Shown here piece after piece: positions 1 to 64,000 of a stretch of 64,000 bases of DNA. Origin of the DNA: Natronomonas pharaonis DSM 2160 (GTDB lineage Archaea > Halobacteriota > Halobacteria > Halobacteriales > Haloarculaceae); the NCBI RefSeq assembly GCF_000026045.1, contig NC_007426.1:1550001-1614000 (forward strand), written 5' to 3'. Below the pieces are notes generated by a model. It did not search any database. It was not told the origin of the DNA and saw only the letters and a program-made list of their open reading frames with translations. Every line of letters starts with the position of its first letter. Position 1 is the first letter of the stretch. Both the position numbers and the translations under genes were made by a program.

Positions 1-1458
1 GACGACGAGAACACGATGCTGGGGTACAACACCGCAATCAACCGGCTTCTGGGGCTTGATGCGGACCACCGGGAGTTCCTCGGACGGGACTGCCGGGAAA
101 CGCTTGCGGCGGCGACCTACACCGACAACTCCCGTCACCACGCCCTTGCTGACAAGGTCGTCGACGCGCCGCGCAATGCCGACGAGGAATGGGATGTCGA
201 GCGCCGCGAAGACACCTTCAGCTTCATCGGCAACGATGACATCGTCTACGGCGATACGAGCGTCTCGGTAAACACAGAAGGCGAGGAGACGCACATCGAC
301 TTCCTCGCAGCACCCATCTTCGACGACGACGGGGAGCTACGGGCGGTTATCGAACTGGTCGAGGACCGCTCCGAGGCGGTCCGTGAACAAAAGGAGCTCA
401 ACGGACTTGTCACCGAGGTAACCGATACCCTCGACAGCATCGGCACCGGGGAACTCTCTTCGCGGGCCGACTTCGACGGTGACGACGAACTCGTCGAAGA
501 CGAGTTGCTGGATGTCGTCGAAGCGGTAAACGGGATGGCAGAGAACTTCGAACAGCTTGTTATCAGAGTCGAAGACCAGACGGAGGCGCTGGCCGAATCG
601 ATAGCACGGGCGACAGACAGCGCACACAGCATCGATAGGCAGGTCGAAGACCAGACTGAATCGCTCGAGGAGGTGAGCAACGAACTCGAATCGTTCTCGG
701 CGACGATGGAGGAAGTCGCCGCAAGCTCCAACGAGGTCGCGACGGCCGCCGAAAGCGCCCTCGACAACGCCGAACGCGGCGTCGATTCCGGGCAGGATGC
801 CAAGGCAGTCACCGACGAGGTCAACGAGCTGAGCGAACAGCTCGTCGACTCGGTTGCGGAACTGGACGAGTATATGGCCGAAATCGGGGAGGTCGTCGAC
901 ATTATTGCCGACGTAGCCGACCAGACGAACATCCTCGCGCTGAACGCCAACATCGAGGCCGCTCGCGTCGACGCCGACGGCGACGGGTTCGGCGTCGTCG
1001 CCGACGAGGTGAAGTCGCTGGCCAACGAGACCCAACAGTACACCGACGAAATCCGCGACCGCATCGAGACGGTGCAAGGACAGACCGACACGACCGTCGA
1101 GGAAGTCGAACGGACCAACGACCACATCCGCGAGGTTCGCGAGGAGATCGACGAGTCGCTGTCGGCGCTCGATGAACTCTCAGAGAGCATCGAAGACGCG
1201 GCCGAAGGCATCCAGGAAGTCGCGGAGGCCAACGACGAGCAGGCCGCAACTGTCGAGGAGGTGACCGCCACCGTCGATGAGGTCCGCGAGCAAGCCCACG
1301 AGGTCAAACAGGAGACAAACGACATCGTCGAGGAAGCAGAAACACAGGAGGCGGCCGTCGGAACGCTCTCCGAGCGGGTCGAACGGCTCTCGACGGACGC
1401 CACAGAAAACGACGGCGACGGCTTCGACGAAACCACCGCCGAGGACAGCGACGACTGA
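1..1458 (+). CDS. Halobacterial transducer (methyl-accepting signalling protein), C-terminal part
   Basis: The frame is open at base 1, so the N-terminus lies outside the window; about 485 codons are visible. The first ~110 residues look like the end of a PAS-type sensor domain. Long amphipathic helices follow, then a cytoplasmic signalling domain with the classic hairpin tip (ADQTNILALNANIEAAR followed by GFGVVADEVKSLA). Such proteins relay stimuli to CheA/CheW to control archaellum rotation. No transmembrane segment is visible in the part present, so it may be a soluble transducer or may have lost its membrane part to the window edge. The C-terminus is acidic, as usual in haloarchaea. The family is certain; the stimulus is unknown. 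Confidence 0.93.
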   Translation, partial: DDENTMLGYNTAINRLLGLDADHREFLGRDCRETLAAATYTDNSRHHALADKVVDAPRNADEEWDVERREDTFSFIGNDDIVYGDTSVSVNTEGEETHIDFLAAPIFDDDGELRAVIELVEDRSEAVREQKELNGLVTEVTDTLDSIGTGELSSRADFDGDDELVEDELLDVVEAVNGMAENFEQLVIRVEDQTEALAESIARATDSAHSIDRQVEDQTESLEEVSNELESFSATMEEVAASSNEVATAAESALDNAERGVDSGQDAKAVTDEVNELSEQLVDSVAELDEYMAEIGEVVDIIADVADQTNILALNANIEAARVDADGDGFGVVADEVKSLANETQQYTDEIRDRIETVQGQTDTTVEEVERTNDHIREVREEIDESLSALDELSESIEDAAEGIQEVAEANDEQAATVEEVTATVDEVREQAHEVKQETNDIVEEAETQEAAVGTLSERVERLSTDATENDGDGFDETTAEDSDD

Positions 1459-1499
1459 CTGCGCGGACGGCTTTTATTCGTTGGGCTCGTAGTTCGCGT

Positions 1500-1841
1500 A
1501 TGCTTCAGGTTCGCGGCTCGGCCCACGGGACTGCGCTGACCGGAACACTCTACGAGCCGGACGACGAGCCGCCGACGTTCAGCGGCGCGCCCGACGACAA
1601 CGCACCCTACGTGTGGGTCTGTGACGCCTTCTATGAGGTCGAAAGCGGCGGCCGAACCCAGACGCTCGGCGACCGAACGCTGCAGGTAGCCTTTGAGTCG
1701 CCGATGCCACGGGGTTTCGACGACCGCGAGGCAGCGTTGGATGCCGCTGCCGACCATGTTCGGACACAGTTTGCCCGTCTCGGCGTCGACCGGTCGACGG
1801 TCGATATCGAAGTCATCGAAGCGGAGCCGCAACCGGAGTGA
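1500..1841 (+). CDS. Conserved haloarchaeal hypothetical protein, 113 aa
   Basis: A small soluble acidic protein beginning MLQVRGSAHG, 41 bases after the transducer and 30 bases before a glycosyltransferase, all on the same strand. It has no membrane segment and no metal-binding cysteines. The alternating hydrophobic pattern suggests an alpha/beta fold, and the C-terminal half (AALDAAADHVRTQFARLGVD) is helical. I do not recognise a functional family. Codon use and acidity match the neighbours, so it is very probably a real gene. Confidence 0.8.
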   Translation: MLQVRGSAHGTALTGTLYEPDDEPPTFSGAPDDNAPYVWVCDAFYEVESGGRTQTLGDRTLQVAFESPMPRGFDDREAALDAAADHVRTQFARLGVDRSTVDIEVIEAEPQPE

Positions 1842-1871
1842 TTTAGCAGCCGGCAGCCGAAGCGGCTCGCC

Positions 1872-2948
1872 GTGCGTGTCCTGAACTACCTCGAACTCGA
1901 AGCCAGGCTCCAGCGAAGCGGCATCGGGACCGCCACCCGCCAGCAGCGCCGGGCGCTCTCGCCGACCGATGTCGAGGTCGTAAAAACGCCGTGGAACGGT
2001 GCCAATCCTGCGGAGGCAGCCTTTCGGCGGGCGGTTGGTGGCCGGTTCTTCGAGCGGGTCGACCTCGCCCACTGCAACCTCGTCGGTCCCGGCTCGGCGG
2101 CCGTTGCCCGGCGGGCGATACGGACGGGGACGCCGTTGGTCCTCCATGCACACATCACGCGCGAGGACTTCGCCGGAAGCTTCCGCGGCTCGCGGGCTGT
2201 CGGGCCGGTGCTGGAGCGATACCTTCGGTGGTTCTACTCGCAGGCGGACCTCGTCGTCTGCCCGAGCGAGCATACGAAACGGGTGCTGTCGTCGTATCCG
2301 GTCGATGCGCCGGTTCGTGTCGTAACGAACGGTGTCGATATCGAGTCGCTCGCCGGCCACGAGGCGCTCCGGGACCGCTATCGGAGCCGGTTTGACCTCG
2401 ACGGGACCGTCGTTTTCGCTGTCGGCAACGTCTTCGAGCGCAAGGGGCTGACAGCGTTCTGCCGGCTGGCCGAACGGACCGACTACGAGTTCGTCTGGTT
2501 CGGTCCCTACGACACCGGGCCACACGCTTCGCCGACAGTCCGCCGGTGGGTCAAGGACCCGCCGGAGAACGTCACGTTCACCGGCTGGGTCGACGATATT
2601 CGAGGTGCATACGCGGCAGGCGATATCTACCTGTTTCCGACGAAGGCCGAAAACCAAGGCATCGCCGTGCTGGAGGCGATGGCCTGTGGCAACGCGGTCA
2701 TCCTGCGCGATATCCCGGTTTTCGAGGAGTTCTACACTCACGGCGAGGACTGCCTGAAATGCGACACCCGCTCGGAGTTCGAGGCGGCGATAGACCGGCT
2801 CGCGTCCGACCCTGACCTCCGGGCCCGTCTCGGCGACACGGCCGCAACGACGGCACGCGAACACGGTCTGGACCGCGTCGCTGAGGAGCTACGGGATGCC
2901 TACAGTGACGCCCAGCGGCTTGCCGGGGCGGAACACACAACCGATTAA
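1872..2948 (+). CDS. Glycosyltransferase family 4 protein
   Basis: 358 residues from a GTG start, with the two Rossmann-like halves of GT-B/GT4 enzymes. The C-terminal half shows the donor-binding region of the family: VTNGVDIES, an ERKGL segment, and an E-x7-E-like motif around FPTKAENQGIAVLEAMACG. It would transfer a sugar from an activated donor to a lipid or glycan acceptor at the cytoplasmic membrane face. A second GT4 gene follows after 24 bases, so the two probably act in one glycolipid or surface-glycan pathway. Substrates cannot be read from sequence. A later in-frame start is possible because the GTG is followed by no clear leader. Confidence 0.88.
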   Translation: MRVLNYLELEARLQRSGIGTATRQQRRALSPTDVEVVKTPWNGANPAEAAFRRAVGGRFFERVDLAHCNLVGPGSAAVARRAIRTGTPLVLHAHITREDFAGSFRGSRAVGPVLERYLRWFYSQADLVVCPSEHTKRVLSSYPVDAPVRVVTNGVDIESLAGHEALRDRYRSRFDLDGTVVFAVGNVFERKGLTAFCRLAERTDYEFVWFGPYDTGPHASPTVRRWVKDPPENVTFTGWVDDIRGAYAAGDIYLFPTKAENQGIAVLEAMACGNAVILRDIPVFEEFYTHGEDCLKCDTRSEFEAAIDRLASDPDLRARLGDTAATTAREHGLDRVAEELRDAYSDAQRLAGAEHTTD

Positions 2949-2972
2949 ACCCCGGTTGCCGAACGGGTCGAC

Positions 2973-4076
2973 ATGCGGACCGTCGCGGCCTTCACGGATA
3001 CGTATTTGCCGACGGTCAACGGCGTCAGCTATACCGCCAGCACGTGGCGGGACCGCTGGTGTCGCCGCGGCGGTCGGATGCCGCTTGTCTATCCGGCGGC
3101 CGACGGCTACCAGCCCGAAGACGGCGAGCATCCGGTCGGCAGCGTCCGGTTCCCGTGGTATGAGGGGTTCCGGCTCGGCCGGCCAGCCGTCCCCGACGCC
3201 GTCGAGCGAGCAGCGCCGGATGTCGTCCACGCGCACACGCCGTTCGCGCTGGGGCTGGCGGCCGCACGGTTGGCCGCCCGGTCCGACGCGCCACTTATCG
3301 TGTCCTACCACACGCCGGTCAGCGAGTACGCCGGCTACGTCAGCGACGCCTTCGCCGACGCTGTCGGCGTCGCTGCCGACCGTTACGAGCGATGGTTTCT
3401 CAACCGTGCTGACGCTGTCGTCGCGCCCTCACAGACTGCTGCCGAACGCATCGACGCCGAGGAGACGCCGGTCTACGTCGTCTCCAACGGCGTCGACACC
3501 GACCGGTTCCGGCCGGTCGGAGAACACGCCGTGACAGCGTTCCGCGACCGGTACGGGCTCCCGGATGGCCCGCTGGTCGGGTATACGGGCCGGCACGGCC
3601 GCGAAAAGCGGCTCGGGGATGTATTGGCGGCAACGGCCGGCCTCGATGCCGGTGTCGTCATCGCCGGTGCGGGGCCGGCAACACCGGAACTCCGGCGGCG
3701 GACCGCCGCCCGCGAGGATGTCCGGCTACTCGGGTTCTTAGAGCGAAACGAGCTTCCGGCCTTCTATACGGCACTGGATGCCTTCGCGTTTCCCAGCCCC
3801 GTCGAAACACAGGGGCTTGTCGCGCTGGAGGCCATCGCCTGCGGAACGCCCGTCGTCGCCGCCGACGGCGGCGCGCTTCCGGAAACCGTCGACAGCGGCG
3901 AGACCGGCTGCCATTTCCCGGTCGGCGATGTTAGGGCGTTTCGGACTGCGCTCCGGCAGACACTCGCACGGACGGACGTTCTCAGCGACCGCTGCGTGGC
4001 ACGTCGCGAGCAACTGGCCGTCGAGCGCGCCATCGACCGGCTTGGAGACGTCTACGAAACAGTTACGCATGCCTGA
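2973..4076 (+). CDS. Glycosyltransferase family 4 protein
   Basis: 367 residues starting MRTVAAFTDTYLPTVNG, a typical GT4 N-terminus with the loop that binds the acceptor. The segment VSNGVDTDRFRPVG and the C-terminal donor-site motif PVETQGLVALEAIACGTPVVA mark the C-terminal Rossmann domain. It is paired with the preceding GT4 gene and is likely co-transcribed with it. Members of this subgroup usually add mannose or glucose to diacylglycerol, archaeol or phosphoinositol-type acceptors, but the exact acceptor is inference. Its 3' end faces the convergent ribL-like gene 43 bases away. Confidence 0.9.
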   Translation: MRTVAAFTDTYLPTVNGVSYTASTWRDRWCRRGGRMPLVYPAADGYQPEDGEHPVGSVRFPWYEGFRLGRPAVPDAVERAAPDVVHAHTPFALGLAAARLAARSDAPLIVSYHTPVSEYAGYVSDAFADAVGVAADRYERWFLNRADAVVAPSQTAAERIDAEETPVYVVSNGVDTDRFRPVGEHAVTAFRDRYGLPDGPLVGYTGRHGREKRLGDVLAATAGLDAGVVIAGAGPATPELRRRTAAREDVRLLGFLERNELPAFYTALDAFAFPSPVETQGLVALEAIACGTPVVAADGGALPETVDSGETGCHFPVGDVRAFRTALRQTLARTDVLSDRCVARREQLAVERAIDRLGDVYETVTHA

Positions 4077-4118
4077 GCGGAGCGCCCGAAGAGCGGTCGC
4101 GGCGATGTGCCGGGTGTT

Positions 4119-4541
4119 TTAACAGCGTTCCTCGCAGATGCGGTCGACGATGCGTCCGGTCGATAGAATCTTGTCATCACCATCGCGCGCCGAGGCCCGT
4201 GCGACTTCGCAGTCGATTCCCTCCTCTGTGAGCATCTCTGCGAGCCGTTCGTCGTCGTGATGCTGGTCGTGGCCGAGGACGATAACGTCGGGGTCGATAT
4301 CACGAATCGGGACGAAGAAATCGTCGGTGTGGCCGAGCCGTGCCGAGTCGACTGGGTCGAGCCCGGCGACCATCTCCCGGCGCTGTTCATCGGGAACGAT
4401 AGGTGGCTGTTTGTGGGTGACGTTCTGACTGCGAGCGACGATAACGTGTAGTTCGTCGCCCATAGATTTGGCTTCGGTCAGATAGTAGAGGTGCCCCGGA
4501 TGTAACAGGTCGAATGTGCCTTGGGCGACAACGCGTCTCAT
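4119..4541 (-). CDS. ribL: FAD synthase, archaeal RibL type
   Basis: 140 residues of the nucleotidyltransferase superfamily. The N-terminal [14 protein letters not shown] carries the HxGH nucleotide-binding motif, and [12 protein letters not shown] and ILSTGRIV (ISSTxI-like) are the later family motifs. Archaeal RibL transfers AMP from ATP (or CMP) to FMN to make FAD and corresponds to the cytidylyltransferase-like fold rather than bacterial RibF. The start codon overlaps the stop of the upstream JAMM protease gene (ATGA), so the two are translationally coupled. The symbol is given by family resemblance; glycerol-phosphate or other cytidylyltransferase activity is the main alternative. Confidence 0.85.
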
Positions 4542-5044
4542 CGCATCTCCCGGTCGATGTCGGCCTGCGTGAAATCGAAGAACTGGTCGTCAGGCACGTC
4601 AACGGAGAGAACGTCGAGGTCTATCGGCTCCCCTTCGCGGTCGAAGGCTCGCCAGTCGCTCCGCCGGTAGGGTGCGCCGACGATGATGTGGACCTGTCCC
4701 TTGGTGAACGTCGCAAGGTCGGCGTCGCTCGGGCGTAGTACGCCGTTTGGATGTGAGTGAACAGAGCCGACGCTGTTGAGGTCGTTCGGCATATAGGTCG
4801 GTTTGAACTCGGCGCTTGTCGGGTTGGTTTTGGTTCCCGGCGCAAGCAGTACGTCGGTGATGACGGTCCCGTCGCGGTCGAGTCCCAGCGAGCGCGCGTC
4901 CTGTCCCCGAAGCTGTCCCATATACTCGTTGGGGTGTGAGTCCTCCGAAGCCTGCAGTGCAAACTGCAGCGCGTCGTCGGCGATGCCGATGACCTCTTTC
5001 GACCGGAAGAGCGTCGGCTTCCACAGCGACCCGAGCAGTCCCAT
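4538..5044 (-). CDS. JAMM/Mov34 metalloprotease-like protein
   Basis: 168 residues from [10 protein letters not shown]. The zinc-binding JAMM signature ([16 protein letters not shown]-x-H-P-x7-S-x2-D) is intact at about residues 96-110, with an upstream Glu (NEYMGQL) in the expected place for the catalytic acid. Archaeal JAMM proteins cleave SAMP (ubiquitin-like) isopeptide or C-terminal fusions; whether this one acts on SAMPs is inference. I chose the start at 5044 rather than the longer open frame because the upstream residues do not look like this family. It overlaps ribL by four bases. Confidence 0.88.
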
Positions 5045-5166
5045 ACACGCAAGTGGGTTCGGACGACAACTAAGGCTTCCGGGTTCGAGGGGCACTTCGG
5101 GCAGGGTGGACAGCGCGTCGAGTTGATACAACACCCTTAAAACGTGTCGGAACCGACAGTTCCACA

Positions 5167-7074
5167 ATGACTCACTCCGCGGCCGGCGACGCCGGCGGCA
5201 ACCGCTCTGCAGAGGTCGTCTACGAGCTGGCTCCCGGTTGTACCCTCGAAGATATCGAGGCGGGGGCCGCATATCTGGCGACCGTCAACGGCGTTGTCGA
5301 TTACGGCGTCTTCGTCGACCTCTCCGAGCACGTCTCGGGGCTCGTCCACGAATCGAACCTGCAAAACGACCACGATGTCGGCGACGAACTCGTCGTCGAA
5401 CTCGTCGAGGAACGCGAGAACGGCGACCTCGGTTTCGAGGAACTCGACGCTGACCCCGACGAGGTCGACCGGACCTCGGTAAACGAGGGCACGGCGGCGA
5501 GAACCGGCGACCTCGCAGACCACGTCGGCGAGACCGTCCACCTCGAAGGCGACATCGTCCAAATAAAACAGACCGCCGGACCGACCATCTTCTCGCTGCG
5601 CGACGGCGACGGCGTCGTCCCGTGTGCAGCCTTCGAATCAGCCGGCGTCCGCGCCTACCCGGCTGTTGAACTCGACGACACGGTCCGCATTACCGGTGCC
5701 GTCGAGACCCACGAGGGAGCACTCCAACTCGAAGTCGACAAGTTGGTCCGGCTCCGCGGTGAGGCGGCCGACGAGGTTCGGACCGAACTCGATGCCGACC
5801 TCGAAGCGCGTGCGGCTCCCGCGGATGTCGAGCCGCTCATCGAGTGGCCGGCCTTCGAGAAGCTCCACGATGACCTTGCCGACCTCGCTCGCCGGCTCCG
5901 GCGGGCCGTGCTTGAATCGCGCCCCATTCGGCTCCGTCACCACGCCGACGGCGACGGCATGTGTGCCTCCCTCCCGGTGCAAATCGCCCTCGAACGGTTC
6001 ATCGACGAGGTCCACCACGACCCCGACGCCGGCCGCCATCTGCTCAAGCGGCTGCCGTCGAAGGCCCCGTTCTACGAGATGGAGGATGTCACCCGCGACC
6101 TCAACTTCGCGCTTGAGGACCGCGAGCGCCACGGCCAGCGGCTTCCGCTGCTGTTCATGGTCGACAACGGCTCGACCGAAGAAGACACCCCTGCCTACCG
6201 TGCCGTCTCGGAGTACGACATCCCGGTGCTCGTCGTCGACCACCACCACCCCGACCCCGACGCCGTCGGCCCGCTCGTCGAACAGCACGTCAATCCGTAT
6301 CTCCACGACGAGGACTACCGCATCACCACGGGGATGATGTGTGTCGAGCTGGCGCGGATGATAGACCCCTCGCTCACTGAGGAACTCGAACACGTGCCGG
6401 CTGTTGCCGGGCTCTCCGACCGCTCGAAGGCCGACGCGATGGACCAGTACCTTGAGTTGGCCGCCGACGCCGGCTACGACGAAAGCGACCTGCAGGACAT
6501 CGGCGAGGCGCTCGATTATGCTGCCCACTGGCTGCGCTACCAGTCCGGTCGGAATCTCATCAAGGACATCCTGAACCTCGACTGCGACGACGCTGCACGG
6601 CATCGCGAACTCGTCTCGTTCCTCGCCGACCGTGCCGAGCGCGACGTTGCAGAGCAGATCGACGACGCGGAGCCACACGTCGAACACGAGCGGCTCGACA
6701 ACGGGGCACACCTCTATCGGCTCGATGTCGAAAACCACGCCCGCCGCTTTACCTACCCCGCGCCGGGGAAGACGACCGGCGAACTTCACGACCGAAAGGT
6801 TACCGAGACCGGCGACCCGGTTATCACCATCGGCTACGGCCCGGACTTCGCTGTGCTCCGGTCCGACGGCGTCCGACTCGACATCCCGAACATGGTAACG
6901 GAGCTTAAATCGGAAGTCGACGGGGCGGGCGTCTCCGGCGGCGGCCACCTCGTCGTTGGGTCCATCAAGTTCGTTCCTGGGATGCGGGAGCCGGTTATCG
7001 ACGCGCTCGTCGAGAAGATGGCCGACGCTGAACTCGACGAAGACCTCCGCAGCACGCTGGTTCGGGACGACTAG
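5167..7074 (+). CDS. DHH-family RecJ-like single-strand nuclease with S1 domain
   Basis: 635 residues in this order: an N-terminal S1 RNA-binding domain (about 20-90; LATVNGVVDYGVFVDLSEHV), an OB-fold segment (about 120-195), a DHH phosphoesterase domain (RLRHHADGDGM and VVDHHHPDPD, the metal ligands), and a DHHA1-like C-terminus (VSGGGHLVVGS). This is the arrangement of archaeal RecJ-like or GINS-associated exonucleases that trim DNA or RNA ends with Mn2+ or Mg2+. The gene stands alone, divergent from the JAMM gene, with a TATA-like CTTAAAACG about 25 bases upstream of the start. Its role in replication or repair is inferred from the family. Confidence 0.92.
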   Translation: MTHSAAGDAGGNRSAEVVYELAPGCTLEDIEAGAAYLATVNGVVDYGVFVDLSEHVSGLVHESNLQNDHDVGDELVVELVEERENGDLGFEELDADPDEVDRTSVNEGTAARTGDLADHVGETVHLEGDIVQIKQTAGPTIFSLRDGDGVVPCAAFESAGVRAYPAVELDDTVRITGAVETHEGALQLEVDKLVRLRGEAADEVRTELDADLEARAAPADVEPLIEWPAFEKLHDDLADLARRLRRAVLESRPIRLRHHADGDGMCASLPVQIALERFIDEVHHDPDAGRHLLKRLPSKAPFYEMEDVTRDLNFALEDRERHGQRLPLLFMVDNGSTEEDTPAYRAVSEYDIPVLVVDHHHPDPDAVGPLVEQHVNPYLHDEDYRITTGMMCVELARMIDPSLTEELEHVPAVAGLSDRSKADAMDQYLELAADAGYDESDLQDIGEALDYAAHWLRYQSGRNLIKDILNLDCDDAARHRELVSFLADRAERDVAEQIDDAEPHVEHERLDNGAHLYRLDVENHARRFTYPAPGKTTGELHDRKVTETGDPVITIGYGPDFAVLRSDGVRLDIPNMVTELKSEVDGAGVSGGGHLVVGSIKFVPGMREPVIDALVEKMADAELDEDLRSTLVRDD

Positions 7075-7075
7075 G

Positions 7076-8752
7076 CTACCACTGCCAGTCGGTGAGCGTC
7101 CCGTTTCTCCCGACGAACTCGAACTGCCTGACGACGAGCAGTGCCACGGCGATGCCGACCGCCACGGCACCCAGAATCCCAGCAGGAACACTCCGCGACG
7201 ACGCTCCGTCGTCCCCGTGCCAATCATCGTCGAAGACCGCCGCATAGTAATCGGCGGCCGGCTCGCCCCGAAGCGCGACCAGTACCTCCCTGTTTTCGGC
7301 TTTCGCCGTCCGCACCCAGTTGAGGCTTCCAACGACGGCGGTGTCGTCAACGACGACGCCCTTCGTGTGTATCTTGTCGTACCCGGCTGGGTCGTCAATA
7401 CGAACGTCGAGCGGCAGGTCGTCGGTCGCTGCCCGGTCGGTGAGCCACTCGGCGAGTGCGGCGTTGTCGTCCTCGACGTACCAGCTATCGGCGAGGTGAA
7501 TACGGACCGGGACGCCGCGGTCGGCGGCTCGTACTGCCGCCCGTAACAGGCGGTTTTCGCGGCTGTCGATGCGGACCTGCTGGATGAGGATTCGCTCCTC
7601 GGCGGCGTCGAGCATCGAGACGAGTTCGTCGTCGGCGTTGTCCGGGGCGGTGAGGACCGTCGCCGAGTTGACCGAAACCGTCTCCGGAGCGTGTCGCTTC
7701 TCAAACCCGCCGAGTGCGGGGTCGCCATCGACAAACGACCGGCCGGCGCGGTACTCCTGCCACGGCGTCGCGGCGCGCCACGACCAATCGGACTCGAAGA
7801 CGGCTGCCAGTTCGTCGGCGGTCGCCTCGTCGTCAAGGCGGACGCCCCACCCGCGGCTCGACATCCCGCCGGTGCCGGCCGGCTTGAAATTCTCCGTCGT
7901 GACGAGCGACCGGTCGTCCGCGAGAGCGTACTTCGGGTGGTGATGTCGGTAGCGGCTGTGGTCGCCGGCCAGGAGGCGAACGTCGACACCGGCAGCAGTG
8001 AGCCGGTCCAGCAGGCGCGCCTGCCGGTCTGTCATCCCACCGACGGGTGCGCCGTCAAGCAGGAGGCGGACATCAACCCCGCGGTTGGCCGCCGCGACGA
8101 GCGTATCGGCGATGGAATCGGAGCCGAACGTGTAGCCGGCAAGCCACAGCCGGTTCTCAGTCCCGGAGAGCGATGCTTCGACGAGGTCCGGCGAGTCGGG
8201 AAGGACGAAGGCAGTCGCCTCATCTATGTGGGTTGAGACCGGCCTATGGTCGGTCGCCCCGAGCGGTCGCCACGCCGCCGCCTCGAAGTCCCGAATCTTC
8301 GAGTCCGGAGCCCGTCGGTAGCGGGCGGTCGACACGGCCCGACCGTCGGCGCGGAGTTCGAGCCGGTCGCCGTCATCGGCCAGCAGTAGTCGCCCTTCGA
8401 CCGGCTCAACGCGGTGGTCGGTGTAGTTCCGTGCGACGCCCGGCTCGGGGGAAAACGCCACCGTGCCTGACATTGTTCGGTTGGGCAGTTGGGCTGTCGC
8501 GTGGCCGTCAGTGAGGGTCCAGTTTGTCGTATCGGTCGGTCCGTCGAATCTGACGGCGACGAACTCACCGGGGTCGCCCCGGGGAACTGGGCTGGGGAAT
8601 GCTTCGACGAGCGTGGCGTTCGGCCCCGCCCCCACGTCCGGAGCGGCGGCGTCGCCGTCGGCGACTACACCTGCCGGAAAGCCTCCAAGGGCGACGACAG
8701 CAGCCGCTGCAAGGACAAGCATAGCGACCAACAGCCGACCGTTTTCGGGCAC
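7076..8752 (-). CDS. Secreted phospholipase D-like protein
   Basis: 558 residues with an N-terminal Sec-type signal segment (MLVLAAAAVVALGGFPAGVVA) and a C-terminal hydrophobic helix (ILGAVAVGIAVALLVV), so it is probably anchored outside the cell. It carries two HKD half-sites: HHPKYALADDRSLVTTENF near residue 270 and HTKGVVVDDTAVVGSLNW near residue 480, as in the two-HKD PLD superfamily. Members hydrolyse phosphodiesters in lipids or nucleic acids. The first half-site has K in place but is preceded by HH rather than a lone H. The substrate is unknown. It lies downstream of the HEAT-repeat gene on the same strand. Confidence 0.88.
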   Translation of the reverse strand: MPENGRLLVAMLVLAAAAVVALGGFPAGVVADGDAAAPDVGAGPNATLVEAFPSPVPRGDPGEFVAVRFDGPTDTTNWTLTDGHATAQLPNRTMSGTVAFSPEPGVARNYTDHRVEPVEGRLLLADDGDRLELRADGRAVSTARYRRAPDSKIRDFEAAAWRPLGATDHRPVSTHIDEATAFVLPDSPDLVEASLSGTENRLWLAGYTFGSDSIADTLVAAANRGVDVRLLLDGAPVGGMTDRQARLLDRLTAAGVDVRLLAGDHSRYRHHHPKYALADDRSLVTTENFKPAGTGGMSSRGWGVRLDDEATADELAAVFESDWSWRAATPWQEYRAGRSFVDGDPALGGFEKRHAPETVSVNSATVLTAPDNADDELVSMLDAAEERILIQQVRIDSRENRLLRAAVRAADRGVPVRIHLADSWYVEDDNAALAEWLTDRAATDDLPLDVRIDDPAGYDKIHTKGVVVDDTAVVGSLNWVRTAKAENREVLVALRGEPAADYYAAVFDDDWHGDDGASSRSVPAGILGAVAVGIAVALLVVRQFEFVGRNGTLTDWQW

Positions 8753-8803
8753 GAGACCCTCTGGTCCCGTCTCCGTATATAAATCGTCGGCGAGGAAGCG
8801 TCG

Positions 8804-16034: not shown

Positions 16035-16664
16035 ATGCTTATACCGAATGAGAAAGCGAAAATGTGCATGGAGTATCGGGACCGGTGTCTCAAGACGAAG
16101 GGCGAGTACTGCCACAGCTGTGGCGTCCGTCAAAATATCCAAGTCCACCACATCGACGGCGACCACTCAAACAATGGCCTAGATAACCTCGTCCCGCTCT
16201 GTGCGAACTGTCACAGCAAAGTCCACTCGGGTGAAATAGACTGGCCGCCATCACGGTACAGGAAACTCGAAGTTGAACTCTCCGAGGAAAATTACGATGC
16301 GGTTAGTGGGGCTGCTGGCTCGCTTGGAACAGAACCAGAATGGCTGATTAACGCCATCATCGACAGGTTCCGGTCAGAGGGAGGTCTCCAGCAGGTCAGC
16401 ACCGAGCGCCTTCGCTCCTACGAATCAAGTGAACCGGAAACAGAAACAAACGGTATCGAGTCAGAGCACGCAGCAGCAGTCTACGATATTTTAGAACCAG
16501 ACGAATGGATGACGATAGGCGAGTTGTACGAGAAGTACTGTACAGAAGTCTCAAATCCAAAATCGAAGAAAACCGCAAAACGGTACATTCTGCGTCTCTG
16601 TGAAAACGGTATGGCAACGAAGCGTGGGAGAGCAAAGGGAAGGAAGTACAAAAGGGTCAGATAG
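16035..16664 (+). CDS. HNH nuclease-like protein with Orc1-like C-terminal winged helix
   Basis: 209 residues. Residues 26-64 form an HNH/zinc unit: CHSC (26-29), VHHIDGDHSNNGLDNLVPLC and CANCHSKVH. The middle (about 78-113) is a short strand plus helices. Residues 148-209 are a winged helix that matches the C-terminus of the convergent Orc1 gene next door (YDILEPDEWMTIGELYEKY and KGRKYKRV here; YDVLEEDGGWLPMGELYPEY and RGRRYRAI there). A CTTATACC box overlapping the first ATG hints that translation may begin at 16062 (MCMEYRDRC). HNH domains nick or cut DNA; an Orc-like wing could direct it to replication origins, which is inference. Confidence 0.8.
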   Translation: MLIPNEKAKMCMEYRDRCLKTKGEYCHSCGVRQNIQVHHIDGDHSNNGLDNLVPLCANCHSKVHSGEIDWPPSRYRKLEVELSEENYDAVSGAAGSLGTEPEWLINAIIDRFRSEGGLQQVSTERLRSYESSEPETETNGIESEHAAAVYDILEPDEWMTIGELYEKYCTEVSNPKSKKTAKRYILRLCENGMATKRGRAKGRKYKRVR

Positions 16665-17661
16665 CCCGATACCGCCGGCCTCGCTTCTCGCCTTTCAGTT
16701 CGACCAGATTGTATTCGGCAATCTTGCTCAGATAGTTCGAGACAGTTGTTTTCGTTCTTGCCTCGTCGACGCGCTCAGAATACTCCGGATAGAGCTCTCC
16801 CATCGGGAGCCAACCGCCGTCCTCTTCGAGCACATCGTAGATGACTCGTTGGTGGCGATTTAGCTGCGAGATAGCCTTCTGCCGGATGTTCTCTTCTGCT
16901 TCGCTGACGGCCTCGTCAACGTAGTCGGATTTGATGCTGGTGCTGTCTCGCTCGGCTTGCTTCGCGGCCTCGGCGAGCGTCCGGATCGCCACGCGGGCGT
17001 CGCCGTTAGAGACCTCGGCGATCTCCCGGAGCACGCCATCAGTCAACGACCCCGCTTCGAGCCCGACCTCGGCGCGACGGTCAAGAATGTCGACAAGCGT
17101 CGCTGTTGAGTAGGCTTCGAACTCGATGCGCCGGCAGCCACGCAGCCGCGAAACAACACGTCGGTCGAGCCCGTCCAGCAGTTCCCGCTCGCGGTTACAG
17201 ATGAGTATCATGTAGACGTGGTCGAGCGTGGTGAGCTCGTAGAGGATATCCTCGCGGCAGTCGAGTTGGTCGGCCTCGTCAAGGATGACGATGTACGGCC
17301 GGTCGTCGACGTTGCGAAGCCGACGAAGCAGTTCGTCGTGGGGAGTGCTGTGCTGCTGGATATCCATCGACTGGCCGATACCGTCGACCAGCTGCAGCAG
17401 CGCGGCGAAGCGGCTGGAGTGTTGCCAGCAGTTGATGTACTGCGCTCGCACGTCGACGAGCGACCGGCGAAGCTGTTCGACAGTGTAGCGCGCGCAGGCG
17501 GTCTTTCCTGCACCGCTCGGTCCGACGACGATAGAATGTTCTCCACGGTAGCCGTCCAAGAGTGGTTCGAGCGCGTTCGAGAGGGCATTTAGCTCGTTAT
17601 TCCGACGAAGAATTTCGCTGGGGACTGCTTCAACGTCGAGGGCGCGGGCGTCGACGATCAT
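16657..17661 (-). CDS. Orc1/Cdc6-family replication initiator, short plasmid type
   Basis: 334 residues, shorter than most chromosomal Orc1/Cdc6. The AAA+ core has Walker A GPSGAGKT (about 47-54), Walker B YIVILDEADQL and a sensor region MILICNRERELLDGLD. The C-terminal ~65 residues are the winged-helix origin-binding domain. It should bind and open the element's replication origin and load MCM. The last 8 codon bases overlap the convergent HNH gene. I see no clear inverted-repeat ORB sequences in the 97 bases upstream, so the origin is not located. Confidence 0.92.
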   Translation of the reverse strand: MIVDARALDVEAVPSEILRRNNELNALSNALEPLLDGYRGEHSIVVGPSGAGKTACARYTVEQLRRSLVDVRAQYINCWQHSSRFAALLQLVDGIGQSMDIQQHSTPHDELLRRLRNVDDRPYIVILDEADQLDCREDILYELTTLDHVYMILICNRERELLDGLDRRVVSRLRGCRRIEFEAYSTATLVDILDRRAEVGLEAGSLTDGVLREIAEVSNGDARVAIRTLAEAAKQAERDSTSIKSDYVDEAVSEAEENIRQKAISQLNRHQRVIYDVLEEDGGWLPMGELYPEYSERVDEARTKTTVSNYLSKIAEYNLVELKGEKRGRRYRAI

Positions 17662-17758
17662 CTTCTATGCGGCTGCTTTCATCGGTGGGCCTTCAACGTC
17701 AGCCGTGCGGGGCGGAAGTGGAAGGGTCCATTTAATTACGGTTCGATAGTGGAATCCT

Positions 17759-18001
17759 ATGTCGGCACACCTCGATAAAGTACGGAAGGGGCTGGGAAAG
17801 CGGGAAGTGTATATTGTGTTCCCTGTCGCCATATTTCTCACCGGCGCATTGCGGCCGATGCTTGAGTTACTGTGGTACGATAGTGCTTGGTTCGGTATTC
17901 TCGGAGCAGGGCTTGCAGCCCTTGTAACGGCATGGGAAATTAATCGTATACAAAACAGAATGGATGAGACAGCGGTGAAATACAGTGTTGCATTGGATTG
18001 A
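17759..18001 (+). CDS. Small two-helix membrane protein, 80 aa
   Basis: MSAHLDKVRKGLGKREVYIV opens a basic N-terminus, then two hydrophobic helices (about 18-38 and 44-60) and a polar tail. AATTACGG/TTTAATTA in the upstream 40 bases is a plausible promoter. It is divergent from orc. The lower GC and single-gene setting fit accessory DNA. No family is recognised. Confidence 0.6.
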   Translation: MSAHLDKVRKGLGKREVYIVFPVAIFLTGALRPMLELLWYDSAWFGILGAGLAALVTAWEINRIQNRMDETAVKYSVALD

Positions 18002-18310
18002 AATCGGAGTCGGATATGGCGGCTGTCGAAGGCAGTGTGTCCAGTATCTGGACAGCGGTATCCGTGGTGGATTGCGTCTCACGTTTGTATAGCTTCTTAT
18101 AAACACTCACCTCGGTCCGGATTCTTATTCAAATAGTCCACGACCTCACGTCCGATTTTGCCCCTTACTCAACTGCAGATTCACCAGAGCTGGCCGACCC
18201 CGCTGGCCGATTCATCCCGAAATCAGATTTCCCTATGAAGAACCTTGAACCGCCGCGTCAGTAAATTGTCATTGGCGCGAGAATCACAATCAACCACGAC
18301 ATAGAGGGTT
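18002..18310. other. Gene-free stretch with a perfect 7-base dyad
   Basis: No convincing frame on either strand. A perfect inverted repeat TGTCCAG-TAT-CTGGACA lies at 18038-18054, and TTCTTATAAACAC near 18090 looks like a promoter box with no gene behind it. This could be a binding site, part of the replication origin, or the start of an unannotated RNA; I cannot tell which. Confidence 0.4.
18038..18054. repeat. Perfect 17-base palindrome (7-base arms)
   Basis: TGTCCAG TAT CTGGACA. It is isolated in a gene-free stretch between a small membrane protein gene and the 3' end of csa3. The size and symmetry are those of a dimeric protein-binding site. Confidence 0.5.
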
Positions 18311-18958
18311 CTAAGCCATAGACAGTATTTCACCAGAAAAAGTCACACGAACACGCTTTGCCTTCTCACTGGTATCCGCCTGGATAACACCAGCTTCTTC
18401 GAGATCATTCACGTGGCGTACGACTGTACTCTTCGAGTGAGATGTTCTGCTTACAATCTCAGAAAGAGAGATCCATCCGCCTGCTTCGAGAATAATGGTG
18501 AACGTATCGGTTGTTCGGTCGGGGATTTGGGTAGTCAGATCTGGAAGAACCCACTCTCGTACCGTGCTGTCGAGGTCGCTGAAAAACAGCGCTGTATCAA
18601 TCTGATTTGCATAGACTAACGATGCAACTGTAAGCGGAAGAAGGACGTCTCGGGCTCCACCGCCTAAGGAAACAATCGTCTCTCGGTCAGGTTCAATGTC
18701 TCCAAGGAGTCGACAGCAGTCGCGAACGGTCGCTTCGAATGATGCTGTCTCGACCCGCTCGACGTTGATCTCGAAGGCCGGTTCAGCTTCGTGCAAGTAT
18801 TGTTTGACATCTGCAATTGTCTGGTTTGCCCACTCTGTATCAGATTCGGCCTCGGGGCGCAGCAATACTAACATATCTCCGCCCTGCATTCCTTGATTGA
18901 TTACTGGCCGCGTAGCACGCCGAGTATCGTAGCCAATCGGCGAAATGTAGGTGCGCAT
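18311..18958 (-). CDS. csa3: Csa3-like CARF-HTH regulator of the CRISPR locus
   Basis: 215 residues. The N-terminal ~130 residues are a Rossmann-like CARF domain, with MRTYISPIGYDTRR at the start and the nucleotide-binding loop SLGGGARDV near residue 117. The C-terminal ~75 residues are a winged HTH (SLSEIVSRTSHSKSTVVRHV). Csa3 proteins sense cyclic oligoadenylates or related nucleotides and control adaptation or interference genes. It is divergent from cas6 with a 137-base shared promoter region. Because type I-D makes no known cyclic oligoadenylate, the ligand here is an open question. Confidence 0.85.
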   Translation of the reverse strand: MRTYISPIGYDTRRATRPVINQGMQGGDMLVLLRPEAESDTEWANQTIADVKQYLHEAEPAFEINVERVETASFEATVRDCCRLLGDIEPDRETIVSLGGGARDVLLPLTVASLVYANQIDTALFFSDLDSTVREWVLPDLTTQIPDRTTDTFTIILEAGGWISLSEIVSRTSHSKSTVVRHVNDLEEAGVIQADTSEKAKRVRVTFSGEILSMA

Positions 18959-19095
18959 ATGCCCACATTCGTTGAAACAGAGAAAAACTGTGTTGGTGCA
19001 GATTCCTGCATTCGTACCCAGCAGAGTGCATATTGTCGAATAAGTATGTTTTCTTTCAGACAGGATTTAAGTAAGTGTCCGCTGAACAGTCGGCT
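18959..19095. promoter_or_regulatory. csa3/cas6 divergent promoter region
   Basis: TTTAAGTAA at 19066-19074 is centred about 26 bases before the cas6 ATG at 19096, the spacing of a leaderless haloarchaeal promoter. A small dyad TGCAG-ATTC-CTGCA at 18997-19010 lies midway between the two genes and is a candidate Csa3 operator (inference). Confidence 0.55.
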
Positions 19096-19968
19096 ATGGC
19101 CTCTGCCGGTGAAAAGGGAACCGTCGTCCCGCAAGTCCGACAGGTGACCGTGTCACTCACGCCGAGGACACGGTTCCCGGTACCGAAGTCAGATGGATAT
19201 TCCGTGTACTCTGCACTCCTCTCAGTACTCTCCGACGTAAGCGAGGAGATTGGATCGAGCGTTCACGACTCGCCACTCGGAAGCCTCCACAATAGCGGAC
19301 TACTGGGGCCGCGTGGGAGTAGTGATCGACCACATCACAAGCTGTTGCTGCCCGACGAGACCTACGAGTTGTCGCTGGGCATCGTTCACCCGGAAGATGG
19401 CGAGGTATTTCAAGCACTCGTGAACGCGCTCGTGCTACAAAATGAAACAGTCGAATTGAGTCACGGTGAACTGGAAGTGCGAGAGTTCGAGAGTTCGAAC
19501 GCGACGCACGAGGAGCTGCTGGCAGAGGCTAGTCAATACGACGATCCGACGGTTGAGATGACTTTCCAGACGGCGACGTGTATTGAAGAAGCAGACGGTG
19601 TAACGACGATGTTCCCAACCCGTGGTGCCGTCTTCAACTCACTACTGGGCAAATGGAATCGAAGTGTTCCCGAGGAGTTGGAACTGGATCTGACTCGTGA
19701 GGAGGTTGATGCAAGCGTCATTGAAAAGCCCAACGACCGGAGCTATCAGACGCATTCAGTGCTGGTCAACCGAGTGAAAAACGACAACGGTGAAAACCGG
19801 AATATCTTCCGGCAAGGGTTCACTGGCGAGTGTGCATACGCGTTCAAAGGTGCCAGTGAGAGTGTAGAGAATGCCGTGACTGCGCTGGCGCTGTTCGGAG
19901 AGTATTCAGGTGTTGGGAGTGCCGTGGCGAGAGGTTGTGGACAGGTAAGTACGGAGGTCAAGGATTGA
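19096..19968 (+). CDS. cas6: Cas6 crRNA-processing endoribonuclease
   Basis: 290 residues from ATG 19096 (an in-frame GTG at 19075 exists, but a TATA-like box places the transcript start at about 19096). Two ferredoxin-like halves end in the family glycine-rich loop (GVGSAVARGCGQVSTEV). It would cut the repeat RNA and leave an 8-base handle ending in TTGAAAC. It is first in an eight-gene operon; its stop overlaps the cas10d start (TGATG). A conserved catalytic His is not evident; HDSPLGSLHN near residue 55 is a candidate. Confidence 0.88.
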   Translation: MASAGEKGTVVPQVRQVTVSLTPRTRFPVPKSDGYSVYSALLSVLSDVSEEIGSSVHDSPLGSLHNSGLLGPRGSSDRPHHKLLLPDETYELSLGIVHPEDGEVFQALVNALVLQNETVELSHGELEVREFESSNATHEELLAEASQYDDPTVEMTFQTATCIEEADGVTTMFPTRGAVFNSLLGKWNRSVPEELELDLTREEVDASVIEKPNDRSYQTHSVLVNRVKNDNGENRNIFRQGFTGECAYAFKGASESVENAVTALALFGEYSGVGSAVARGCGQVSTEVKD

Positions 19969-22900
19969 TGACAGAGAACGATGGTAAACAGACCAAACTC
20001 GGTGAAATCGAGTCGGAGACTGATGATGTTGCAGAAGAAGAGCCTGCTGAAGGCGTTGGCTCGTTCTCACCGGCTTTCCTGGCAAACCCAGAGGAAGAAT
20101 TTGAAACGGATCCCAATTCGGAGACTGTCGATGCAAAGTTGGATAACGTCTTGGGCGAGTATATTTCGGAGGTAGACCCACGTCTTATAGAAGCTGGCTG
20201 GGCGTTCCTCCCGAACAAGAGCGTCGAATACGGCAAGGTTGACCAGTCGATGCTCAATCACACGCGAAATCTAGTGTACTTTTTACACCAGCTTGCTCGC
20301 CAGATAGAGAACACCGATCTTCCGTCGATCACACCGAAAAAACTCCGCCATCTCGTCGCACTCGCGGTCGCTCACGATTATCACAAGCTCCGCGAAGAAG
20401 ACGAGAATCCAAACGAACGGTTCGATATCAAAATCAAGGAACTAGAACCATTCATCGAGGAAATCGGGCTGGACGAATTCAGTTCTACACCGGACGATCC
20501 TGAATCAGAACTTTCGATACGAACCTTCCGCTCGTGTGCCGTCGACCATCACGACACTGAGAATGCTAACTCGACTCGCGTTACGACAACGTGGCGAGAG
20601 TATCGGCCACTAATTCGACTGGCAGACTCGATGGCTTCCTCGGCGACACCAGAGGCAGCGACGAATAATCGCGTTCAGGACCGGTTCCGTGAGGCCTTCC
20701 CCAGTGGAAACTTCGAACTCGCCTATCACCAGACCGATCACGTCAGTGGTGTTTTCACGAACTTGTTGAACAAGGTTGTGAGCGAGTATCTACAAGAGGA
20801 GTACGATTATCAACTGCTCACGATGTATCAGGATGGCTGTGTGTATCTAACACCAGCCGAACTGGACCAGCCGGAAACTGACGAAGACATTGTTGCCGCG
20901 ATCACCTCCCGCCTAGGAGACAGCATCGGAGATTCCCATCCATCGTACAACGATATCGATCAACTACGATCAAACTTCTCGATTGTCGGCGCACAGGGAC
21001 TCTACAGTTTGAACGAGCCCGATTTCTTCTATGCTGGCAGTGGAAAGATGTTGCAGGCTGTCGTTCGGAAGGGAGTCACCGATGGCGACGCGGACGCCAG
21101 CGCCACGGACGCTGCCACGGAGTCAATGGAACTGCTGGAAGCTGAACTGGGGACCAAGTTCGAGAAGACGGAGCAACAGTACGGTCTCGGTCGATTCGTG
21201 AACACAATAAAGAGCTGGTTTGTCGACCCCTTGCTTCCCAGCGACCGAACTGCGAACGACCTGATTCGAGCCACTGTCACCGCGTTCGGTCTTTCGGATG
21301 AGCTAGCTGAGGATCTTGTTGCTCTCTCAGAGGAGACTACCTCGGCGCTGACCAGTGGTGGCAAATGGGAGTACTCGTATGCAATTGCACAAGGACTTCT
21401 GGACCGACACGGAACCGGTCCCGTAATCCCCACTGTCGAGGACGAAATCGTTATGACACTGTCGGATGGGTTTGCTGCACTCGTTGAGGACGATTCTGAT
21501 TGGCAGACCCGCATTCAGAACGCACACGCGGGTGACATGGCGACAGAAGTCCAGGCGTTCATCGGAGAAACCCTCCGTATCGGTGGTGGCAATCTCATCC
21601 TCACGAGCGCGACGGTCGATACCTACGACGAATACGTCAAATCATCGCGGGGCAAGACCTGTACACTGTGTAGCCGTGGCGTCGCGGTGGGGGGGAACCT
21701 TGGACCGATGAAATCGAAACAATCCCTGACGACGTTACAGGGGGGGTTCTCGAACAGAGAGATGGTTGGCGGGATGAAACGGGATAAGCTCCTGCTGTGT
21801 TCGATCTGTCGAATCGAATTCTCGTTGCGTGAGACAGCAGCGTCCAGGCGAGACGGTGGGCGACTGTTCTTCCATCTGGTGCCTGATTATTTTTATACGC
21901 CCTACTCCTGGCGACTCTATTCTCGTCTAGTTAACCGGTTCACGGGTGAAAACCGAGTTCGACTGGGACGACTTGCTGAGCGGGTGTTCGATATTGACTC
22001 GCTGGAGGAGTTCACTGGTGTGATGGACGAATTGACACAGCCGGAAGGGAATGGGCGAACGATGATCGAGTCGCTTTCCCAGGAGTTCGACCGTAATCGG
22101 CAGTTCGGTGCCCAGACGGTCGGCTATTTCAAGAATCCGGACAACGATACCGAATTTCAGTTTTTCGGTGCGTTTCTGGCCCTCACCGTGAGCGCCTACA
22201 CTGGGATGCGTGTGTATCTGAGTTCGTCGCCTGTTCCAGAGATGCGCTCTCGTGACTTCCCGGAGTTCGCAAAGATCGGGAGTGGGTTCACGCAGGTGAC
22301 GAGCTTCTACGGCGAAACTGTCTCGTTGACCAGTCTGCAGTCGGAACTCCAGTCAGCGGCCGCCGTCGTGAAGCTTGGGTACGCGATCCAGGGTAACGAC
22401 CGCAACGACTCCCTGTTCGCAAAATACCTCCGGACAACACGAAACGAACTATTGCCGGGGTCGTATCTGCTCAAGCGTGCTGTCCAGACCTCAGATGAGG
22501 GGCCGTACATACCCGCCCTGATGAGGTATGCAGTCGCGCTCGATCAGCGAAACGCAATCAGACAGTCCAATTCACAAATGACTGATACACCACACAATCG
22601 CATCTCGACACTCGCGGAACTTGCATACGATGCCATCCGACCGGCGAGCGGACACGGCCGGAAACCGCATCGTGTCGAACGGGTGTTCCGTGAGAGCGTC
22701 AAAGCAGTATCGAAGACAGGACAGCAACTAGACCAAGAGGACTACAAGATGTGCGTGTCCGGGCGGCTTCAGAAGATGATCGACCGGCAGGCGGGGGATG
22801 CTGTCTATCCCGTCAGTGCCGAGGAATCAGACGCTGGGACGCCGCTTCAGGAGCGCATTGAGGAGTACGCGGCATACTTCGTCGACGAAATCCTCTACGG

Positions 22901-23039
22901 GATCGCAAACGGGCGTCCCTCCCAACTGAAACGACTCGAAAACAACCTCGCAGACGGGTTCTTCGGTGCGACACTTCGAGCCGAGGCAGAGTATTACGAC
23001 CAAAAAGGCGAAGAGAAACAGAAAGCAAACGAGGCCTAA
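19968..23039 (+). CDS. cas10d: Cas10d (Csc3), type I-D large subunit with HD nuclease
   Basis: 1023 residues, the signature of type I-D. An HD-type metal site occupies the N-terminal third: H98 (NHTRN), H136-D137 (AHDYHK), H194-H195 (VDHHDT) and D220 (RLADSM). A double CxxC zinc unit follows near residues 560-610 (CTLCSRG and CSICRIEF). No GGDD cyclase motif is seen, as expected for Cas10d. In type I-D this subunit recognises the PAM and supplies the DNA-cutting HD site that Cas3' lacks. It overlaps cas6 by one base and is followed by csc2 after 2 bases. Confidence 0.93.
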   Translation: MTENDGKQTKLGEIESETDDVAEEEPAEGVGSFSPAFLANPEEEFETDPNSETVDAKLDNVLGEYISEVDPRLIEAGWAFLPNKSVEYGKVDQSMLNHTRNLVYFLHQLARQIENTDLPSITPKKLRHLVALAVAHDYHKLREEDENPNERFDIKIKELEPFIEEIGLDEFSSTPDDPESELSIRTFRSCAVDHHDTENANSTRVTTTWREYRPLIRLADSMASSATPEAATNNRVQDRFREAFPSGNFELAYHQTDHVSGVFTNLLNKVVSEYLQEEYDYQLLTMYQDGCVYLTPAELDQPETDEDIVAAITSRLGDSIGDSHPSYNDIDQLRSNFSIVGAQGLYSLNEPDFFYAGSGKMLQAVVRKGVTDGDADASATDAATESMELLEAELGTKFEKTEQQYGLGRFVNTIKSWFVDPLLPSDRTANDLIRATVTAFGLSDELAEDLVALSEETTSALTSGGKWEYSYAIAQGLLDRHGTGPVIPTVEDEIVMTLSDGFAALVEDDSDWQTRIQNAHAGDMATEVQAFIGETLRIGGGNLILTSATVDTYDEYVKSSRGKTCTLCSRGVAVGGNLGPMKSKQSLTTLQGGFSNREMVGGMKRDKLLLCSICRIEFSLRETAASRRDGGRLFFHLVPDYFYTPYSWRLYSRLVNRFTGENRVRLGRLAERVFDIDSLEEFTGVMDELTQPEGNGRTMIESLSQEFDRNRQFGAQTVGYFKNPDNDTEFQFFGAFLALTVSAYTGMRVYLSSSPVPEMRSRDFPEFAKIGSGFTQVTSFYGETVSLTSLQSELQSAAAVVKLGYAIQGNDRNDSLFAKYLRTTRNELLPGSYLLKRAVQTSDEGPYIPALMRYAVALDQRNAIRQSNSQMTDTPHNRISTLAELAYDAIRPASGHGRKPHRVERVFRESVKAVSKTGQQLDQEDYKMCVSGRLQKMIDRQAGDAVYPVSAEESDAGTPLQERIEEYAAYFVDEILYGIANGRPSQLKRLENNLADGFFGATLRAEAEYYDQKGEEKQKANEA

Positions 23040-23041
23040 CA

Positions 23042-24031
23042 ATGATTCCAGACAATATCACCAACGCACTCGCAGATGGTACCGTTCCAATCGATGGCAT
23101 GACCAACACTCCCGGAACGAACTACACGACGCTCCTCGTGCTCCGGGAACTGGACAGCCATGCCATCTTCACGACGAATGGACAGGACGCCGACATCACT
23201 TCACTATCGGTCGTCGGCGACAGCGGGAGTATCGAGTACTCACCCGGACTGATGTTCATGCGGAAACAGACCGGGAGTGATCGCCGGGCTGGAAAGGCAA
23301 TTCAGCGGGAACTACTGGAGTACGACCGGAGCGATTCGATGGATGTCAACGACATGAACCCCCAGTCCGTCGAGTCAGCTCTCTACGGCAGTGCAGCCAG
23401 TGGAGACGATGATGTCGATATCGGGGTCACGTCACGAGTGATGTACGATACCGCGTTTACTGTTCGCGATGCCAGTGCGTGTATCGATGAAAAATTCCAG
23501 AACGCGCCCGGTGAGGGATACGCCAAAGGATCAACTGCAAATATTCGAGAACCAGATTTCTTCGAACCGGGAACCCTGTTCCCATGTACCATAACCCTAC
23601 GTGACGCAACACCTGCGGAAGTGGCATTTGTTACCGCAATAACAAGTAGAAATAAGCGGTACGGAGCGGCAACGACTCGGCTAGGGCGGGTGAACAATCG
23701 TATCCTCGGCCTCTACACTGGCTCTGAAGAAGGTCCGTCAAACCGAGAACTCACCGCCGAAACGATTGTCTCGTTCGCCAGCGAGAGTAATCGGACGCTT
23801 GGTGATGTCGTCCAGGCCCCAGCGCTGAATGCTGACCAGGCAGCGGCATACGTCCGAGAGGCATACGACACAGCCTGTACGGAGACAGTTGCACAGACAC
23901 CCGTTGATGACGAGGTGCTCGACGAATTACTGGCGCTCACAGATGACGACGATCTCCGAGCTGTGCTTGAGGCCCAACAACCACACTCACGATCGTTCAT
24001 TGATGACGCAATCGCGGCAGACGAGAGCTAA
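23042..24031 (+). CDS. csc2: Csc2 (Cas7d), type I-D backbone subunit
   Basis: 329 residues. The N-terminal VLRELDSHAIFTTNG and the following LMFMRKQTGSDRRAGKAIQR are the recognisable Csc2 segments, and later parts fit an RRM-type Cas7 fold. Several copies should coat the crRNA in the effector complex. The gene lies 2 bases after cas10d and 8 bases before csc1. The family call rests on the motif resemblance and the operon position between Cas10d and Csc1. Confidence 0.92.
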   Translation: MIPDNITNALADGTVPIDGMTNTPGTNYTTLLVLRELDSHAIFTTNGQDADITSLSVVGDSGSIEYSPGLMFMRKQTGSDRRAGKAIQRELLEYDRSDSMDVNDMNPQSVESALYGSAASGDDDVDIGVTSRVMYDTAFTVRDASACIDEKFQNAPGEGYAKGSTANIREPDFFEPGTLFPCTITLRDATPAEVAFVTAITSRNKRYGAATTRLGRVNNRILGLYTGSEEGPSNRELTAETIVSFASESNRTLGDVVQAPALNADQAAAYVREAYDTACTETVAQTPVDDEVLDELLALTDDDDLRAVLEAQQPHSRSFIDDAIAADES

Positions 24032-24039
24032 TCCGAGCC

Positions 24040-24783
24040 ATGGAGGTACTTGAAGCAACGCTGACAACACACGGGAAGGTCGGGTTTGCATCTCGTGAGG
24101 TCGGTCGGATGGCCGACACCGACCCGTATATCCTCAACACAGCGTTACATTATGCGCTCGGTCTGGCGGGTGGCAACTACGTTGACGTCACGCACCAGCC
24201 GACATACATAGAGGATACAGCGGACATCGTAGACGAAGTGTACGTAACTCCAGCGACACCTGTCGCGGTTGAGAGCGAGTCAATCCGAACGGAATACCTC
24301 ACGACCAACCGGAACGCGAGAGCGGATACCTACGCAACCCCGAACTATCCGGCCGAGGACGATCCCACAGGAAAGGCCAGCCAGAACCTGCCAACGTTCG
24401 AGCGTGAACGAGCGCTAGCGCCGGGCAACCACTTCCGGTTCTATGTCTTTCCATACGGCCGGACAGCTAAGTCAGCCAAAGAGACACTGCCGTCGTACAT
24501 CCGACTGGGAAAAAAGCGTGGGAAAGGACGCGTTCGCTATCGTATCGTTGAGGCCGAGCGAAAATCGGGGACATTCTCGCTAGGTCACCCGTTGAGCATC
24601 TACGATCATGACGCACAGCCACTCGGTGGCGTTGTAATGCGGCAGATGCAACCCACACCGCTCTGGTTCGAGGGCAAGTTCGAAGCTGACCACTACGCGA
24701 TAGAATCCCCGACTGAGTCTGCTGATCGCGTGTACTATCCGGCAGGTGCCAAATTCCTCGCAACGAAGCGTGGCGATGTCTGA
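24040..24783 (+). CDS. csc1: Csc1 (Cas5d-type), type I-D crRNA 5'-end subunit
   Basis: 247 residues starting MEVLEATLTTHGKVGFASRE. It has the RAMP-type ferredoxin fold with a hydrophobic NHFRFYVFPYGRTA segment and a conserved LPSYIRLGKKRGKGRVRY motif typical of Csc1. It should cap the crRNA handle next to Cas10d. The stop overlaps the cas3' start by 8 bases, so translation is coupled. Confidence 0.9.
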   Translation: MEVLEATLTTHGKVGFASREVGRMADTDPYILNTALHYALGLAGGNYVDVTHQPTYIEDTADIVDEVYVTPATPVAVESESIRTEYLTTNRNARADTYATPNYPAEDDPTGKASQNLPTFERERALAPGNHFRFYVFPYGRTAKSAKETLPSYIRLGKKRGKGRVRYRIVEAERKSGTFSLGHPLSIYDHDAQPLGGVVMRQMQPTPLWFEGKFEADHYAIESPTESADRVYYPAGAKFLATKRGDV

Positions 24784-26926
24784 TTCGACACCACTCAACG
24801 TCCAATTGAAGGGACTTGGGTTGCGAAAATATCCAAGTGATTCGTATCCGGTCGACGGCGTTACTCCTCACCGCCACCAGTGGGCACTCCACGACGCTCT
24901 GACAACAGGTGTCTCAGGTGCCTTCGTGAACGACGCGCCAACTGGTGCGGGAAAGACGCTGTCGTGGCTTGCGCCGACGATTTCGGAGGGTCTAGACACC
25001 GTTGCGGTGTATCCAACGAACGCACTGATCGAAGATCAACGGAAGAATATCGAGTTAATGCTGGACGATATTGATGGCGGAGACGATGTCCATTTGCTGG
25101 CAGTCTCAAGTGATACACTCCAAGACGAGTACGCAACAGACTATCCTGCTGAGTCGAACGGAGAGATCCTTTCGTACCTCTTACGGGATGCATTTCAGCG
25201 TTCGGAAACGGTTATTCTGCTCACGAATCCAGACATATTCGTCCTGTTACGCCGGAGAATATATCACAATCGGACTGATGGAATCAATTTCTTCGAAGTC
25301 GCTGTGGTCGATGAGTTCCATCGAGCGACACGAAAGGAGCAGAATACGCTCCTGTTCTTACTGGACGAAATGCAGGATGCTGACACCGAAATATGTCGGT
25401 TGTCATACCTTGTGTTCCTCAGTGCAACACCAGACGAGGAACTAGCTGGCCGGTTCGAAGAAGCGGTCTCTGCACCCTACTATCCACTCACGGGTTTTGG
25501 ATGGCGTGAGACGCCACACCCAGCGATGGCAGCGGACGACCAGCCAGCTATCGCATTTGCCCCCGGCCAGCTACCGACTGCGTACCGTCCAGTATTGCCT
25601 CCACTCGAACTTCGGTTGCAGCCAGCAACAACATTTCAGACTGCGTCACGTCTGGCTGAACAGCGAGAGGAAACTATCGACCAGCTCTCACAGGGTCGGA
25701 CCGTTCTGATGCTGGATGGCCTACATGAAGTTGACGAAATATATCGATTACTGCAAGATTCTGAGCTCGGTACTATCGAACGAATCGACGGGTTTCATCG
25801 CGCAGACATAGCTGATAAACTCAACCGATTCGACACTCTTGTCAGCAATGCGGCAGTCGAGGTCGGTGTCGATTTCGATACTGATCAGGTGCTGTTCTCT
25901 GCACACAGTGCCGCAACGTTCTTCCAGCGACTCGGCCGTCTCCGAACACGTAAAGAAACATCAAAAGCCTACGCGTACATTCCTCCCTACGTATATAAAC
26001 AACTTCAATCGGAAATAAATGCGTACGGTAACGAATGGATAAACCGAGAGAGATTCGAGGGATTGGTTGAACAACACTATGTCGATAACTCGACACCGAA
26101 GTCGTTCGACTGGCGGTATTCGACTGTCGAGGCGTACCATCACGTCGAAGAACGGGTGGAGAACACCCCGTCGGACGAAGCTGGGTTGATCAGAAAAGAG
26201 GGGTGGAAGCGGATCGAGCGGCACTTTTGCCGACCGCATGGTACTGTGTTCTCAAAACAAGATGCGAAACGTTGTCATGATTCGGTACAGACAAAGATTC
26301 TTGATGCGTTGCAGATGTACCGCGGTGACAGTCTTCAACTGACAGTCTATGATCCAGATCAACAGGTCGTCCAGAACTACAATCTGACGTATCTGCTACG
26401 ACACGGTGACATCCAGTTACTAGAGCGGGATGACTTTTTGACGCGTGTTCCTGACCGTCTCGGAGACGATGTATCGCGGGTGGAACGCTACAGCATTGGA
26501 TACTGCATCTACTACGGGACCTACGATGGCGATGGAACCGAAGGTGATGACGAGTACACTGGTCGTGACCTTTGCTTCAAACCGACTGGTGATCTATACT
26601 CACTGTTGAATAGAGGGAAACGACAGACTCGGGAACCAAAAGTGTGTACCGGGCTGGAAGTCGAAACGTCGCCAGACATCGATGGGTTAGACCAGTTGAA
26701 GATCGAGCTCAGTGAAACCGAAGTCCTCTGCTATCCAATTGAGGGGCACGTCAGCGAGGTCTCGAAACAATACTCCATTGGCGAGTTCGGATTCGTGTAT
26801 CCACTCCTACACCCAGAAGGAGATACGGCTACGATCGCGTTCAGCCACGATGCGCTTTATCTGTACTGCCGAGTACAGGATCAACAGGAGGCTGATGGAC
26901 TCGATATCGAGGTGAGTGAGTTGTGA
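24776..26926 (+). CDS. cas3: Cas3' helicase without HD domain, type I-D
   Basis: 716 residues from the ATG inside the csc1 end. SF2 helicase motifs: I NDAPTGAGKT (about 52-61), II VDEFH (near 178, DEFH rather than DEAH), III LSATPDEE, and VI QRLGRLRT (near 390). No HD domain is present; that role lies in Cas10d, exactly the type I-D division of labour. It would be recruited to the R-loop and drive unwinding. It ends with GTGA overlap into cas4. Confidence 0.93.
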   Translation: MSDSTPLNVQLKGLGLRKYPSDSYPVDGVTPHRHQWALHDALTTGVSGAFVNDAPTGAGKTLSWLAPTISEGLDTVAVYPTNALIEDQRKNIELMLDDIDGGDDVHLLAVSSDTLQDEYATDYPAESNGEILSYLLRDAFQRSETVILLTNPDIFVLLRRRIYHNRTDGINFFEVAVVDEFHRATRKEQNTLLFLLDEMQDADTEICRLSYLVFLSATPDEELAGRFEEAVSAPYYPLTGFGWRETPHPAMAADDQPAIAFAPGQLPTAYRPVLPPLELRLQPATTFQTASRLAEQREETIDQLSQGRTVLMLDGLHEVDEIYRLLQDSELGTIERIDGFHRADIADKLNRFDTLVSNAAVEVGVDFDTDQVLFSAHSAATFFQRLGRLRTRKETSKAYAYIPPYVYKQLQSEINAYGNEWINRERFEGLVEQHYVDNSTPKSFDWRYSTVEAYHHVEERVENTPSDEAGLIRKEGWKRIERHFCRPHGTVFSKQDAKRCHDSVQTKILDALQMYRGDSLQLTVYDPDQQVVQNYNLTYLLRHGDIQLLERDDFLTRVPDRLGDDVSRVERYSIGYCIYYGTYDGDGTEGDDEYTGRDLCFKPTGDLYSLLNRGKRQTREPKVCTGLEVETSPDIDGLDQLKIELSETEVLCYPIEGHVSEVSKQYSIGEFGFVYPLLHPEGDTATIAFSHDALYLYCRVQDQQEADGLDIEVSEL

Positions 26927-27540
26927 CGCCAGCAAATTCCGTCACAGATCACGATGAGTGCGTTCATGTGAGTGCGCTGAATGAGTACCTCTACTGTCCA
27001 CGGCGATTCTACTACCAGCGGTACCACGACGAAATGGGAACCCCATACGAACTGGTTGATGGTCGCAGTAAACACGAGAACGCTGCCCAACGGGGCGATT
27101 GGATCAACGAGCGATACTTGAGTGATAGTTCACTCGGTCTTCATGGCAAAATCGACATTATCGAATCCAAAGACGGAGTACTCACGCCAATCGAGCGCAA
27201 GCGAGCTGAAAGCGGCGGGTACTACACCAACGATGAAGTTCAGCTGGCCGGCTACTGTATGCTGCTGTCCAACGCAATAGGCGAGCCCGTCAACGTTGGC
27301 TACATATATCTATATTCTACAGACCAGCGACATTCGATTCGAATTACAGAGGACCACCGACAGGCTGTCACCAAGATAGTGGATCAAATTCAATCCATGT
27401 CAGCCACAAATATTCCGCCACTCACGGACAACCCGGACAAGTGCGATGCCTGCTCCGCTAGGGAGTACTGTATGCCAGCAGAGACGGCAAAGCTCGAACC
27501 CGAGAAAGCCCACGGAACGGGCTGGGAGGACGAAATATGA
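26923..27540 (+). CDS. cas4: Cas4 RecB-like nuclease
   Basis: 205 residues from GTG. The N-terminal LNEYLYCPRRFYYQRY gives the first iron-sulfur Cys, and the C-terminal CDACSAREYC supplies the remaining three. RecB-type residues are in GKIDIIESKDG and PIERKRAESG with QLAGYCMLL (motif QxxxY). Cas4 trims prespacers and selects PAM orientation with Cas1-Cas2. It overlaps both neighbours by 4 bases. Confidence 0.92.
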   Translation: MTPANSVTDHDECVHVSALNEYLYCPRRFYYQRYHDEMGTPYELVDGRSKHENAAQRGDWINERYLSDSSLGLHGKIDIIESKDGVLTPIERKRAESGGYYTNDEVQLAGYCMLLSNAIGEPVNVGYIYLYSTDQRHSIRITEDHRQAVTKIVDQIQSMSATNIPPLTDNPDKCDACSAREYCMPAETAKLEPEKAHGTGWEDEI

Positions 27541-28532
27541 AAGCTGCAGAAGGGATGTTCGACGAGTCAGTCGTCTACGTCACCAAACAGGGAACCCAAG
27601 TCCGTACTGACGGCGGACAAATCATCGTCTGGGACGTTGACGGCGATGACGGAGAGCTCGCAGCCTACCCCAAAGAAAAACTCGACACCATCAACGTCTT
27701 CGGGGGGGTCAACTTTTCGACACCGTTCGTTGCAGAGGCGAATGAACACGGCATCGTCCTGAACTACTTCACGCAGAATGGCAAGTATCGGGGGAGTTTC
27801 GTCCCCGAAAAGAACACCATCGCAGAGGTCAGGCGCGCGCAGTACGCACTCACACCTGCGAAGGAACTGGCAATTGCCAAGGAAATGATTCGTGGTAAGA
27901 TACGCAATCAGCGCACATTGCTCTCACGGAAGGGTGTCACCGGCACAGATGTGCTGAAAGACCTTGGCGTTCGTGTAGACAATATCAAAACGAAAGACGA
28001 CCTTCGAGGAGCAGAAGGCGAGGCAGCAGAGCGGTACTTCGACAGACTCGATGAGACACTCGTTGATGGCTGGACATTCGAGAAACGGACGAAGCGACCG
28101 CCCGAGGACCACATTAACTCGTTGCTCTCGCTGACCTACGTGTTCATGAAAAACGAGGTCATGAGCGCCCTCAGACAGTACAACCTGGATCCGTTCCTGG
28201 GAGTGCTACACGCAGATCGACACGGGCGACCATCACTCGCACTCGATCTGCAAGAGGAGTTCCGCCCGATCTTCTGCGATGCTCTGGTGACGCGGCTGGT
28301 CAATCGGCGGACGTTGACACACGACGATTTCAACAAGGATAACAGACTGTCCGATGACGCGTTCAAGACCTACCTCTCAAAGTTCGATGAGTTCATGCAA
28401 GAAGAGTTCACACACCCGCACTTCGAGTACTCCGTCACACGGCGAAAAGCAGTGCGACAGCAAGCAATTCTACTGCGAAAAGCAATCACAGGAGAAATGG
28501 ACCAGTACCATCCTCTGACATTCCAGCGATGA
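27537..28532 (+). CDS. cas1: Cas1 integrase
   Basis: 331 residues. The N-terminal beta domain is followed by the helical catalytic domain with the metal residues around the first Glu (helix with GAEGEAAERYFD) and the HADRHGRPSLALDLQEEFRP segment, which holds the catalytic His and Asp. Cas1 with Cas2 inserts new spacers at the leader end. It overlaps cas4 and cas2 by 4 bases each. Intact adaptation genes suggest the locus could still acquire spacers. Confidence 0.95.
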   Translation: MKAAEGMFDESVVYVTKQGTQVRTDGGQIIVWDVDGDDGELAAYPKEKLDTINVFGGVNFSTPFVAEANEHGIVLNYFTQNGKYRGSFVPEKNTIAEVRRAQYALTPAKELAIAKEMIRGKIRNQRTLLSRKGVTGTDVLKDLGVRVDNIKTKDDLRGAEGEAAERYFDRLDETLVDGWTFEKRTKRPPEDHINSLLSLTYVFMKNEVMSALRQYNLDPFLGVLHADRHGRPSLALDLQEEFRPIFCDALVTRLVNRRTLTHDDFNKDNRLSDDAFKTYLSKFDEFMQEEFTHPHFEYSVTRRKAVRQQAILLRKAITGEMDQYHPLTFQR

Positions 28533-28807
28533 CAATGCGGCTCGCCGTAGCTTACGATGTCAGTGACGACACGAACCGACGCCACGTGTATCGAACACTC
28601 CAACGGTACGGGGCATGGAGACAGTACAGCGTCTTCGAGCTGGAAATCAGCAAAACCGACCGTGTTGAACTGGAAGCCGAACTGGAATCACACATTGACC
28701 CGAGTGCTGGTGACCGCATTCGTATCTATCGCCTCTGTAGCGCCTGCCAAGACGCAACAACAGATATTGGCAACGACCCGCCGGATGGGCAATCCAACGT
28801 GATCTGA
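28529..28807 (+). CDS. cas2: Cas2
   Basis: 92 residues with the Cas2 ferredoxin fold: MTMRLAVAYDVSDDTNRRHV (metal Asp after the first strand), RYGAWRQYSVFELEIS and RIRIYRLCSACQ. It forms the dimer core between two Cas1 dimers in spacer integration. It is the last gene of the cas operon, 117 bases before the first repeat. A second start two codons later (MRLAVAYDV) is equally possible. Confidence 0.93.
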   Translation: MTMRLAVAYDVSDDTNRRHVYRTLQRYGAWRQYSVFELEISKTDRVELEAELESHIDPSAGDRIRIYRLCSACQDATTDIGNDPPDGQSNVI

Positions 28808-28924
28808 GCCCCGTCGTTCATCGACCCTTATCAAATGTCTGTATAGCCCCCCTCCACGAAGAACCGCCCGAGTATCGATACCAGAGAAACGCTTATCATT
28901 CCTATCATCGTATTTCCACCCCCC
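28808..28924 (+). promoter_or_regulatory. CRISPR leader
   Basis: 117 bases between the cas2 stop and the first repeat. TTATCATTCC near 28892 and AT-rich CGTATTTCC at the repeat edge are likely promoter elements. The degenerate repeat at the far end of the array confirms that this side is the leader. Confidence 0.7.
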
Positions 28925-29540
28925 GTCGAGACGGACTGAAAACCCAGAACGGGATTGAAACAAGTCCCAAGCGTGACTGAAGACTTAGAGTTTGCGGTCG
29001 AGACGGACTGAAAACCCAGAACGGGATTGAAACATTACGGCGAATGGACGCTCGATATGACGTTTGACGATGTCGAGACGGACTGAAAACCCAGAACGGG
29101 ATTGAAACGTTGCGGTCGACGATTCAGGCGACCAACTCGAACGTCGAGACGGACTGAAAACCCAGAACGGGATTGAAACAAAGATACGCTCAGGCGTTGT
29201 CTCCCGCAACCCATGTCGAGACGGACTGAAAACCCAGAACGGGATTGAAACAACGTCCCTGATTCAACGCGGATTGGGTCGGTTGCAGTCGAGACGGACT
29301 GAAAACCCAGAACGGGATTGAAACTGAAGGTAAAGATATCGTCGTCAATCATGAAAACCGTCGAGACGGACTGAAAACCCAGAACGGGATTGAAACTCGC
29401 TAGTCATCGGTCAGGCCCTCCGGGCTGGTGGTGTCGAGACGGACTGAAAACCCAGAACGGGATTGAAACCGTCGGCGTCTCGCTCGACGACCGTGCCCGT
29501 CGAGTCGAGACGGACTGAAAACCCAGAATAGGATTGAAAC
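28925..29540 (+). CRISPR. CRISPR array, 9 repeats of 37 bases and 8 spacers
   Basis: Repeats start at 28925, 28997, 29072, 29143, 29215, 29288, 29360, 29433 and 29504. Each begins GTCGAGACGGAC and ends GGGATTGAAAC. Repeats 1-8 are identical; repeat 9 has two changes (AATAGG for AACGGG), so it is the old, distal end. Spacers are 35, 38, 34, 35, 36, 35, 36 and 34 bases. The 3' ATTGAAAC matches handles of type I-D and related systems. No spacer visibly matches another part of this window. Confidence 0.98.
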
Positions 29541-29967
29541 CTGCCGGTGAAGAACGCGCGGAGCGGCGGCAGCGGTCACAGTAGACAGAAAGCCACTGAT
29601 TGCGCTGAATAGTCCGAGCTGCTCGTATTGAATTGCCCTGATGCTTATTCTCGATGCTGCTCAAGCAACGCCGATGACCTGTGAGAAAGACAACAACAGT
29701 CGGAACAGTTCGATAGAGGTGTGTCCGGAGGTCGGCGAAGCGGTGGTTTCGGTGCGGGACCGTGGGGTCAGAGCTGAATGTATACGACCATCCCGATGTA
29801 TGCACACTTCGTCGTCTGCTGAGCGAGTCGCGTGTATAGATCGAGCCGGTGATCGGCACGATCACGCCGGCCGCCGAGCGACGGCCACGACCGGGTATAT
29901 AAAGAACAGCCGCTCGGTCACCGCAGAACGACGCAACCGAATCCCCCGTATGCACGGAGCTATATAA
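29541..29967. promoter_or_regulatory. Gene-free stretch after the array with two TATATAAA boxes
   Basis: 427 bases. No frame here looks protein-coding. Two perfect TATATAAA boxes lie at 29896-29903 and 29961-29968. The first is well placed to start the RHH gene transcript; the second runs directly into its ATG and may be an autoregulatory site or the same operator repeated. The rest is unassigned. Confidence 0.5.
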
Positions 29968-30228
29968 ATGGGTGAACGAACGACCCTCAGACTGTCCGAC
30001 GAACGGAAGCACCTACTCGATCAAGCAAGCGATATCGTGGCGTCCGACCCATCGGATGACCCGCCGAGGAGTGACGTCATCGACGCCGCACTGACGCACC
30101 TGATCGAATCCCACGAGAACCTCGAAGACGTCCGCGACAAGTACCCGCCCGGCGAGGTGAAAGACTGCTGCAACACGTCCGTGCTGCAGCTCCGGTACCG
30201 AACGTCAATCGAGCAGCGCTGGCGGTAA
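29968..30228 (+). CDS. Ribbon-helix-helix-like DNA-binding protein, 86 aa
   Basis: MGERTTLRLSDERKHLLDQA is an RHH-type strand (TTLRLS) followed by helices with DVIDAALTHLIES, as in haloarchaeal RHH families. The C-terminal ~25 residues (KDCCNTSVLQLRYRTSIEQRWR) are less regular and may come from a small rearrangement or be divergent. Dimeric RHH proteins usually repress their own promoters. The tandem TATATAAA boxes upstream would suit autoregulation. Confidence 0.72.
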   Translation: MGERTTLRLSDERKHLLDQASDIVASDPSDDPPRSDVIDAALTHLIESHENLEDVRDKYPPGEVKDCCNTSVLQLRYRTSIEQRWR

Positions 30229-30248
30229 GAGGCTACCAACCTGAGAGG

Positions 30249-30802
30249 GTGTCATAGAACAGTTACCATACCAAAGAGCAGAGCCTGTCATAGAAAACTT
30301 CGCACGGTCTGTCTATCCGACTCTTGTCAAGACCTGCGTGCAAGATACACAGCGCGTATCTTACATAGCGGATATTTGGATTCTCCCAAAGGTCGGGCTA
30401 CACGAACGAAGGTAAACCGATACAAAAATATAATATAGTCTATAACATTAATCAGTAATTATGAGTGATCCATTTACCGAAATCCGGTATGTTGGGGATC
30501 ACCGGGCAGATGTCCTGCGAAATGCCGGGTACGACTCTTTAGATGAATTGAGTCAGGCGTCAAGAGATGAAATAGCGTCGATAGATGGATTTGAGGACGG
30601 AATTGCAGAGAGAGTTGTTCGGCACTTCAAAAACGAACAATAAACAGGACGATTAGACATGAGTGAGTAGCAGGAACTTGAGGCTCTGTGCTGAATAGAT
30701 GCTCTATATCTTGCATACCACCTCAGATATCAATCGTATCTAGTAGTTTCTTTTTCGCCCAGTACGCAGTTCTCTAACCGGCTGAGACTGATTCTATGAC
30801 AC
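30249..30802. repeat. Inverted-repeat-bounded 554-base unit, possible small transposon
   Basis: GTGTCATAGAA at 30249-30259 and its exact complement TTCTATGACAC at 30792-30802 bound a unit that contains only a 60-residue HhH gene. A third, direct copy (TGTCATAGAA) lies at about 30287. The sequence just inside also agrees (CAG on both sides). No transposase is present and no clear target duplication is seen, so a MITE-like origin is only a suggestion. Confidence 0.4.
30461..30643 (+). CDS. Helix-hairpin-helix micro-protein, 60 aa
   Basis: MSDPFTEIRYVGDHRADVLR then YDSLDELSQASRDEIASIDG and FEDGIAERVV: two tandem HhH units of the kind found at the ends of DNA topology and repair proteins. Unlike its neighbours it is AT-rich and preceded by ATAATATAGTCTATAACATTA. 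As a stand-alone 60-residue protein it could bind DNA non-specifically. Its setting between inverted repeats suggests recent transfer. Confidence 0.72.
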   Translation: MSDPFTEIRYVGDHRADVLRNAGYDSLDELSQASRDEIASIDGFEDGIAERVVRHFKNEQ

Positions 30803-30987
30803 GCTATTACTGGAAAATTCGCATGTGACAGAATCAGCACACGGTTAGCAAATTGCCGAGCTGATTAGCTCTACTGTAGCGGTCGGACTAGTTTAATTGG
30901 CGCGACGTGATGGACGGACAGATTTCGACCGTGGAGCACGTTTGAGCAGTCTGGTGAGGCCGCAGAGCCAGCCCAAGAACGTCGAAG

Positions 30988-31260
30988 CTAACTCGTCCGG
31001 TCGACCCACTGGCAGAAGTCGTGAAAGTCGTCGGCACCCGCTTGTTTGGCTATTTGCTGCAGCGTCCCGACTGGGATCGGATCGGCTTTCGGGACCGTTA
31101 CCGTCCGCACCTCGCCCGTTTCGTCATTCTCGTATCGAAGCGTTGTGTGGCTCCCCTTGCCACCAACCGGTACGAACCCGTGTTTGGTGAGCGTCTTAAT
31201 CACGTCTCGCGAGGAAAAGCTCGTCCGGACCACACTACTCGAGCCACGGTGGCGAGCCAT
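30988..31260 (-). CDS. hicA: HicA-like toxin
   Basis: 90 residues from MARHRGSS. The HicA/YcfA fold is clear: SSRDVIKTLTKHGFVPV, GGKGSHTTLRY with the catalytic His in GSHTTL, VTVPKADPIPVGTLQQIAKQAG. HicA is a double-stranded-RNA-binding ribonuclease that cuts mRNA when free of HicB. Its start lies 26 bases inside the hicB gene, in the order hicB-hicA. The N-terminal extension (MARHRGSSSVV) is uncertain. Confidence 0.85.
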   Translation of the reverse strand: MARHRGSSSVVRTSFSSRDVIKTLTKHGFVPVGGKGSHTTLRYENDETGEVRTVTVPKADPIPVGTLQQIAKQAGADDFHDFCQWVDRTS

Positions 31261-31489
31261 TTTCGCCGATCTCGACATCGATTCCTTGGTCCTCAAGATA
31301 CGCTTCAGGATCGTCAATCCGCTCGCCGTCGCCAAAGTGGCTATCCAAAGCATCGGCGAGCTCGCGAAGCGCCTCAGCCTCGGTGTCGCCGAACGAGGCT
31401 ACGCCCGACTCAACGTGTCGGGCCGTTACACGACCGTCGTCCTCGTGAACGAATTCGACGCCGGCCGGAGGCTCTGATACAGTCGCCAT
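31235..31489 (-). CDS. hicB: HicB-like antitoxin
   Basis: 84 residues: VEFVHEDDGRVTARHVESGVASFGDTEAEALRELADAL is the HicB partial-RNase-H fold with the FGDTEAEAL motif. There is no added DNA-binding domain, so autoregulation may need the HicA-HicB complex. Being promoter-proximal to hicA fits antitoxin excess. The pair probably stabilises the integrated element. Confidence 0.85.
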   Translation of the reverse strand: MATVSEPPAGVEFVHEDDGRVTARHVESGVASFGDTEAEALRELADALDSHFGDGERIDDPEAYLEDQGIDVEIGENGSPPWLE

Positions 31490-31760
31490 ACTTCACATAA
31501 GCTATCGAGTGTTGTAAACTCACCGCCCAGCCGCTCGGTGCCGGCAGCGTAGGAACTCCTCAACGCGCGCGCTTCGCGGAGGTCACCGGTCCCTGACCGA
31601 ACAGCGAGTTTCAGACCCCCCGCCCCCGCAGTACGCGAAATGGATTCCGGGTCGGACATCGAGGCCGTGCGACCCCCGGCCTGCCCTGTTAGAGCTGACC
31701 GTCTCATACTGTTAGCGCGTACGTACATACACATACCCTGCCTACCGCCGTTAGTAACAG

Positions 31761-32669
31761 TCAATCTCGGACCTCCGATGCAATCTGAGACACGCGTCCA
31801 CGCGAGACCTCGCAGGCCTCCAGACGCGCGACATCCTTGCCGGTCATCTCCGTATCACGGTAGACCGATGCGATCCACTTGTCCCGCTCTTCCTCACGAG
31901 CCTCCTTCCGGGCTCGTTCGACCATCTCGTTGACCTCGCTTTGTCGCACCCAGTTCGACCCGTGGTCCCCGTCGTCAAGCCGGTCGTCTTTCAGCGCGTC
32001 CATGTATTTGAACGACTCCGAATCGTCCATGTTCGGCCACTCGAAGGTCTGGAGCGTCTCGTAGTACAGGACGCGCTTGGTGGGATGGATACGCTTCTTG
32101 TAGACACGAGCGAAGCCTCTGCGTTCGATGTTGATCCAGTAGTCCGCCAGCCGCTCGAAGCGGCTGTCTATCTCCTCCGGCGACGGCAGGTTGACGAAGG
32201 CGATAATCTCCCGAACACGGGCCATCTGCCACCTTTCGGCCGCATCGATGTTCTTGTTCGAGTTCGACCGGCGGGCATCGAACTGCTCGCCTTCCTCCAT
32301 AATCGTCGCCGAGCCCGGTGGAAGGTGCCCGTAGAAATCCAAGAACTCGAAGGGGTCGATAGTCGTCTTGTGTTCGCTGAAGCCCGCTGCCGACGTATCT
32401 GAAACGTAGCCGAGGAAGTCACAGCAGTTCGACTTCCCGATGCCGGTCTGGCCGTCCTTTGCCGTGACGAGACACTTTGCGTCCCGATTCTCAGCCTTTC
32501 GCTGTGCCAACTCGCGGAAGAACGGTCCGTTGAAGGCTCCGAATAGCGACTCGGCTGCTTCGGTCGGTGCGGGGTCGGCTTCGCGCTTCCGGAGCTCGGC
32601 GGCAAGGTCGGCATCGAGGACTCCGTCGAGGTCGTGCGGCTCGTGGCCGTGATCGACGCTGACTGCCAT
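31761..32669 (-). CDS. P-loop ATPase of the virus-like module, 302 aa
   Basis: Walker A GQTGIGKS at residues 73-80 and a Walker B-like strand ATIMEEGEQF (about 121-130, EE in place of DE). A downstream polar-helix region (NKNIDAAERWQMARVREIIAF and LPSPEEIDSRF) could hold the sensor and arginine-finger residues, and the C-terminal ~30 residues form a HTH (KDVARLEACEVSRGRVSQIA). This layout recalls additional-strand ATPases that move DNA in packaging, Zot-like export or conjugation. No close family is recognised. It is last in a three-gene leftward operon divergent from the membrane cluster. Confidence 0.75.
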   Translation of the reverse strand: MAVSVDHGHEPHDLDGVLDADLAAELRKREADPAPTEAAESLFGAFNGPFFRELAQRKAENRDAKCLVTAKDGQTGIGKSNCCDFLGYVSDTSAAGFSEHKTTIDPFEFLDFYGHLPPGSATIMEEGEQFDARRSNSNKNIDAAERWQMARVREIIAFVNLPSPEEIDSRFERLADYWINIERRGFARVYKKRIHPTKRVLYYETLQTFEWPNMDDSESFKYMDALKDDRLDDGDHGSNWVRQSEVNEMVERARKEAREEERDKWIASVYRDTEMTGKDVARLEACEVSRGRVSQIASEVRD

Positions 32670-32671
32670 CG

Positions 32672-33184
32672 CTAACTCCCTCCGGGGACCTTTTCGAGGG
32701 CATCATCCTGCCCTCTGGCTTCGAGTAGCGCCGCGAGGTCCTCGTGGCCGATATCATCGTGCGGCGTTGTCTCGCGCGCCTGTGCGCCGAAGCCGAGCTT
32801 CTTCGCCAGATCGTCGAGGTCCTCGGTCAGCTGTAGAATCTCCTCAACGGGGATCTCGGTAATCGCTGGGACAGTTTGGGTTGAGACGCCTCGTCCCCGA
32901 CCGGCTGACGGCTGATGCCGTTCGACACGTTGACCGAGGCGCTGCCGTAGCGGTGCGATGTTCGGGAAGTCGCCGTCGTCAAGCACCGATTCGTCGCGGA
33001 ACTCATACAGGACGTCGTAGTACTGGATGCAGGCGGCGGCTAACTCCTTGTGCGTCTGGACGCTGACCTGTCCTTCGACGCCTTCGTCCCAGTACTGATT
33101 CCGGACCATCTGTACGCGACGGCGCATATCGTGAATCATCCGCCGTGGCGCTCTGTCCTGCCGCTCGTCGTCGTCACTCGACAT
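32672..33184 (-). CDS. Helical accessory protein of the ATPase operon, 170 aa
   Basis: MSSDDDERQDRAPRRMIHDM opens a mostly helical, charged protein with a Pro-rich middle (TVPAITEIPVEEI) and an acidic C-terminus. No membrane segment or metal site. It sits 2 bases before the ATPase and overlaps the upstream small gene by 11 bases, so it is likely a partner of the ATPase. No family is recognised. Confidence 0.7.
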   Translation of the reverse strand: MSSDDDERQDRAPRRMIHDMRRRVQMVRNQYWDEGVEGQVSVQTHKELAAACIQYYDVLYEFRDESVLDDGDFPNIAPLRQRLGQRVERHQPSAGRGRGVSTQTVPAITEIPVEEILQLTEDLDDLAKKLGFGAQARETTPHDDIGHEDLAALLEARGQDDALEKVPGGS

Positions 33185-33428
33185 CGATATCGACCTCCGT
33201 TCCGGTGTCGTCGACGGGCTCGATCCAGATGCCGCCCCGGTACGTCTCGACGCGGACGGTTTGTCCCTTGTCGAGATTCAGCGTCATCGTAGCGTACTCG
33301 GTCAAGTTCGCGTAGAGGGCGGTGTTGCGCTGCTGGACAGTTCGCTCTTCGGTGTTGAGCGGTTCGTGACCGTCAGTGTACTGTCGGCGGTGGGTTCGGA
33401 CGGGTTTACTGCATTGATTGGAGGCCAT
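33174..33428 (-). CDS. Small beta-rich protein of the ATPase operon, 84 aa
   Basis: From MASNQCSKPVRTHRRQYTDG; the C-terminal half (LNLDKGQTVRVETYRGGIWI) has strand-turn-strand spacing like a swapped-hairpin AbrB-type or SH3-like domain. The start at 33428 is chosen over 33494 because the extra N-terminus enters the divergent promoter. It may be a regulator of the two divergent operons or a small structural protein. Confidence 0.6.
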   Translation of the reverse strand: MASNQCSKPVRTHRRQYTDGHEPLNTEERTVQQRNTALYANLTEYATMTLNLDKGQTVRVETYRGGIWIEPVDDTGTEVDIDVE

Positions 33429-33543
33429 CGATTCGGAGTGCGCGGTGTTGCAGTAAAAGTCCCCGGTCCTGATGCAACAGCTATCCCCGGCCATACAGGA
33501 ACCGGAGTCAGGCTATATGCCGTCCCATATTCAACGGCTACTC

Positions 33544-33864
33544 ATGGCTGGTCAAAGCCAGAGTTACGTCAGCAAAGGCGCTGGCGCAGTGGAAGGAGTG
33601 TCGAACCGTACCGGGCTATCGGAGGCTCGTATCATGGGCACCGTCCGTGTCATCGGCGGTGCGATGATCGGCATCGCGATTCTCGCCCTTGTTCTGACCG
33701 AGGTGTTCACCCTCGAGGCGATGGACATCCAGGAGGGGCCATTCAGCGGAGTCGTCGATAGTCTCGAATCGACCGGGGGTGCTGCTCTCGGGCTGCTCGT
33801 CATCGGGCTGTTGGTTGCTGCTGCCAACCGCGTGATGGGCTTCTTCGGCAGCGGGGGCTTCTGA
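33544..33864 (+). CDS. Two-helix membrane protein, capsid-like paralogue 1 (106 aa)
   Basis: Start MAGQSQSYVSKGAGAVEGV was chosen by alignment with the next gene, with a GGCTATATGCC box about 30 bases upstream. Two hydrophobic helices (about residues 37-58 and 79-102) flank a ~20-residue loop. The C-terminus GLLVIGLLVAAANRVMGFFG is shared with the next gene. Size, two-helix hairpin and tandem duplication resemble the major coat proteins of archaeal spindle-shaped viruses, although I claim only architectural similarity. It heads the rightward cluster and is likely highly expressed. Confidence 0.78.
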   Translation: MAGQSQSYVSKGAGAVEGVSNRTGLSEARIMGTVRVIGGAMIGIAILALVLTEVFTLEAMDIQEGPFSGVVDSLESTGGAALGLLVIGLLVAAANRVMGFFGSGGF

Positions 33865-33867
33865 CCA

Positions 33868-34194
33868 ATGTCGGCGTCGTACGCCCACCGCGGTGCTGAC
33901 GCCGTCGAACACGCGAGCGACGCAACCGGCGTTTCAGAGGCGCGCATTATGGGCACCGTCCGTGTTATCGGCGGTGCGATGATCGGCATCGCCGTCCTCG
34001 CCCTCGTCCTGACCGAGGTGTTCAGCCTTGAGCAGTTCGCTCAAGACGCTGACGGAAACTACGAGGGGCCATTCGGTGGTGTCCTTGACAGCCTCACGTC
34101 GACCGGTCCGGCAGCACTCGGGCTGCTGGTCATCGGCTTACTCGTCGCCGCGGCCAACCGCGTGATGGGCTTCTTCGGAGGCTCTGGCTTCTGA
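33868..34194 (+). CDS. Two-helix membrane protein, capsid-like paralogue 2 (108 aa)
   Basis: MSASYAHRGADAVEHASDAT then IMGTVRVIGGAMIGIAVLAL, nearly identical to paralogue 1 over both helices. The loop differs and is longer (EQFAQDADGNYEGPFGGV). It begins 3 bases after paralogue 1. A recent tandem duplication with divergence confined to the loop and N-terminus suggests a repeated structural subunit exposed through the loop. Confidence 0.78.
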   Translation: MSASYAHRGADAVEHASDATGVSEARIMGTVRVIGGAMIGIAVLALVLTEVFSLEQFAQDADGNYEGPFGGVLDSLTSTGPAALGLLVIGLLVAAANRVMGFFGGSGF

Positions 34195-34247
34195 GCAGTC
34201 CATCCTGAGGCACCGCTTTTCGACTACTTTCCAACCGTCACACACCT

Positions 34248-34451
34248 ATGAGAGGAAGCGTCTGGACCGTCGTCGTTCTGGCCGTCGGCTTAGCGATGCT
34301 GCCGTTGATACTCGATTTCGGTGACGCCGAAGGCAGCCTGACGGCTGACCTCTTCGGCATCATCGCTGTCTTCGACGGCATCCTTGGACTGTTGGTCCTC
34401 GTCGCCGCGATGGCGGCGTTCGTGGCGTACTTCCAGAGCGACGGGTTCTGA
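34248..34451 (+). CDS. Two-helix membrane micro-protein, 67 aa
   Basis: MRGSVWTVVVLAVGLAMLPL, then an acidic loop and a second helix (FDGILGLLVLVAAMAAFVAY) ending in SDGF. The C-terminal GF is shared by both capsid-like paralogues and this protein. It lies 53 bases after paralogue 2. A minor coat or assembly subunit is a fair guess. Confidence 0.7.
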   Translation: MRGSVWTVVVLAVGLAMLPLILDFGDAEGSLTADLFGIIAVFDGILGLLVLVAAMAAFVAYFQSDGF

Positions 34452-34456
34452 GAACG

Positions 34457-34777
34457 ATGTACCAACGCTATTACTTCGCGCTGGCGGTCGGCGCGACGCT
34501 GCTGACAGCGGCGTGGCTGTTCCGACCGGACGAGCGTACCACTATCACGAGCTTCGGTGCATTCGTCAGCTGGAGCTTAACCGCCCTCGTCGGTGGTGAG
34601 GTCGAGCGCGTGACCAGCGACGGGAGCGTCGTCGCCGCTCCGGTTCCCGCTGAGGTCCGGTGGCTGACGTTCCTGTTTGCACTCCTGTCGCTACTCGCGC
34701 TGATTCTGTACACAGTCGGCGTCTACCCGCCGAACACCGACGATGAACCACTGAGTGATTCACAGACCAATGGATAG
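34457..34777 (+). CDS. Membrane protein, 106 aa
   Basis: MYQRYYFALAVGATLLTAAW opens a first helix; a second (TSFGAFVSWSLTALVGG) is weaker and a third (WLTFLFALLSLLALILYTVG) is strong, with an acidic tail. It is 5 bases after the previous gene and overlaps the next by 8 bases. No family is recognised. Confidence 0.7.
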   Translation: MYQRYYFALAVGATLLTAAWLFRPDERTTITSFGAFVSWSLTALVGGEVERVTSDGSVVAAPVPAEVRWLTFLFALLSLLALILYTVGVYPPNTDDEPLSDSQTNG

Positions 34778-35405
34778 CGAAACGCAAGAACACATGGACG
34801 CACAGGAAGACCGGCAGCTCACCGCTAGCAGCCAGCAGGCTGTTATGTCGGCTGCTGCCGAGAAACAGCACCGGAAGCTCGAAAACAGCCACTTCCTCAA
34901 CGAGCTTCGCGATTCGGATCTCGGTGATTCGGAGCTCTTCGAGTGGCTGGAAGACGAACATCCGACGTGGTTTTCCGGGGCGCATGCCGTCTCGAACCGC
35001 GGGGATACGTGGGACGATGAAGCCGACCTGCTCATGTTCAACAAGCGTGAGCGGGCACTGGCAGAGAACCGCCCTGGGCGGCTGCTTCGCGGGCGGCCAT
35101 TTCTGCTTGCGACCGCGCAGGGAGCCGAAACGCCACAACTCGATGCCTACGACCAGCCGGGTATCCCTGGCGACCGGCAGTACTGGAAGCGGAAGACGGC
35201 TGACAAAGAATCGGCCCGCCGGCCGATGTCCTCCGAGGAGCAGAGCCGCCTCTACGGCGCTGCCGAGGTCGCCGCCGACCTGATGGCACTGTCGAAGAAC
35301 GCTGCCGGTCTTGATGCGACCACGACCGCCACGACCGAAACGCGCGTTCGGCGCGAAGAGCAGGAAGAGGGAGCTGCATCGCGACTCGGGAGGTTCTACG
35401 AATGA
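34770..35405 (+). CDS. Soluble helical protein of the membrane cluster, 211 aa
   Basis: MDSETQEHMDAQEDRQLTAS opens a polar, helical protein without membrane segments. The middle has a W/F-rich patch (EWLEDEHPTWFSGAHAV) and the end (ASRLGRFYE) overlaps the following gene by 4 bases. It could be a peripheral or internal component of the assembly encoded here. The start is ATG 34770; the upstream MIHRP extension is not needed. Confidence 0.7.
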   Translation: MDSETQEHMDAQEDRQLTASSQQAVMSAAAEKQHRKLENSHFLNELRDSDLGDSELFEWLEDEHPTWFSGAHAVSNRGDTWDDEADLLMFNKRERALAENRPGRLLRGRPFLLATAQGAETPQLDAYDQPGIPGDRQYWKRKTADKESARRPMSSEEQSRLYGAAEVAADLMALSKNAAGLDATTTATTETRVRREEQEEGAASRLGRFYE

Positions 35406-35719
35406 CCGCCGGTAACGATAGCGACCAGCCCAAGACGATGCTGGAGTACCATTTCCGGCGACTGTCGCGGAAAATCGTGGTAGTGGCTGGCCTCGTTATA
35501 GCGAGTCTCTTCGTGGCAGCCGGCATGATCGTTACGCCGTTCGACTCGGTGGTGGGATTGATACTCACACTCGCTGCGATTGCTGTACTGGCCGTTTGCC
35601 ATGCGATTATGGAAGACGGGTTGCTGCGCCGCGGACTGAATAAGTTGCCTGGGGGTTCTCTCTCCGAACTCAAGCGCCCGGACGAACGCGAGCCTGCTGG
35701 AGGTGTCGCCGATGACTGA
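35402..35719 (+). CDS. Membrane protein, 105 aa
   Basis: MTAGNDSDQPKTMLEYHFRR then two helices (IVVVAGLVIASLFVAAGMIV and VVGLILTLAAIAVLAVCHAI) and a polar tail. It overlaps both neighbours. No family is recognised; the gene order and overlaps mark it as part of one assembly. Confidence 0.7.
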   Translation: MTAGNDSDQPKTMLEYHFRRLSRKIVVVAGLVIASLFVAAGMIVTPFDSVVGLILTLAAIAVLAVCHAIMEDGLLRRGLNKLPGGSLSELKRPDEREPAGGVADD

Positions 35720-36692
35720 CGACGACCTTCCGGGCGACGACGTCCTCGACGACGACCTGCTCGAAGACGCGGAGACAGAGGACACGGACCCTAAAACACG
35801 TGGAAAGAAAGCCGGCGAGCGAATGCGGCAAAAGACAGAGAACTTTGTCCTCTGGACCGGCGGCGTCGCCGGTGGCCTAACCAGTACCGCGTTCCGCATC
35901 GTACCGTTTACCGGTAGGCTGTTCAAGCGGATGGCGGTCAAGAGCATCGAGAACTACCACAAGAAGGCCGGCGGTGACGCGGTCGGTATCGTCGCCAAGG
36001 AGGGCCAACAGATCGACCTCATTCCGGTCAAGTACCGAACTCCTGAGGAGGTCGACGAAGGCGAAAAGGCCGGCTGGAAGGCCAAAGGAATCGACAAGGT
36101 CTGGAACCCCGGACCGGAAGGCTACTCGGTCAACTACATCGGCCGGACGCCGACAGTGCCGCTGCAGCGCGACGATCACGTCGAAGCCGGCTGGCTCAAA
36201 CCCCGCATCGGCACGGCCATTGAACTCGACAACTACTGGCCGCTGTTCGTCAACCCGGACATCACCGCAAACATCGACTACGGTGCGGCCGGCGGGTCAC
36301 AGCGGGCTCGTGCTGACGGTGGTATCAACGATCCGGCAGTGAGCTTCGAGCTCGACTCGCCGGGCGAGTGGGCCGGCGACAACATCATCGATCTCGACAG
36401 TGGGGACGGCTACGACGGGATGCGAATCTCGTTCAACAAGGCCAAAGAGTGGCGTGCCGAGACGACGACCTCCGAGTCGATGCAGATGCAGGAGGACCGC
36501 GGGTTCCTTCGTGGACGGCTCTCTGGCGACGAAGGGCCGTCGCTGTTCAAGTTGCTGCTGCTCTGTGCCGCCATCATCCTCGGCGTGCTGGCTATCGTCT
36601 TGATTGGTCCGCAGCTTGTCGGCGGCGAAGACGGCGGGTCGTCGATGAACCCGCTGCTGGTCAACAGCCTGATGGCCTTCGGGGCGGTCTGA
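35712..36692 (+). CDS. Single-pass membrane-anchored protein, 326 aa
   Basis: From MTDDDLPGDDVL, an acidic N-terminus, a weak amphipathic/hydrophobic patch (VLWTGGVAGGLTSTAFRIVP), a ~180-residue soluble domain rich in strands (VKYRTPEEVDEG, WNPGPEGYSVNYIG), and one strong C-terminal helix (LLLLCAAIILGVLAIVLIGP). The start at 35712 (ATG) overlaps the previous stop. Repeated Trp, Gly and Pro in the soluble part point to a folded domain of unknown function. Architecture fits a scaffold beneath a lipid envelope. Confidence 0.72.
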   Translation: MTDDDLPGDDVLDDDLLEDAETEDTDPKTRGKKAGERMRQKTENFVLWTGGVAGGLTSTAFRIVPFTGRLFKRMAVKSIENYHKKAGGDAVGIVAKEGQQIDLIPVKYRTPEEVDEGEKAGWKAKGIDKVWNPGPEGYSVNYIGRTPTVPLQRDDHVEAGWLKPRIGTAIELDNYWPLFVNPDITANIDYGAAGGSQRARADGGINDPAVSFELDSPGEWAGDNIIDLDSGDGYDGMRISFNKAKEWRAETTTSESMQMQEDRGFLRGRLSGDEGPSLFKLLLLCAAIILGVLAIVLIGPQLVGGEDGGSSMNPLLVNSLMAFGAV

Positions 36693-36693
36693 G

Positions 36694-36924
36694 ATGTTCG
36701 GCGCGTTCATCCGCGCCGTGCTTTCTGCGGGCGCAGCCGTGCTTATCGCCGCGATACTGTCGTTCATTCTTGGATTCTTTCTGCCGTTTCTTGGCCCCGA
36801 AGACGAGCTCCTGTATCGGAGCTTCGCGGCGGTCGCCGAGCACAACCTGCTGGTGATGATGCTGGCCGTCTGTGCGGCGCTGGTGGCCCGCGCCGTCGTC
36901 GAGGCGCGGCCGGGAGGGCTGTGA
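36694..36924 (+). CDS. Two-helix membrane micro-protein, 76 aa
   Basis: MFGAFIRAVLSAGAAVLIAA and a second helix NLLVMMLAVCAALVARAVVE, with an acidic loop between. It begins one base after the preceding stop. Nothing further can be said. Confidence 0.68.
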   Translation: MFGAFIRAVLSAGAAVLIAAILSFILGFFLPFLGPEDELLYRSFAAVAEHNLLVMMLAVCAALVARAVVEARPGGL

Positions 36925-36925
36925 G

Positions 36926-37183
36926 ATGTCGGCGTGGCTGCGGTTTGGCTACGGTCTGATGGCGACTGTCGGGCTGGCGGTTGGCGGACTCATTTACCAG
37001 CAGGTGTTCGTCGCCGAGTTGCTCCCGATTGCCCCGACTGAGGGGCCGTTCGCGACACCTGTCATCTGGCTTGACCGCCTTGTCCCGGTGATTCTGGTTG
37101 GATTGCTACTGTTCGTCTGGGCGTGGGTGATTGCGGGCTCCGTCCAGGAAGAGCGGACGCTCGATAGGAGGCGTGTGCGATGA
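36926..37183 (+). CDS. Two-helix membrane micro-protein, 85 aa
   Basis: MSAWLRFGYGLMATVGLAVG and a second helix VPVILVGLLLFVWAWVIAGS, ending in a basic tail (LDRRRVR). The ATG at 36926 is one base after the previous stop; the longer frame to 36872 is rejected. The stop overlaps the next gene by 4 bases. Confidence 0.68.
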   Translation: MSAWLRFGYGLMATVGLAVGGLIYQQVFVAELLPIAPTEGPFATPVIWLDRLVPVILVGLLLFVWAWVIAGSVQEERTLDRRRVR

Positions 37184-37293
37184 CCGACGAAGAACTACAA
37201 CGGCTGCGAGATGAAGCGGTGCAGGAACAGCGGGGTCGTAATGCCGAGCGACCGCTTGCAGCAACGCGAACCGAAATCAAGACCCATGACTGA
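37180..37293 (+). CDS. Helical micro-protein, 37 aa
   Basis: MTDEELQRLRDEAVQEQRGR followed by NAERPLAATRTEIKTHD. It overlaps the previous gene by 4 bases and the next by 8. A charged amphipathic helix; the double overlap is the main support for translation. Confidence 0.5.
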   Translation: MTDEELQRLRDEAVQEQRGRNAERPLAATRTEIKTHD

Positions 37294-37972
37294 CAGAGTC
37301 GAAGAACTTGAGAGCCGAGTCGAACAGCTTGAGCAAATAATCGAATCGCAATCGGCAGGTCCGAGCCGGCGGAGCGTCCTCGCATCGCTGGCTGGCGTCG
37401 CTGGCGCTGGGGCGCTCGGCGCTGGCGTCGGGAGTCAGCGGGCAGCGGCGCAAGAGGCAGTCGGGCAGGTCGGCACTGAAGCCGATCCAGTCGATTTGTT
37501 TGCCAATTCGATAGACGCGGAGTCAGCAAGCATCGGGGAGGTTGCAGGTCTGATGTACTCAACCAGCGACCAACCCATCCCGGACAATACATCAACACAG
37601 GTCGAATGGAATACTGTCGAAATAGAGGACAGCGATATTGTGGATGCTGATACTGGCAACGACCGTTTCGTTATTCAGGAGGACGGTACATATTACGTTG
37701 AGTCAAGTATTTTGTGGGGCACTGGTCTGAGTTGGGGTGAAGGTGATCGAGCACAACTGTCAATACAGGGGGATGTTGGGCTTTTTATTAACCGAACCCC
37801 AGCCCATGTCGGGTGGGTAGGCGAGGAAAAGCATATGAAAATATCCCGCGTTTACGAGATTTCGGAGGGTGACAGTATTGAGATATTTGTTGAACAACGA
37901 ACAGGGGGTGAGGTGGAGCTGCGGCACTTTAGCGGTATGACAAATGCGTTTCAGGTGGTGAAGCTCGGATGA
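37286..37972 (+). CDS. Coiled-coil / Tat-type / C1q-like jelly-roll protein, 228 aa
   Basis: Residues 2-25 are a heptad coiled coil (VEELESRVEQLEQIIES), then SRRSVLASLAGVAGAGALGA, a twin-arginine-type hydrophobic segment, and a ~130-residue strand-rich domain (YYVESSILWGTGLSW and MTNAFQVVKLG) that resembles C1q/TNF-like trimeric domains. Together this reads as an exported trimeric spike or adhesin held by its N-terminal stalk. It is AT-richer than its neighbours in the C-terminal half, hinting at exchange of the binding domain. It is followed, 41 bases later, by a larger surface protein gene. Confidence 0.68.
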   Translation: MTDRVEELESRVEQLEQIIESQSAGPSRRSVLASLAGVAGAGALGAGVGSQRAAAQEAVGQVGTEADPVDLFANSIDAESASIGEVAGLMYSTSDQPIPDNTSTQVEWNTVEIEDSDIVDADTGNDRFVIQEDGTYYVESSILWGTGLSWGEGDRAQLSIQGDVGLFINRTPAHVGWVGEEKHMKISRVYEISEGDSIEIFVEQRTGGEVELRHFSGMTNAFQVVKLG

Positions 37973-38013
37973 GTGACCACACCGACGCTTAACGATAAAC
38001 ACAACTGACAAAA

Positions 38014-39714
38014 ATGAACGAACGCACCGGCCTCGTCGTGGTCGCGGTCGTGCTCATCGGCCTCTTGCTACCGGCCGGTGCAGCAATTGCTGTTGACCTC
38101 GGGACATTCGAGGCCAGCGAAGGAGTCGTGCTTGAAACAAACAGCGGCCTCACGGTCGAGCTCTCGGACAGCCAGGAGTTGCCAGCCGTCCCGTTCGCCG
38201 ACGACGAAACAATTGCCGTTGATGGAGTTGAGATATCAGCCGACGGAAGCGCTGAGGTTGCGGTTTCGGATGCAACATTCGACGGCGATAGTGCGTCTGT
38301 CTCAGAGATCGACGCCACTTCGTCAGACATCTCAATTGCTCGTGACGATGTTGTCGAGGTTACTGTCGGCGGCGGCGTTGGCGAAGTCACGCTGCACGAC
38401 GCTGAGTTAGATAACGACGAAACTGATATCGAGATATCTGGGAACTCTGAGATGCAATTGGAGCTGCACGGGACAGGATTTGATGGCGGGATTCAATTAG
38501 TTGATGCTGATGGGGATCAGGTTGGCGGCACAACGACAGCAATCGACGGTGAGACAATTGACCTTGCTGCCGGAAGCTACGAGCTTCGGCTTCAGGACGG
38601 TCCGTCACAGCTTGAAATCCGGGATGAAACCAACCCGGAGACTCTGCTTGATGACGACGAAATTGATCTCCGCGTTCGCTTTTTCGGGGATGATGAGCAG
38701 GTGTTTGAGCGGACGGCTACCGATGGCACGGTTGACCTAGATGGGTTGCCCGCCGATGAAGAGCTCGTTGTCACCGTTCGTGATGAGAATGCGGACTACG
38801 TCTGGCGGCGCATCCTCATCGACTCGATACTTGACCAAAGTGCAATTTATCTGCTACCGGCCACGGAACCGTCGTCAGAAATCCGCTTCCACCTGCAGGA
38901 CGACACCGGCCGCTTCCCATCGGATGAAGCGCGGCTCTTCGTCGAGAAGCCGCTAACCATCGACGGAGAAACGACCTACCAGATTATCTCCGGTGATGAG
39001 TTCTCAGCTGGTGGGGAGTTTCCGACAACACTCGTCGAAGAGGAACGATACCGGCTGCGTGTCACCAACGATGCCGGCGAGGAACGGGTGCTCGGCGCGT
39101 ATACAGTCACCGGGCCCGACAATCCCTCAGTGACGATTGGCACTGTCAACATCGCCGGCGATGTCGAAACGGAGCCAGTCGCACAAGCGTCGCTTCGCGC
39201 CGCACCACCGGATGCTGACTACGAGTACGAAGCCCGCGTCATCTATATCGACGAGGAGGGCGCGACTGACGCACTTACAATCGGTATCGAGAGTGAAGCC
39301 GGCGAGACCGTCCGGCCTGAAATTGAGGAATCTGGACCGTACGGTCGCTACATCGAAACCTACCCAATCTACGACCACAACTTCGACCCCGAAGAGGACT
39401 CGCTTATTGTCCACGTTGAGGCCGACCGCGGGTACCAAGGCACCGAGACGTGGGATATCCCGGTCGGTGACTTGCCAGACGTGCTGGCTGACGCCGATAT
39501 CGACCCGTGGATTCTGGAGTTGATGGGTTGGGTCTCGTTGATTGCACTGGCAGGTCTCATCGTCATCGTCTCGCCGTCGCTGGCAGCCATCGTTACAGTC
39601 GGCTACGCGGCGCTGTTGACGGCCATCGGCATCCTACCCATTCCCGGCGTCGCCATCGGTGTCGCCGGGTCAACGGCCATCCTCTACCGGCTTGGCGGGG
39701 GTGGACTCCGATGA
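38014..39714 (+). CDS. Large surface protein with signal peptide and C-terminal membrane helices, 566 aa
   Basis: MNERTGLVVVAVVLIGLLLP is a signal peptide. About 450 strand-rich, acidic residues follow, with repeated EIR/ELRL edges suggesting several Ig- or carboxypeptidase-regulatory-like domains. The C-terminus has two to three hydrophobic helices (LMGWVSLIALAGLIVIVSPS, ATVGYAALLTAIGILP and a last VAIGVAGSTAILYRLG). This fits an outer spike or fibre protein anchored by the C-terminus, as in several archaeal membrane viruses; no homology is claimed. It overlaps the next gene by 4 bases. Confidence 0.72.
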   Translation: MNERTGLVVVAVVLIGLLLPAGAAIAVDLGTFEASEGVVLETNSGLTVELSDSQELPAVPFADDETIAVDGVEISADGSAEVAVSDATFDGDSASVSEIDATSSDISIARDDVVEVTVGGGVGEVTLHDAELDNDETDIEISGNSEMQLELHGTGFDGGIQLVDADGDQVGGTTTAIDGETIDLAAGSYELRLQDGPSQLEIRDETNPETLLDDDEIDLRVRFFGDDEQVFERTATDGTVDLDGLPADEELVVTVRDENADYVWRRILIDSILDQSAIYLLPATEPSSEIRFHLQDDTGRFPSDEARLFVEKPLTIDGETTYQIISGDEFSAGGEFPTTLVEEERYRLRVTNDAGEERVLGAYTVTGPDNPSVTIGTVNIAGDVETEPVAQASLRAAPPDADYEYEARVIYIDEEGATDALTIGIESEAGETVRPEIEESGPYGRYIETYPIYDHNFDPEEDSLIVHVEADRGYQGTETWDIPVGDLPDVLADADIDPWILELMGWVSLIALAGLIVIVSPSLAAIVTVGYAALLTAIGILPIPGVAIGVAGSTAILYRLGGGGLR

Positions 39715-40118
39715 GGACCATCGGCGTCGTCGCATTCGTGCTGTTCCTCGGGTTCAGCGTGTCGATGCTGTCGATGTCCGGCATCGGGCCGGCTATCTTC
39801 GGCCAAGACACCGACGACGAAGTCGGCCTCGGACCGCAGGAGGACCTGGAGCAGGCCGCCGACGACGCAAGTGTCGATGAGGGTGACGAAGGTGGTATTG
39901 GGGCCGATGTCGCAGCCGAAGACGAGCCGACAACCATCGGGTTCGTGCTCGAAGGTGCGCAGTTCGCTGTCGGACTGGTAGCTTCGATAGCCGCGCTGCC
40001 GTTCACGCTGATGAATCTCGGTCTCCCGCGGTTCTTTGCCATACCGCTCGGGATGGTCCTGCAGATTGTCGGCGCAGTCGGGCTCTTTCAGTTCCTTACT
40101 GGGAGGGAGTGGATATGA
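39711..40118 (+). CDS. Membrane protein with signal-like N-terminus, 135 aa
   Basis: MRTIGVVAFVLFLGFSVSML is a first helix, followed by a ~50-residue acidic loop (EDLEQAADDASVDEGDEGG), then two helices (FAVGLVASIAALPFTLMN and FFAIPLGMVLQIVGAVGLF). The loop is probably outside the cell. It is coupled to both neighbours by ATGA overlaps. No family is recognised. Confidence 0.7.
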   Translation: MRTIGVVAFVLFLGFSVSMLSMSGIGPAIFGQDTDDEVGLGPQEDLEQAADDASVDEGDEGGIGADVAAEDEPTTIGFVLEGAQFAVGLVASIAALPFTLMNLGLPRFFAIPLGMVLQIVGAVGLFQFLTGREWI

Positions 40119-40459
40119 CGACGCCCGACTCTCCGGAGCTCGAGGACAGCTCACTCGCGTGCTTCGGGCAGGGGACTGAAGGCGACCTCGTCGAGTGCGT
40201 GACGACTGACCTGTCGGCAGCGGCCGGCGGGACGACGATGATGGGGCTACTCATCGGCGGGACGCTGCTGCTGTCGCTATACATCGCCGGCGACGGCGAT
40301 CCAGCGGTCCCGACCGTCGTCACGATCCTCGTCGGCGGCACGCTTGTCCCGATGCTCCCGCCGCATCTCACGCCGTTTGCCTACTCGATAGTCGTTCTCG
40401 GCATCGCCTTCGGCGGGATGGCCGCCGCACAGCGCTGGCTGCTTCGCGGAGGGTTCTGA
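40115..40459 (+). CDS. Membrane protein, 114 aa
   Basis: MTTPDSPELEDSSLACFGQG, then three or four hydrophobic helices (TTMMGLLIGGTLLLSLYIAG, VVTILVGGTLVPMLPPHLTP, YSIVVLGIAFGGMAAAQRWL). Two Cys near residue 16 and 29 could form a disulfide. It ends in GF like the capsid-like proteins. Function unknown. Confidence 0.7.
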   Translation: MTTPDSPELEDSSLACFGQGTEGDLVECVTTDLSAAAGGTTMMGLLIGGTLLLSLYIAGDGDPAVPTVVTILVGGTLVPMLPPHLTPFAYSIVVLGIAFGGMAAAQRWLLRGGF

Positions 40460-40461
40460 CA

Positions 40462-40812
40462 GTGCGACGGATGCACCAGTTGATGGCGCTGCTGTCGTTT
40501 CCGCCGGTGCTGCTGCATGAGCTGACGCACTACGCCGTTGCGCGTCTCAGGACCGATGACGCCGCCTTCGAGGCCGAGGTCTTGGGCTCCGAAGCACGGG
40601 CCGTCTGGCGGCCGCTGGACAGTCCGCTGTGGCGATTCCTCGCGTTCCTTGCCCCGACGCTCTTCGGAGCGCTGCTGGCCGGCCTGTGGCTCGCCAGCGG
40701 CACTTCCTTCGAGGGCTGGCGTGCTGTCGCCGGCGTCGGGCTCGCACTGTACACACTCCCCTCAGTCGCTGATATACGCGGCGCGCTGGGGCGGCAACAA
40801 GCGCAGCAGTAA
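40462..40812 (+). CDS. Membrane protein with HELTH metalloprotease-like motif, 116 aa
   Basis: From GTG (or ATG 40471, MHQLMALLSFPPV). HELTH at about residue 18-22 lies in the first membrane helix (FPPVLLHELTHYAVARL), the HExxH signature used by site-2-type membrane metallopeptidases. Two more helices follow (FLAFLAPTLFGALLAGLWL, AVAGVGLALYTLPS). A third ligand, usually Asp in a later helix, may be in the SVADIRG end. It could process the coat or spike proteins of this cluster, or be a degenerate relative without activity. Confidence 0.62.
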   Translation: MRRMHQLMALLSFPPVLLHELTHYAVARLRTDDAAFEAEVLGSEARAVWRPLDSPLWRFLAFLAPTLFGALLAGLWLASGTSFEGWRAVAGVGLALYTLPSVADIRGALGRQQAQQ

Positions 40813-40825
40813 CTACACCACAACT

Positions 40826-42229
40826 ATGCGAACCTTTCAAAACACATCTGTAACGGAGGTAGAGTTCGGCCGTCTCGACTACGCACGTCAAGCCCGTGAC
40901 GAACTCCCCAACGAGGCACTCGACGTGGATGACGACGGCCGTGAAAAGCGCCTCATCGTCGACAAGGACGCCATCGACAGGCGGACGATGTCGAGAGTCG
41001 AGGGGCTGGCTGCCGACAGCCGCGACTCCGCCCGCGGCGATATGCACGGCCAAGCCGAACTGACGCAGTCGGAACGGAACCAACTCGACTTCTCGCGAAC
41101 GACGATTCCGGAAGCACGGACAGCGAAGGCGTCGCTGCAGTCCGAAGGTGTCGACGACTGGGTCGCACACTTCGACCCCACACTGACAACATCGGAGATG
41201 GCCGACAAGGCCCGTGACTCGGCAATCGGTGGCGGCCAGCGGATGGACGCCGAAGACAGCGTCCGCGCACAGGACCGCCGCCACGCCGAAGCCTTCCGCG
41301 AAGTACAGGGACAGGCAGAACGGCGAGCCCGAGATGGCTGTGAACAGGGCTTCGAGGATGCCTGCGACCAACTCGTTGAAGAGTTCGGCTTCGAACGCGC
41401 GGAAGCTGAACAGCTCCTCCGGCAGCGACAGGCGGAGGCCGTTGCACAGGCCGACCTGCAAGATACGAGTTTTCTCCGGGCAGCAACGAATGGCCGGTAC
41501 CTGCAGGAGCCGCCGGAGCCAGCTCCGAACGCGCCCGGCTGGCGGAAGGCATCGACGGGGCGCTTCATTGGCTACGACCTGGTCGACCCGCGTGCAAAGC
41601 GACACCCCGAAACCGGTCATATCGCTGAAACCGACCCGATAGAACTCTCTCGCCGGGAAGCCAGAGCGCGATACGGCGACCCGGACGGTGGGTCGACTTC
41701 ACCGGGCAGCCGCGAGGAAGCCAAACGCGAAGCCCTCTTCGAGTTCGAACCGATGGATCGCGGAGAGGACATCATGGCCCAAGCGGCGGCGGCTGATGTC
41801 ACTCTCTCACCCGATGAGGCAGACCCCGAATACCCAGCCGGAGCGACCGGGCGGACGGCGATGGGCGGGTTTAATCCCCACTACGGCGGCGAGGTTGCCC
41901 CAAACACGAACACACCGCTCGATGAGACGCCGCCCGATATCGCACGCGGCGACGATCCCTTCGACATGAGCGAAAACGGTGGACTACTCAGTGACGACCG
42001 CGACCGTCAGGGAACACTTGACGCCGGTCTCGATGCCGGCACAACCCGCGACCGGAGCGGCGAAATAGCCGGGTCGGCTGGCTTCGAGGACCGTCGCGAC
42101 GAACTGCAGCCGGACAACGACGCCGGCGAACAGACTGGGCTCGTTGAGGTCGAGAGTGACATCGGCGACGGACAGACGGACCTCTTCGGCGGCAGCGCGA
42201 CGGAAACGACAGGTGGTGAGTACCGATGA
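40826..42229 (+). CDS. Large acidic element protein, 467 aa
   Basis: MRTFQNTSVTEVEFGRLDYA opens a helical N-terminal half (for example VEEFGFERAEAEQLLRQRQA) and an acidic, low-complexity second half. No membrane helix or enzymatic motif. The N-terminal phrase LIVDKDAIDRRTMSRVEG is the most structured part. It precedes and overlaps the giant acidic gene by 4 bases, so both probably belong to one cytoplasmic or internal structure. A DNA-mimic or tegument-like role is speculation. Confidence 0.7.
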   Translation: MRTFQNTSVTEVEFGRLDYARQARDELPNEALDVDDDGREKRLIVDKDAIDRRTMSRVEGLAADSRDSARGDMHGQAELTQSERNQLDFSRTTIPEARTAKASLQSEGVDDWVAHFDPTLTTSEMADKARDSAIGGGQRMDAEDSVRAQDRRHAEAFREVQGQAERRARDGCEQGFEDACDQLVEEFGFERAEAEQLLRQRQAEAVAQADLQDTSFLRAATNGRYLQEPPEPAPNAPGWRKASTGRFIGYDLVDPRAKRHPETGHIAETDPIELSRREARARYGDPDGGSTSPGSREEAKREALFEFEPMDRGEDIMAQAAAADVTLSPDEADPEYPAGATGRTAMGGFNPHYGGEVAPNTNTPLDETPPDIARGDDPFDMSENGGLLSDDRDRQGTLDAGLDAGTTRDRSGEIAGSAGFEDRRDELQPDNDAGEQTGLVEVESDIGDGQTDLFGGSATETTGGEYR

Positions 42230-45200
42230 CCGACGATGATGACGCACAGAGCCGGAGCGGGACAGCCGAGGAACGACGTGAGGCCCGTCGTGGCGGCGGC
42301 AGCCGGCAGCGACAAAGACAGATTCAAGACGAAATCGCCGAGCAGTACGGTGTCGATAGAGATGAGGTTCGTGTTCGCGGCACTCAGCAAGGAATCGAAC
42401 GGGAGCTCACCGAAGCCGGCGCGACGACCGCGGCGGAGACAACGCGGGAGCGCTTCGCTGAGAGCGATTTCGTTGAGCCGGATGATGTCGACGTCGACGT
42501 GCAACGACAGGGTGCCCGCGTCGACGCTCGTATCCCAGAGGACCGACAGCAAACAGTCGCCGAGCGGGCGCGCGAGGAACTGACAGACAGCCCAGTTGTT
42601 ACTGAGCAGGATGTCGACGTTGAGGTCGGTGAACGCGGTGTTGAGGAAGGCGGCCTTACAGAAGAAGGCGAAGAGCGTGTTGAGCAGCGTCAAGAGGCGC
42701 TTGAACAGATAACAGAGGCAGATATCGAACCGACCGGGCGGGGACTCGCCATCGACACGCCCGACGCCGAAATCCTGCGGCAGCTGTCCCAGATGGGCGA
42801 CACGCCGGGGGAGATTCTCGACGACCCTCGAACGTTTTCGACGAACGCGCCAGGGTTGGGCGACGCTGCCGGGTATAACATCTCAGTTTACCGGAGCGAG
42901 AGCCGGCGCGACAGCGTCGGCGGCATCTCGTTTGAGGACCGCTCCGAAGTTCGTGATGTTCTTGAGGCAGCAGCGGAGCTGCCCGACCGCACGCTCGCCG
43001 AGTTGGATGATGATCCACTCTTCGCAGGTACGGGCGATATAGCCCGGTATCGTGCCGAGCGTCGCGGGCGCAGACAAGCTCGCGAGCAGGCGCGCGAGGC
43101 GTTCGACGATATCGACGATATCGACCCGGCCGGCATCGATGCGACAGCAGAGGGCGAGATTATCGTTCAAGACGAGGAGGGCAGGACGCGAACCGGTGAT
43201 GATATTCAAGCGGCTGCGGAAGGCGCGGCCGAACTTGAACGCGAGCACAGCAGGGTGGATGTTCCTGACGCCGATGGTTCAGCAGCCGCACGGACGGAGC
43301 CAGACATCGATGTCGGCGTCGAAGACGTCGAACAGGAACTCCGTGACCGCGTCGAGGACGATGTCGAGCGGATTCGCGTTCGCGAACGTGGGGATGGGCT
43401 CGTCGGTGCAGCGACGACGGAAGCTGGGGAGACCCAAGTCGTCGGTGTCGGCGTCGACGACGAGACGACGCGAGCATTCGCCGAGGATATCCAAGAGAGT
43501 CGCCGAGACCGACAGCGTCGCAACGTCGCTGAGCAGTTCGACGAGGACCTCGGCGGCGTCGATGTCGATGAAGACGATCTCGTCGAAGAGGAAGATGAGG
43601 AAGACGGCGAGATTACGCTCGGCCTCGGCGAGGATGTTCAGCAAGAGGCGGCAGTTGCACAGGCTGCTGACGAGTTCGAGCAGTTCGACGAGGACGATTT
43701 GGAGACGTTTGAGGAGGATGATGGCGACCTCGGCGTCCGTCCCGAAGCGTCGGCCGTTCGGGAGCAGGCCCGCGAAGAGGCGGCTGATGAGTTCGGCACT
43801 GGTGTTGGCCCGGACGATGTGGAGCTCCGCGAGGAGGACGGCGAGCTCGTCGCCGAAGCGGAGGTGCAGACCGCCGAGCCGCAAACGCGCGAGGAGCGCG
43901 TTCTTGACACCGTGACCGGCGGCTTCACCCGCGAGGTCCGAGACCTGCAAACGGATACGCCGACTGAGGAGGATGTGCTGCCGGACATCCGTGAGGGGTT
44001 AGAACCGGATATTGATGTTGACGATGCCGACCAAGACCGAGACGTCGTCGACGAGATTTTCAGTGGGCGAACTGGCGGCATCGCGGCAGCCGGTGGGGCA
44101 GCAGTCGCCACGCCGGAGCCTGTTTCGACGACGGGCGGCGCGGTGGCGTTGGGAGCCCTGACTGTCGGTGCAATCGCCGCCGACACCGCCCGTCGTGCTG
44201 GCGTGTTCGAGCGTTCGGAGCTTGACCCGGCCGAGCAACGACAAGTCGAGGAAGTCGGGCTCGGCGCTGTCGCCCCTGAATCCGAGATTGATGTCGCCGA
44301 CCCGCAGACAACGGCTGAACTGGAGGTTGGCGACACCCGGACGACAGAGCTGGAGCCGACGGACGTGACCGACCGCAGTGAGTTGGGTGTAGCGCGCGAC
44401 GGCGACACGACTGCCGACCGCCAGCCCGTCGACGACACGGTTGTCCCGGGCGAGTACCCACTCCCCGGTCGCGACATCGCGCGTGACCCCGCTCAGGACC
44501 GCCCGGAGCGTGTTGACCCAAGCGACGTGCTGGGGGACGTACAAGCCGCCACAAGCGTGACTATTGGCGATACTGTCGGCGACGCTGTCGACGGCGAGCA
44601 ATTCCGCCGCGAGCGCACGGGCGTCGGGACGATGGATGAGATTATGGACGAGGTGCAACGGGATATCGACGAGCCCGTTCGGCGGGATCGTGGCGGGGCG
44701 TTCCGGCCGGAGCGGGAGTTTCCCACCGGCGCAGGGGCGGTTGTTGGCCGCGAGACGGCGCGTGTCGGAGAGGCACAGCGCCCCGGCATCGAAACTGGAC
44801 AAGACCAGTTCACCGGCGCTGCGGCAGGCCAGCCGCCCGCACAACCCATGACTGGTGCGTTCGAGCGCCAGCAGCAGGCGCAGCGACCGCGCGTATTTGA
44901 GCGGACCGGCGTCACTTCAGGATCCGATATCGCTACTGGTCCGCGCACCGGTGTTGAGCCGGAGACGGGGCTCGGTGTTGATACTGGCCTCGGCACTGAT
45001 ATCGCGACCGAGCCAATGAGTACACAGATGACAGGGCAGCAGATGCGCATGGGGCAAGCGCAGCAGGCTACGGCCGAGCCCACGGCAACGCAAAACGTGT
45101 TCGAGCAGGCTCAGCCAGCAGAGACGGCGATGCCCCCGACGCAGCAGTTTCAGCCACGGCGACGGCTACCGCGTCTAGGCATCAACCTGCCAGCGACGGA

Positions 45201-45336
45201 GATTGAAGAGGAGCAAGAAGAGTTCACCGCCGACGACGAAACATTTGGGACCGGGTTCCAAGACGCCGACGACGCCTTCAGCGGCTCGGTATTCGACGAC
45301 GACTTTGAGTTCGATGGTGACGGCTTCGGGCGCTGA
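42226..45336 (+). CDS. Giant acidic, largely disordered element protein, 1036 aa
   Basis: The longest gene of the module. The first ~600 residues are extremely rich in D, E, R and Q with coiled segments (RREARRGGGSRQRQRQIQDE). Near residue 610-650 there is one hydrophobic patch (GGIAAAGGAAVATPEP and GAVALGALTVGAIAAD) that could be a membrane hairpin. The last third is Q/T/G/P-rich, then a basic spot (FQPRRRLPRLGINLPA) and a very acidic tail. Its end is followed by CACTTTTTTGC at 45346, a probable terminator. Composition suggests a matrix or scaffold protein rather than an enzyme. Confidence 0.72.
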   Translation: MTDDDDAQSRSGTAEERREARRGGGSRQRQRQIQDEIAEQYGVDRDEVRVRGTQQGIERELTEAGATTAAETTRERFAESDFVEPDDVDVDVQRQGARVDARIPEDRQQTVAERAREELTDSPVVTEQDVDVEVGERGVEEGGLTEEGEERVEQRQEALEQITEADIEPTGRGLAIDTPDAEILRQLSQMGDTPGEILDDPRTFSTNAPGLGDAAGYNISVYRSESRRDSVGGISFEDRSEVRDVLEAAAELPDRTLAELDDDPLFAGTGDIARYRAERRGRRQAREQAREAFDDIDDIDPAGIDATAEGEIIVQDEEGRTRTGDDIQAAAEGAAELEREHSRVDVPDADGSAAARTEPDIDVGVEDVEQELRDRVEDDVERIRVRERGDGLVGAATTEAGETQVVGVGVDDETTRAFAEDIQESRRDRQRRNVAEQFDEDLGGVDVDEDDLVEEEDEEDGEITLGLGEDVQQEAAVAQAADEFEQFDEDDLETFEEDDGDLGVRPEASAVREQAREEAADEFGTGVGPDDVELREEDGELVAEAEVQTAEPQTREERVLDTVTGGFTREVRDLQTDTPTEEDVLPDIREGLEPDIDVDDADQDRDVVDEIFSGRTGGIAAAGGAAVATPEPVSTTGGAVALGALTVGAIAADTARRAGVFERSELDPAEQRQVEEVGLGAVAPESEIDVADPQTTAELEVGDTRTTELEPTDVTDRSELGVARDGDTTADRQPVDDTVVPGEYPLPGRDIARDPAQDRPERVDPSDVLGDVQAATSVTIGDTVGDAVDGEQFRRERTGVGTMDEIMDEVQRDIDEPVRRDRGGAFRPEREFPTGAGAVVGRETARVGEAQRPGIETGQDQFTGAAAGQPPAQPMTGAFERQQQAQRPRVFERTGVTSGSDIATGPRTGVEPETGLGVDTGLGTDIATEPMSTQMTGQQMRMGQAQQATAEPTATQNVFEQAQPAETAMPPTQQFQPRRRLPRLGINLPATEIEEEQEEFTADDETFGTGFQDADDAFSGSVFDDDFEFDGDGFGR

Positions 45337-45378
45337 CGCCTCCGCACTTTTTTGCTGTTTGCGCGTGTCGCTTGCAAT

Positions 45379-45591
45379 ATGTTCGAGACGGTGGTACCAA
45401 AACTTCGAAAGTGGGTCCGTTTGCTGGCGTTCTTTGGTGGCTTGGCAGCCGTCGGCTTCGGGATCTACTCGATTCTTGTCGAACCGCTGTTTCTGGTTCC
45501 AGGGCCGGCGGAGCCGACTCGGGGCATCGAAGCCGAGTTGCTGCTCATCGTCGGCGGGTTCATGTGGTGTCTACTTGTCACAAAAATCTGA
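45379..45591 (+). CDS. Two-helix membrane micro-protein, 70 aa
   Basis: MFETVVPKLRKWVRLLAFFG; helices at about 14-32 and 50-68. TATA-like CTTGCAATATG precedes the ATG. A longer in-frame start (45352) lies in the terminator tract and is not used. It follows the T-tract, so it may have its own promoter. Confidence 0.6.
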   Translation: MFETVVPKLRKWVRLLAFFGGLAAVGFGIYSILVEPLFLVPGPAEPTRGIEAELLLIVGGFMWCLLVTKI

Positions 45592-45729
45592 TTTCAAAAC
45601 ACCATATTCGTCAGGATGAAATAGGCCAGAAAGCCGAGCACAATCACGAGCACGGCGATTTGTGCTGCGGGCGGGAGCTCTTGGATGTTCGTGGGTGATA
45701 TATGCGTGGGGGGAGACTAAGAATCGGAG

Positions 45730-45918
45730 CTACAAGAGCTCCTCTTGGGAAACAAAACCGTCGTCGTCTTTATCATCGTCTTCGGCGTCTTGTGCCGCAT
45801 CCTCGGTGAGCCGATCTAGAATTTCCTGACGTTCCTGTTCGCTGTAGCTCCGCTTGGTCTTACGTAGCTTCGTTCCGGGCATTCCGGGGATTTCCTTTTT
45901 TTCTGGTTCGTATTTCAT
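45730..45918 (-). CDS. Charged micro-protein, 62 aa
   Basis: MKYEPEKKEIPGMPGTKLRK, then a helical segment (SYSEQERQEILDRLTEDAAQ) and an acidic end. The DDDKDDDGFVSQEEL tail recalls an EF-hand-like loop (D-x-D-x-D/G), which may bind divalent ions. It overlaps an upstream 39-codon frame by 4 bases. Confidence 0.6.
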   Translation of the reverse strand: MKYEPEKKEIPGMPGTKLRKTKRSYSEQERQEILDRLTEDAAQDAEDDDKDDDGFVSQEELL

Positions 45919-46034
45919 ATTCTGTCTCTCCAGTTGATCGGCTCGGTCTCTATCGTGTGCTCGCGTATGTTTTCTTGCTTGAGCGAAATAGATTCTTCCC
46001 TTTCCATCAGATCACTTCGGTTCTGGGTGTTCAT
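45915..46034 (-). CDS. Possible micro-protein, 39 aa
   Basis: MNTQNRSDLMEREESISLKQ followed by ENIREHTIETEPINWRDRI, ending in ATATGA that overlaps the start of the next gene. The only support is the coupled overlap and an open frame; the GC content is lower than neighbours. A short amphipathic helix is predicted by eye. Confidence 0.4.
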   Translation of the reverse strand: MNTQNRSDLMEREESISLKQENIREHTIETEPINWRDRI

Positions 46035-46464
46035 GTTCTATAGCAGATACTTGCTGCGTAGTTAGCAACCGATCCGCGCCGAGGAAGACGACTGGGTTGT
46101 CGGTTCCGTGGTTCGTTATGGCAGCTACGCCGACGGTCATAGTTGGTGGACCAACCCAATTGATAAAAAACCGATGTTGGAATCGGGACAGATGTGTTAC
46201 AGACCTTCATTTCGTCTGTTTCGTGTGGTGCGGGTGCGGTAGTTTTTCTGCGAAGGCCGGAGGCCTGAGCAGTCTTTGTGCTCTTAAGCACACCCCCGTA
46301 GGCCCTCCCGCCCACGAGCCGCAAAATATCCGCCGTCGACGTTCGGCGGAGCGGCTCTCGAAGGCGGTCGCGGCGCCACGATCACGGCGGACTCCCGGCT
46401 GGCGCGCGGTATCTCTTATAAAAAGACGAAGCGAAGAACAGTGTTGCCACTCGGAAGGGCCGCG
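46035..46464. other. Gene-free stretch
   Basis: 430 bases. The open frames here read as non-protein. It contains a GTGCT-CTTA-AGCAC hairpin near 46280, a GGCCGGAGGCC palindrome-like spot just before it, and a basic-rich minus-strand frame that I reject. It lies between the ends of two leftward gene groups, so it may hold the promoter of the 39/62-residue pair and the terminator of the 46465-49505 operon. Confidence 0.4.
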
Positions 46465-48339
46465 TCAGTGGAGGGCGTCGACCTCGAGCTTCCCGAGCAG
46501 CTTCGTGCGGCCGCCCTGATTTACGCCAACCCACTCGCCGATATCGACCTTCTCTCCGTCGCGGTCGTAGTACGAGACCTCTGCCGATGCGAACTGAGCA
46601 ACGTCGACGCTCTGGGTCATATCAGCCGCCTCGTAGCCGGCTCGCAACACAGACAGCAACTCGCTCTCGGTGAGGTTCCCTCCGACAATCGCGACGCGGA
46701 GCTGGTCGCTCCACCGGTCCGACGACTCGGCGATCTTCACTCCCCAGCGCCGGGCCCACTGACCGAGCGCGCTGTCCTCGTCGATCTCGTTCCTCCCGGA
46801 GGCCAACAAATCAAGGCCTTTGTTGACTCGGTCGAGGCGCTGCTCAACGCCGGCGAGGAGGTCCTGGACGCGGTCGCGAACGACCTCGTCGGCCAGTTGG
46901 ATACTATCGAGACGCGAAAACAGCGTCTCGAACTTCCGGACCGTTCGTGATGCCGTCGACGACGACACGCCGGCTTCTTCAGCGAGGTCCTGGAGGCGCT
47001 CGAATGCGCCTTTCTCAGCCGCCGCTCCGAGCACGTCCTTCTCGGCGTCGGTCGGCGGCTCATCAAGAAGCTCGTTCGTCACCACGTCGCGCTCCGCATC
47101 GGCGACCTCGTCGATAGGGTCCGGAACGAGTGTCAGGTCCGAAGCGACATCTGGCTCGAGGCGGGCATCGGCATCGAAATGATCGTCAGAAACGAAAGCA
47201 TCGTGGCCGGGGGTTCGCGGGAGCTCCGCCCAATCGAGAACGTTCATCAGTAGACTCTGTAGACGCTTCGATAGCAGTTTCCAGCCGACGTCCGGGGAAC
47301 CGTCACCAGCGTCCTCTGCAAACCATGGGAGATGACCGCAGTAGGTGTACTCGCGGTTGTACTGGACCTCGATCTTCGGATGTTCGGTCGCAGTGTCGGA
47401 ATCTGTGTCTTCTCCAGGGTGCTTCATCAGGTAGCTTTTGATGAGCTTCCCAACATCGTGCTCCTGATACAGATGGGATAGCTGTTCAGCATCGAGGGCG
47501 ACGTGATGTCGGCGACCGAACGCCTCCCCGTTGTCCCATTTCAGCTCTCCACAGCCACTGCGCTGCCGTTCGAACTGTGACAGTCGGTCGAACAGCGCCA
47601 TCTTCCCGATGACGAGTTCGTTGACGAGTTCGCGCTGACAACGGACGTAATACTCCAAGCCCATAATCCGACTCCACTCGTGGACAGCGTCAGCCTCGAA
47701 GTAATGGCTATTGACGCCGATGTTACTGGCGAGGCTCTGCAGGAGCTCCAGGACGATCTCGGGGTCGACGTTGCTTGCTTGGACCTGAACGCGGACGCCT
47801 TCCGGGAGCGTCTCCGGCATTGACCGGATGCGATTACCTGTCTCAGCGTGACAGGCTTCAGGAAGCGCCGGCCGGAACTGAAAGTTGACTCGCCGATTCC
47901 GCTTTTCATCGTCAGCATCGTAGATGGGAATCTGATATTCGAGATAGTTATCTCCTGAATCCTGTTCCCTGGTTGCGATGCTGCCGTCCCAGTAGCGGAT
48001 TGTCGAGTTGTCGTAGTCGTCGACACTGTCGATACCGTGGTCGATCTTCCACGTCGTTCCGTCGCACTTGAACTCAGCTTCGAGATCCGGCTCGAAGGCG
48101 GAGACGATGGCGAAGTAGGGCCGCATCCCATCGACGTCTGGTTTTGTCTCAAACGGAGCAAACAGCAGATGAGCGTTTAGTCCGTGGACCTGCGGCTTGA
48201 CCAGCTCCGGGCCGGCGTGCCCATGATCTTCCGACTCGTACGGGTCGATATCCTTCTCTTCCTGGTCGTCTTCGACTTCGAAGCGACCGCTCGGTTCGGC
48301 CTCGTCGAGCGCAGCGAACTCGTCTTCGACCGAGGTCAC
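46465..48339 (-). CDS. Large haloarchaeal mobile-element protein with winged helix, 624 aa
   Basis: An acidic N-terminus (EVEDDQEEKDIDPYES), then a ~350-residue domain (VHGLNAHLLFAPFETKPDVD..) with strand-rich start and Cys pairs, and a C-terminal HTH region (AFERLQDLAEEAGVSSSTAS and RTVRKFETLF, near residue 450). It ends in a small globular part (VGVNQGGRTKLLGKLEVDAL). Proteins of this look are frequent on haloarchaeal plasmids and proviruses and have no proven function; a replication or transcription role is inferred from the HTH. It is last in a five-gene coupled leftward operon. Confidence 0.75.
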   Translation of the reverse strand: MTSVEDEFAALDEAEPSGRFEVEDDQEEKDIDPYESEDHGHAGPELVKPQVHGLNAHLLFAPFETKPDVDGMRPYFAIVSAFEPDLEAEFKCDGTTWKIDHGIDSVDDYDNSTIRYWDGSIATREQDSGDNYLEYQIPIYDADDEKRNRRVNFQFRPALPEACHAETGNRIRSMPETLPEGVRVQVQASNVDPEIVLELLQSLASNIGVNSHYFEADAVHEWSRIMGLEYYVRCQRELVNELVIGKMALFDRLSQFERQRSGCGELKWDNGEAFGRRHHVALDAEQLSHLYQEHDVGKLIKSYLMKHPGEDTDSDTATEHPKIEVQYNREYTYCGHLPWFAEDAGDGSPDVGWKLLSKRLQSLLMNVLDWAELPRTPGHDAFVSDDHFDADARLEPDVASDLTLVPDPIDEVADAERDVVTNELLDEPPTDAEKDVLGAAAEKGAFERLQDLAEEAGVSSSTASRTVRKFETLFSRLDSIQLADEVVRDRVQDLLAGVEQRLDRVNKGLDLLASGRNEIDEDSALGQWARRWGVKIAESSDRWSDQLRVAIVGGNLTESELLSVLRAGYEAADMTQSVDVAQFASAEVSYYDRDGEKVDIGEWVGVNQGGRTKLLGKLEVDALH

Positions 48340-48647
48340 TGTCCATCACGCTCCTTAACAAAGCCGTCGTGGCCGTACTTGATCGCGCGCCGACGCTGTT
48401 CGAGCTTCCGGATGACGTGGTCTCGGTCGCGACATCTCTTCTCGACTTTGAACCAGTAGGCGAGTTCTTCAGGATCGTCGATGCCTTTGACGATGGACAT
48501 CGCTGTGGCGAGCTCCGGCGTCTGCCCTGGTCCGGTATCGAGGCCGGATTCGGAGCGGGTGTGCAGCCACCGCGCCGGGTTGTAGCCGAGTTCGTCCTCA
48601 ATCTGCGGAAACTCGGGAACATCTTTCGTCCCTGCATGTCCCCGCAT
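48336..48647 (-). CDS. Helical element protein, 103 aa
   Basis: MRGHAGTKDVPEFPQIEDEL then PELATAMSIVKGIDDPEELA and a basic helical end (RDHVIRKLEQRRRAIKYGHD). It overlaps the 624-residue protein gene by 4 bases and shares its first base with the stop of the upstream gene. Its basic C-terminus could bind DNA or RNA. No family is recognised. Confidence 0.68.
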   Translation of the reverse strand: MRGHAGTKDVPEFPQIEDELGYNPARWLHTRSESGLDTGPGQTPELATAMSIVKGIDDPEELAYWFKVEKRCRDRDHVIRKLEQRRRAIKYGHDGFVKERDGQ

Positions 48648-49138
48648 CAGTCATCCCCCCGGCGAGGATGGAACCGGTCATCAACCTCGACCCACCTCCG
48701 GTCCGTCTTGATGTGGTCGACCCAGTCCTCCAGTGTCGCGTGGGCGGGGATGGTGCCGCTATCGACGAGCTCCAGGTCGGCGTCAACGACGATGATCGTC
48801 TCGGCTTCATCGTCGCGACGGCCAGGAACGATGTAGTGAGCGAGCCCGCGGTGGTCGACGCCGATGCGCTCGTAGCGAACCTTTCGCTCGAGCTCCGGCG
48901 GCGCGTCGTCAAGCTTTAAGAAGGAATCATCAGCGGCGAGGTGACGGACATCGAGTTGGTCAAGGATGTCCCAGTCGCCGCGGTCACAGTCAGCCCACAG
49001 TGCGAGATGGAAGTCACAGAACCGCTTGCCAGCGATAGTGCCGGGGTCGGGGACGCAGGCAACCGCGTCCTCGTCGCAGCACGGGTACTCGCAGTCGGCC
49101 TCGTGGTCGACGGGGCCGGGAGTCCGCGACAGCGACAT
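48647..49138 (-). CDS. Cys/His-rich element protein, 163 aa
   Basis: MSLSRTPGPVDHEADCEYPC then CDEDAVACVPDPG and CDFHLALWADCDRG: about six Cys and two His in the first 55 residues, enough for one or two zinc sites. The C-terminal two thirds have a mixed alpha/beta pattern (RYERIGVDHRGLAHYIVPGR, ETIIVVDADLELVDSG). It overlaps the zinc micro-protein upstream. Confidence 0.7.
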   Translation of the reverse strand: MSLSRTPGPVDHEADCEYPCCDEDAVACVPDPGTIAGKRFCDFHLALWADCDRGDWDILDQLDVRHLAADDSFLKLDDAPPELERKVRYERIGVDHRGLAHYIVPGRRDDEAETIIVVDADLELVDSGTIPAHATLEDWVDHIKTDRRWVEVDDRFHPRRGDD

Positions 49139-49380
49139 CAGTCCATCCCTCCCTTCTCGGGGAAGCACTCGTCGTGCGTGCAGAGTGAAAAGCGGGCAAA
49201 CGGAAGCAGCGACGGGATATGCGCTTCCCGCCAGTCGGCGTCGCGCCCACTTTCACCGCAGGCCGGCATCGGTTCGTCCGAATCAGGGCACTGGCGGTGA
49301 AGACAGCGGGAGTGTTGGCTCGATTTTCGGACGCCGGTTGTTGGGGTGTCGCGCTTCGATGTCTGCTCGGCGCGACTCAT
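49138..49380 (-). CDS. Zinc-finger micro-protein, 80 aa
   Basis: MSRAEQTSKRDTPTTGVRKS opens a basic part; then CLHRQCPDSDEPMPACGESG and a distal FSLCTHDECFPEKGGMD provide Cys and His for two zinc knuckles. Coupled to both neighbours by 1-4 base overlaps. It probably assists DNA or RNA binding. Confidence 0.62.
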   Translation of the reverse strand: MSRAEQTSKRDTPTTGVRKSSQHSRCLHRQCPDSDEPMPACGESGRDADWREAHIPSLLPFARFSLCTHDECFPEKGGMD

Positions 49381-49505
49381 GTGCGGCACCCCCCATCGTC
49401 GAGTGCCGGGCAGCGCTGCTCAGGTTCGGTAATGTAGCAGCCACAGAAGCGGCAGATTTTCGGTTCGACGGGGCCGACCTCATCGGCACTTTGAGGCCGG
49501 CTCAT
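49377..49505 (-). CDS. Zinc-finger micro-protein, 42 aa
   Basis: MSRPQSADEVGPVEPKICRF then CGCYITEPEQRCPALDDGGC: two CxxC-like pairs form one small zinc-finger. The stop overlaps the next gene by 4 bases. It is the first gene of the leftward operon at the right end of the element, 54 bases from the tRNA-Val trailer repeat. Confidence 0.62.
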   Translation of the reverse strand: MSRPQSADEVGPVEPKICRFCGCYITEPEQRCPALDDGGCRT

Positions 49506-49558
49506 GGCCGCTCACCGCCGTGGTGAGGCCCAGAAGTTACTTGTGTGTGTTTACTTGA

Positions 49559-49614
49559 GGTACCAAAAACCTTTAAAGTGGTATGGGTTCGGGCAGATTT
49601 GAACTGCCGGCCTC
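49559..49614. other. attR: tRNA-Val 3' end and trailer
   Basis: GGTACCAAAA, an AT-rich spacer, then the tRNA-Val 3' end (GGGTTCGGGCAG, TTTGAACTGCC). This is the second copy of the direct repeat that bounds the element; here the full tRNA follows. The repeat extends beyond the tRNA into the trailer. Confidence 0.8.
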
Positions 49615-49658
49615 CTCCATGTCAAGGAGGTGTCATAACCAGCCTAGACCACGAACCC
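49584..49658 (-). tRNA. tRNA-Val(GAC)
   Basis: 75 bases on the minus strand. Acceptor GGGTTCG pairs with CGAACCC, followed by discriminator A. Anticodon stem CCTCC/GGAGG with loop TTGACAT gives anticodon GAC. T-arm GGCAG-TTCAAAT-CTGCC. No encoded CCA and no intron. The integrated element joins at its 3' end, so the gene stays intact. Confidence 0.95.
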
Positions 49659-49849
49659 TCGCGTGCTCTGTCTGCACTCAACCGTAGTCGGGTGATGTAA
49701 TTGAAGCTTTCGGAATCGATACCGGCTCGGGGAAAGCCACCATACGACGGTGGCGTCACGCCACCACGTGGAACGGCGGTGTTGCGATACGTTTATAAGT
49801 GTGTACGGATTTGTACATCATAACGCAGTCTTGAACATCGGTGTGCAAC
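49659..49849 (+). promoter_or_regulatory. trp operon promoter region
   Basis: 191 bases between tRNA-Val and trpD. ACGTTTATAAGTG near 49790 is a good TATA box. GTGTACGGATTTGTACATC just after it contains two GTAC cores 10 bases apart, a possible operator. The ATG at 49850 follows about 55 bases downstream, so this leader is longer than usual for the haloarchaea. Confidence 0.55.
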
Positions 49850-50851
49850 ATGAAGGATTACATTCGACGCGTTAGTGACGGCGAAGACCTCACACAGGCG
49901 GAGGCACGGGAGGCAGCCTCGCTTGTTTTCGAGGAGGCAACAGAGGCACAGATCGGGGCGCTGCTGTCCGCCCTGCGAGCGAAGGGCGAGACCGAGCCCG
50001 AAATCGCCGGCTTTGCCGAAGGGATGCGCGCCGCGGCCCGACGAATTGACCCCGACCGGTCGCCGTTGGTCGACACCTGCGGCACGGGTGGGGACGGCCA
50101 CGACACTATCAACGTCTCGACGACGAGCTCATTTGTCGTCGCCGGCGCGGGCGTCCCCGTCGCCAAGCACGGCAACTACTCGGTGTCGTCATCATCGGGC
50201 AGCGCCGATGTCCTCGAGGAAATCGGCGTGACCATCGACGCCGAGCCGCCGGCCGTCGAGACCTGTATCGAAGAAACCGGGATGGGCTTTATGCTCGCGC
50301 CTGTGTTTCATCCGGCGATGAAGGCCGTCATCGGCCCGCGAAAGGAACTGGGGATGCGGACAATCTTCAACGTTCTCGGGCCGCTGACAAACCCCGCCGA
50401 CGCCGACGCGCAGGTCGTCGGTGTCTACGATGAGGCGCTCGTGCCGACGCTTGCGGACGCGCTCTCACGGATGTCAGTCGACCGGGCGCTGGTCGTCCAC
50501 GGCGCGGGGCTCGACGAAATCGGCGTCCACGGCGAATCGACCGTCGCCGAGGTCGACGGCGAATCCGTCGAGCAGTATACGGTCACGCCGTCCGATTTGG
50601 GCGTCGACAGCCACGACCTGTCGGCTGTGGCTGGGGGCTCGCCGACGGAGAACGCCGCCGACATGCGTGGCATCCTCGAAGGCGATGTTGAGGGCGCAAA
50701 GCGGGATATCATCCTCGCAAACGCGGGCGCGGCAATCTATATCGCCGGCGAGGCAGACAGCCTCGCCGCTGGCGTCGATGCCGCCCGCGAGTCCATCGAC
50801 ACCGGGGCCGCCGCCGCCCAGCTCGCGTCGCTCCGTGAGTTCGAGCCATGA
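49850..50851 (+). CDS. trpD: Anthranilate phosphoribosyltransferase
   Basis: 333 residues. Joins anthranilate to PRPP in the second step of tryptophan synthesis. Motifs: DTCGTGGDG (PRPP loop), KHGNYSVSSSSGSADVLE (anthranilate site) and a KxGxR-like FNVLGPLTNPA. The ATG at 49850 (MKDYIRRVSDG) fits family N-termini better than the upstream start at 49841. First gene of trpDFEG; overlaps trpF by 4 bases. Confidence 0.96.
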   Translation: MKDYIRRVSDGEDLTQAEAREAASLVFEEATEAQIGALLSALRAKGETEPEIAGFAEGMRAAARRIDPDRSPLVDTCGTGGDGHDTINVSTTSSFVVAGAGVPVAKHGNYSVSSSSGSADVLEEIGVTIDAEPPAVETCIEETGMGFMLAPVFHPAMKAVIGPRKELGMRTIFNVLGPLTNPADADAQVVGVYDEALVPTLADALSRMSVDRALVVHGAGLDEIGVHGESTVAEVDGESVEQYTVTPSDLGVDSHDLSAVAGGSPTENAADMRGILEGDVEGAKRDIILANAGAAIYIAGEADSLAAGVDAARESIDTGAAAAQLASLREFEP

Positions 50852-51474
50852 CGCGGGTGAAGGTCTGCGGCATCACGAACCGCTCGGACCTCGACACCGC
50901 TGTTGATGCCGGCGTTGACGCGGTCGGTCTCATCGTCGATGTCGATGTCCAGACGCCCCGGGAGATATCGCCACAGCAGGCGGCGGAACTAGCCGCAGCG
51001 ACGCCGCCGTTCGTGACGGCGGTGCTCGTCACGATGGCGGACGTACCGGACGCTGCGACCGAGTTGGTTGAGGCGGTACGCCCGGACGCCGTACAGGTCC
51101 ACGGTGAATCCACTCCGGACGCGCTCGCCTCGCTCGGGGCGGCCGTCGAGGCCGATGTCATCAAGGCGACCGACCCCGGAACGGCAGCCACGTACGACGG
51201 GCATGCCGATGCCGTGCTTGTCGACTCGCTTGACGAATCGGGCGCAGGGGGTACGGGGACCGTCCATGACTGGGACCGAACGGGAGAGCTCGTCGAGTCG
51301 CTTCAGTCGCCGGTCGTACTCGCCGGTGGGCTAACCCCCGAAAACGTTGCTGACGCCGTCGAAGCGGCCGCGCCGTTCGCCGTCGATGTTGCAAGCGGCG
51401 TCGAGGCGGAATCGGGGCAAAAAGACGCCGACGCCGTCTCTGCCTTCGTCGATGCAGCGGGGGGATGCCAGTGA
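50848..51474 (+). CDS. trpF: Phosphoribosylanthranilate isomerase
   Basis: 208 residues of a TIM barrel. MTRVKVCGITNRSDL has the catalytic Cys; the later VLVDSLDESGAGGTGTVHDW segment carries the catalytic Asp and phosphate loop, and LAGGLTPENV the second phosphate loop. It converts phosphoribosylanthranilate to CdRP. Overlaps both trpD and trpE. Confidence 0.95.
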   Translation: MTRVKVCGITNRSDLDTAVDAGVDAVGLIVDVDVQTPREISPQQAAELAAATPPFVTAVLVTMADVPDAATELVEAVRPDAVQVHGESTPDALASLGAAVEADVIKATDPGTAATYDGHADAVLVDSLDESGAGGTGTVHDWDRTGELVESLQSPVVLAGGLTPENVADAVEAAAPFAVDVASGVEAESGQKDADAVSAFVDAAGGCQ

Positions 51475-53060
51475 TATCCCGCTCCGAGTTCGTGGAGCTG
51501 GCCGGCGACGAGCCGGCAGTCATCCGCCTCGTCGCCGAACTCGATGCTGCTGTTGAGCCGCTTGAGGCCTACGCGGCGTTGACCGGCCGGACGACCGATT
51601 GTTCCCCTGCCGACCACACGTTCCTGCTGGAAAGCGCCGAAAAGGTCGCCTCCAGCGACCCCGATGGAGCCTTCCGGGCCGGTCAGGGGGCCGACCGACA
51701 CGCGCGGTACTCGTTTGTCGGCTACGACCCCGCCGCTGTCGTCACCGTCGACGCTGGAGCCGAAGCGACAGTCGATGTCATCGACGACCGCTACGAGGGC
51801 TTCTTCGAGCCCAACGGCGGCGACACGGTGGCGACGCTCCGGGAAACGCTGCCGGACGTTCCCCTCCGGAACTTCCCTGAAACCGACCGACAGACGCTGC
51901 AGGGCGGGTTGGTTGGCTTTCTGGCCTACGACGCCGTCTACGACCTATGGCTCGATGAGGTCGGCGTCGAGCGCCCCGACTCGCGGTTCCCGGACGCACA
52001 GTTCATGCTGACGACGAAGACGCTCGTCTTCGACGACGCGGCCGGGACCGTCTCGCTGGTCTGTACGCCGCTGGTTCGGCCGGGAGACGACCCGGGAGCG
52101 CTGTACGACGACCTCACAGCGGAGGCAGACCGTGTCGAGTCGGTGCTTGCTGCGGCTGAATCGCCCGAAACGGGCGGGTTCAGTCCGGTCGAGGAGCGGG
52201 CTGGGCCGCAGGAAGCCTACGAGGATGCCGTCGAGACGGCCAAAGAGCACGTCCTCGACGGTGACATCTATCAGGGCGTTATCTCACGGACGCGGGAACT
52301 GGACGGCGATGTCGATACACTTGGGCTCTACCGGGCGCTGCGTGACATCAACCCGTCACCGTACATGTACCTGCTTGATTACGACGACCTCGCTGTCGTC
52401 GGGGCCTCGCCGGAGACGCTTGTGTCGGTCCGCGGTCGGGAGGTGATGAGCAACCCGATTGCTGGGACCTGCCCCCGGGGCGAAAGCCCCGTCGAGGACC
52501 GCCGCCTCGCCGGAGAGATGCTCGCCGATGATAAGGAGCGAGCCGAGCACACGATGCTTGTCGACTTGGCACGCAACGACGTCCGTCGGGTCAGCGAGGC
52601 CGGTAGCGTGCGCGTCGAGGAGTTCATGAACGTCCTGAAATACAGCCACGTCCAGCACATCGAGTCGACGGTAACGGGACGGCTCCGCGAGGACTGTGAC
52701 GCCTTCGACGCGACGCGAGCGTCCTTCCCGGCTGGAACGCTCTCGGGCGCGCCGAAGATACGCGCGATGGAAATCATCGACGACCTCGAACGGACGCCGC
52801 GGGGGGTCTACGGCGGCGGTGTCGGGTACTACTCCTGGAGCGGTGACGCCGACTTCGCTATCGTCATCCGCACCGCGACCGTCGAGCGGGGCCGCGGCGT
52901 TGCGGGCACCGACCGGATAACCGTGCAAGCCGGGGCAGGCATCGTCGCTGACTCCGACCCCGAGAGCGAATACGAGGAGACCGAACAGAAGATGGACGGC
53001 GTGCTTGAGGCCATCGAGGCTATCGAGACGCCGCGTGCCGAACCGGAGGACCAACGATGA
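51465..53060 (+). CDS. trpE: Anthranilate synthase component I
   Basis: 531 residues from ATG 51465 (a GTG at 51471 overlapping the trpF stop is an alternative). The chorismate-binding C-terminal domain includes YQGVISRTRELDG, SPYMYLLDYDDL, NPIAGTCPRGE, EHTMLVDLARND and FPAGTLSGAPKIRAME. It makes anthranilate from chorismate with ammonia from TrpG. Feedback inhibition by tryptophan is usual; the N-terminal LLES-type site (FLLESAEK) is intact. Confidence 0.96.
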   Translation: MPVISRSEFVELAGDEPAVIRLVAELDAAVEPLEAYAALTGRTTDCSPADHTFLLESAEKVASSDPDGAFRAGQGADRHARYSFVGYDPAAVVTVDAGAEATVDVIDDRYEGFFEPNGGDTVATLRETLPDVPLRNFPETDRQTLQGGLVGFLAYDAVYDLWLDEVGVERPDSRFPDAQFMLTTKTLVFDDAAGTVSLVCTPLVRPGDDPGALYDDLTAEADRVESVLAAAESPETGGFSPVEERAGPQEAYEDAVETAKEHVLDGDIYQGVISRTRELDGDVDTLGLYRALRDINPSPYMYLLDYDDLAVVGASPETLVSVRGREVMSNPIAGTCPRGESPVEDRRLAGEMLADDKERAEHTMLVDLARNDVRRVSEAGSVRVEEFMNVLKYSHVQHIESTVTGRLREDCDAFDATRASFPAGTLSGAPKIRAMEIIDDLERTPRGVYGGGVGYYSWSGDADFAIVIRTATVERGRGVAGTDRITVQAGAGIVADSDPESEYEETEQKMDGVLEAIEAIETPRAEPEDQR

Positions 53061-53650
53061 CGCGGGTCGTCTTCATCGACAACTTCGATTCGTTCACGTA
53101 CAACCTCGTGGAGTACGTCAGCCAGCACGACGGCACCGAGACGGCCGTCCGGCGGAACACGGCGTCGCTTTCGGAGATCGAGGCGCTCGACCCCGACGCT
53201 ATCGTCATTTCGCCGGGGCCCGGTCACCCGAAAAACGACCGCGACGTCGGTGTCACAATGGACGTGGTCAGCGAACTGAGCACCGAGGTCCCGACCCTCG
53301 GCGTCTGTCTCGGGCTGGAAGCGGCCGTCTACGCGCACGGTGGCACCATCAGCCGCGCGCCGGAACCGATTCACGGCAAGGCGTTCCCGGTCGACCACGA
53401 CGGTGAAGGTGTCTACGCCGGGCTTGAGCAGGGTTTCCGGGCCGGACGGTATCACTCGCTCGTTGCCGAGTCAGTTCCGGACTGCTTTGCGGTGACAGCC
53501 ACGACCGACCACGAGGGCGAAGAACTGGTGATGGGCGTCCGCCATCGAGCGCATCCGCTCGAATGCGTGCAGTTCCATCCCGAGTCCGTACTGACAGGCG
53601 TCGGTCACGACATTATTGCGAACTTCCTCGACACTGTTCGGGGACAGTAG
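53057..53650 (+). CDS. trpG: Anthranilate synthase glutamine amidotransferase
   Basis: 197 residues, class I glutamine amidotransferase. IDNFDSFTYNLVEYV at the start, SPGPGHP, nucleophile Cys in LGVCLGLEAAVYAHGG, and His-x-Glu in VQFHPESVLTG. Supplies ammonia to TrpE. It overlaps trpE by 4 bases and ends the operon. Confidence 0.96.
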   Translation: MTRVVFIDNFDSFTYNLVEYVSQHDGTETAVRRNTASLSEIEALDPDAIVISPGPGHPKNDRDVGVTMDVVSELSTEVPTLGVCLGLEAAVYAHGGTISRAPEPIHGKAFPVDHDGEGVYAGLEQGFRAGRYHSLVAESVPDCFAVTATTDHEGEELVMGVRHRAHPLECVQFHPESVLTGVGHDIIANFLDTVRGQ

Positions 53651-54124
53651 CCGGACGAACTGGCGAAGCGACTGTCCGAGCGAAGAATCATAAATAATGA
53701 TATACTTGCGGCACAGGCACGCGGATGCGTTCGCTGGCGGGCGCTCGACTGTTGCCGGCTGTTTTTGATTCGGAGCAACGACAGCGCTCCGCACCGCCGA
53801 CAACCCGACCCCCAACTATTTCCAGTGGAAACATGCCTGCCTTCGTGCGGTCTCTACGCTTCCGATTTCACTTTCACCGTGGACCGGCTAGGCTTATGTG
53901 TTCCCGACGACTCCGTAGTTCCCGTACGAGGAGGGGACCATGCATAGTTACCGAACACCGCCGCGTGTGTGTCTCCCTCTGTTATCGGATAGACGATACA
54001 TTCCCCGATGCCAAGGGTTATTTGGCGCCCCGCAGTACGAAATTCCCGTCACAATGTCCCGCTCAGTTAGCTTCGATCCACAAGTATATCGAACGAAACG
54101 AACAGCCACAGCCCGGAGGGCCGA
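53651..54124. promoter_or_regulatory. trpG-nrdJ intergenic region with an ORB-like palindrome
   Basis: 474 bases with no convincing frame. At 53820-53832 TTTCCAGTGGAAA is a perfect dyad. Read on the minus strand it is followed, 5 bases on, by a GGGGG run, the layout of haloarchaeal origin-recognition boxes. No orc gene is adjacent. GGTTATTTGGC near 54017 is a possible nrdJ promoter, leaving a ~80-base leader. Confidence 0.45.
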
Positions 54125-57100
54125 ATGATGTCCGGGCAGGAACTCTCCGCGGACGAACTCACGCTCCCCATCAAACGAACCGAGGGCGACACCCTCGAAG
54201 AACGACTCACCGGTAACGCCTATCACAACATTCTCCCGGCCCGCTACCTCCGCAAGGACGCCGACGGCGAACTCATCGAAGAACAGGAAGACCTCTTCGA
54301 GCGAGTCGCGAAGAACGTCGCGCTCGCCGAGGCCGTCTTCGAGGCCGAAAAGCAGGGAGTCGAGGTCACCGTCACGCCGGACCAACTCAAGCCCGACCAC
54401 CCACGGCGTGATGAACTCGCCGCTGAGGTCTTCGGCGCGGGCGTCACGGCAGACGACGACGCCGAGACGGCGCTTTCTGTCTACAACGTCAACAAGTTCG
54501 CCTACGATACGATTGTGCCTGCGCTGCCCGACGAGGTTCGCGACCACGTCGAAGCGACTGCCGACGCCTTCCAAGAGCAGATGGAGTCGCTTTCCTTCAT
54601 GCCGAACTCGCCGACGCTGATGAACGCTGGCGACGAGCTCCAGCAGCTTTCGGCCTGTTTCGTCGACAGCCCCGAAGACGACATTGACGACATCCACCAG
54701 ACCGCAAAGGAGGCCGCCCAGGTCTTCCAGAGCGGCGGCGGCATGGGCTATGCGTTCTGGCGGCTCCGCCCGTACGGCGATGCCGTCGGCTCGACGGGCG
54801 GCATCGCCTCCGGGCCGATTACCTTCATGCGCACGTACGACCAGATGTGTGAGACCATCGCCCAAGGGGGTGCCCGCCGCGGCGCGCAGATGGGTGTCAT
54901 GCGCATCTCCCATCCCGATGTCATCCAGTTCATCCACGCCAAGAACAAGGACGTCTCGCTGGCGGAGACGCTGCGTCTGAACGACCCCGACGACTTCACA
55001 CACAACTCCTTCCAAGAAGCCCTCGAAGAGGCCCGCGAACTCATCGACGAGGACGGCAAGGTGCCCAAGCACCTCCGCAACGCCGTCGAAGGTCACCTTT
55101 CGAACTTCAACATCTCCGTCGGCGTCACGGACGGCTTTATGGAGGCGCTGAAGAACGGCGAGGAGTTCACCTTCACGAACCCCCGGACCGACGAGCCCCA
55201 CATCGCCACCCCCGAGACAAAAGAGCTCTACGACATGTTCGGTCTCGGCGACCACGTTGAGGTCGGCGAGGAGCTTTCCATCCCCGCCACGAAGCTCTGG
55301 GAGCACATGATAGAGGGCGCCCACGAGAACGGCGAGCCCGGCGTCATCTACCTCGAACGGGTCAACAAAGAGCACTCCTTCGACGTCGAGGAACACCCCG
55401 ACCATCAGATTCTCGCGACAAATCCGTGCGGCGAGCAGCCGCTCGAAGAGTACGAGGCCTGTAATCTCGGCCACATCAACCTCTCGACGCTTGCGGACCT
55501 GGACGCTCCTGACTGGCGTGTCTGGTACGACGAACACGGCGACGACTACGAGACGCTTGCGGACGCTGTCGACGCGTTCCTCGAAGAGGCTATTGATTTC
55601 GAGGCTCTCGACGGCCGCATCGAACTCGGCACCCGGTTCCTCGAAAACGTCGTCACGATGTCCGATTTCCCGGTCGACAAAATCGAGCAGAAGGTCCGAG
55701 AGATGCGGAAAATCGGCCTCGGCGTGATGGGGCTGGCACAGCTGTACATCCAGCTAGGTATCAAGTACGGCAGCGAGGAGGGCAACGAGGTCGCCCGCCA
55801 GCTGATGCGACATATCAACCACGGTTCGAAGTGGACCTCCCACGAACTCGCCGAAGAACGCGGCGTCTTCGACGAATGGGACAAGAGCAAGTACGCCAAT
55901 CCCGCCGAGTACCGTGAGTGGTTCGAAAAGCAAACCGGCCTTGACGCCGACGAGTGGGCCGACGGCTTCGCCATCCGGAACCACAACACGACGACCATCG
56001 CGCCGACGGGAACGACCAGTATGGTCGGCAACACGACCGGTGGCTGCGAACCCATCTACAACGTTGCCTACTACAAGAACGTCTCCGACGACGTTCAGGG
56101 CGATGAGATGCTCGTCGAGTTCGACGACTACTTCCTCCGTGTGCTGGAGGAGAACGGTCTCGATGTCGAGGCCGTCAAGGAGGAGGCCCAAGAGCAGATG
56201 GCCACAAACGAGTTCGACGGTATCGACGGGCTTTCGACAGTGCCGGACGCCATCGGCGAGCTGTTTGTAACGACGGGTGCGCTGTCGGCGAAACAGCACG
56301 CCGGCGTGCAGGTCGCCTGTCAGGAAGGCGTCGACTCCGCCATCTCGAAGACCGTCAACGCGCCCAACGACTCGACGGTCGAAGACGCCAAGGACGTCTT
56401 CGAGTACATTTATGACCACGGCGGCAAGGGCGTCACCTACTACCGCGACGGCACCCGCAGCAAGCAGGTGCTGACGACGCGCGCACAGAACACCGAGTTC
56501 GCCGACATGGACGAAGCCGAGGCGGCCGAGGCCATCGTCGAAAACATCGAGGAAATCTTCGGCGGCATCGACGGCTTCCTCGAAAGCGACGAGGTCGCGT
56601 CCGCCGTGGAAACCGACCTCAGCGAACTGTTCGAAACGGACTACGACCTCGGCAAGAAGCGCCCCCGGCCCGACGTGCTCCGAGGCGTCACCCAGCGCAT
56701 CGACACCGGCTACGGGAAGCTCTACGTCAACATCAACGAGGACCCCGAGACGGGCCGTCCGTTCGAACTCTTCGCCAACATCGGCAACTCCGGCGGCTTC
56801 ACGGCCTCCTTCACCGAGGCGCTGGCGAAGACCATCTCGACGGCGCTGCGTTCGGGTGTCGACCCCGAAGAGATCGCCGACGAGCTGCAGGGCATCCGCT
56901 CGCCGAAGGTTGCCTGGGACAAGGGAGAGCAGATCAACTCCATCCCGGACGCCATCGGAACCGCGATGCGCCGGTATCTCGACGGCGAAATCGACAAGGC
57001 CTATCCTGACCAAGCGACGCTGGACCAGACGGCAAAGCAAGCCGAGGAAACCGCCCGAGAGACCGACGGCGGTGCCGTCTCGGCCCCGACCGGCGGCAGC

Positions 57101-57253
57101 ATGGAAGCGGCGTCGCCGAACGACGACACCGACGCTACCCAGTCGCTCATCGACTCCGGGGAATCGCCCGAATGCCCCGAGTGCGGAAGCATGTCGCTGT
57201 ACTACTCGGAAGGCTGCAAGACCTGCGAGTCCTGCGGTTGGTCCGAGTGCTGA
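54125..57253 (+). CDS. nrdJ: Adenosylcobalamin-dependent ribonucleotide reductase (class II)
   Basis: 1042 residues. Makes deoxyribonucleotides using vitamin B12. Motifs: FMPNSPTLMNAG, LSACFVDS (redox Cys), SGGGMGYAFWRLRP, NPCGEQPLEEYEACNLG (active-site Cys and Glu) and APTGTTSMVGNTTG. The C-terminus SPECPECGSMSLYYSEGCKT has a zinc ribbon typical of archaeal NrdJ. No intein interrupts the conserved blocks. The sole RNR in this window; it stands alone. Confidence 0.96.
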   Translation: MMSGQELSADELTLPIKRTEGDTLEERLTGNAYHNILPARYLRKDADGELIEEQEDLFERVAKNVALAEAVFEAEKQGVEVTVTPDQLKPDHPRRDELAAEVFGAGVTADDDAETALSVYNVNKFAYDTIVPALPDEVRDHVEATADAFQEQMESLSFMPNSPTLMNAGDELQQLSACFVDSPEDDIDDIHQTAKEAAQVFQSGGGMGYAFWRLRPYGDAVGSTGGIASGPITFMRTYDQMCETIAQGGARRGAQMGVMRISHPDVIQFIHAKNKDVSLAETLRLNDPDDFTHNSFQEALEEARELIDEDGKVPKHLRNAVEGHLSNFNISVGVTDGFMEALKNGEEFTFTNPRTDEPHIATPETKELYDMFGLGDHVEVGEELSIPATKLWEHMIEGAHENGEPGVIYLERVNKEHSFDVEEHPDHQILATNPCGEQPLEEYEACNLGHINLSTLADLDAPDWRVWYDEHGDDYETLADAVDAFLEEAIDFEALDGRIELGTRFLENVVTMSDFPVDKIEQKVREMRKIGLGVMGLAQLYIQLGIKYGSEEGNEVARQLMRHINHGSKWTSHELAEERGVFDEWDKSKYANPAEYREWFEKQTGLDADEWADGFAIRNHNTTTIAPTGTTSMVGNTTGGCEPIYNVAYYKNVSDDVQGDEMLVEFDDYFLRVLEENGLDVEAVKEEAQEQMATNEFDGIDGLSTVPDAIGELFVTTGALSAKQHAGVQVACQEGVDSAISKTVNAPNDSTVEDAKDVFEYIYDHGGKGVTYYRDGTRSKQVLTTRAQNTEFADMDEAEAAEAIVENIEEIFGGIDGFLESDEVASAVETDLSELFETDYDLGKKRPRPDVLRGVTQRIDTGYGKLYVNINEDPETGRPFELFANIGNSGGFTASFTEALAKTISTALRSGVDPEEIADELQGIRSPKVAWDKGEQINSIPDAIGTAMRRYLDGEIDKAYPDQATLDQTAKQAEETARETDGGAVSAPTGGSMEAASPNDDTDATQSLIDSGESPECPECGSMSLYYSEGCKTCESCGWSEC

Positions 57254-57333
57254 GGCGGGCTGACACACAGACGATTTAGTAGCTGACCGCCGCACGACGA
57301 CGCGTTTTTCTCGTTGCCGGCCACAGAACGGCC

Positions 57334-57456
57334 ATGAGCGACGACAGCGGCCGGCCGTGTCCGATGTGTGGGACACAAATGTACAAGCGGCATTGCAAGT
57401 ACGTCTGCCCACAGCACGGCGTCGTCGTCGACTGCAGCGACCCGTTTACGTTCTGA
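57334..57456 (+). CDS. Zinc-finger micro-protein (HVO_2523-like), 40 aa
   Basis: MSDDSGRPCPMCGTQMYKRH then CKYVCPQHGVVVDCSDPFTF. Two CxxC-type knuckles (CPMC, CKYVC) with a distal HG and C form a single zinc site. The pattern closely matches a small conserved haloarchaeal zinc-finger family that I know under the HVO_2523 name. It follows nrdJ by 80 bases and its end overlaps the convergent VTT gene by 11 bases. Confidence 0.8.
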   Translation: MSDDSGRPCPMCGTQMYKRHCKYVCPQHGVVVDCSDPFTF

Positions 57457-58120
57457 GCGGTCTGTCATCGGCGAGTCGACGGTAGGCGGGCCGCGAAAGG
57501 GCCAGCAGTGCCGCCAACGCCAGCGCCGTCACGACCAACAGCGGGTTCGAAGCAGCGCCGGCGGTTGTAAGCTGGCTCGTCGACGCTCCGAGCAGCACGG
57601 CCGTTAGCACCCACGGGGCCTCTCCGACCGCTGTGCCCAGCACGTACGGTCGTAGCGGGACCCCAGCCACCCCCGCAGCATACGAGACCGGGTCTGTCGG
57701 CAGCGGCGCAAGCCGCACCGCGACGATGCCCCGGAAATCACCCGTCGTCCGTCGAACGACGGCCCCAGCATCGCCGACACGGGCGAGGACGCCCTCACTG
57801 TGGCCGAGCCGCCGCGCGAGCGCGTAGGCGGGAAGTGTCGTTACGACTGCACCGGCAAGCGCGATCGGGGCCGCGGCCACGCCAAGCAGATATCCAAGCA
57901 GTATCGACAGCGCGCTGATGGGCCACGCCAAAAGCGGTCGGACGAGGTAGAGACCGACGACGGTCACGGCGAGCAGCCCGGGGCGTTCGACAAGCCGCTC
58001 GGCGGCCGCGAAAAGCGCCTGCGGCGAGGTCGAAATTGCCGCCACCGCCGCGATGGCCGCGACGACGCCGGCACCGAAAAGCTGTCGGACAGTCGCCCGG
58101 TGCACACGGAAGGAAAGCAC
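57446..58120 (-). CDS. VTT-domain (TVP38/TMEM64/DedA-like) membrane protein
   Basis: About 224 residues from a GTG at 58120 (another GTG at 58105 is possible). Five to six helices include ISALSILLGYLLGVAAAPIA (the VTT glycine motif), and the loop FRGIVAVRLAPLPTDPVSYA with the conserved R and P residues. VTT proteins flip or move lipids and lipid carriers across the membrane. The 312-residue open frame is rejected because its extra N-terminus overlaps the divergent gene. Confidence 0.8.
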   Translation of the reverse strand: MLSFRVHRATVRQLFGAGVVAAIAAVAAISTSPQALFAAAERLVERPGLLAVTVVGLYLVRPLLAWPISALSILLGYLLGVAAAPIALAGAVVTTLPAYALARRLGHSEGVLARVGDAGAVVRRTTGDFRGIVAVRLAPLPTDPVSYAAGVAGVPLRPYVLGTAVGEAPWVLTAVLLGASTSQLTTAGAASNPLLVVTALALAALLALSRPAYRRLADDRPLRT

Positions 58121-58201
58121 ACCGCCCGGCAAACCTCTTGTGGTCACAGCGGCCGCCGAGCGGACGAAACGCCCATAGGCTACCGTGCCGAGCACTCGGA
58201 T

Positions 58202-58585
58202 GTGAGCCGCGACGCCTCCGACGATGGTGATATCGAAGACCCCGTCGAGCTCGGCGTACAGCTCTTGGCACGGCTTGAAGCGCCGGAACTCCCGCTGCCG
58301 GCAGTCATCGACCGCATCGAGACGATTACGACCCACCCGGAGACAACGCGGGCGATTCTGGAGGCTGCAGAGCGACGTGGACACATCTCCCGTGACGGCG
58401 AGACAGTCACGACAGCCGGCGGGCAGTTTCTCAGTTTTGAAAGCGAGGTCGTCACAAAGGAGGGCGATTTCGAGTGTCAGCGCTGCGGCGCATCGATTTC
58501 AACGGGCTATTTTATGCAACTGGAGGCTGGCGAGCACGGGCCGTTCGGTTCCTCGTGCATTAAGAAAGTCACCGGCAGAGAGTAG
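58202..58585 (+). CDS. Conserved haloarchaeal protein with CxxC finger (DUF5830-like), 127 aa
   Basis: From a GTG at 58202 (leaderless). Helical N-terminus (VELGVQLLARLEAPELPLPA), a winged-helix-like middle (TRAILEAAERRGHISRDG), then FECQRCGASISTGYFMQLEA and FGSSCIKKVTGRE with C-x2-C and a distal Cys. I know this conserved C-terminus from a haloarchaeal DUF5830 family. Probably a transcription-linked or RNA-binding protein; function unproven. Confidence 0.75.
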   Translation: MSRDASDDGDIEDPVELGVQLLARLEAPELPLPAVIDRIETITTHPETTRAILEAAERRGHISRDGETVTTAGGQFLSFESEVVTKEGDFECQRCGASISTGYFMQLEAGEHGPFGSSCIKKVTGRE

Positions 58586-58611
58586 GCGAAAGCAGCCGTA
58601 CCGACGCGGCG

Positions 58612-59631
58612 TCACCGACCGCGCCGAAGCTCGTCGACGAGTTGTTCGATGGTCTCCTGTTGGGCTTCGAGCAGCTCGGTCTGTCGGTCGACCTTTGCTG
58701 CAAGCGCCTCAACCTGTTGTGAGAGCGCCTCGACATCGGCGGCCGCATCGGGCGTGGCCGTCGTAGCGTCGGCGGTCGGCTGCGACTCCGCTGCACCGGC
58801 CGCAGCATCGTTGCCATCGACATCGCTGTTCGGCGTGACCCGAGCCGGGTCTTGGTCAGCCGGGGGCGACCAGTCGGCAGAGACGAAGCCGTCGTCGTCG
58901 TCCTGTCCGCCGTTTTCTTCCGGACTGGTCGTTGCTTCCGCCTCGTCGGCGTCGGCCGCCTCGTCTCCGCCGACGGGCTCTGGCTCCGTTTCGGGGTCAA
59001 GCTTCGCTTGCAGACCACTGAGCGAGGACACACCGTGATACTCGAAGACGGCGGTCTGTACCACCTGCTGTACACTTCCGGCGTGCTCGTTGGGCACCTT
59101 GACGCGCTGCCGTCGGCTGTCGGTCTCAACGATAACCTGCGTCGCGACGCTTCCTTTCTCGAAGTCCAGCCCGGTGAGTTCGTCGTATCGGAAGGCCTCG
59201 TACTCATCGTCCCAGACGGCGCTGCCGACGTGCTTGAGCAGCTGTCGGTCGGTCACAACGAGCGTTAGCTCGCTGAACCGAAACTGTGTCTGGAGCTCTT
59301 CGTCGGCCGCAACGACACCCGTCGTCCTGAGGACACCTTCAAGCGTTGCTTCAACAACCGCGTCGGCGATCTTGGATGGAACGGTGAAGCTCTCGCTTGC
59401 GTCGATGGATTCGAGTTGAATTGAGCTTTTCCGTCGCTTCGTCTTCACGCCGATCCGGTCTACGTCGTGGCCGAACGTCTCGACAGACTCGTCTTTCAGC
59501 AGTCCGTCGGAGCGGAAGACGTGCGTCGCGCTCCGGGTAACGGCGATGGTGTCGCCGCCGCCGATGTCGATGATGTCGATGACCGTCCCGCCGGCGACAG
59601 CATCAGCCAGCAGTTCCGGTAGGTCGTCCAT
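58612..59631 (-). CDS. Conserved haloarchaeal protein with PH-like domains and coiled-coil C-terminus, 339 aa
   Basis: MDDLPELLADAVAGGTVIDI starts a pair of beta-rich PH-like units (TLVVTDRQLLKHV; VWDDEYEAFRYDELTGLDFE); then ~120 acidic, disordered residues; and a C-terminal coiled coil (EALSQQVEALAAKVDRQTEL). No membrane helix. Such proteins are widespread in haloarchaea and uncharacterised. The start at 59631 is chosen; the longer frame to 60009 would run through the tRNA-Met gene. Confidence 0.78.
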   Translation of the reverse strand: MDDLPELLADAVAGGTVIDIIDIGGGDTIAVTRSATHVFRSDGLLKDESVETFGHDVDRIGVKTKRRKSSIQLESIDASESFTVPSKIADAVVEATLEGVLRTTGVVAADEELQTQFRFSELTLVVTDRQLLKHVGSAVWDDEYEAFRYDELTGLDFEKGSVATQVIVETDSRRQRVKVPNEHAGSVQQVVQTAVFEYHGVSSLSGLQAKLDPETEPEPVGGDEAADADEAEATTSPEENGGQDDDDGFVSADWSPPADQDPARVTPNSDVDGNDAAAGAAESQPTADATTATPDAAADVEALSQQVEALAAKVDRQTELLEAQQETIEQLVDELRRGR

Positions 59632-59762
59632 ACCAGTTGTGTACTTGGGGGATAGCATAAAATGGGGGGTCGCCCGATGGTCTCCCTGTGGCGTGGTGAC
59701 GGACCGGACCGACAGACGGAGATAGGAAGGTTCAAGAGTCCAAGCGGGCAAAGCGAAAATGA

Positions 59763-59895
59763 GCCCGGGTGGCTTAGCTGGACATAGCGCCGCACTCATA
59801 GGGTACGAGGCGGCACACCGCGATGTCCCGAGGCGTTGCCTGCGCCTCGTTCCTGGGACATGCGGAGATCGAGGGTTCGGAGCCCTCCCCGGGCA
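59763..59895 (+). tRNA. Elongator tRNA-Met(CAU) with intron
   Basis: Acceptor GCCCGGG pairs with CCCGGGC, with discriminator A at 59895. The anticodon stem is CCGCA/TGCGG and the anticodon CAT. An intron of about 59 bases lies one base after the anticodon; it starts GGGTACGAGG and ends CTGGGAC, and its arms can pair to form the usual bulge-helix-bulge splice sites. Total 133 bases. Confidence 0.9.
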
Positions 59896-60433
59896 CTTTT
59901 CAATTCCTTCACACACCCATGAGCCACGGACAGCCGTCTCTCCGATGAGGGTGGTATCGCTTGGCCGCAAGTTCACGGACAGCAAGTCTTCACGCTTGAG
60001 GAATCCCATTGGGTCCCCTACGGAGAACCCGATTTAGCCGCTCCGTGGTGAGCGCCAAGAGCACGTTCGCCGCTGTATCGGTGCCATTCGAGCACAGGTT
60101 ATCGTGCCGGGATTTGTGTTGAGCTGAACTGTCCGCTCTGTTCAGCGGCGCTCCTCTTGACGATGGAACTGTTCCTGAGTCGCTGCTTGAAGATGTCGAC
60201 CAAGAGCTTGTTGAAATCGAGAGCGTCATCGAAGAGATTCGCCGGCGATACAGCGACAACGAGCGCTAATACGGAGCAGATATGGTCTTCTCGCCACGGG
60301 CGGGCTACGGTGAATCGCCTCGGTGTCAAGTGGCTCGAGACACCGAAGACGTCTCGTCATCACGGAAGACGAAGCCTTCCGTACGACCCCGAGAGACTCG
60401 GCCTGTATTTTCTGTAAACAATCGGCGACACCG
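59896..60433. other. Gene-poor stretch after tRNA-Met
   Basis: 538 bases. Only a start-less coding-like remnant is seen in it (see the separate entry). The rest shows no reliable frame. The tRNA-adjacent position and leftover codons suggest old element debris, but I see no second copy of the tRNA-Met 3' end. Confidence 0.45.
60123..60269 (+). pseudogene. Possible remnant of a gene, 48 codons, no start
   Basis: The frame after a TGA at 60120 gives AELSALFSGAPLDDGTVPES, then LLEDVDQELVEIESVIEEIR and RRYSDNER to a TAA. Codon choice and the acidic coiled helix look protein-like, but no ATG/GTG starts it. It may be the tail of a decayed mobile-element protein. Confidence 0.3.
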
Positions 60434-61921
60434 TCACTCGGCGCGGCCGAACGTCTGCATCCCACGGACCTCGAACCGTGCGCCGCCGTCGGCGCTTTCG
60501 GCCGCCGACACGTCCCACGCATGGCTCTCCGCGATGGCGGCCACGGTCGGAAGGCCGAGTCCCGTCCCGTCGCCGTCGTCGGTCGTGTAGCCGACTTCGA
60601 AGACGGTCTCTGGGGCCTCCAGTCCCGGCCCGTCGTCGGCGACATAAATGCCGTCCGGGAGCATTCCGACGCGGACGGTCACGTCACCGCCGTGCTCGAC
60701 GGCGTTCTCGAACAGTTCGGTGAGCAACCGCTCAAGCCGCTCGGGGACGGCGTTGACAGCCGTCAGCTCTTCCGTTTCAAGCCGCGCCCACATCGGGTCG
60801 GCGGCCTCCCAGGCGCTTTCGACGGCTGAATCAAGGGCAACACGTTCGAGCGCGTCGGCGTCACGATGGGCGGCTGCCAGCGCGTGTATCTCCGCCAGCG
60901 GGTCCGCCATCTCTTCGAGCGCCGTCGCCGCGTCGTCTAGCCGCCCGCTGTCGTTGCGGGTACGCTCATTGGTAACCGCCTCACTCGCCGTTGCGTGCGG
61001 TTCGCGAAGCGTCTCGTCGACTATCGGCGCGAGCCGTTCGAACTGACGGCCCCAGTGGCCGCTCCGGTCGTCAGGGGTCGCCTCCCGCTCGTGTGAGGGG
61101 GCGGTGTAGCCGCGGTGGTCGCGGGCCGAAACGACCAGCGTGTACCCGACGAGCGTTTCGCCGTCCTCGGCAGCGGTGAGCGTACCGGTGACCGGCACCC
61201 ATTCGTCGTCAGCCCGCCGGAGGCGACCGTCGAGGACAACGTGGTCGGTCCGCAACGCCTGCTGGAGGTGATGTCGTGCGGACGGTTCGTGGGTGTCGTC
61301 GTCGGTATCCTGCCCGGGCTTTAGCTGTGGATGGCGGATGTCGTCATTGTCGTCCGGATAGAGGGTGCTGAGATGTTCACCCCGGATGCCTTCGGCGTCG
61401 TACCCGAGGATGTCGGCCGCGCCGGCGCTCCAGTCGTCTACCTCGCCGGCGGGCGTGAGCGAGACGAGCCCGACCCCGCTTGTGTCTGCCAGCCGTGTTT
61501 CGAGTTCGGTGACGCGCTGTCGGTAGCGTGCAAGTGTATCACGACGCTTGGTGTCGATAAACGCTGCGCCGGCCGCGCCAGCCGCACCGACCGACCCGAC
61601 CGCCAGAAGGATCAAAAGCGGGTCCAGACGGACATCGAGTAGATGGACCCGGAGAAGAATCGCGCCGACGGCGGCGGTCACCGCGATAGCGCCGACACCC
61701 GTCCACAGAAGGATACGGTCGGTCCGCTCCGAGAGGGCGTGAATCCGATACCCAAGCACCAGCAGCAACCCGCCGGTCAGCAACACGGGCAGTAGCGCGG
61801 CGATGAGCATCGGTCCGATGGTCTCTGCGACGACGGTTCGCCACGCGGCAATGCCGATGACGACGAGCCCGGCGACAGCGAGTATCGGTCCTACTGGCGG
61901 CTCTTCGGCGATGCTGTTCAT
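60434..61921 (-). CDS. Membrane sensor histidine kinase-like protein
   Basis: About 495 residues from ATG 61921 (the ATG at 61951 is an alternative). Four membrane helices lie in the first ~120 residues (ILAVAGLVVIGIAAW; MLIAALLPVLLTGGLLLVLG; ILLWTGVGAIAVTAAVGAIL; LLILLAVGSVGAAGAAGAA). A PAS domain follows (EVDDWSAGAADILGYDAEG) and a C-terminal HATPase_c domain (LLTELFENAVEHGG, YVADDGPGL, GTGLGLPTV). The dimerisation helix lacks the usual His in an H-E/D-x-R/N-x-P box (ATALEEMADPLAEIHALAAA), so phosphotransfer may be atypical or lost. Confidence 0.82.
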   Translation of the reverse strand: MNSIAEEPPVGPILAVAGLVVIGIAAWRTVVAETIGPMLIAALLPVLLTGGLLLVLGYRIHALSERTDRILLWTGVGAIAVTAAVGAILLRVHLLDVRLDPLLILLAVGSVGAAGAAGAAFIDTKRRDTLARYRQRVTELETRLADTSGVGLVSLTPAGEVDDWSAGAADILGYDAEGIRGEHLSTLYPDDNDDIRHPQLKPGQDTDDDTHEPSARHHLQQALRTDHVVLDGRLRRADDEWVPVTGTLTAAEDGETLVGYTLVVSARDHRGYTAPSHEREATPDDRSGHWGRQFERLAPIVDETLREPHATASEAVTNERTRNDSGRLDDAATALEEMADPLAEIHALAAAHRDADALERVALDSAVESAWEAADPMWARLETEELTAVNAVPERLERLLTELFENAVEHGGDVTVRVGMLPDGIYVADDGPGLEAPETVFEVGYTTDDGDGTGLGLPTVAAIAESHAWDVSAAESADGGARFEVRGMQTFGRAE

Positions 61922-62153
61922 TGGCGGCCTCCGTCGCTGCGTATCATCCATTCCCCCACCGTTGACGGTTTGTTTCGCCCATTGGTATTAGTATGCACGG
62001 TTCGTCTCGGGAACCCGACCGGACAGCCATCTCTCTGGGGGGCGAAACAAACCCGACGAGGACGGCCGACACGCGGGCTGACAGCCGCAGAGGAACCTGT
62101 CCGTGAATGGCAAAGACGAACCGCTTTTGAACGGTGGTCGGTTACGAGAGAGT

Positions 62154-62885
62154 ATGCAACTGCTCGTCGTCGGCGCCGGCGAGATGGGGCAGTGGTTTGC
62201 CCGTCACAGCGGCGCCGACGCTGTCGCGTTCGCCGACCGCGATTCCGACACCGCACGGCGAGCCGCAGCTGGACTGAATGACGCTCAGGCGGTACCGCTC
62301 GACACCGACGAGCGGTTCGACGTTGTCTGTATAGCGGTACCGATGTCGGCGGTGGCGGACGCGGTCGCGGCACACGCTGGGAAGGCAACAGCAGCCGTCG
62401 TCGATGTCGCCGGTGAGATGCGCGATTCGGTCGCGGCCCTCCGGAAACACGCTCCCGACCGCGAGCGAGCCAGCTTCCATCCGCTGTTTTCGGCTTCGAA
62501 CGCTCCCGGTAACCTCCCGGTCGTCGTCGACGCCGAGGGACCGACCGTCGCGGCCCTCCGGGCGGCGCTTTCTGCGGCCGGCAATGAGGTCTTCGAGACA
62601 ACGCCGGAAGAACACGACCGGGCGATGGAAACCGTACAAGCGCAGGCCCACACAGCCGTGCTAGCCTATGCGCTCGCGGCGGACGATGTCGATAGCCGGT
62701 TTCACACAGCACTTTCGGAGCCGCTGGAAGCGCTTGTCGATGATGTCGTCGGTAACACGCCCGAGGTGTATGCCGAGATACAGTCCCGCTTCGATGGTAG
62801 CGATGCCGTCGCGGAGGCGGCACAACGGCTGGCCGACGCCGATGCGTCCGAGTTTGCCGACCTCTACGAGGAGGCGGGTCGATGA
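62154..62885 (+). CDS. tyrA: Prephenate dehydrogenase
   Basis: 243 residues starting MQLLVVGAGEMGQWFARHSG, an NAD(P)-binding Rossmann start. VVCIAVPMSAVADAV, then VDVAGEMRDSVAALRKHAPD and SFHPLFSASNAPG carry the conserved His/Pro region of archaeal TyrA. It oxidatively decarboxylates prephenate to 4-hydroxyphenylpyruvate on the tyrosine branch. It sits a few kilobases from trpDFEG. The start at 62154 is preferred over the 62103 frame. It overlaps the methyltransferase gene by 4 bases. Confidence 0.88.
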   Translation: MQLLVVGAGEMGQWFARHSGADAVAFADRDSDTARRAAAGLNDAQAVPLDTDERFDVVCIAVPMSAVADAVAAHAGKATAAVVDVAGEMRDSVAALRKHAPDRERASFHPLFSASNAPGNLPVVVDAEGPTVAALRAALSAAGNEVFETTPEEHDRAMETVQAQAHTAVLAYALAADDVDSRFHTALSEPLEALVDDVVGNTPEVYAEIQSRFDGSDAVAEAAQRLADADASEFADLYEEAGR

Positions 62886-64000
62886 CCGACACTGAAGCCG
62901 TACTCGACACGGCGCGTTATCTCCGCGAAGTCCGGCCGATCGACCCCGAAGAGATATACGAGTACGTCGACGGCCAGCCACATCCGGCCGTCGTTCGGCA
63001 GACGCTTCGCGAACACGCCTTCGAACTCGGGCTCAAAGAACGCGAGGACGGCGCGTTCGTCCCGGTTGAGGACGGGACGGTCCACCCCGATTTCACCGGT
63101 GTTGAGCGGTTCCCAGAACAGTACGCCAGACAACTTGAATCGCTGCTTGTCGACCGCTACGGCGCTGGCTGGCCCGACAGCGACGCTGGCGACCGCCTGC
63201 GAGAGCACATTGACCAGCTGAAGGTTGACTACTTTGCCGACGCTGATGTGACATACGACGAGGAGACGGCGCTGGCCTACGCGCTGTACCATCTACCGGA
63301 CTACTACGCTGCAATCCAGTATGTCCTCGATGACCTCGGCTCGGCGGGACTGCTCGGCCGACGGCTTCGCGTGCTCGATGTCGGGGCCGGCACCGGCGGA
63401 CCGATGCTCGGCATTCACGAGTACCTCCCCGAGGAGACGCTCGTCGACTACGACGCCGTCGAACCGAGCGCCGCTGCCGATGTCTTCGAGCAGATGGCCT
63501 CGGAGACGCGCCGAGGGTTTGAGCCAACCCTCTACCGTGAGACCGCCGAATCCTTCTCGCCGGACGGCGACTACGACCTCATCGTTTTTGCGAACGTGCT
63601 CTCGGAGCTTTCGCAGCCGGCTGCTGTCTTCGAGCGGTATCTCGACCACCTCGCCGACGATGGGACGGTAGTCGCCGTCTCACCGGCAGAGGAGCGGACT
63701 GCGACCCGGCTGCGGGACATCGAACGTGAGGTACTCGACCGCCGGCCGGACGCGACCGTCTACGCACCGACAATTCGGCTGTGGCCCGACGAGTCACCGT
63801 CGGACCGTGGGTGGACGTTCACCCGGCAGGCTGACATCGAACCGCCAGCCTTCCAGACGCGGCTGGACGCAGCCGCGGCCGACGATGCTGCGGCGGACGG
63901 CATCGCCGCCGGCGGCGACGGGACCTACACCAAGACCACCGTACAGTACGCGTACCTCCTGTTGCGGACCGACGGCAGGCGCGCCATCGAGTATACGCCG
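62882..64000 (+). CDS. SAM-dependent methyltransferase (Rsm22-like), truncated by the window end
   Basis: About 373 codons with no stop before the window edge. The N-terminal ~140 residues (MTDTEAVLDTARYLREVRPI; YALYHLPDYYAAIQYVLDDL) are helical; then the SAM-binding fold with motif I LRVLDVGAGTGGPMLG and motif IV-like YDLIVFANVLSELS. YYAAIQYVLDDL-type helices preceding motif I are seen in small-subunit rRNA Rsm22-like enzymes, so that is my tentative subfamily. It is coupled to tyrA by ATGA overlap. Confidence 0.8.
   Translation, partial: MTDTEAVLDTARYLREVRPIDPEEIYEYVDGQPHPAVVRQTLREHAFELGLKEREDGAFVPVEDGTVHPDFTGVERFPEQYARQLESLLVDRYGAGWPDSDAGDRLREHIDQLKVDYFADADVTYDEETALAYALYHLPDYYAAIQYVLDDLGSAGLLGRRLRVLDVGAGTGGPMLGIHEYLPEETLVDYDAVEPSAAADVFEQMASETRRGFEPTLYRETAESFSPDGDYDLIVFANVLSELSQPAAVFERYLDHLADDGTVVAVSPAEERTATRLRDIEREVLDRRPDATVYAPTIRLWPDESPSDRGWTFTRQADIEPPAFQTRLDAAAADDAAADGIAAGGDGTYTKTTVQYAYLLLRTDGRRAIEYTP

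Follow-up and report, generated by a model that had tools for sequence, protein, structure and literature searches.

From our analysis of the window (the whole 64,000-nucleotide stretch of Natronomonas pharaonis DSM 2160 DNA), three minus-strand genes that include a P-loop ATPase (31761–33428) were found to face 17 plus-strand genes (33544–45591), and gene calling upheld this layout much as the original prediction had drawn it. The genes are given below by window coordinates, with fractions for the presence of a family among eight relatives, which include the virus LSV-48N, a Natrinema plasmid, and elements with integrase genes.

31761–32669, minus strand: P-loop ATPase of the His1 gp16/HSSV ORF1/SSV1 B251 family
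32672–33184, minus strand: conserved ATPase-operon protein, in the position of LSV-48N CDS22 (8/8)
33174–33428, minus strand: small ATPase-operon protein (E 4e-4 to LSV21; 2/8 by profile)
33544–33864, plus strand: two-helix membrane protein, candidate major coat protein copy 1 (from position and topology; family in 8/8)
33868–34194, plus strand: its paralogue, candidate coat protein copy 2 (78–80% identical to copy 1; E 2e-5 to LSV20)
34248–34451, plus strand: 67-aa two-helix protein, at the site of an Ig-like membrane protein in LSV-48N and the Natrinema plasmid
34457–34777, plus strand: membrane protein, LSV18 family (8/8; one helix over threshold here, three in relatives)
34770–35405, plus strand: soluble 211-aa protein, LSV17 family (8/8)
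35402–35719, plus strand: two-helix membrane protein (no relative found)
35712–36692, plus strand: 326-aa protein with a C-terminal membrane anchor, LSV16 family (8/8)
36694–37183, plus strand: two small two-helix membrane proteins of 76 and 85 aa (4/8 and 5/8)
37286–37972, plus strand: surface protein with a Tat-type signal, a coiled coil (by eye), and a fibre-like C-terminal part
38014–39714, plus strand: spike/tail protein, LSV12 family (E 4e-26 to LSV12)
39711–40459, plus strand: two membrane proteins, LSV11 and LSV10 families (8/8 each)
40483–40812, plus strand: small membrane HExxH metalloprotease-like protein, LSV08 family (6/8; E 3e-6 to LSV-48N)
40826–45336, plus strand: two large acidic proteins of 467 and 1036 aa
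45379–45591, plus strand: 70-aa two-helix membrane protein (Kyte-Doolittle scan)

The packing is as tight as had been described, with overlaps in six of the 16 neighbour pairs and gaps of at most 25 bp in 12 of 16, and the run does begin with two tandem paralogues. Hydrophobic segments called by a Kyte-Doolittle scan number at least one in 14 of the 17 plus-strand proteins and two to four in ten, nine of these ten being of 140 aa or less, in agreement with the predicted excess of small membrane proteins. The two large proteins are indeed acidic (21.8% D+E in the 467-aa and 25.9% in the 1036-aa protein), while their disorder stands as a reading by eye; the family of the former was found by profile in 2/8 relatives and that of the latter in 0/8, tblastn matches to the 1036-aa protein were obtained in two genomes (G241 and G062), and the frame at 40826–42229 matches phrog_22825, of unknown function in PHROGs (E 2.5e-13). 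In the HExxH protein, H12, E13, H16, P58, G62, S94, and D97 are invariant in 9/9 aligned rows, including that of the window.

The absence of HK97 capsid, terminase, and VirB4 genes noted by eye held, with no portal gene seen either, in Pfam, in which none of the 20 module proteins gave anything above cut-off, and in PHROGs, to which nine of the 20 were given with no terminase or VirB4 match. It is exceedingly improbable that the module is a cellular secretion or conjugation system: the weak Pfam TrbC/VirB2 pilin match of 33868–34194 (E 0.015) scores 16.0 bits, the cut-off being 27.9, and is expected of short two-helix proteins, the Pfam results hold no VirB4 or coupling protein, and the compared orthologues include those of a virus, a plasmid, and integrase-bearing elements.

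The earlier impression that no gene has a clear homologue marks the limit of reading by eye, as the ATPase matches ORF1 of Halorubrum spindle-shaped virus BLv25 (HSSV) at E 4e-21. By blastp it also matches His1 gp16 (E 1.5e-12), hhalign gave 100% for HSSV ORF1, 99.8% for His1 gp16, and 89.5% for SSV1 B251, and a search of phage records at E 0.01 returned only HSSV and His1; the protein is probably a packaging or morphogenesis ATPase. His1 (Halspiviridae) and HSSV resemble the module in having this homologous ATPase near a two-helix coat gene, and small membrane and spike-like proteins in one run, whereas their other virion genes are without detectable one-by-one homology, and His1 has a linear genome and encodes a DNA polymerase of its own. 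Apart from the ATPase, no window protein gave a single match to His1 or HSSV at E 0.01, and the best blastp hit for a His1 gp12-type DNA polymerase among the window proteins had an E of 0.21. A His1 gp16-type ATPase is also carried by the Haloquadratum PL6-family plasmids (PMC5974055), whose protein F3 appears to resemble a betapleolipovirus protein now assigned to DUF7845; at 6–7 kb, however, these plasmids are too small for such a module.

A synteny check by profile search found nine module families in one order in all eight relatives, including LSV-48N (the HExxH family in six), and the orthologues belong to a plasmid, a virus, and proviruses, and so are not solely single-copy chromosomal genes. 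LSV-48N (PP151251) of Haloferax sp. Atlit 48N was published with lemon-shaped particles imaged and proteins detected (PMC12714723, 2025), and the integrated copy of the N. pharaonis plasmid PL23, with its CRISPR, had been noted already (PMC3119063, 2011), and thus the module is not undescribed as was first thought. LSV-48N has in common with our element an integrase, Orc1, a MarR-like gene, Rep-Arvir, and the ATPase operon with the membrane and spike genes that it faces, all in matching order. It exists in circular and integrated forms and measures 24.9 kb (PL23, 23.5 kb). It differs in that matching proteins are 22–48% identical, none of its 35 proteins compared matches the N. pharaonis Cas proteins, and the N. 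pharaonis element has a doubled coat candidate and the 67-aa protein in place of the Ig-like membrane protein. The lineage, published from Haloferax, now extends to Natronomonas, Natrinema, and Halomarina.

The choice of a coat protein among the window proteins is a guess, and the role of the pair at 33544–34194 rests on position and topology. Against the His1, HSSV, and SSV1 coat proteins, the 33544 family scored 16.1, below the reversed control (21.7), while the coat protein of a Natronomonas element (G286) scored 49.8 in the same test. The predicted structure of the candidate gave no match in a structure search, and its profile also matched a second, out-of-place two-helix gene in 3/8 relatives, perhaps through drift. 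The 85-aa protein (36926–37183) is a rival candidate, its family scoring 21.8 against HSSV ORF2 (reversed control 19.4), which is slightly above the 33544 family against that spindle coat protein. The spike protein (38014–39714) is modelled with an N-terminal hydrophobic segment, Ig-like beta domains, and a C-terminal three-helix hydrophobic domain, and its C-terminus seems to resemble, weakly, HSSV ORF8 (score 34.5) and SSV1 C792 (33.4; reversed controls up to 19.3); the hint from His1 gp27 (24.5) means little because HSSV ORF6 scores higher against the spike profile (26.2). At E 0.01, LSV-48N was the sole match of the spike among 50,697 phage records. The surface protein at 37286–37972 hits phrog_13989, a virion structural protein family of the ‘head and packaging’ class (E 3.6e-8), and, weakly, a tail assembly chaperone family (E 0.08), and its Pfam TAT_signal match lies below cut-off.

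Element G286 carries the same ATPase family, a relative of the spike (tblastn E 1e-27), and, in a gene that runs divergently from that of the ATPase, a coat protein with 37% identity to SSV1 VP1 across 73 aa (43.9 bits), and so provides a sequence link between the LSV-48N lineage and the classical spindle viruses. Along with the ATPase common to His1, HSSV, and SSV1 and the colinearity with LSV-48N, this bridge bears out the predicted virion-type module in its spindle-shaped option. A pR1SE-like plasmid-vesicle system, in which the membrane proteins would bud vesicles with PL23 DNA and form no defined virion, is in keeping with the numerous small membrane proteins and the plasmid form, but it is improbable given that the order of the genes and the spike correspond to those of LSV-48N, which has lemon-shaped particles, and that in G286 the spike and ATPase occur alongside an SSV1-type coat protein. 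As judged from sequence, we put at about 0.86 the probability that N. pharaonis hosts a temperate lemon-shaped virus of the LSV-48N lineage and that this module forms its virions, a figure that takes in the gene roles, the excision, and the derivation of PL23. Two-helix membrane proteins such as those at 33544–34194 would make the lipid-associated coat, the products of 38014–39714 and 37286–37972 the tail spike and surface fibres, and the ATPase would drive packaging or assembly, with particles exiting without lysis.

The module had been delimited as a unit, but it proved to be the right-hand part of a 36.8-kb provirus (36,836 bp; window 12748–49596) integrated in tRNA-Val, as established by comparing the window with a junction in contig C3 of the same genome. 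The other features of this provirus are as follows.

12748–12760, plus strand: attL core, TGGGTTCGGGCAG (from the C3 junction compared with the window)
12790–13854, minus strand: tyrosine integrase with 48% identity to that of LSV-48N (Pfam; blastp E 5.6e-113)
15621–28970, no strand: 13,350-bp block of the chromosomal provirus, missing from C3/PL23 (C3 against window)
15699–15986, plus strand: small regulator, backbone gene, LSV-48N CDS01 (blastp E 6e-6 to LSV01)
16657–17661, minus strand: Orc1/Cdc6-type ATPase, backbone gene, LSV-48N CDS06 (Pfam Cdc6_lid 2e-12; E 3e-62 to LSV06)
18311–18889, minus strand: CARF/Csa3-type regulator adjoining the cas operon (PADLOC CARF3 E 1e-75, Csa3 3e-16)
19096–28807, plus strand: complete type I-D cas operon, cas6, cas10d, cas7d (csc2), cas5d (csc1), cas3d, cas4, cas1, cas2 (PADLOC)
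28925–29540, plus strand: CRISPR array, nine repeats and eight spacers (Rfam repeats)
30988–31489, minus strand: HicA toxin gene and adjoining DUF7387 gene in the HicB position (Pfam HicA_toxin 7e-16, DUF7387 3e-20)
46308–46367, minus strand: strong hairpin downstream of rep, candidate origin (or terminator)
46465–48339, minus strand: Rep-Arvir rolling-circle replication initiator (DUF7845; Pfam 2e-92)
48336–49138, minus strand: two small genes between attR and rep, on the integrase strand when read across attP
49584–49596, plus strand: attR core, the same 13 bp as attL, being the 3' end of tRNA-Val (49584–49658, minus strand)

Rep matches the LSV-48N Rep at E 3e-21 (blastp), and its putative catalytic Tyr303, with Lys301 and Lys306, is kept in 4/4 aligned sequences; the hairpin has an MFE of -37.1, against a mean of -24.4 and a minimum of -28.2 in 10 shuffles. 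Across attP on C3, the order runs from integrase to rep, as it does in LSV-48N. Excision by the integrase, as we infer it, would bring the integrase, the two small genes, and the Rep-Arvir initiator into one run on the same strand, and we propose that rep is therefore switched on only in the circle, which Rep would replicate by rolling circle as shown for SNJ2. This betapleolipovirus (PMC13107129, 2026) has the same Rep family, an integrase and rep at opposite provirus ends that come onto one strand after circularisation, and a hairpin downstream of rep; it has another virion type, and the switch that was demonstrated in SNJ2 is proposed for the N. pharaonis element, whose arrangement makes it testable in a lemon-shaped virus. 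Rep matches 21 phage records, and the 20 listed, LSV-48N and Harhisp1 among them, are mostly pleomorphic viruses. This gene, which pleomorphic viruses also have, is the whole support for the pleomorphic option of the original prediction, and a Pleolipoviridae-like module is very improbable, as Rep-Arvir is common to several virus kinds (PMC13107129), and the spike and ATPase, the two module proteins searched, match no pleolipovirus in phage records at E 0.01.

Contig C3 is the provirus joined at attP minus the 13,350-bp block: it consists of window 28971–49611 followed by 12716–15620 with 0 mismatches outside the att junction, measures 23,486 bp (36,836 - 13,350), and has a 100% identical integrase. 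CRISPRs of N. pharaonis (2.75 Mb) have been placed at chromosome positions 165989 and 1578997 and at position 27 of PL23 (PMC2841640, Table 2). In the genome that we analysed (2,749,696 bases), an array lies at 165989 of C1, repeat two of the array in the window at 1578997 of C1, and the first repeat of C3 at position 27, and from this agreement C3 is plasmid PL23. The length of C3 also agrees with the size of the PL23 replicon. PL23 is said to have been described by Falb and colleagues in 2005 as a closed circle, and attL, attR, and the attP-joined 23,486-bp contig are all present here; in theory, C3 might instead be an incomplete contig spanning attP.

The block missing from PL23 contains Orc1, the complete type I-D cas operon, and the small regulator, which is named MarR-like after its Natrinema plasmid relative, has no Pfam match of its own, and is present in 6/8 relatives. 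It has been described as a 13-kb insertion into the integrated PL23 copy (PMC3119063). We infer the opposite, that PL23 is a deletion derivative without these genes, because the regulator and Orc1 are backbone genes of LSV-48N and others, because a related Natronomonas element (G067, read just 2.6 kb past Orc1) shows the order int, MarR, Orc1, and because the PL23 copy of the array (eight repeats) begins in mid-spacer, inside spacer 1. The element is the same in both accounts, there a plasmid with a CRISPR-bearing insertion, and here a virus genome of which PL23 is a shorter, probably deleted form. Among the papers that our literature searches listed, none describes PL23 as an LSV-type virus. 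PL23 has been listed as a plasmid for two decades. On the reading given here, this cryptic plasmid, whose host is a model haloalkaliphile in culture and with a sequenced genome, becomes a candidate virus that can be searched for directly in existing cultures.

We know of no virus particle of N. pharaonis, and the element is described here from its sequence. Together with the absence from PL23 of 13 kb including Orc1 and the regulator, this would suit a decayed or domesticated provirus of spindle-virus origin that makes no particles now, with PL23 as a plain multicopy plasmid. Such decay is unlikely, though it deserves some weight, as the module genes that were called have unbroken reading frames, none of the nine core families is missing, the integrase, Rep, and att sites are undamaged, and there is an attP form; PL23 retains all module genes, the integrase, and rep. 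Since the lemon-shaped virus reading concerns identity and roles more than activity, the two overlap, and our confidences in them are not mutually exclusive.

For each of the eight Cas proteins, the best PADLOC match is a type I-D model, and the single cas1 of the whole genome is the proviral one; the chromosomal provirus gives the cell its only cas1-bearing CRISPR-Cas, a complete type I-D system that plausibly serves against competing viruses. We offer tentatively, as something rather doubtful, that PL23 is a packaged small lemon-virus genome beside its own 36.8-kb full-length provirus. Having kept the virion module, integrase, Rep, and a leaderless CRISPR array without Orc1, regulator, and cas, a packaged PL23 would therefore depend on the chromosomal copy and also compete with it, as a defective-interfering genome does, and the full form would supply type I-D immunity in trans to itself and the cell. 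A known haloarchaeal provirus is of similar size and also bears CRISPR-Cas, but of type I-B without cas1, cas2, and cas4. The N. pharaonis provirus has a complete, adaptation-competent system, unlike the haloarchaeal proviral cases described in PMC12596717, which are without these three genes.

Gene calling across the module at 31761-45591 returned 3 minus-strand genes facing 17 plus-strand genes, with overlaps in 6 of the 16 neighbouring pairs and a hydrophobic segment in 14 of the 17 plus-strand proteins; the original prediction, a P-loop ATPase operon opposite a packed run of mostly membrane-protein genes, had described this layout accurately. None of the 20 module proteins had a Pfam match above the cut-off, and we infer the coat, spike, ATPase and metalloprotease-like roles used below from position, topology and kinship.

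Features named in the text (window positions)
12790-13854, tyrosine integrase gene
16068-16664, gene for an HNH protein, adjoining Orc1; it weakly resembles the IscB model, at a score under the cut-off
29968-30643, genes for a DUF7386 protein and a helix-hairpin-helix protein of 60 aa, lying after the CRISPR array and before the module
30988-31489, HicA toxin gene and its DUF7387 partner gene, located past the CRISPR array and ahead of the ATPase operon
31761-32669, ATPase
33544-33864 and 33868-34194, two copies of the candidate coat protein; LSV-48N counterpart CDS20
36926-37183, 85-aa protein
38014-39714, putative spike
40483-40812, small membrane protein
46465-48339, Rep-Arvir initiator (Rep)
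49584-49658, tRNA-Val

The search for the same gene order in other haloarchaeal genomes, which had been suggested as a check, recovered nine module families in one order in all 8 relatives compared, using profiles built without the spindle-shaped viruses His1 and HSSV. The shared order begins with the ATPase, its operon partner, the coat candidate, a three-helix protein and a 211-aa protein, and continues with a 326-aa protein, the spike, a 135-aa protein and a 114-aa protein. These relatives, picked for carrying close matches, are Natronomonas aquatica (G241), a same-genus relative, Natrinema ejinorense (G258), Halomarina oriensis (G204), the genomes G128, G062 and G035, the Natrinema DC36 plasmid, and LSV-48N, a 24.9-kb Haloferax virus whose lemon-shaped particles were imaged by electron microscopy and whose proteins were found by mass spectrometry (PMC12714723). 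At more distant loci the number of these families is lower, ranging from 1 (G268, G241b) to 8 (G370), and the coat profile also matches a second, out-of-place two-helix gene in 3 of the 8 relatives. The module is of a known kind, and the element is a new member of that kind with unusual cargo. In the open-licence literature, as far as its accessible parts go, we found no paper naming plasmid PL23 of N. pharaonis or its integrated copy a lemon-shaped virus, and an earlier statement elsewhere is possible; the main text of the LSV-48N paper (PMC12714723) mentions neither Natronomonas nor PL23.

Among 50,697 phage records searched at E 0.01, the ATPase matched Halorubrum spindle-shaped virus BLv25 (HSSV; 4e-21) and two His1 records (4e-6); this pairwise search did not detect LSV-48N, although many other genes of that virus match. 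Six plasmid records were matched in a plasmid database: Natrinema DC36 (33.9 kb, 57% identity), a second Natrinema plasmid (partial match) and four Haloquadratum plasmids (6-7 kb). A scan of genome contigs with the single ATPase sequence gave no match and the same scan with an ATPase alignment gave six loci, while ATPase profile searches of PHROGs, NCBIfam and PDB gave no useful match. Within 392 genomes sampled from the order, N. pharaonis included, the ATPase occurs in 25 and the spike profile matches 35.

In reading the comparisons that follow, E-values from our small local databases (3 to some thousands of sequences) of about 1e-6 and weaker count less than public-search values, and hhalign values are single-pair comparisons. 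Profile comparison linked the ATPase to HSSV ORF1 (100%), His1 gp16 (99.8%) and SSV1 B251 (89.5%). A comparison with spindle-virus coat proteins had also been proposed, and here the coat candidate family showed no detectable homology to those of His1, HSSV and SSV1; the family scored 25.0 (23.1%) with the 85-aa family as control, and likewise 25.0 with its own reversed set. An early iterated coat profile pulled in remoter two-helix proteins and was left out of the claim, hydrophobic profiles being prone to drift. Fold searches of PDB and BFVD with the coat model (pLDDT 67) gave no match at E <1, nor did the PDB profile search of the family return anything at E <1. The 35712 and 34770 families gave nothing distinguishable from reversed controls when compared with His1 and HSSV proteins, gp20 and gp18 included. 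An Ig-like membrane protein set (DC36 plasmid, LSV-48N, G160, G066) matched a set of His1 gp23, HSSV ORF3 and a G286 protein at 86% (E 5e-6, score 40.6; reversed control 24.1), which we take only as a hint because the grouping of the sets was visual and no Ig domain is present in the window.

G286, a Natronomonas element, carries the ATPase together with a relative of the spike (tblastn E 1e-27) and a coat protein (L053 10881-11144) 37% identical to SSV1 VP1 over 73 aa (43.9 bits), whose gene lies in a Natronomonas chromosome and is divergent from the element's His1-type ATPase operon. The ATPase and spike of this lineage thus do occur alongside a genuine spindle-virus coat protein. The integrase, ATPase and spike are each present twice in G286, about 41 kb apart. 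At L051 14748-15655 (G160) lies another tandem two-helix pair, divergent from the ATPase operon; such tandem duplication recurs (window, G160) and may be compared with the repeat common to the SSV1 VP1 and VP3 genes.

The C-terminal region of the spike scored 34.5 with HSSV ORF8, 33.4 with SSV1 C792 and 24.5 with His1 gp27, against reversed controls of up to 19.3; HSSV ORF6 reached 26.2 against the spike profile, above His1 gp27, and the probabilities in these comparisons are only 2-27%. Fold searches with the spike model (pLDDT 69) gave generic Ig-like domain matches, with no spindle-virus tail among the best 50 matches listed in either search, and the three matches from PDB profile searches (E 0.004-0.005) were two mannanase chains and a bacterial immunoglobulin domain. 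The most abundant viral protein of LSV-48N is reported to have an HHpred match at its C-terminal end to an SSV19 tail protein (92%, but E 4.9) and a match to a beta-sandwich protein at residues 365-549 (PMC12714723); because of its length and Ig-like stretch, this is probably CDS12, the relative of 38014-39714. The small membrane protein at 40483-40812 has an HExxH motif and later invariant Ser and Asp, kept in all 9 aligned rows, and is a possible viral membrane metalloprotease.

Contig C3 of the N. pharaonis assembly carries an ATPase identical to that of the window. We found that C3, 23,486 bp long, consists of window 28971-49611 and then 12716-15620. All differences are confined to the junction, and this junction is the attP that recombination within the 13-bp core TGGGTTCGGGCAG should produce. 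The provirus is therefore bounded at 12748-49596 (36,836 bp, taking the core once), and removing 15621-28970, exactly 13,350 bp, from this unit gives C3 (36,836 - 13,350 = 23,486). The assembly contigs measure 2,595,221, 130,989 and 23,486 bp, in agreement with the replicon sizes of N. pharaonis. Reportedly, PL23 was published by Falb et al. in 2005 as a circular multicopy plasmid, on which the circularity of C3 rests. N. pharaonis CRISPRs are listed at chromosome positions 165989 and 1578997 and at PL23 position 27 (PMC2841640); in the assembly, an array lies at C1:165989, the window array has its second repeat at C1:1578997 and the array of C3 has its first at 27. C3 is PL23, a reading that suits its length and the published CRISPR position better than a partial assembly contig does. 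The integrated copy, its CRISPR system and its His1 gp16-like ATPase ORF (NP3284A) have already been described, with a 13-kb inserted region (PMC3119063). That description places NP3284A inside the 13-kb region; here the ATPase at 31761-32669 lies outside the 13,350-bp block, since C3 carries it too.

The block missing from PL23 holds a MarR-like gene, the HNH gene, Orc1, a CARF/Csa3-type regulator and the cas operon. MarR and Orc1 are backbone genes of LSV-48N and other relatives; G067, another Natronomonas element, has the order integrase, MarR, Orc1 (Orc1 71% identical to the window's), with no I-D cas gene in the 2.6 kb past Orc1; and the PL23 array starts mid-spacer, without leader and first repeat. 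From the backbone genes, the G067 order and the array start, PL23 would be the deletion form rather than the chromosomal copy the insertion form. PL23 is listed without an annotated Orc/Cdc6 of >300 aa (PMC3528665), which fits replication by Rep. The C-terminal stretch of the HNH protein resembles the C-terminus of Orc1 proteins, and the HicA and DUF7387 genes both also lie near Orc1 in G258.

Rep belongs to DUF7845 (Pfam 2e-92), whose members were shown in 2026 to initiate rolling-circle replication, LSV-48N being one of the named carriers (PMC13107129). The motif tyrosine of Rep is invariant in 4 of 4 sequences compared. In SNJ2, excision unites integrase and rep in one operon needed for replication (PMC13107129). 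In C3 the integrase reads through attP into two small genes and then rep, on one strand throughout, a succession also found in LSV-48N; by analogy, excision would turn a silent provirus into a replicating circle. About 100 bp downstream of rep, on the side that carries the origin element in SNJ2, there is a strong hairpin. It exceeds the null in the window only (LSV-48N at the edge; G258 and G035 not above), the null of 10 mononucleotide shuffles with every third position scanned being a little weak; conservation in the three relatives is not clear, and the hairpin may be a terminator. A PL23 protein similar to ORF528 of Pyrococcus abyssi virus 1 (PMC3543421), a lemon-shaped virus, is most likely Rep, given the Rep-Arvir paper (PMC13107129).

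The eight Cas proteins of the cargo had their best PADLOC matches in type I-D models, which ruled out the type I-B first assigned from gene layout, and the regulator matched CARF/Csa3 models. For haloarchaeal proviruses, type I-B systems lacking cas1, cas2 and cas4 have been described (PMC12596717), in a main text mentioning neither type I-D nor Natronomonas. Cas10d has a match in 25 of the 392 genomes, N. pharaonis included, the closest being those of G060, from a different family (85% identity), and of G390, from a different genus within the same family (83%). Each of seven neighbourhoods read (10.8 to 40 kb each) contained all nine cassette genes, with no virion-module match beside them, and none of the 17 sequences compared with the window proteins matched any of the Cas proteins at E 0.01. 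Spacers 1, 2 and 8 (3 of 8), searched singly against phages, gave no haloviral match; all 8 against the fetched loci gave at longest 24 nt with 3 mismatches and 22 nt with 1. The orphan array at C1:165989-166187 has four repeats of a different sequence and 3 spacers, none matching the provirus, and a simple array finder returned none in C2:96001-101000, where PMC2841640 lists one. The host genome has one cas1 only, with no second copy found, and the complete type I-D locus inside the provirus is the sole cas1-bearing system found in the host; PL23 retains the leaderless array, without cas genes.
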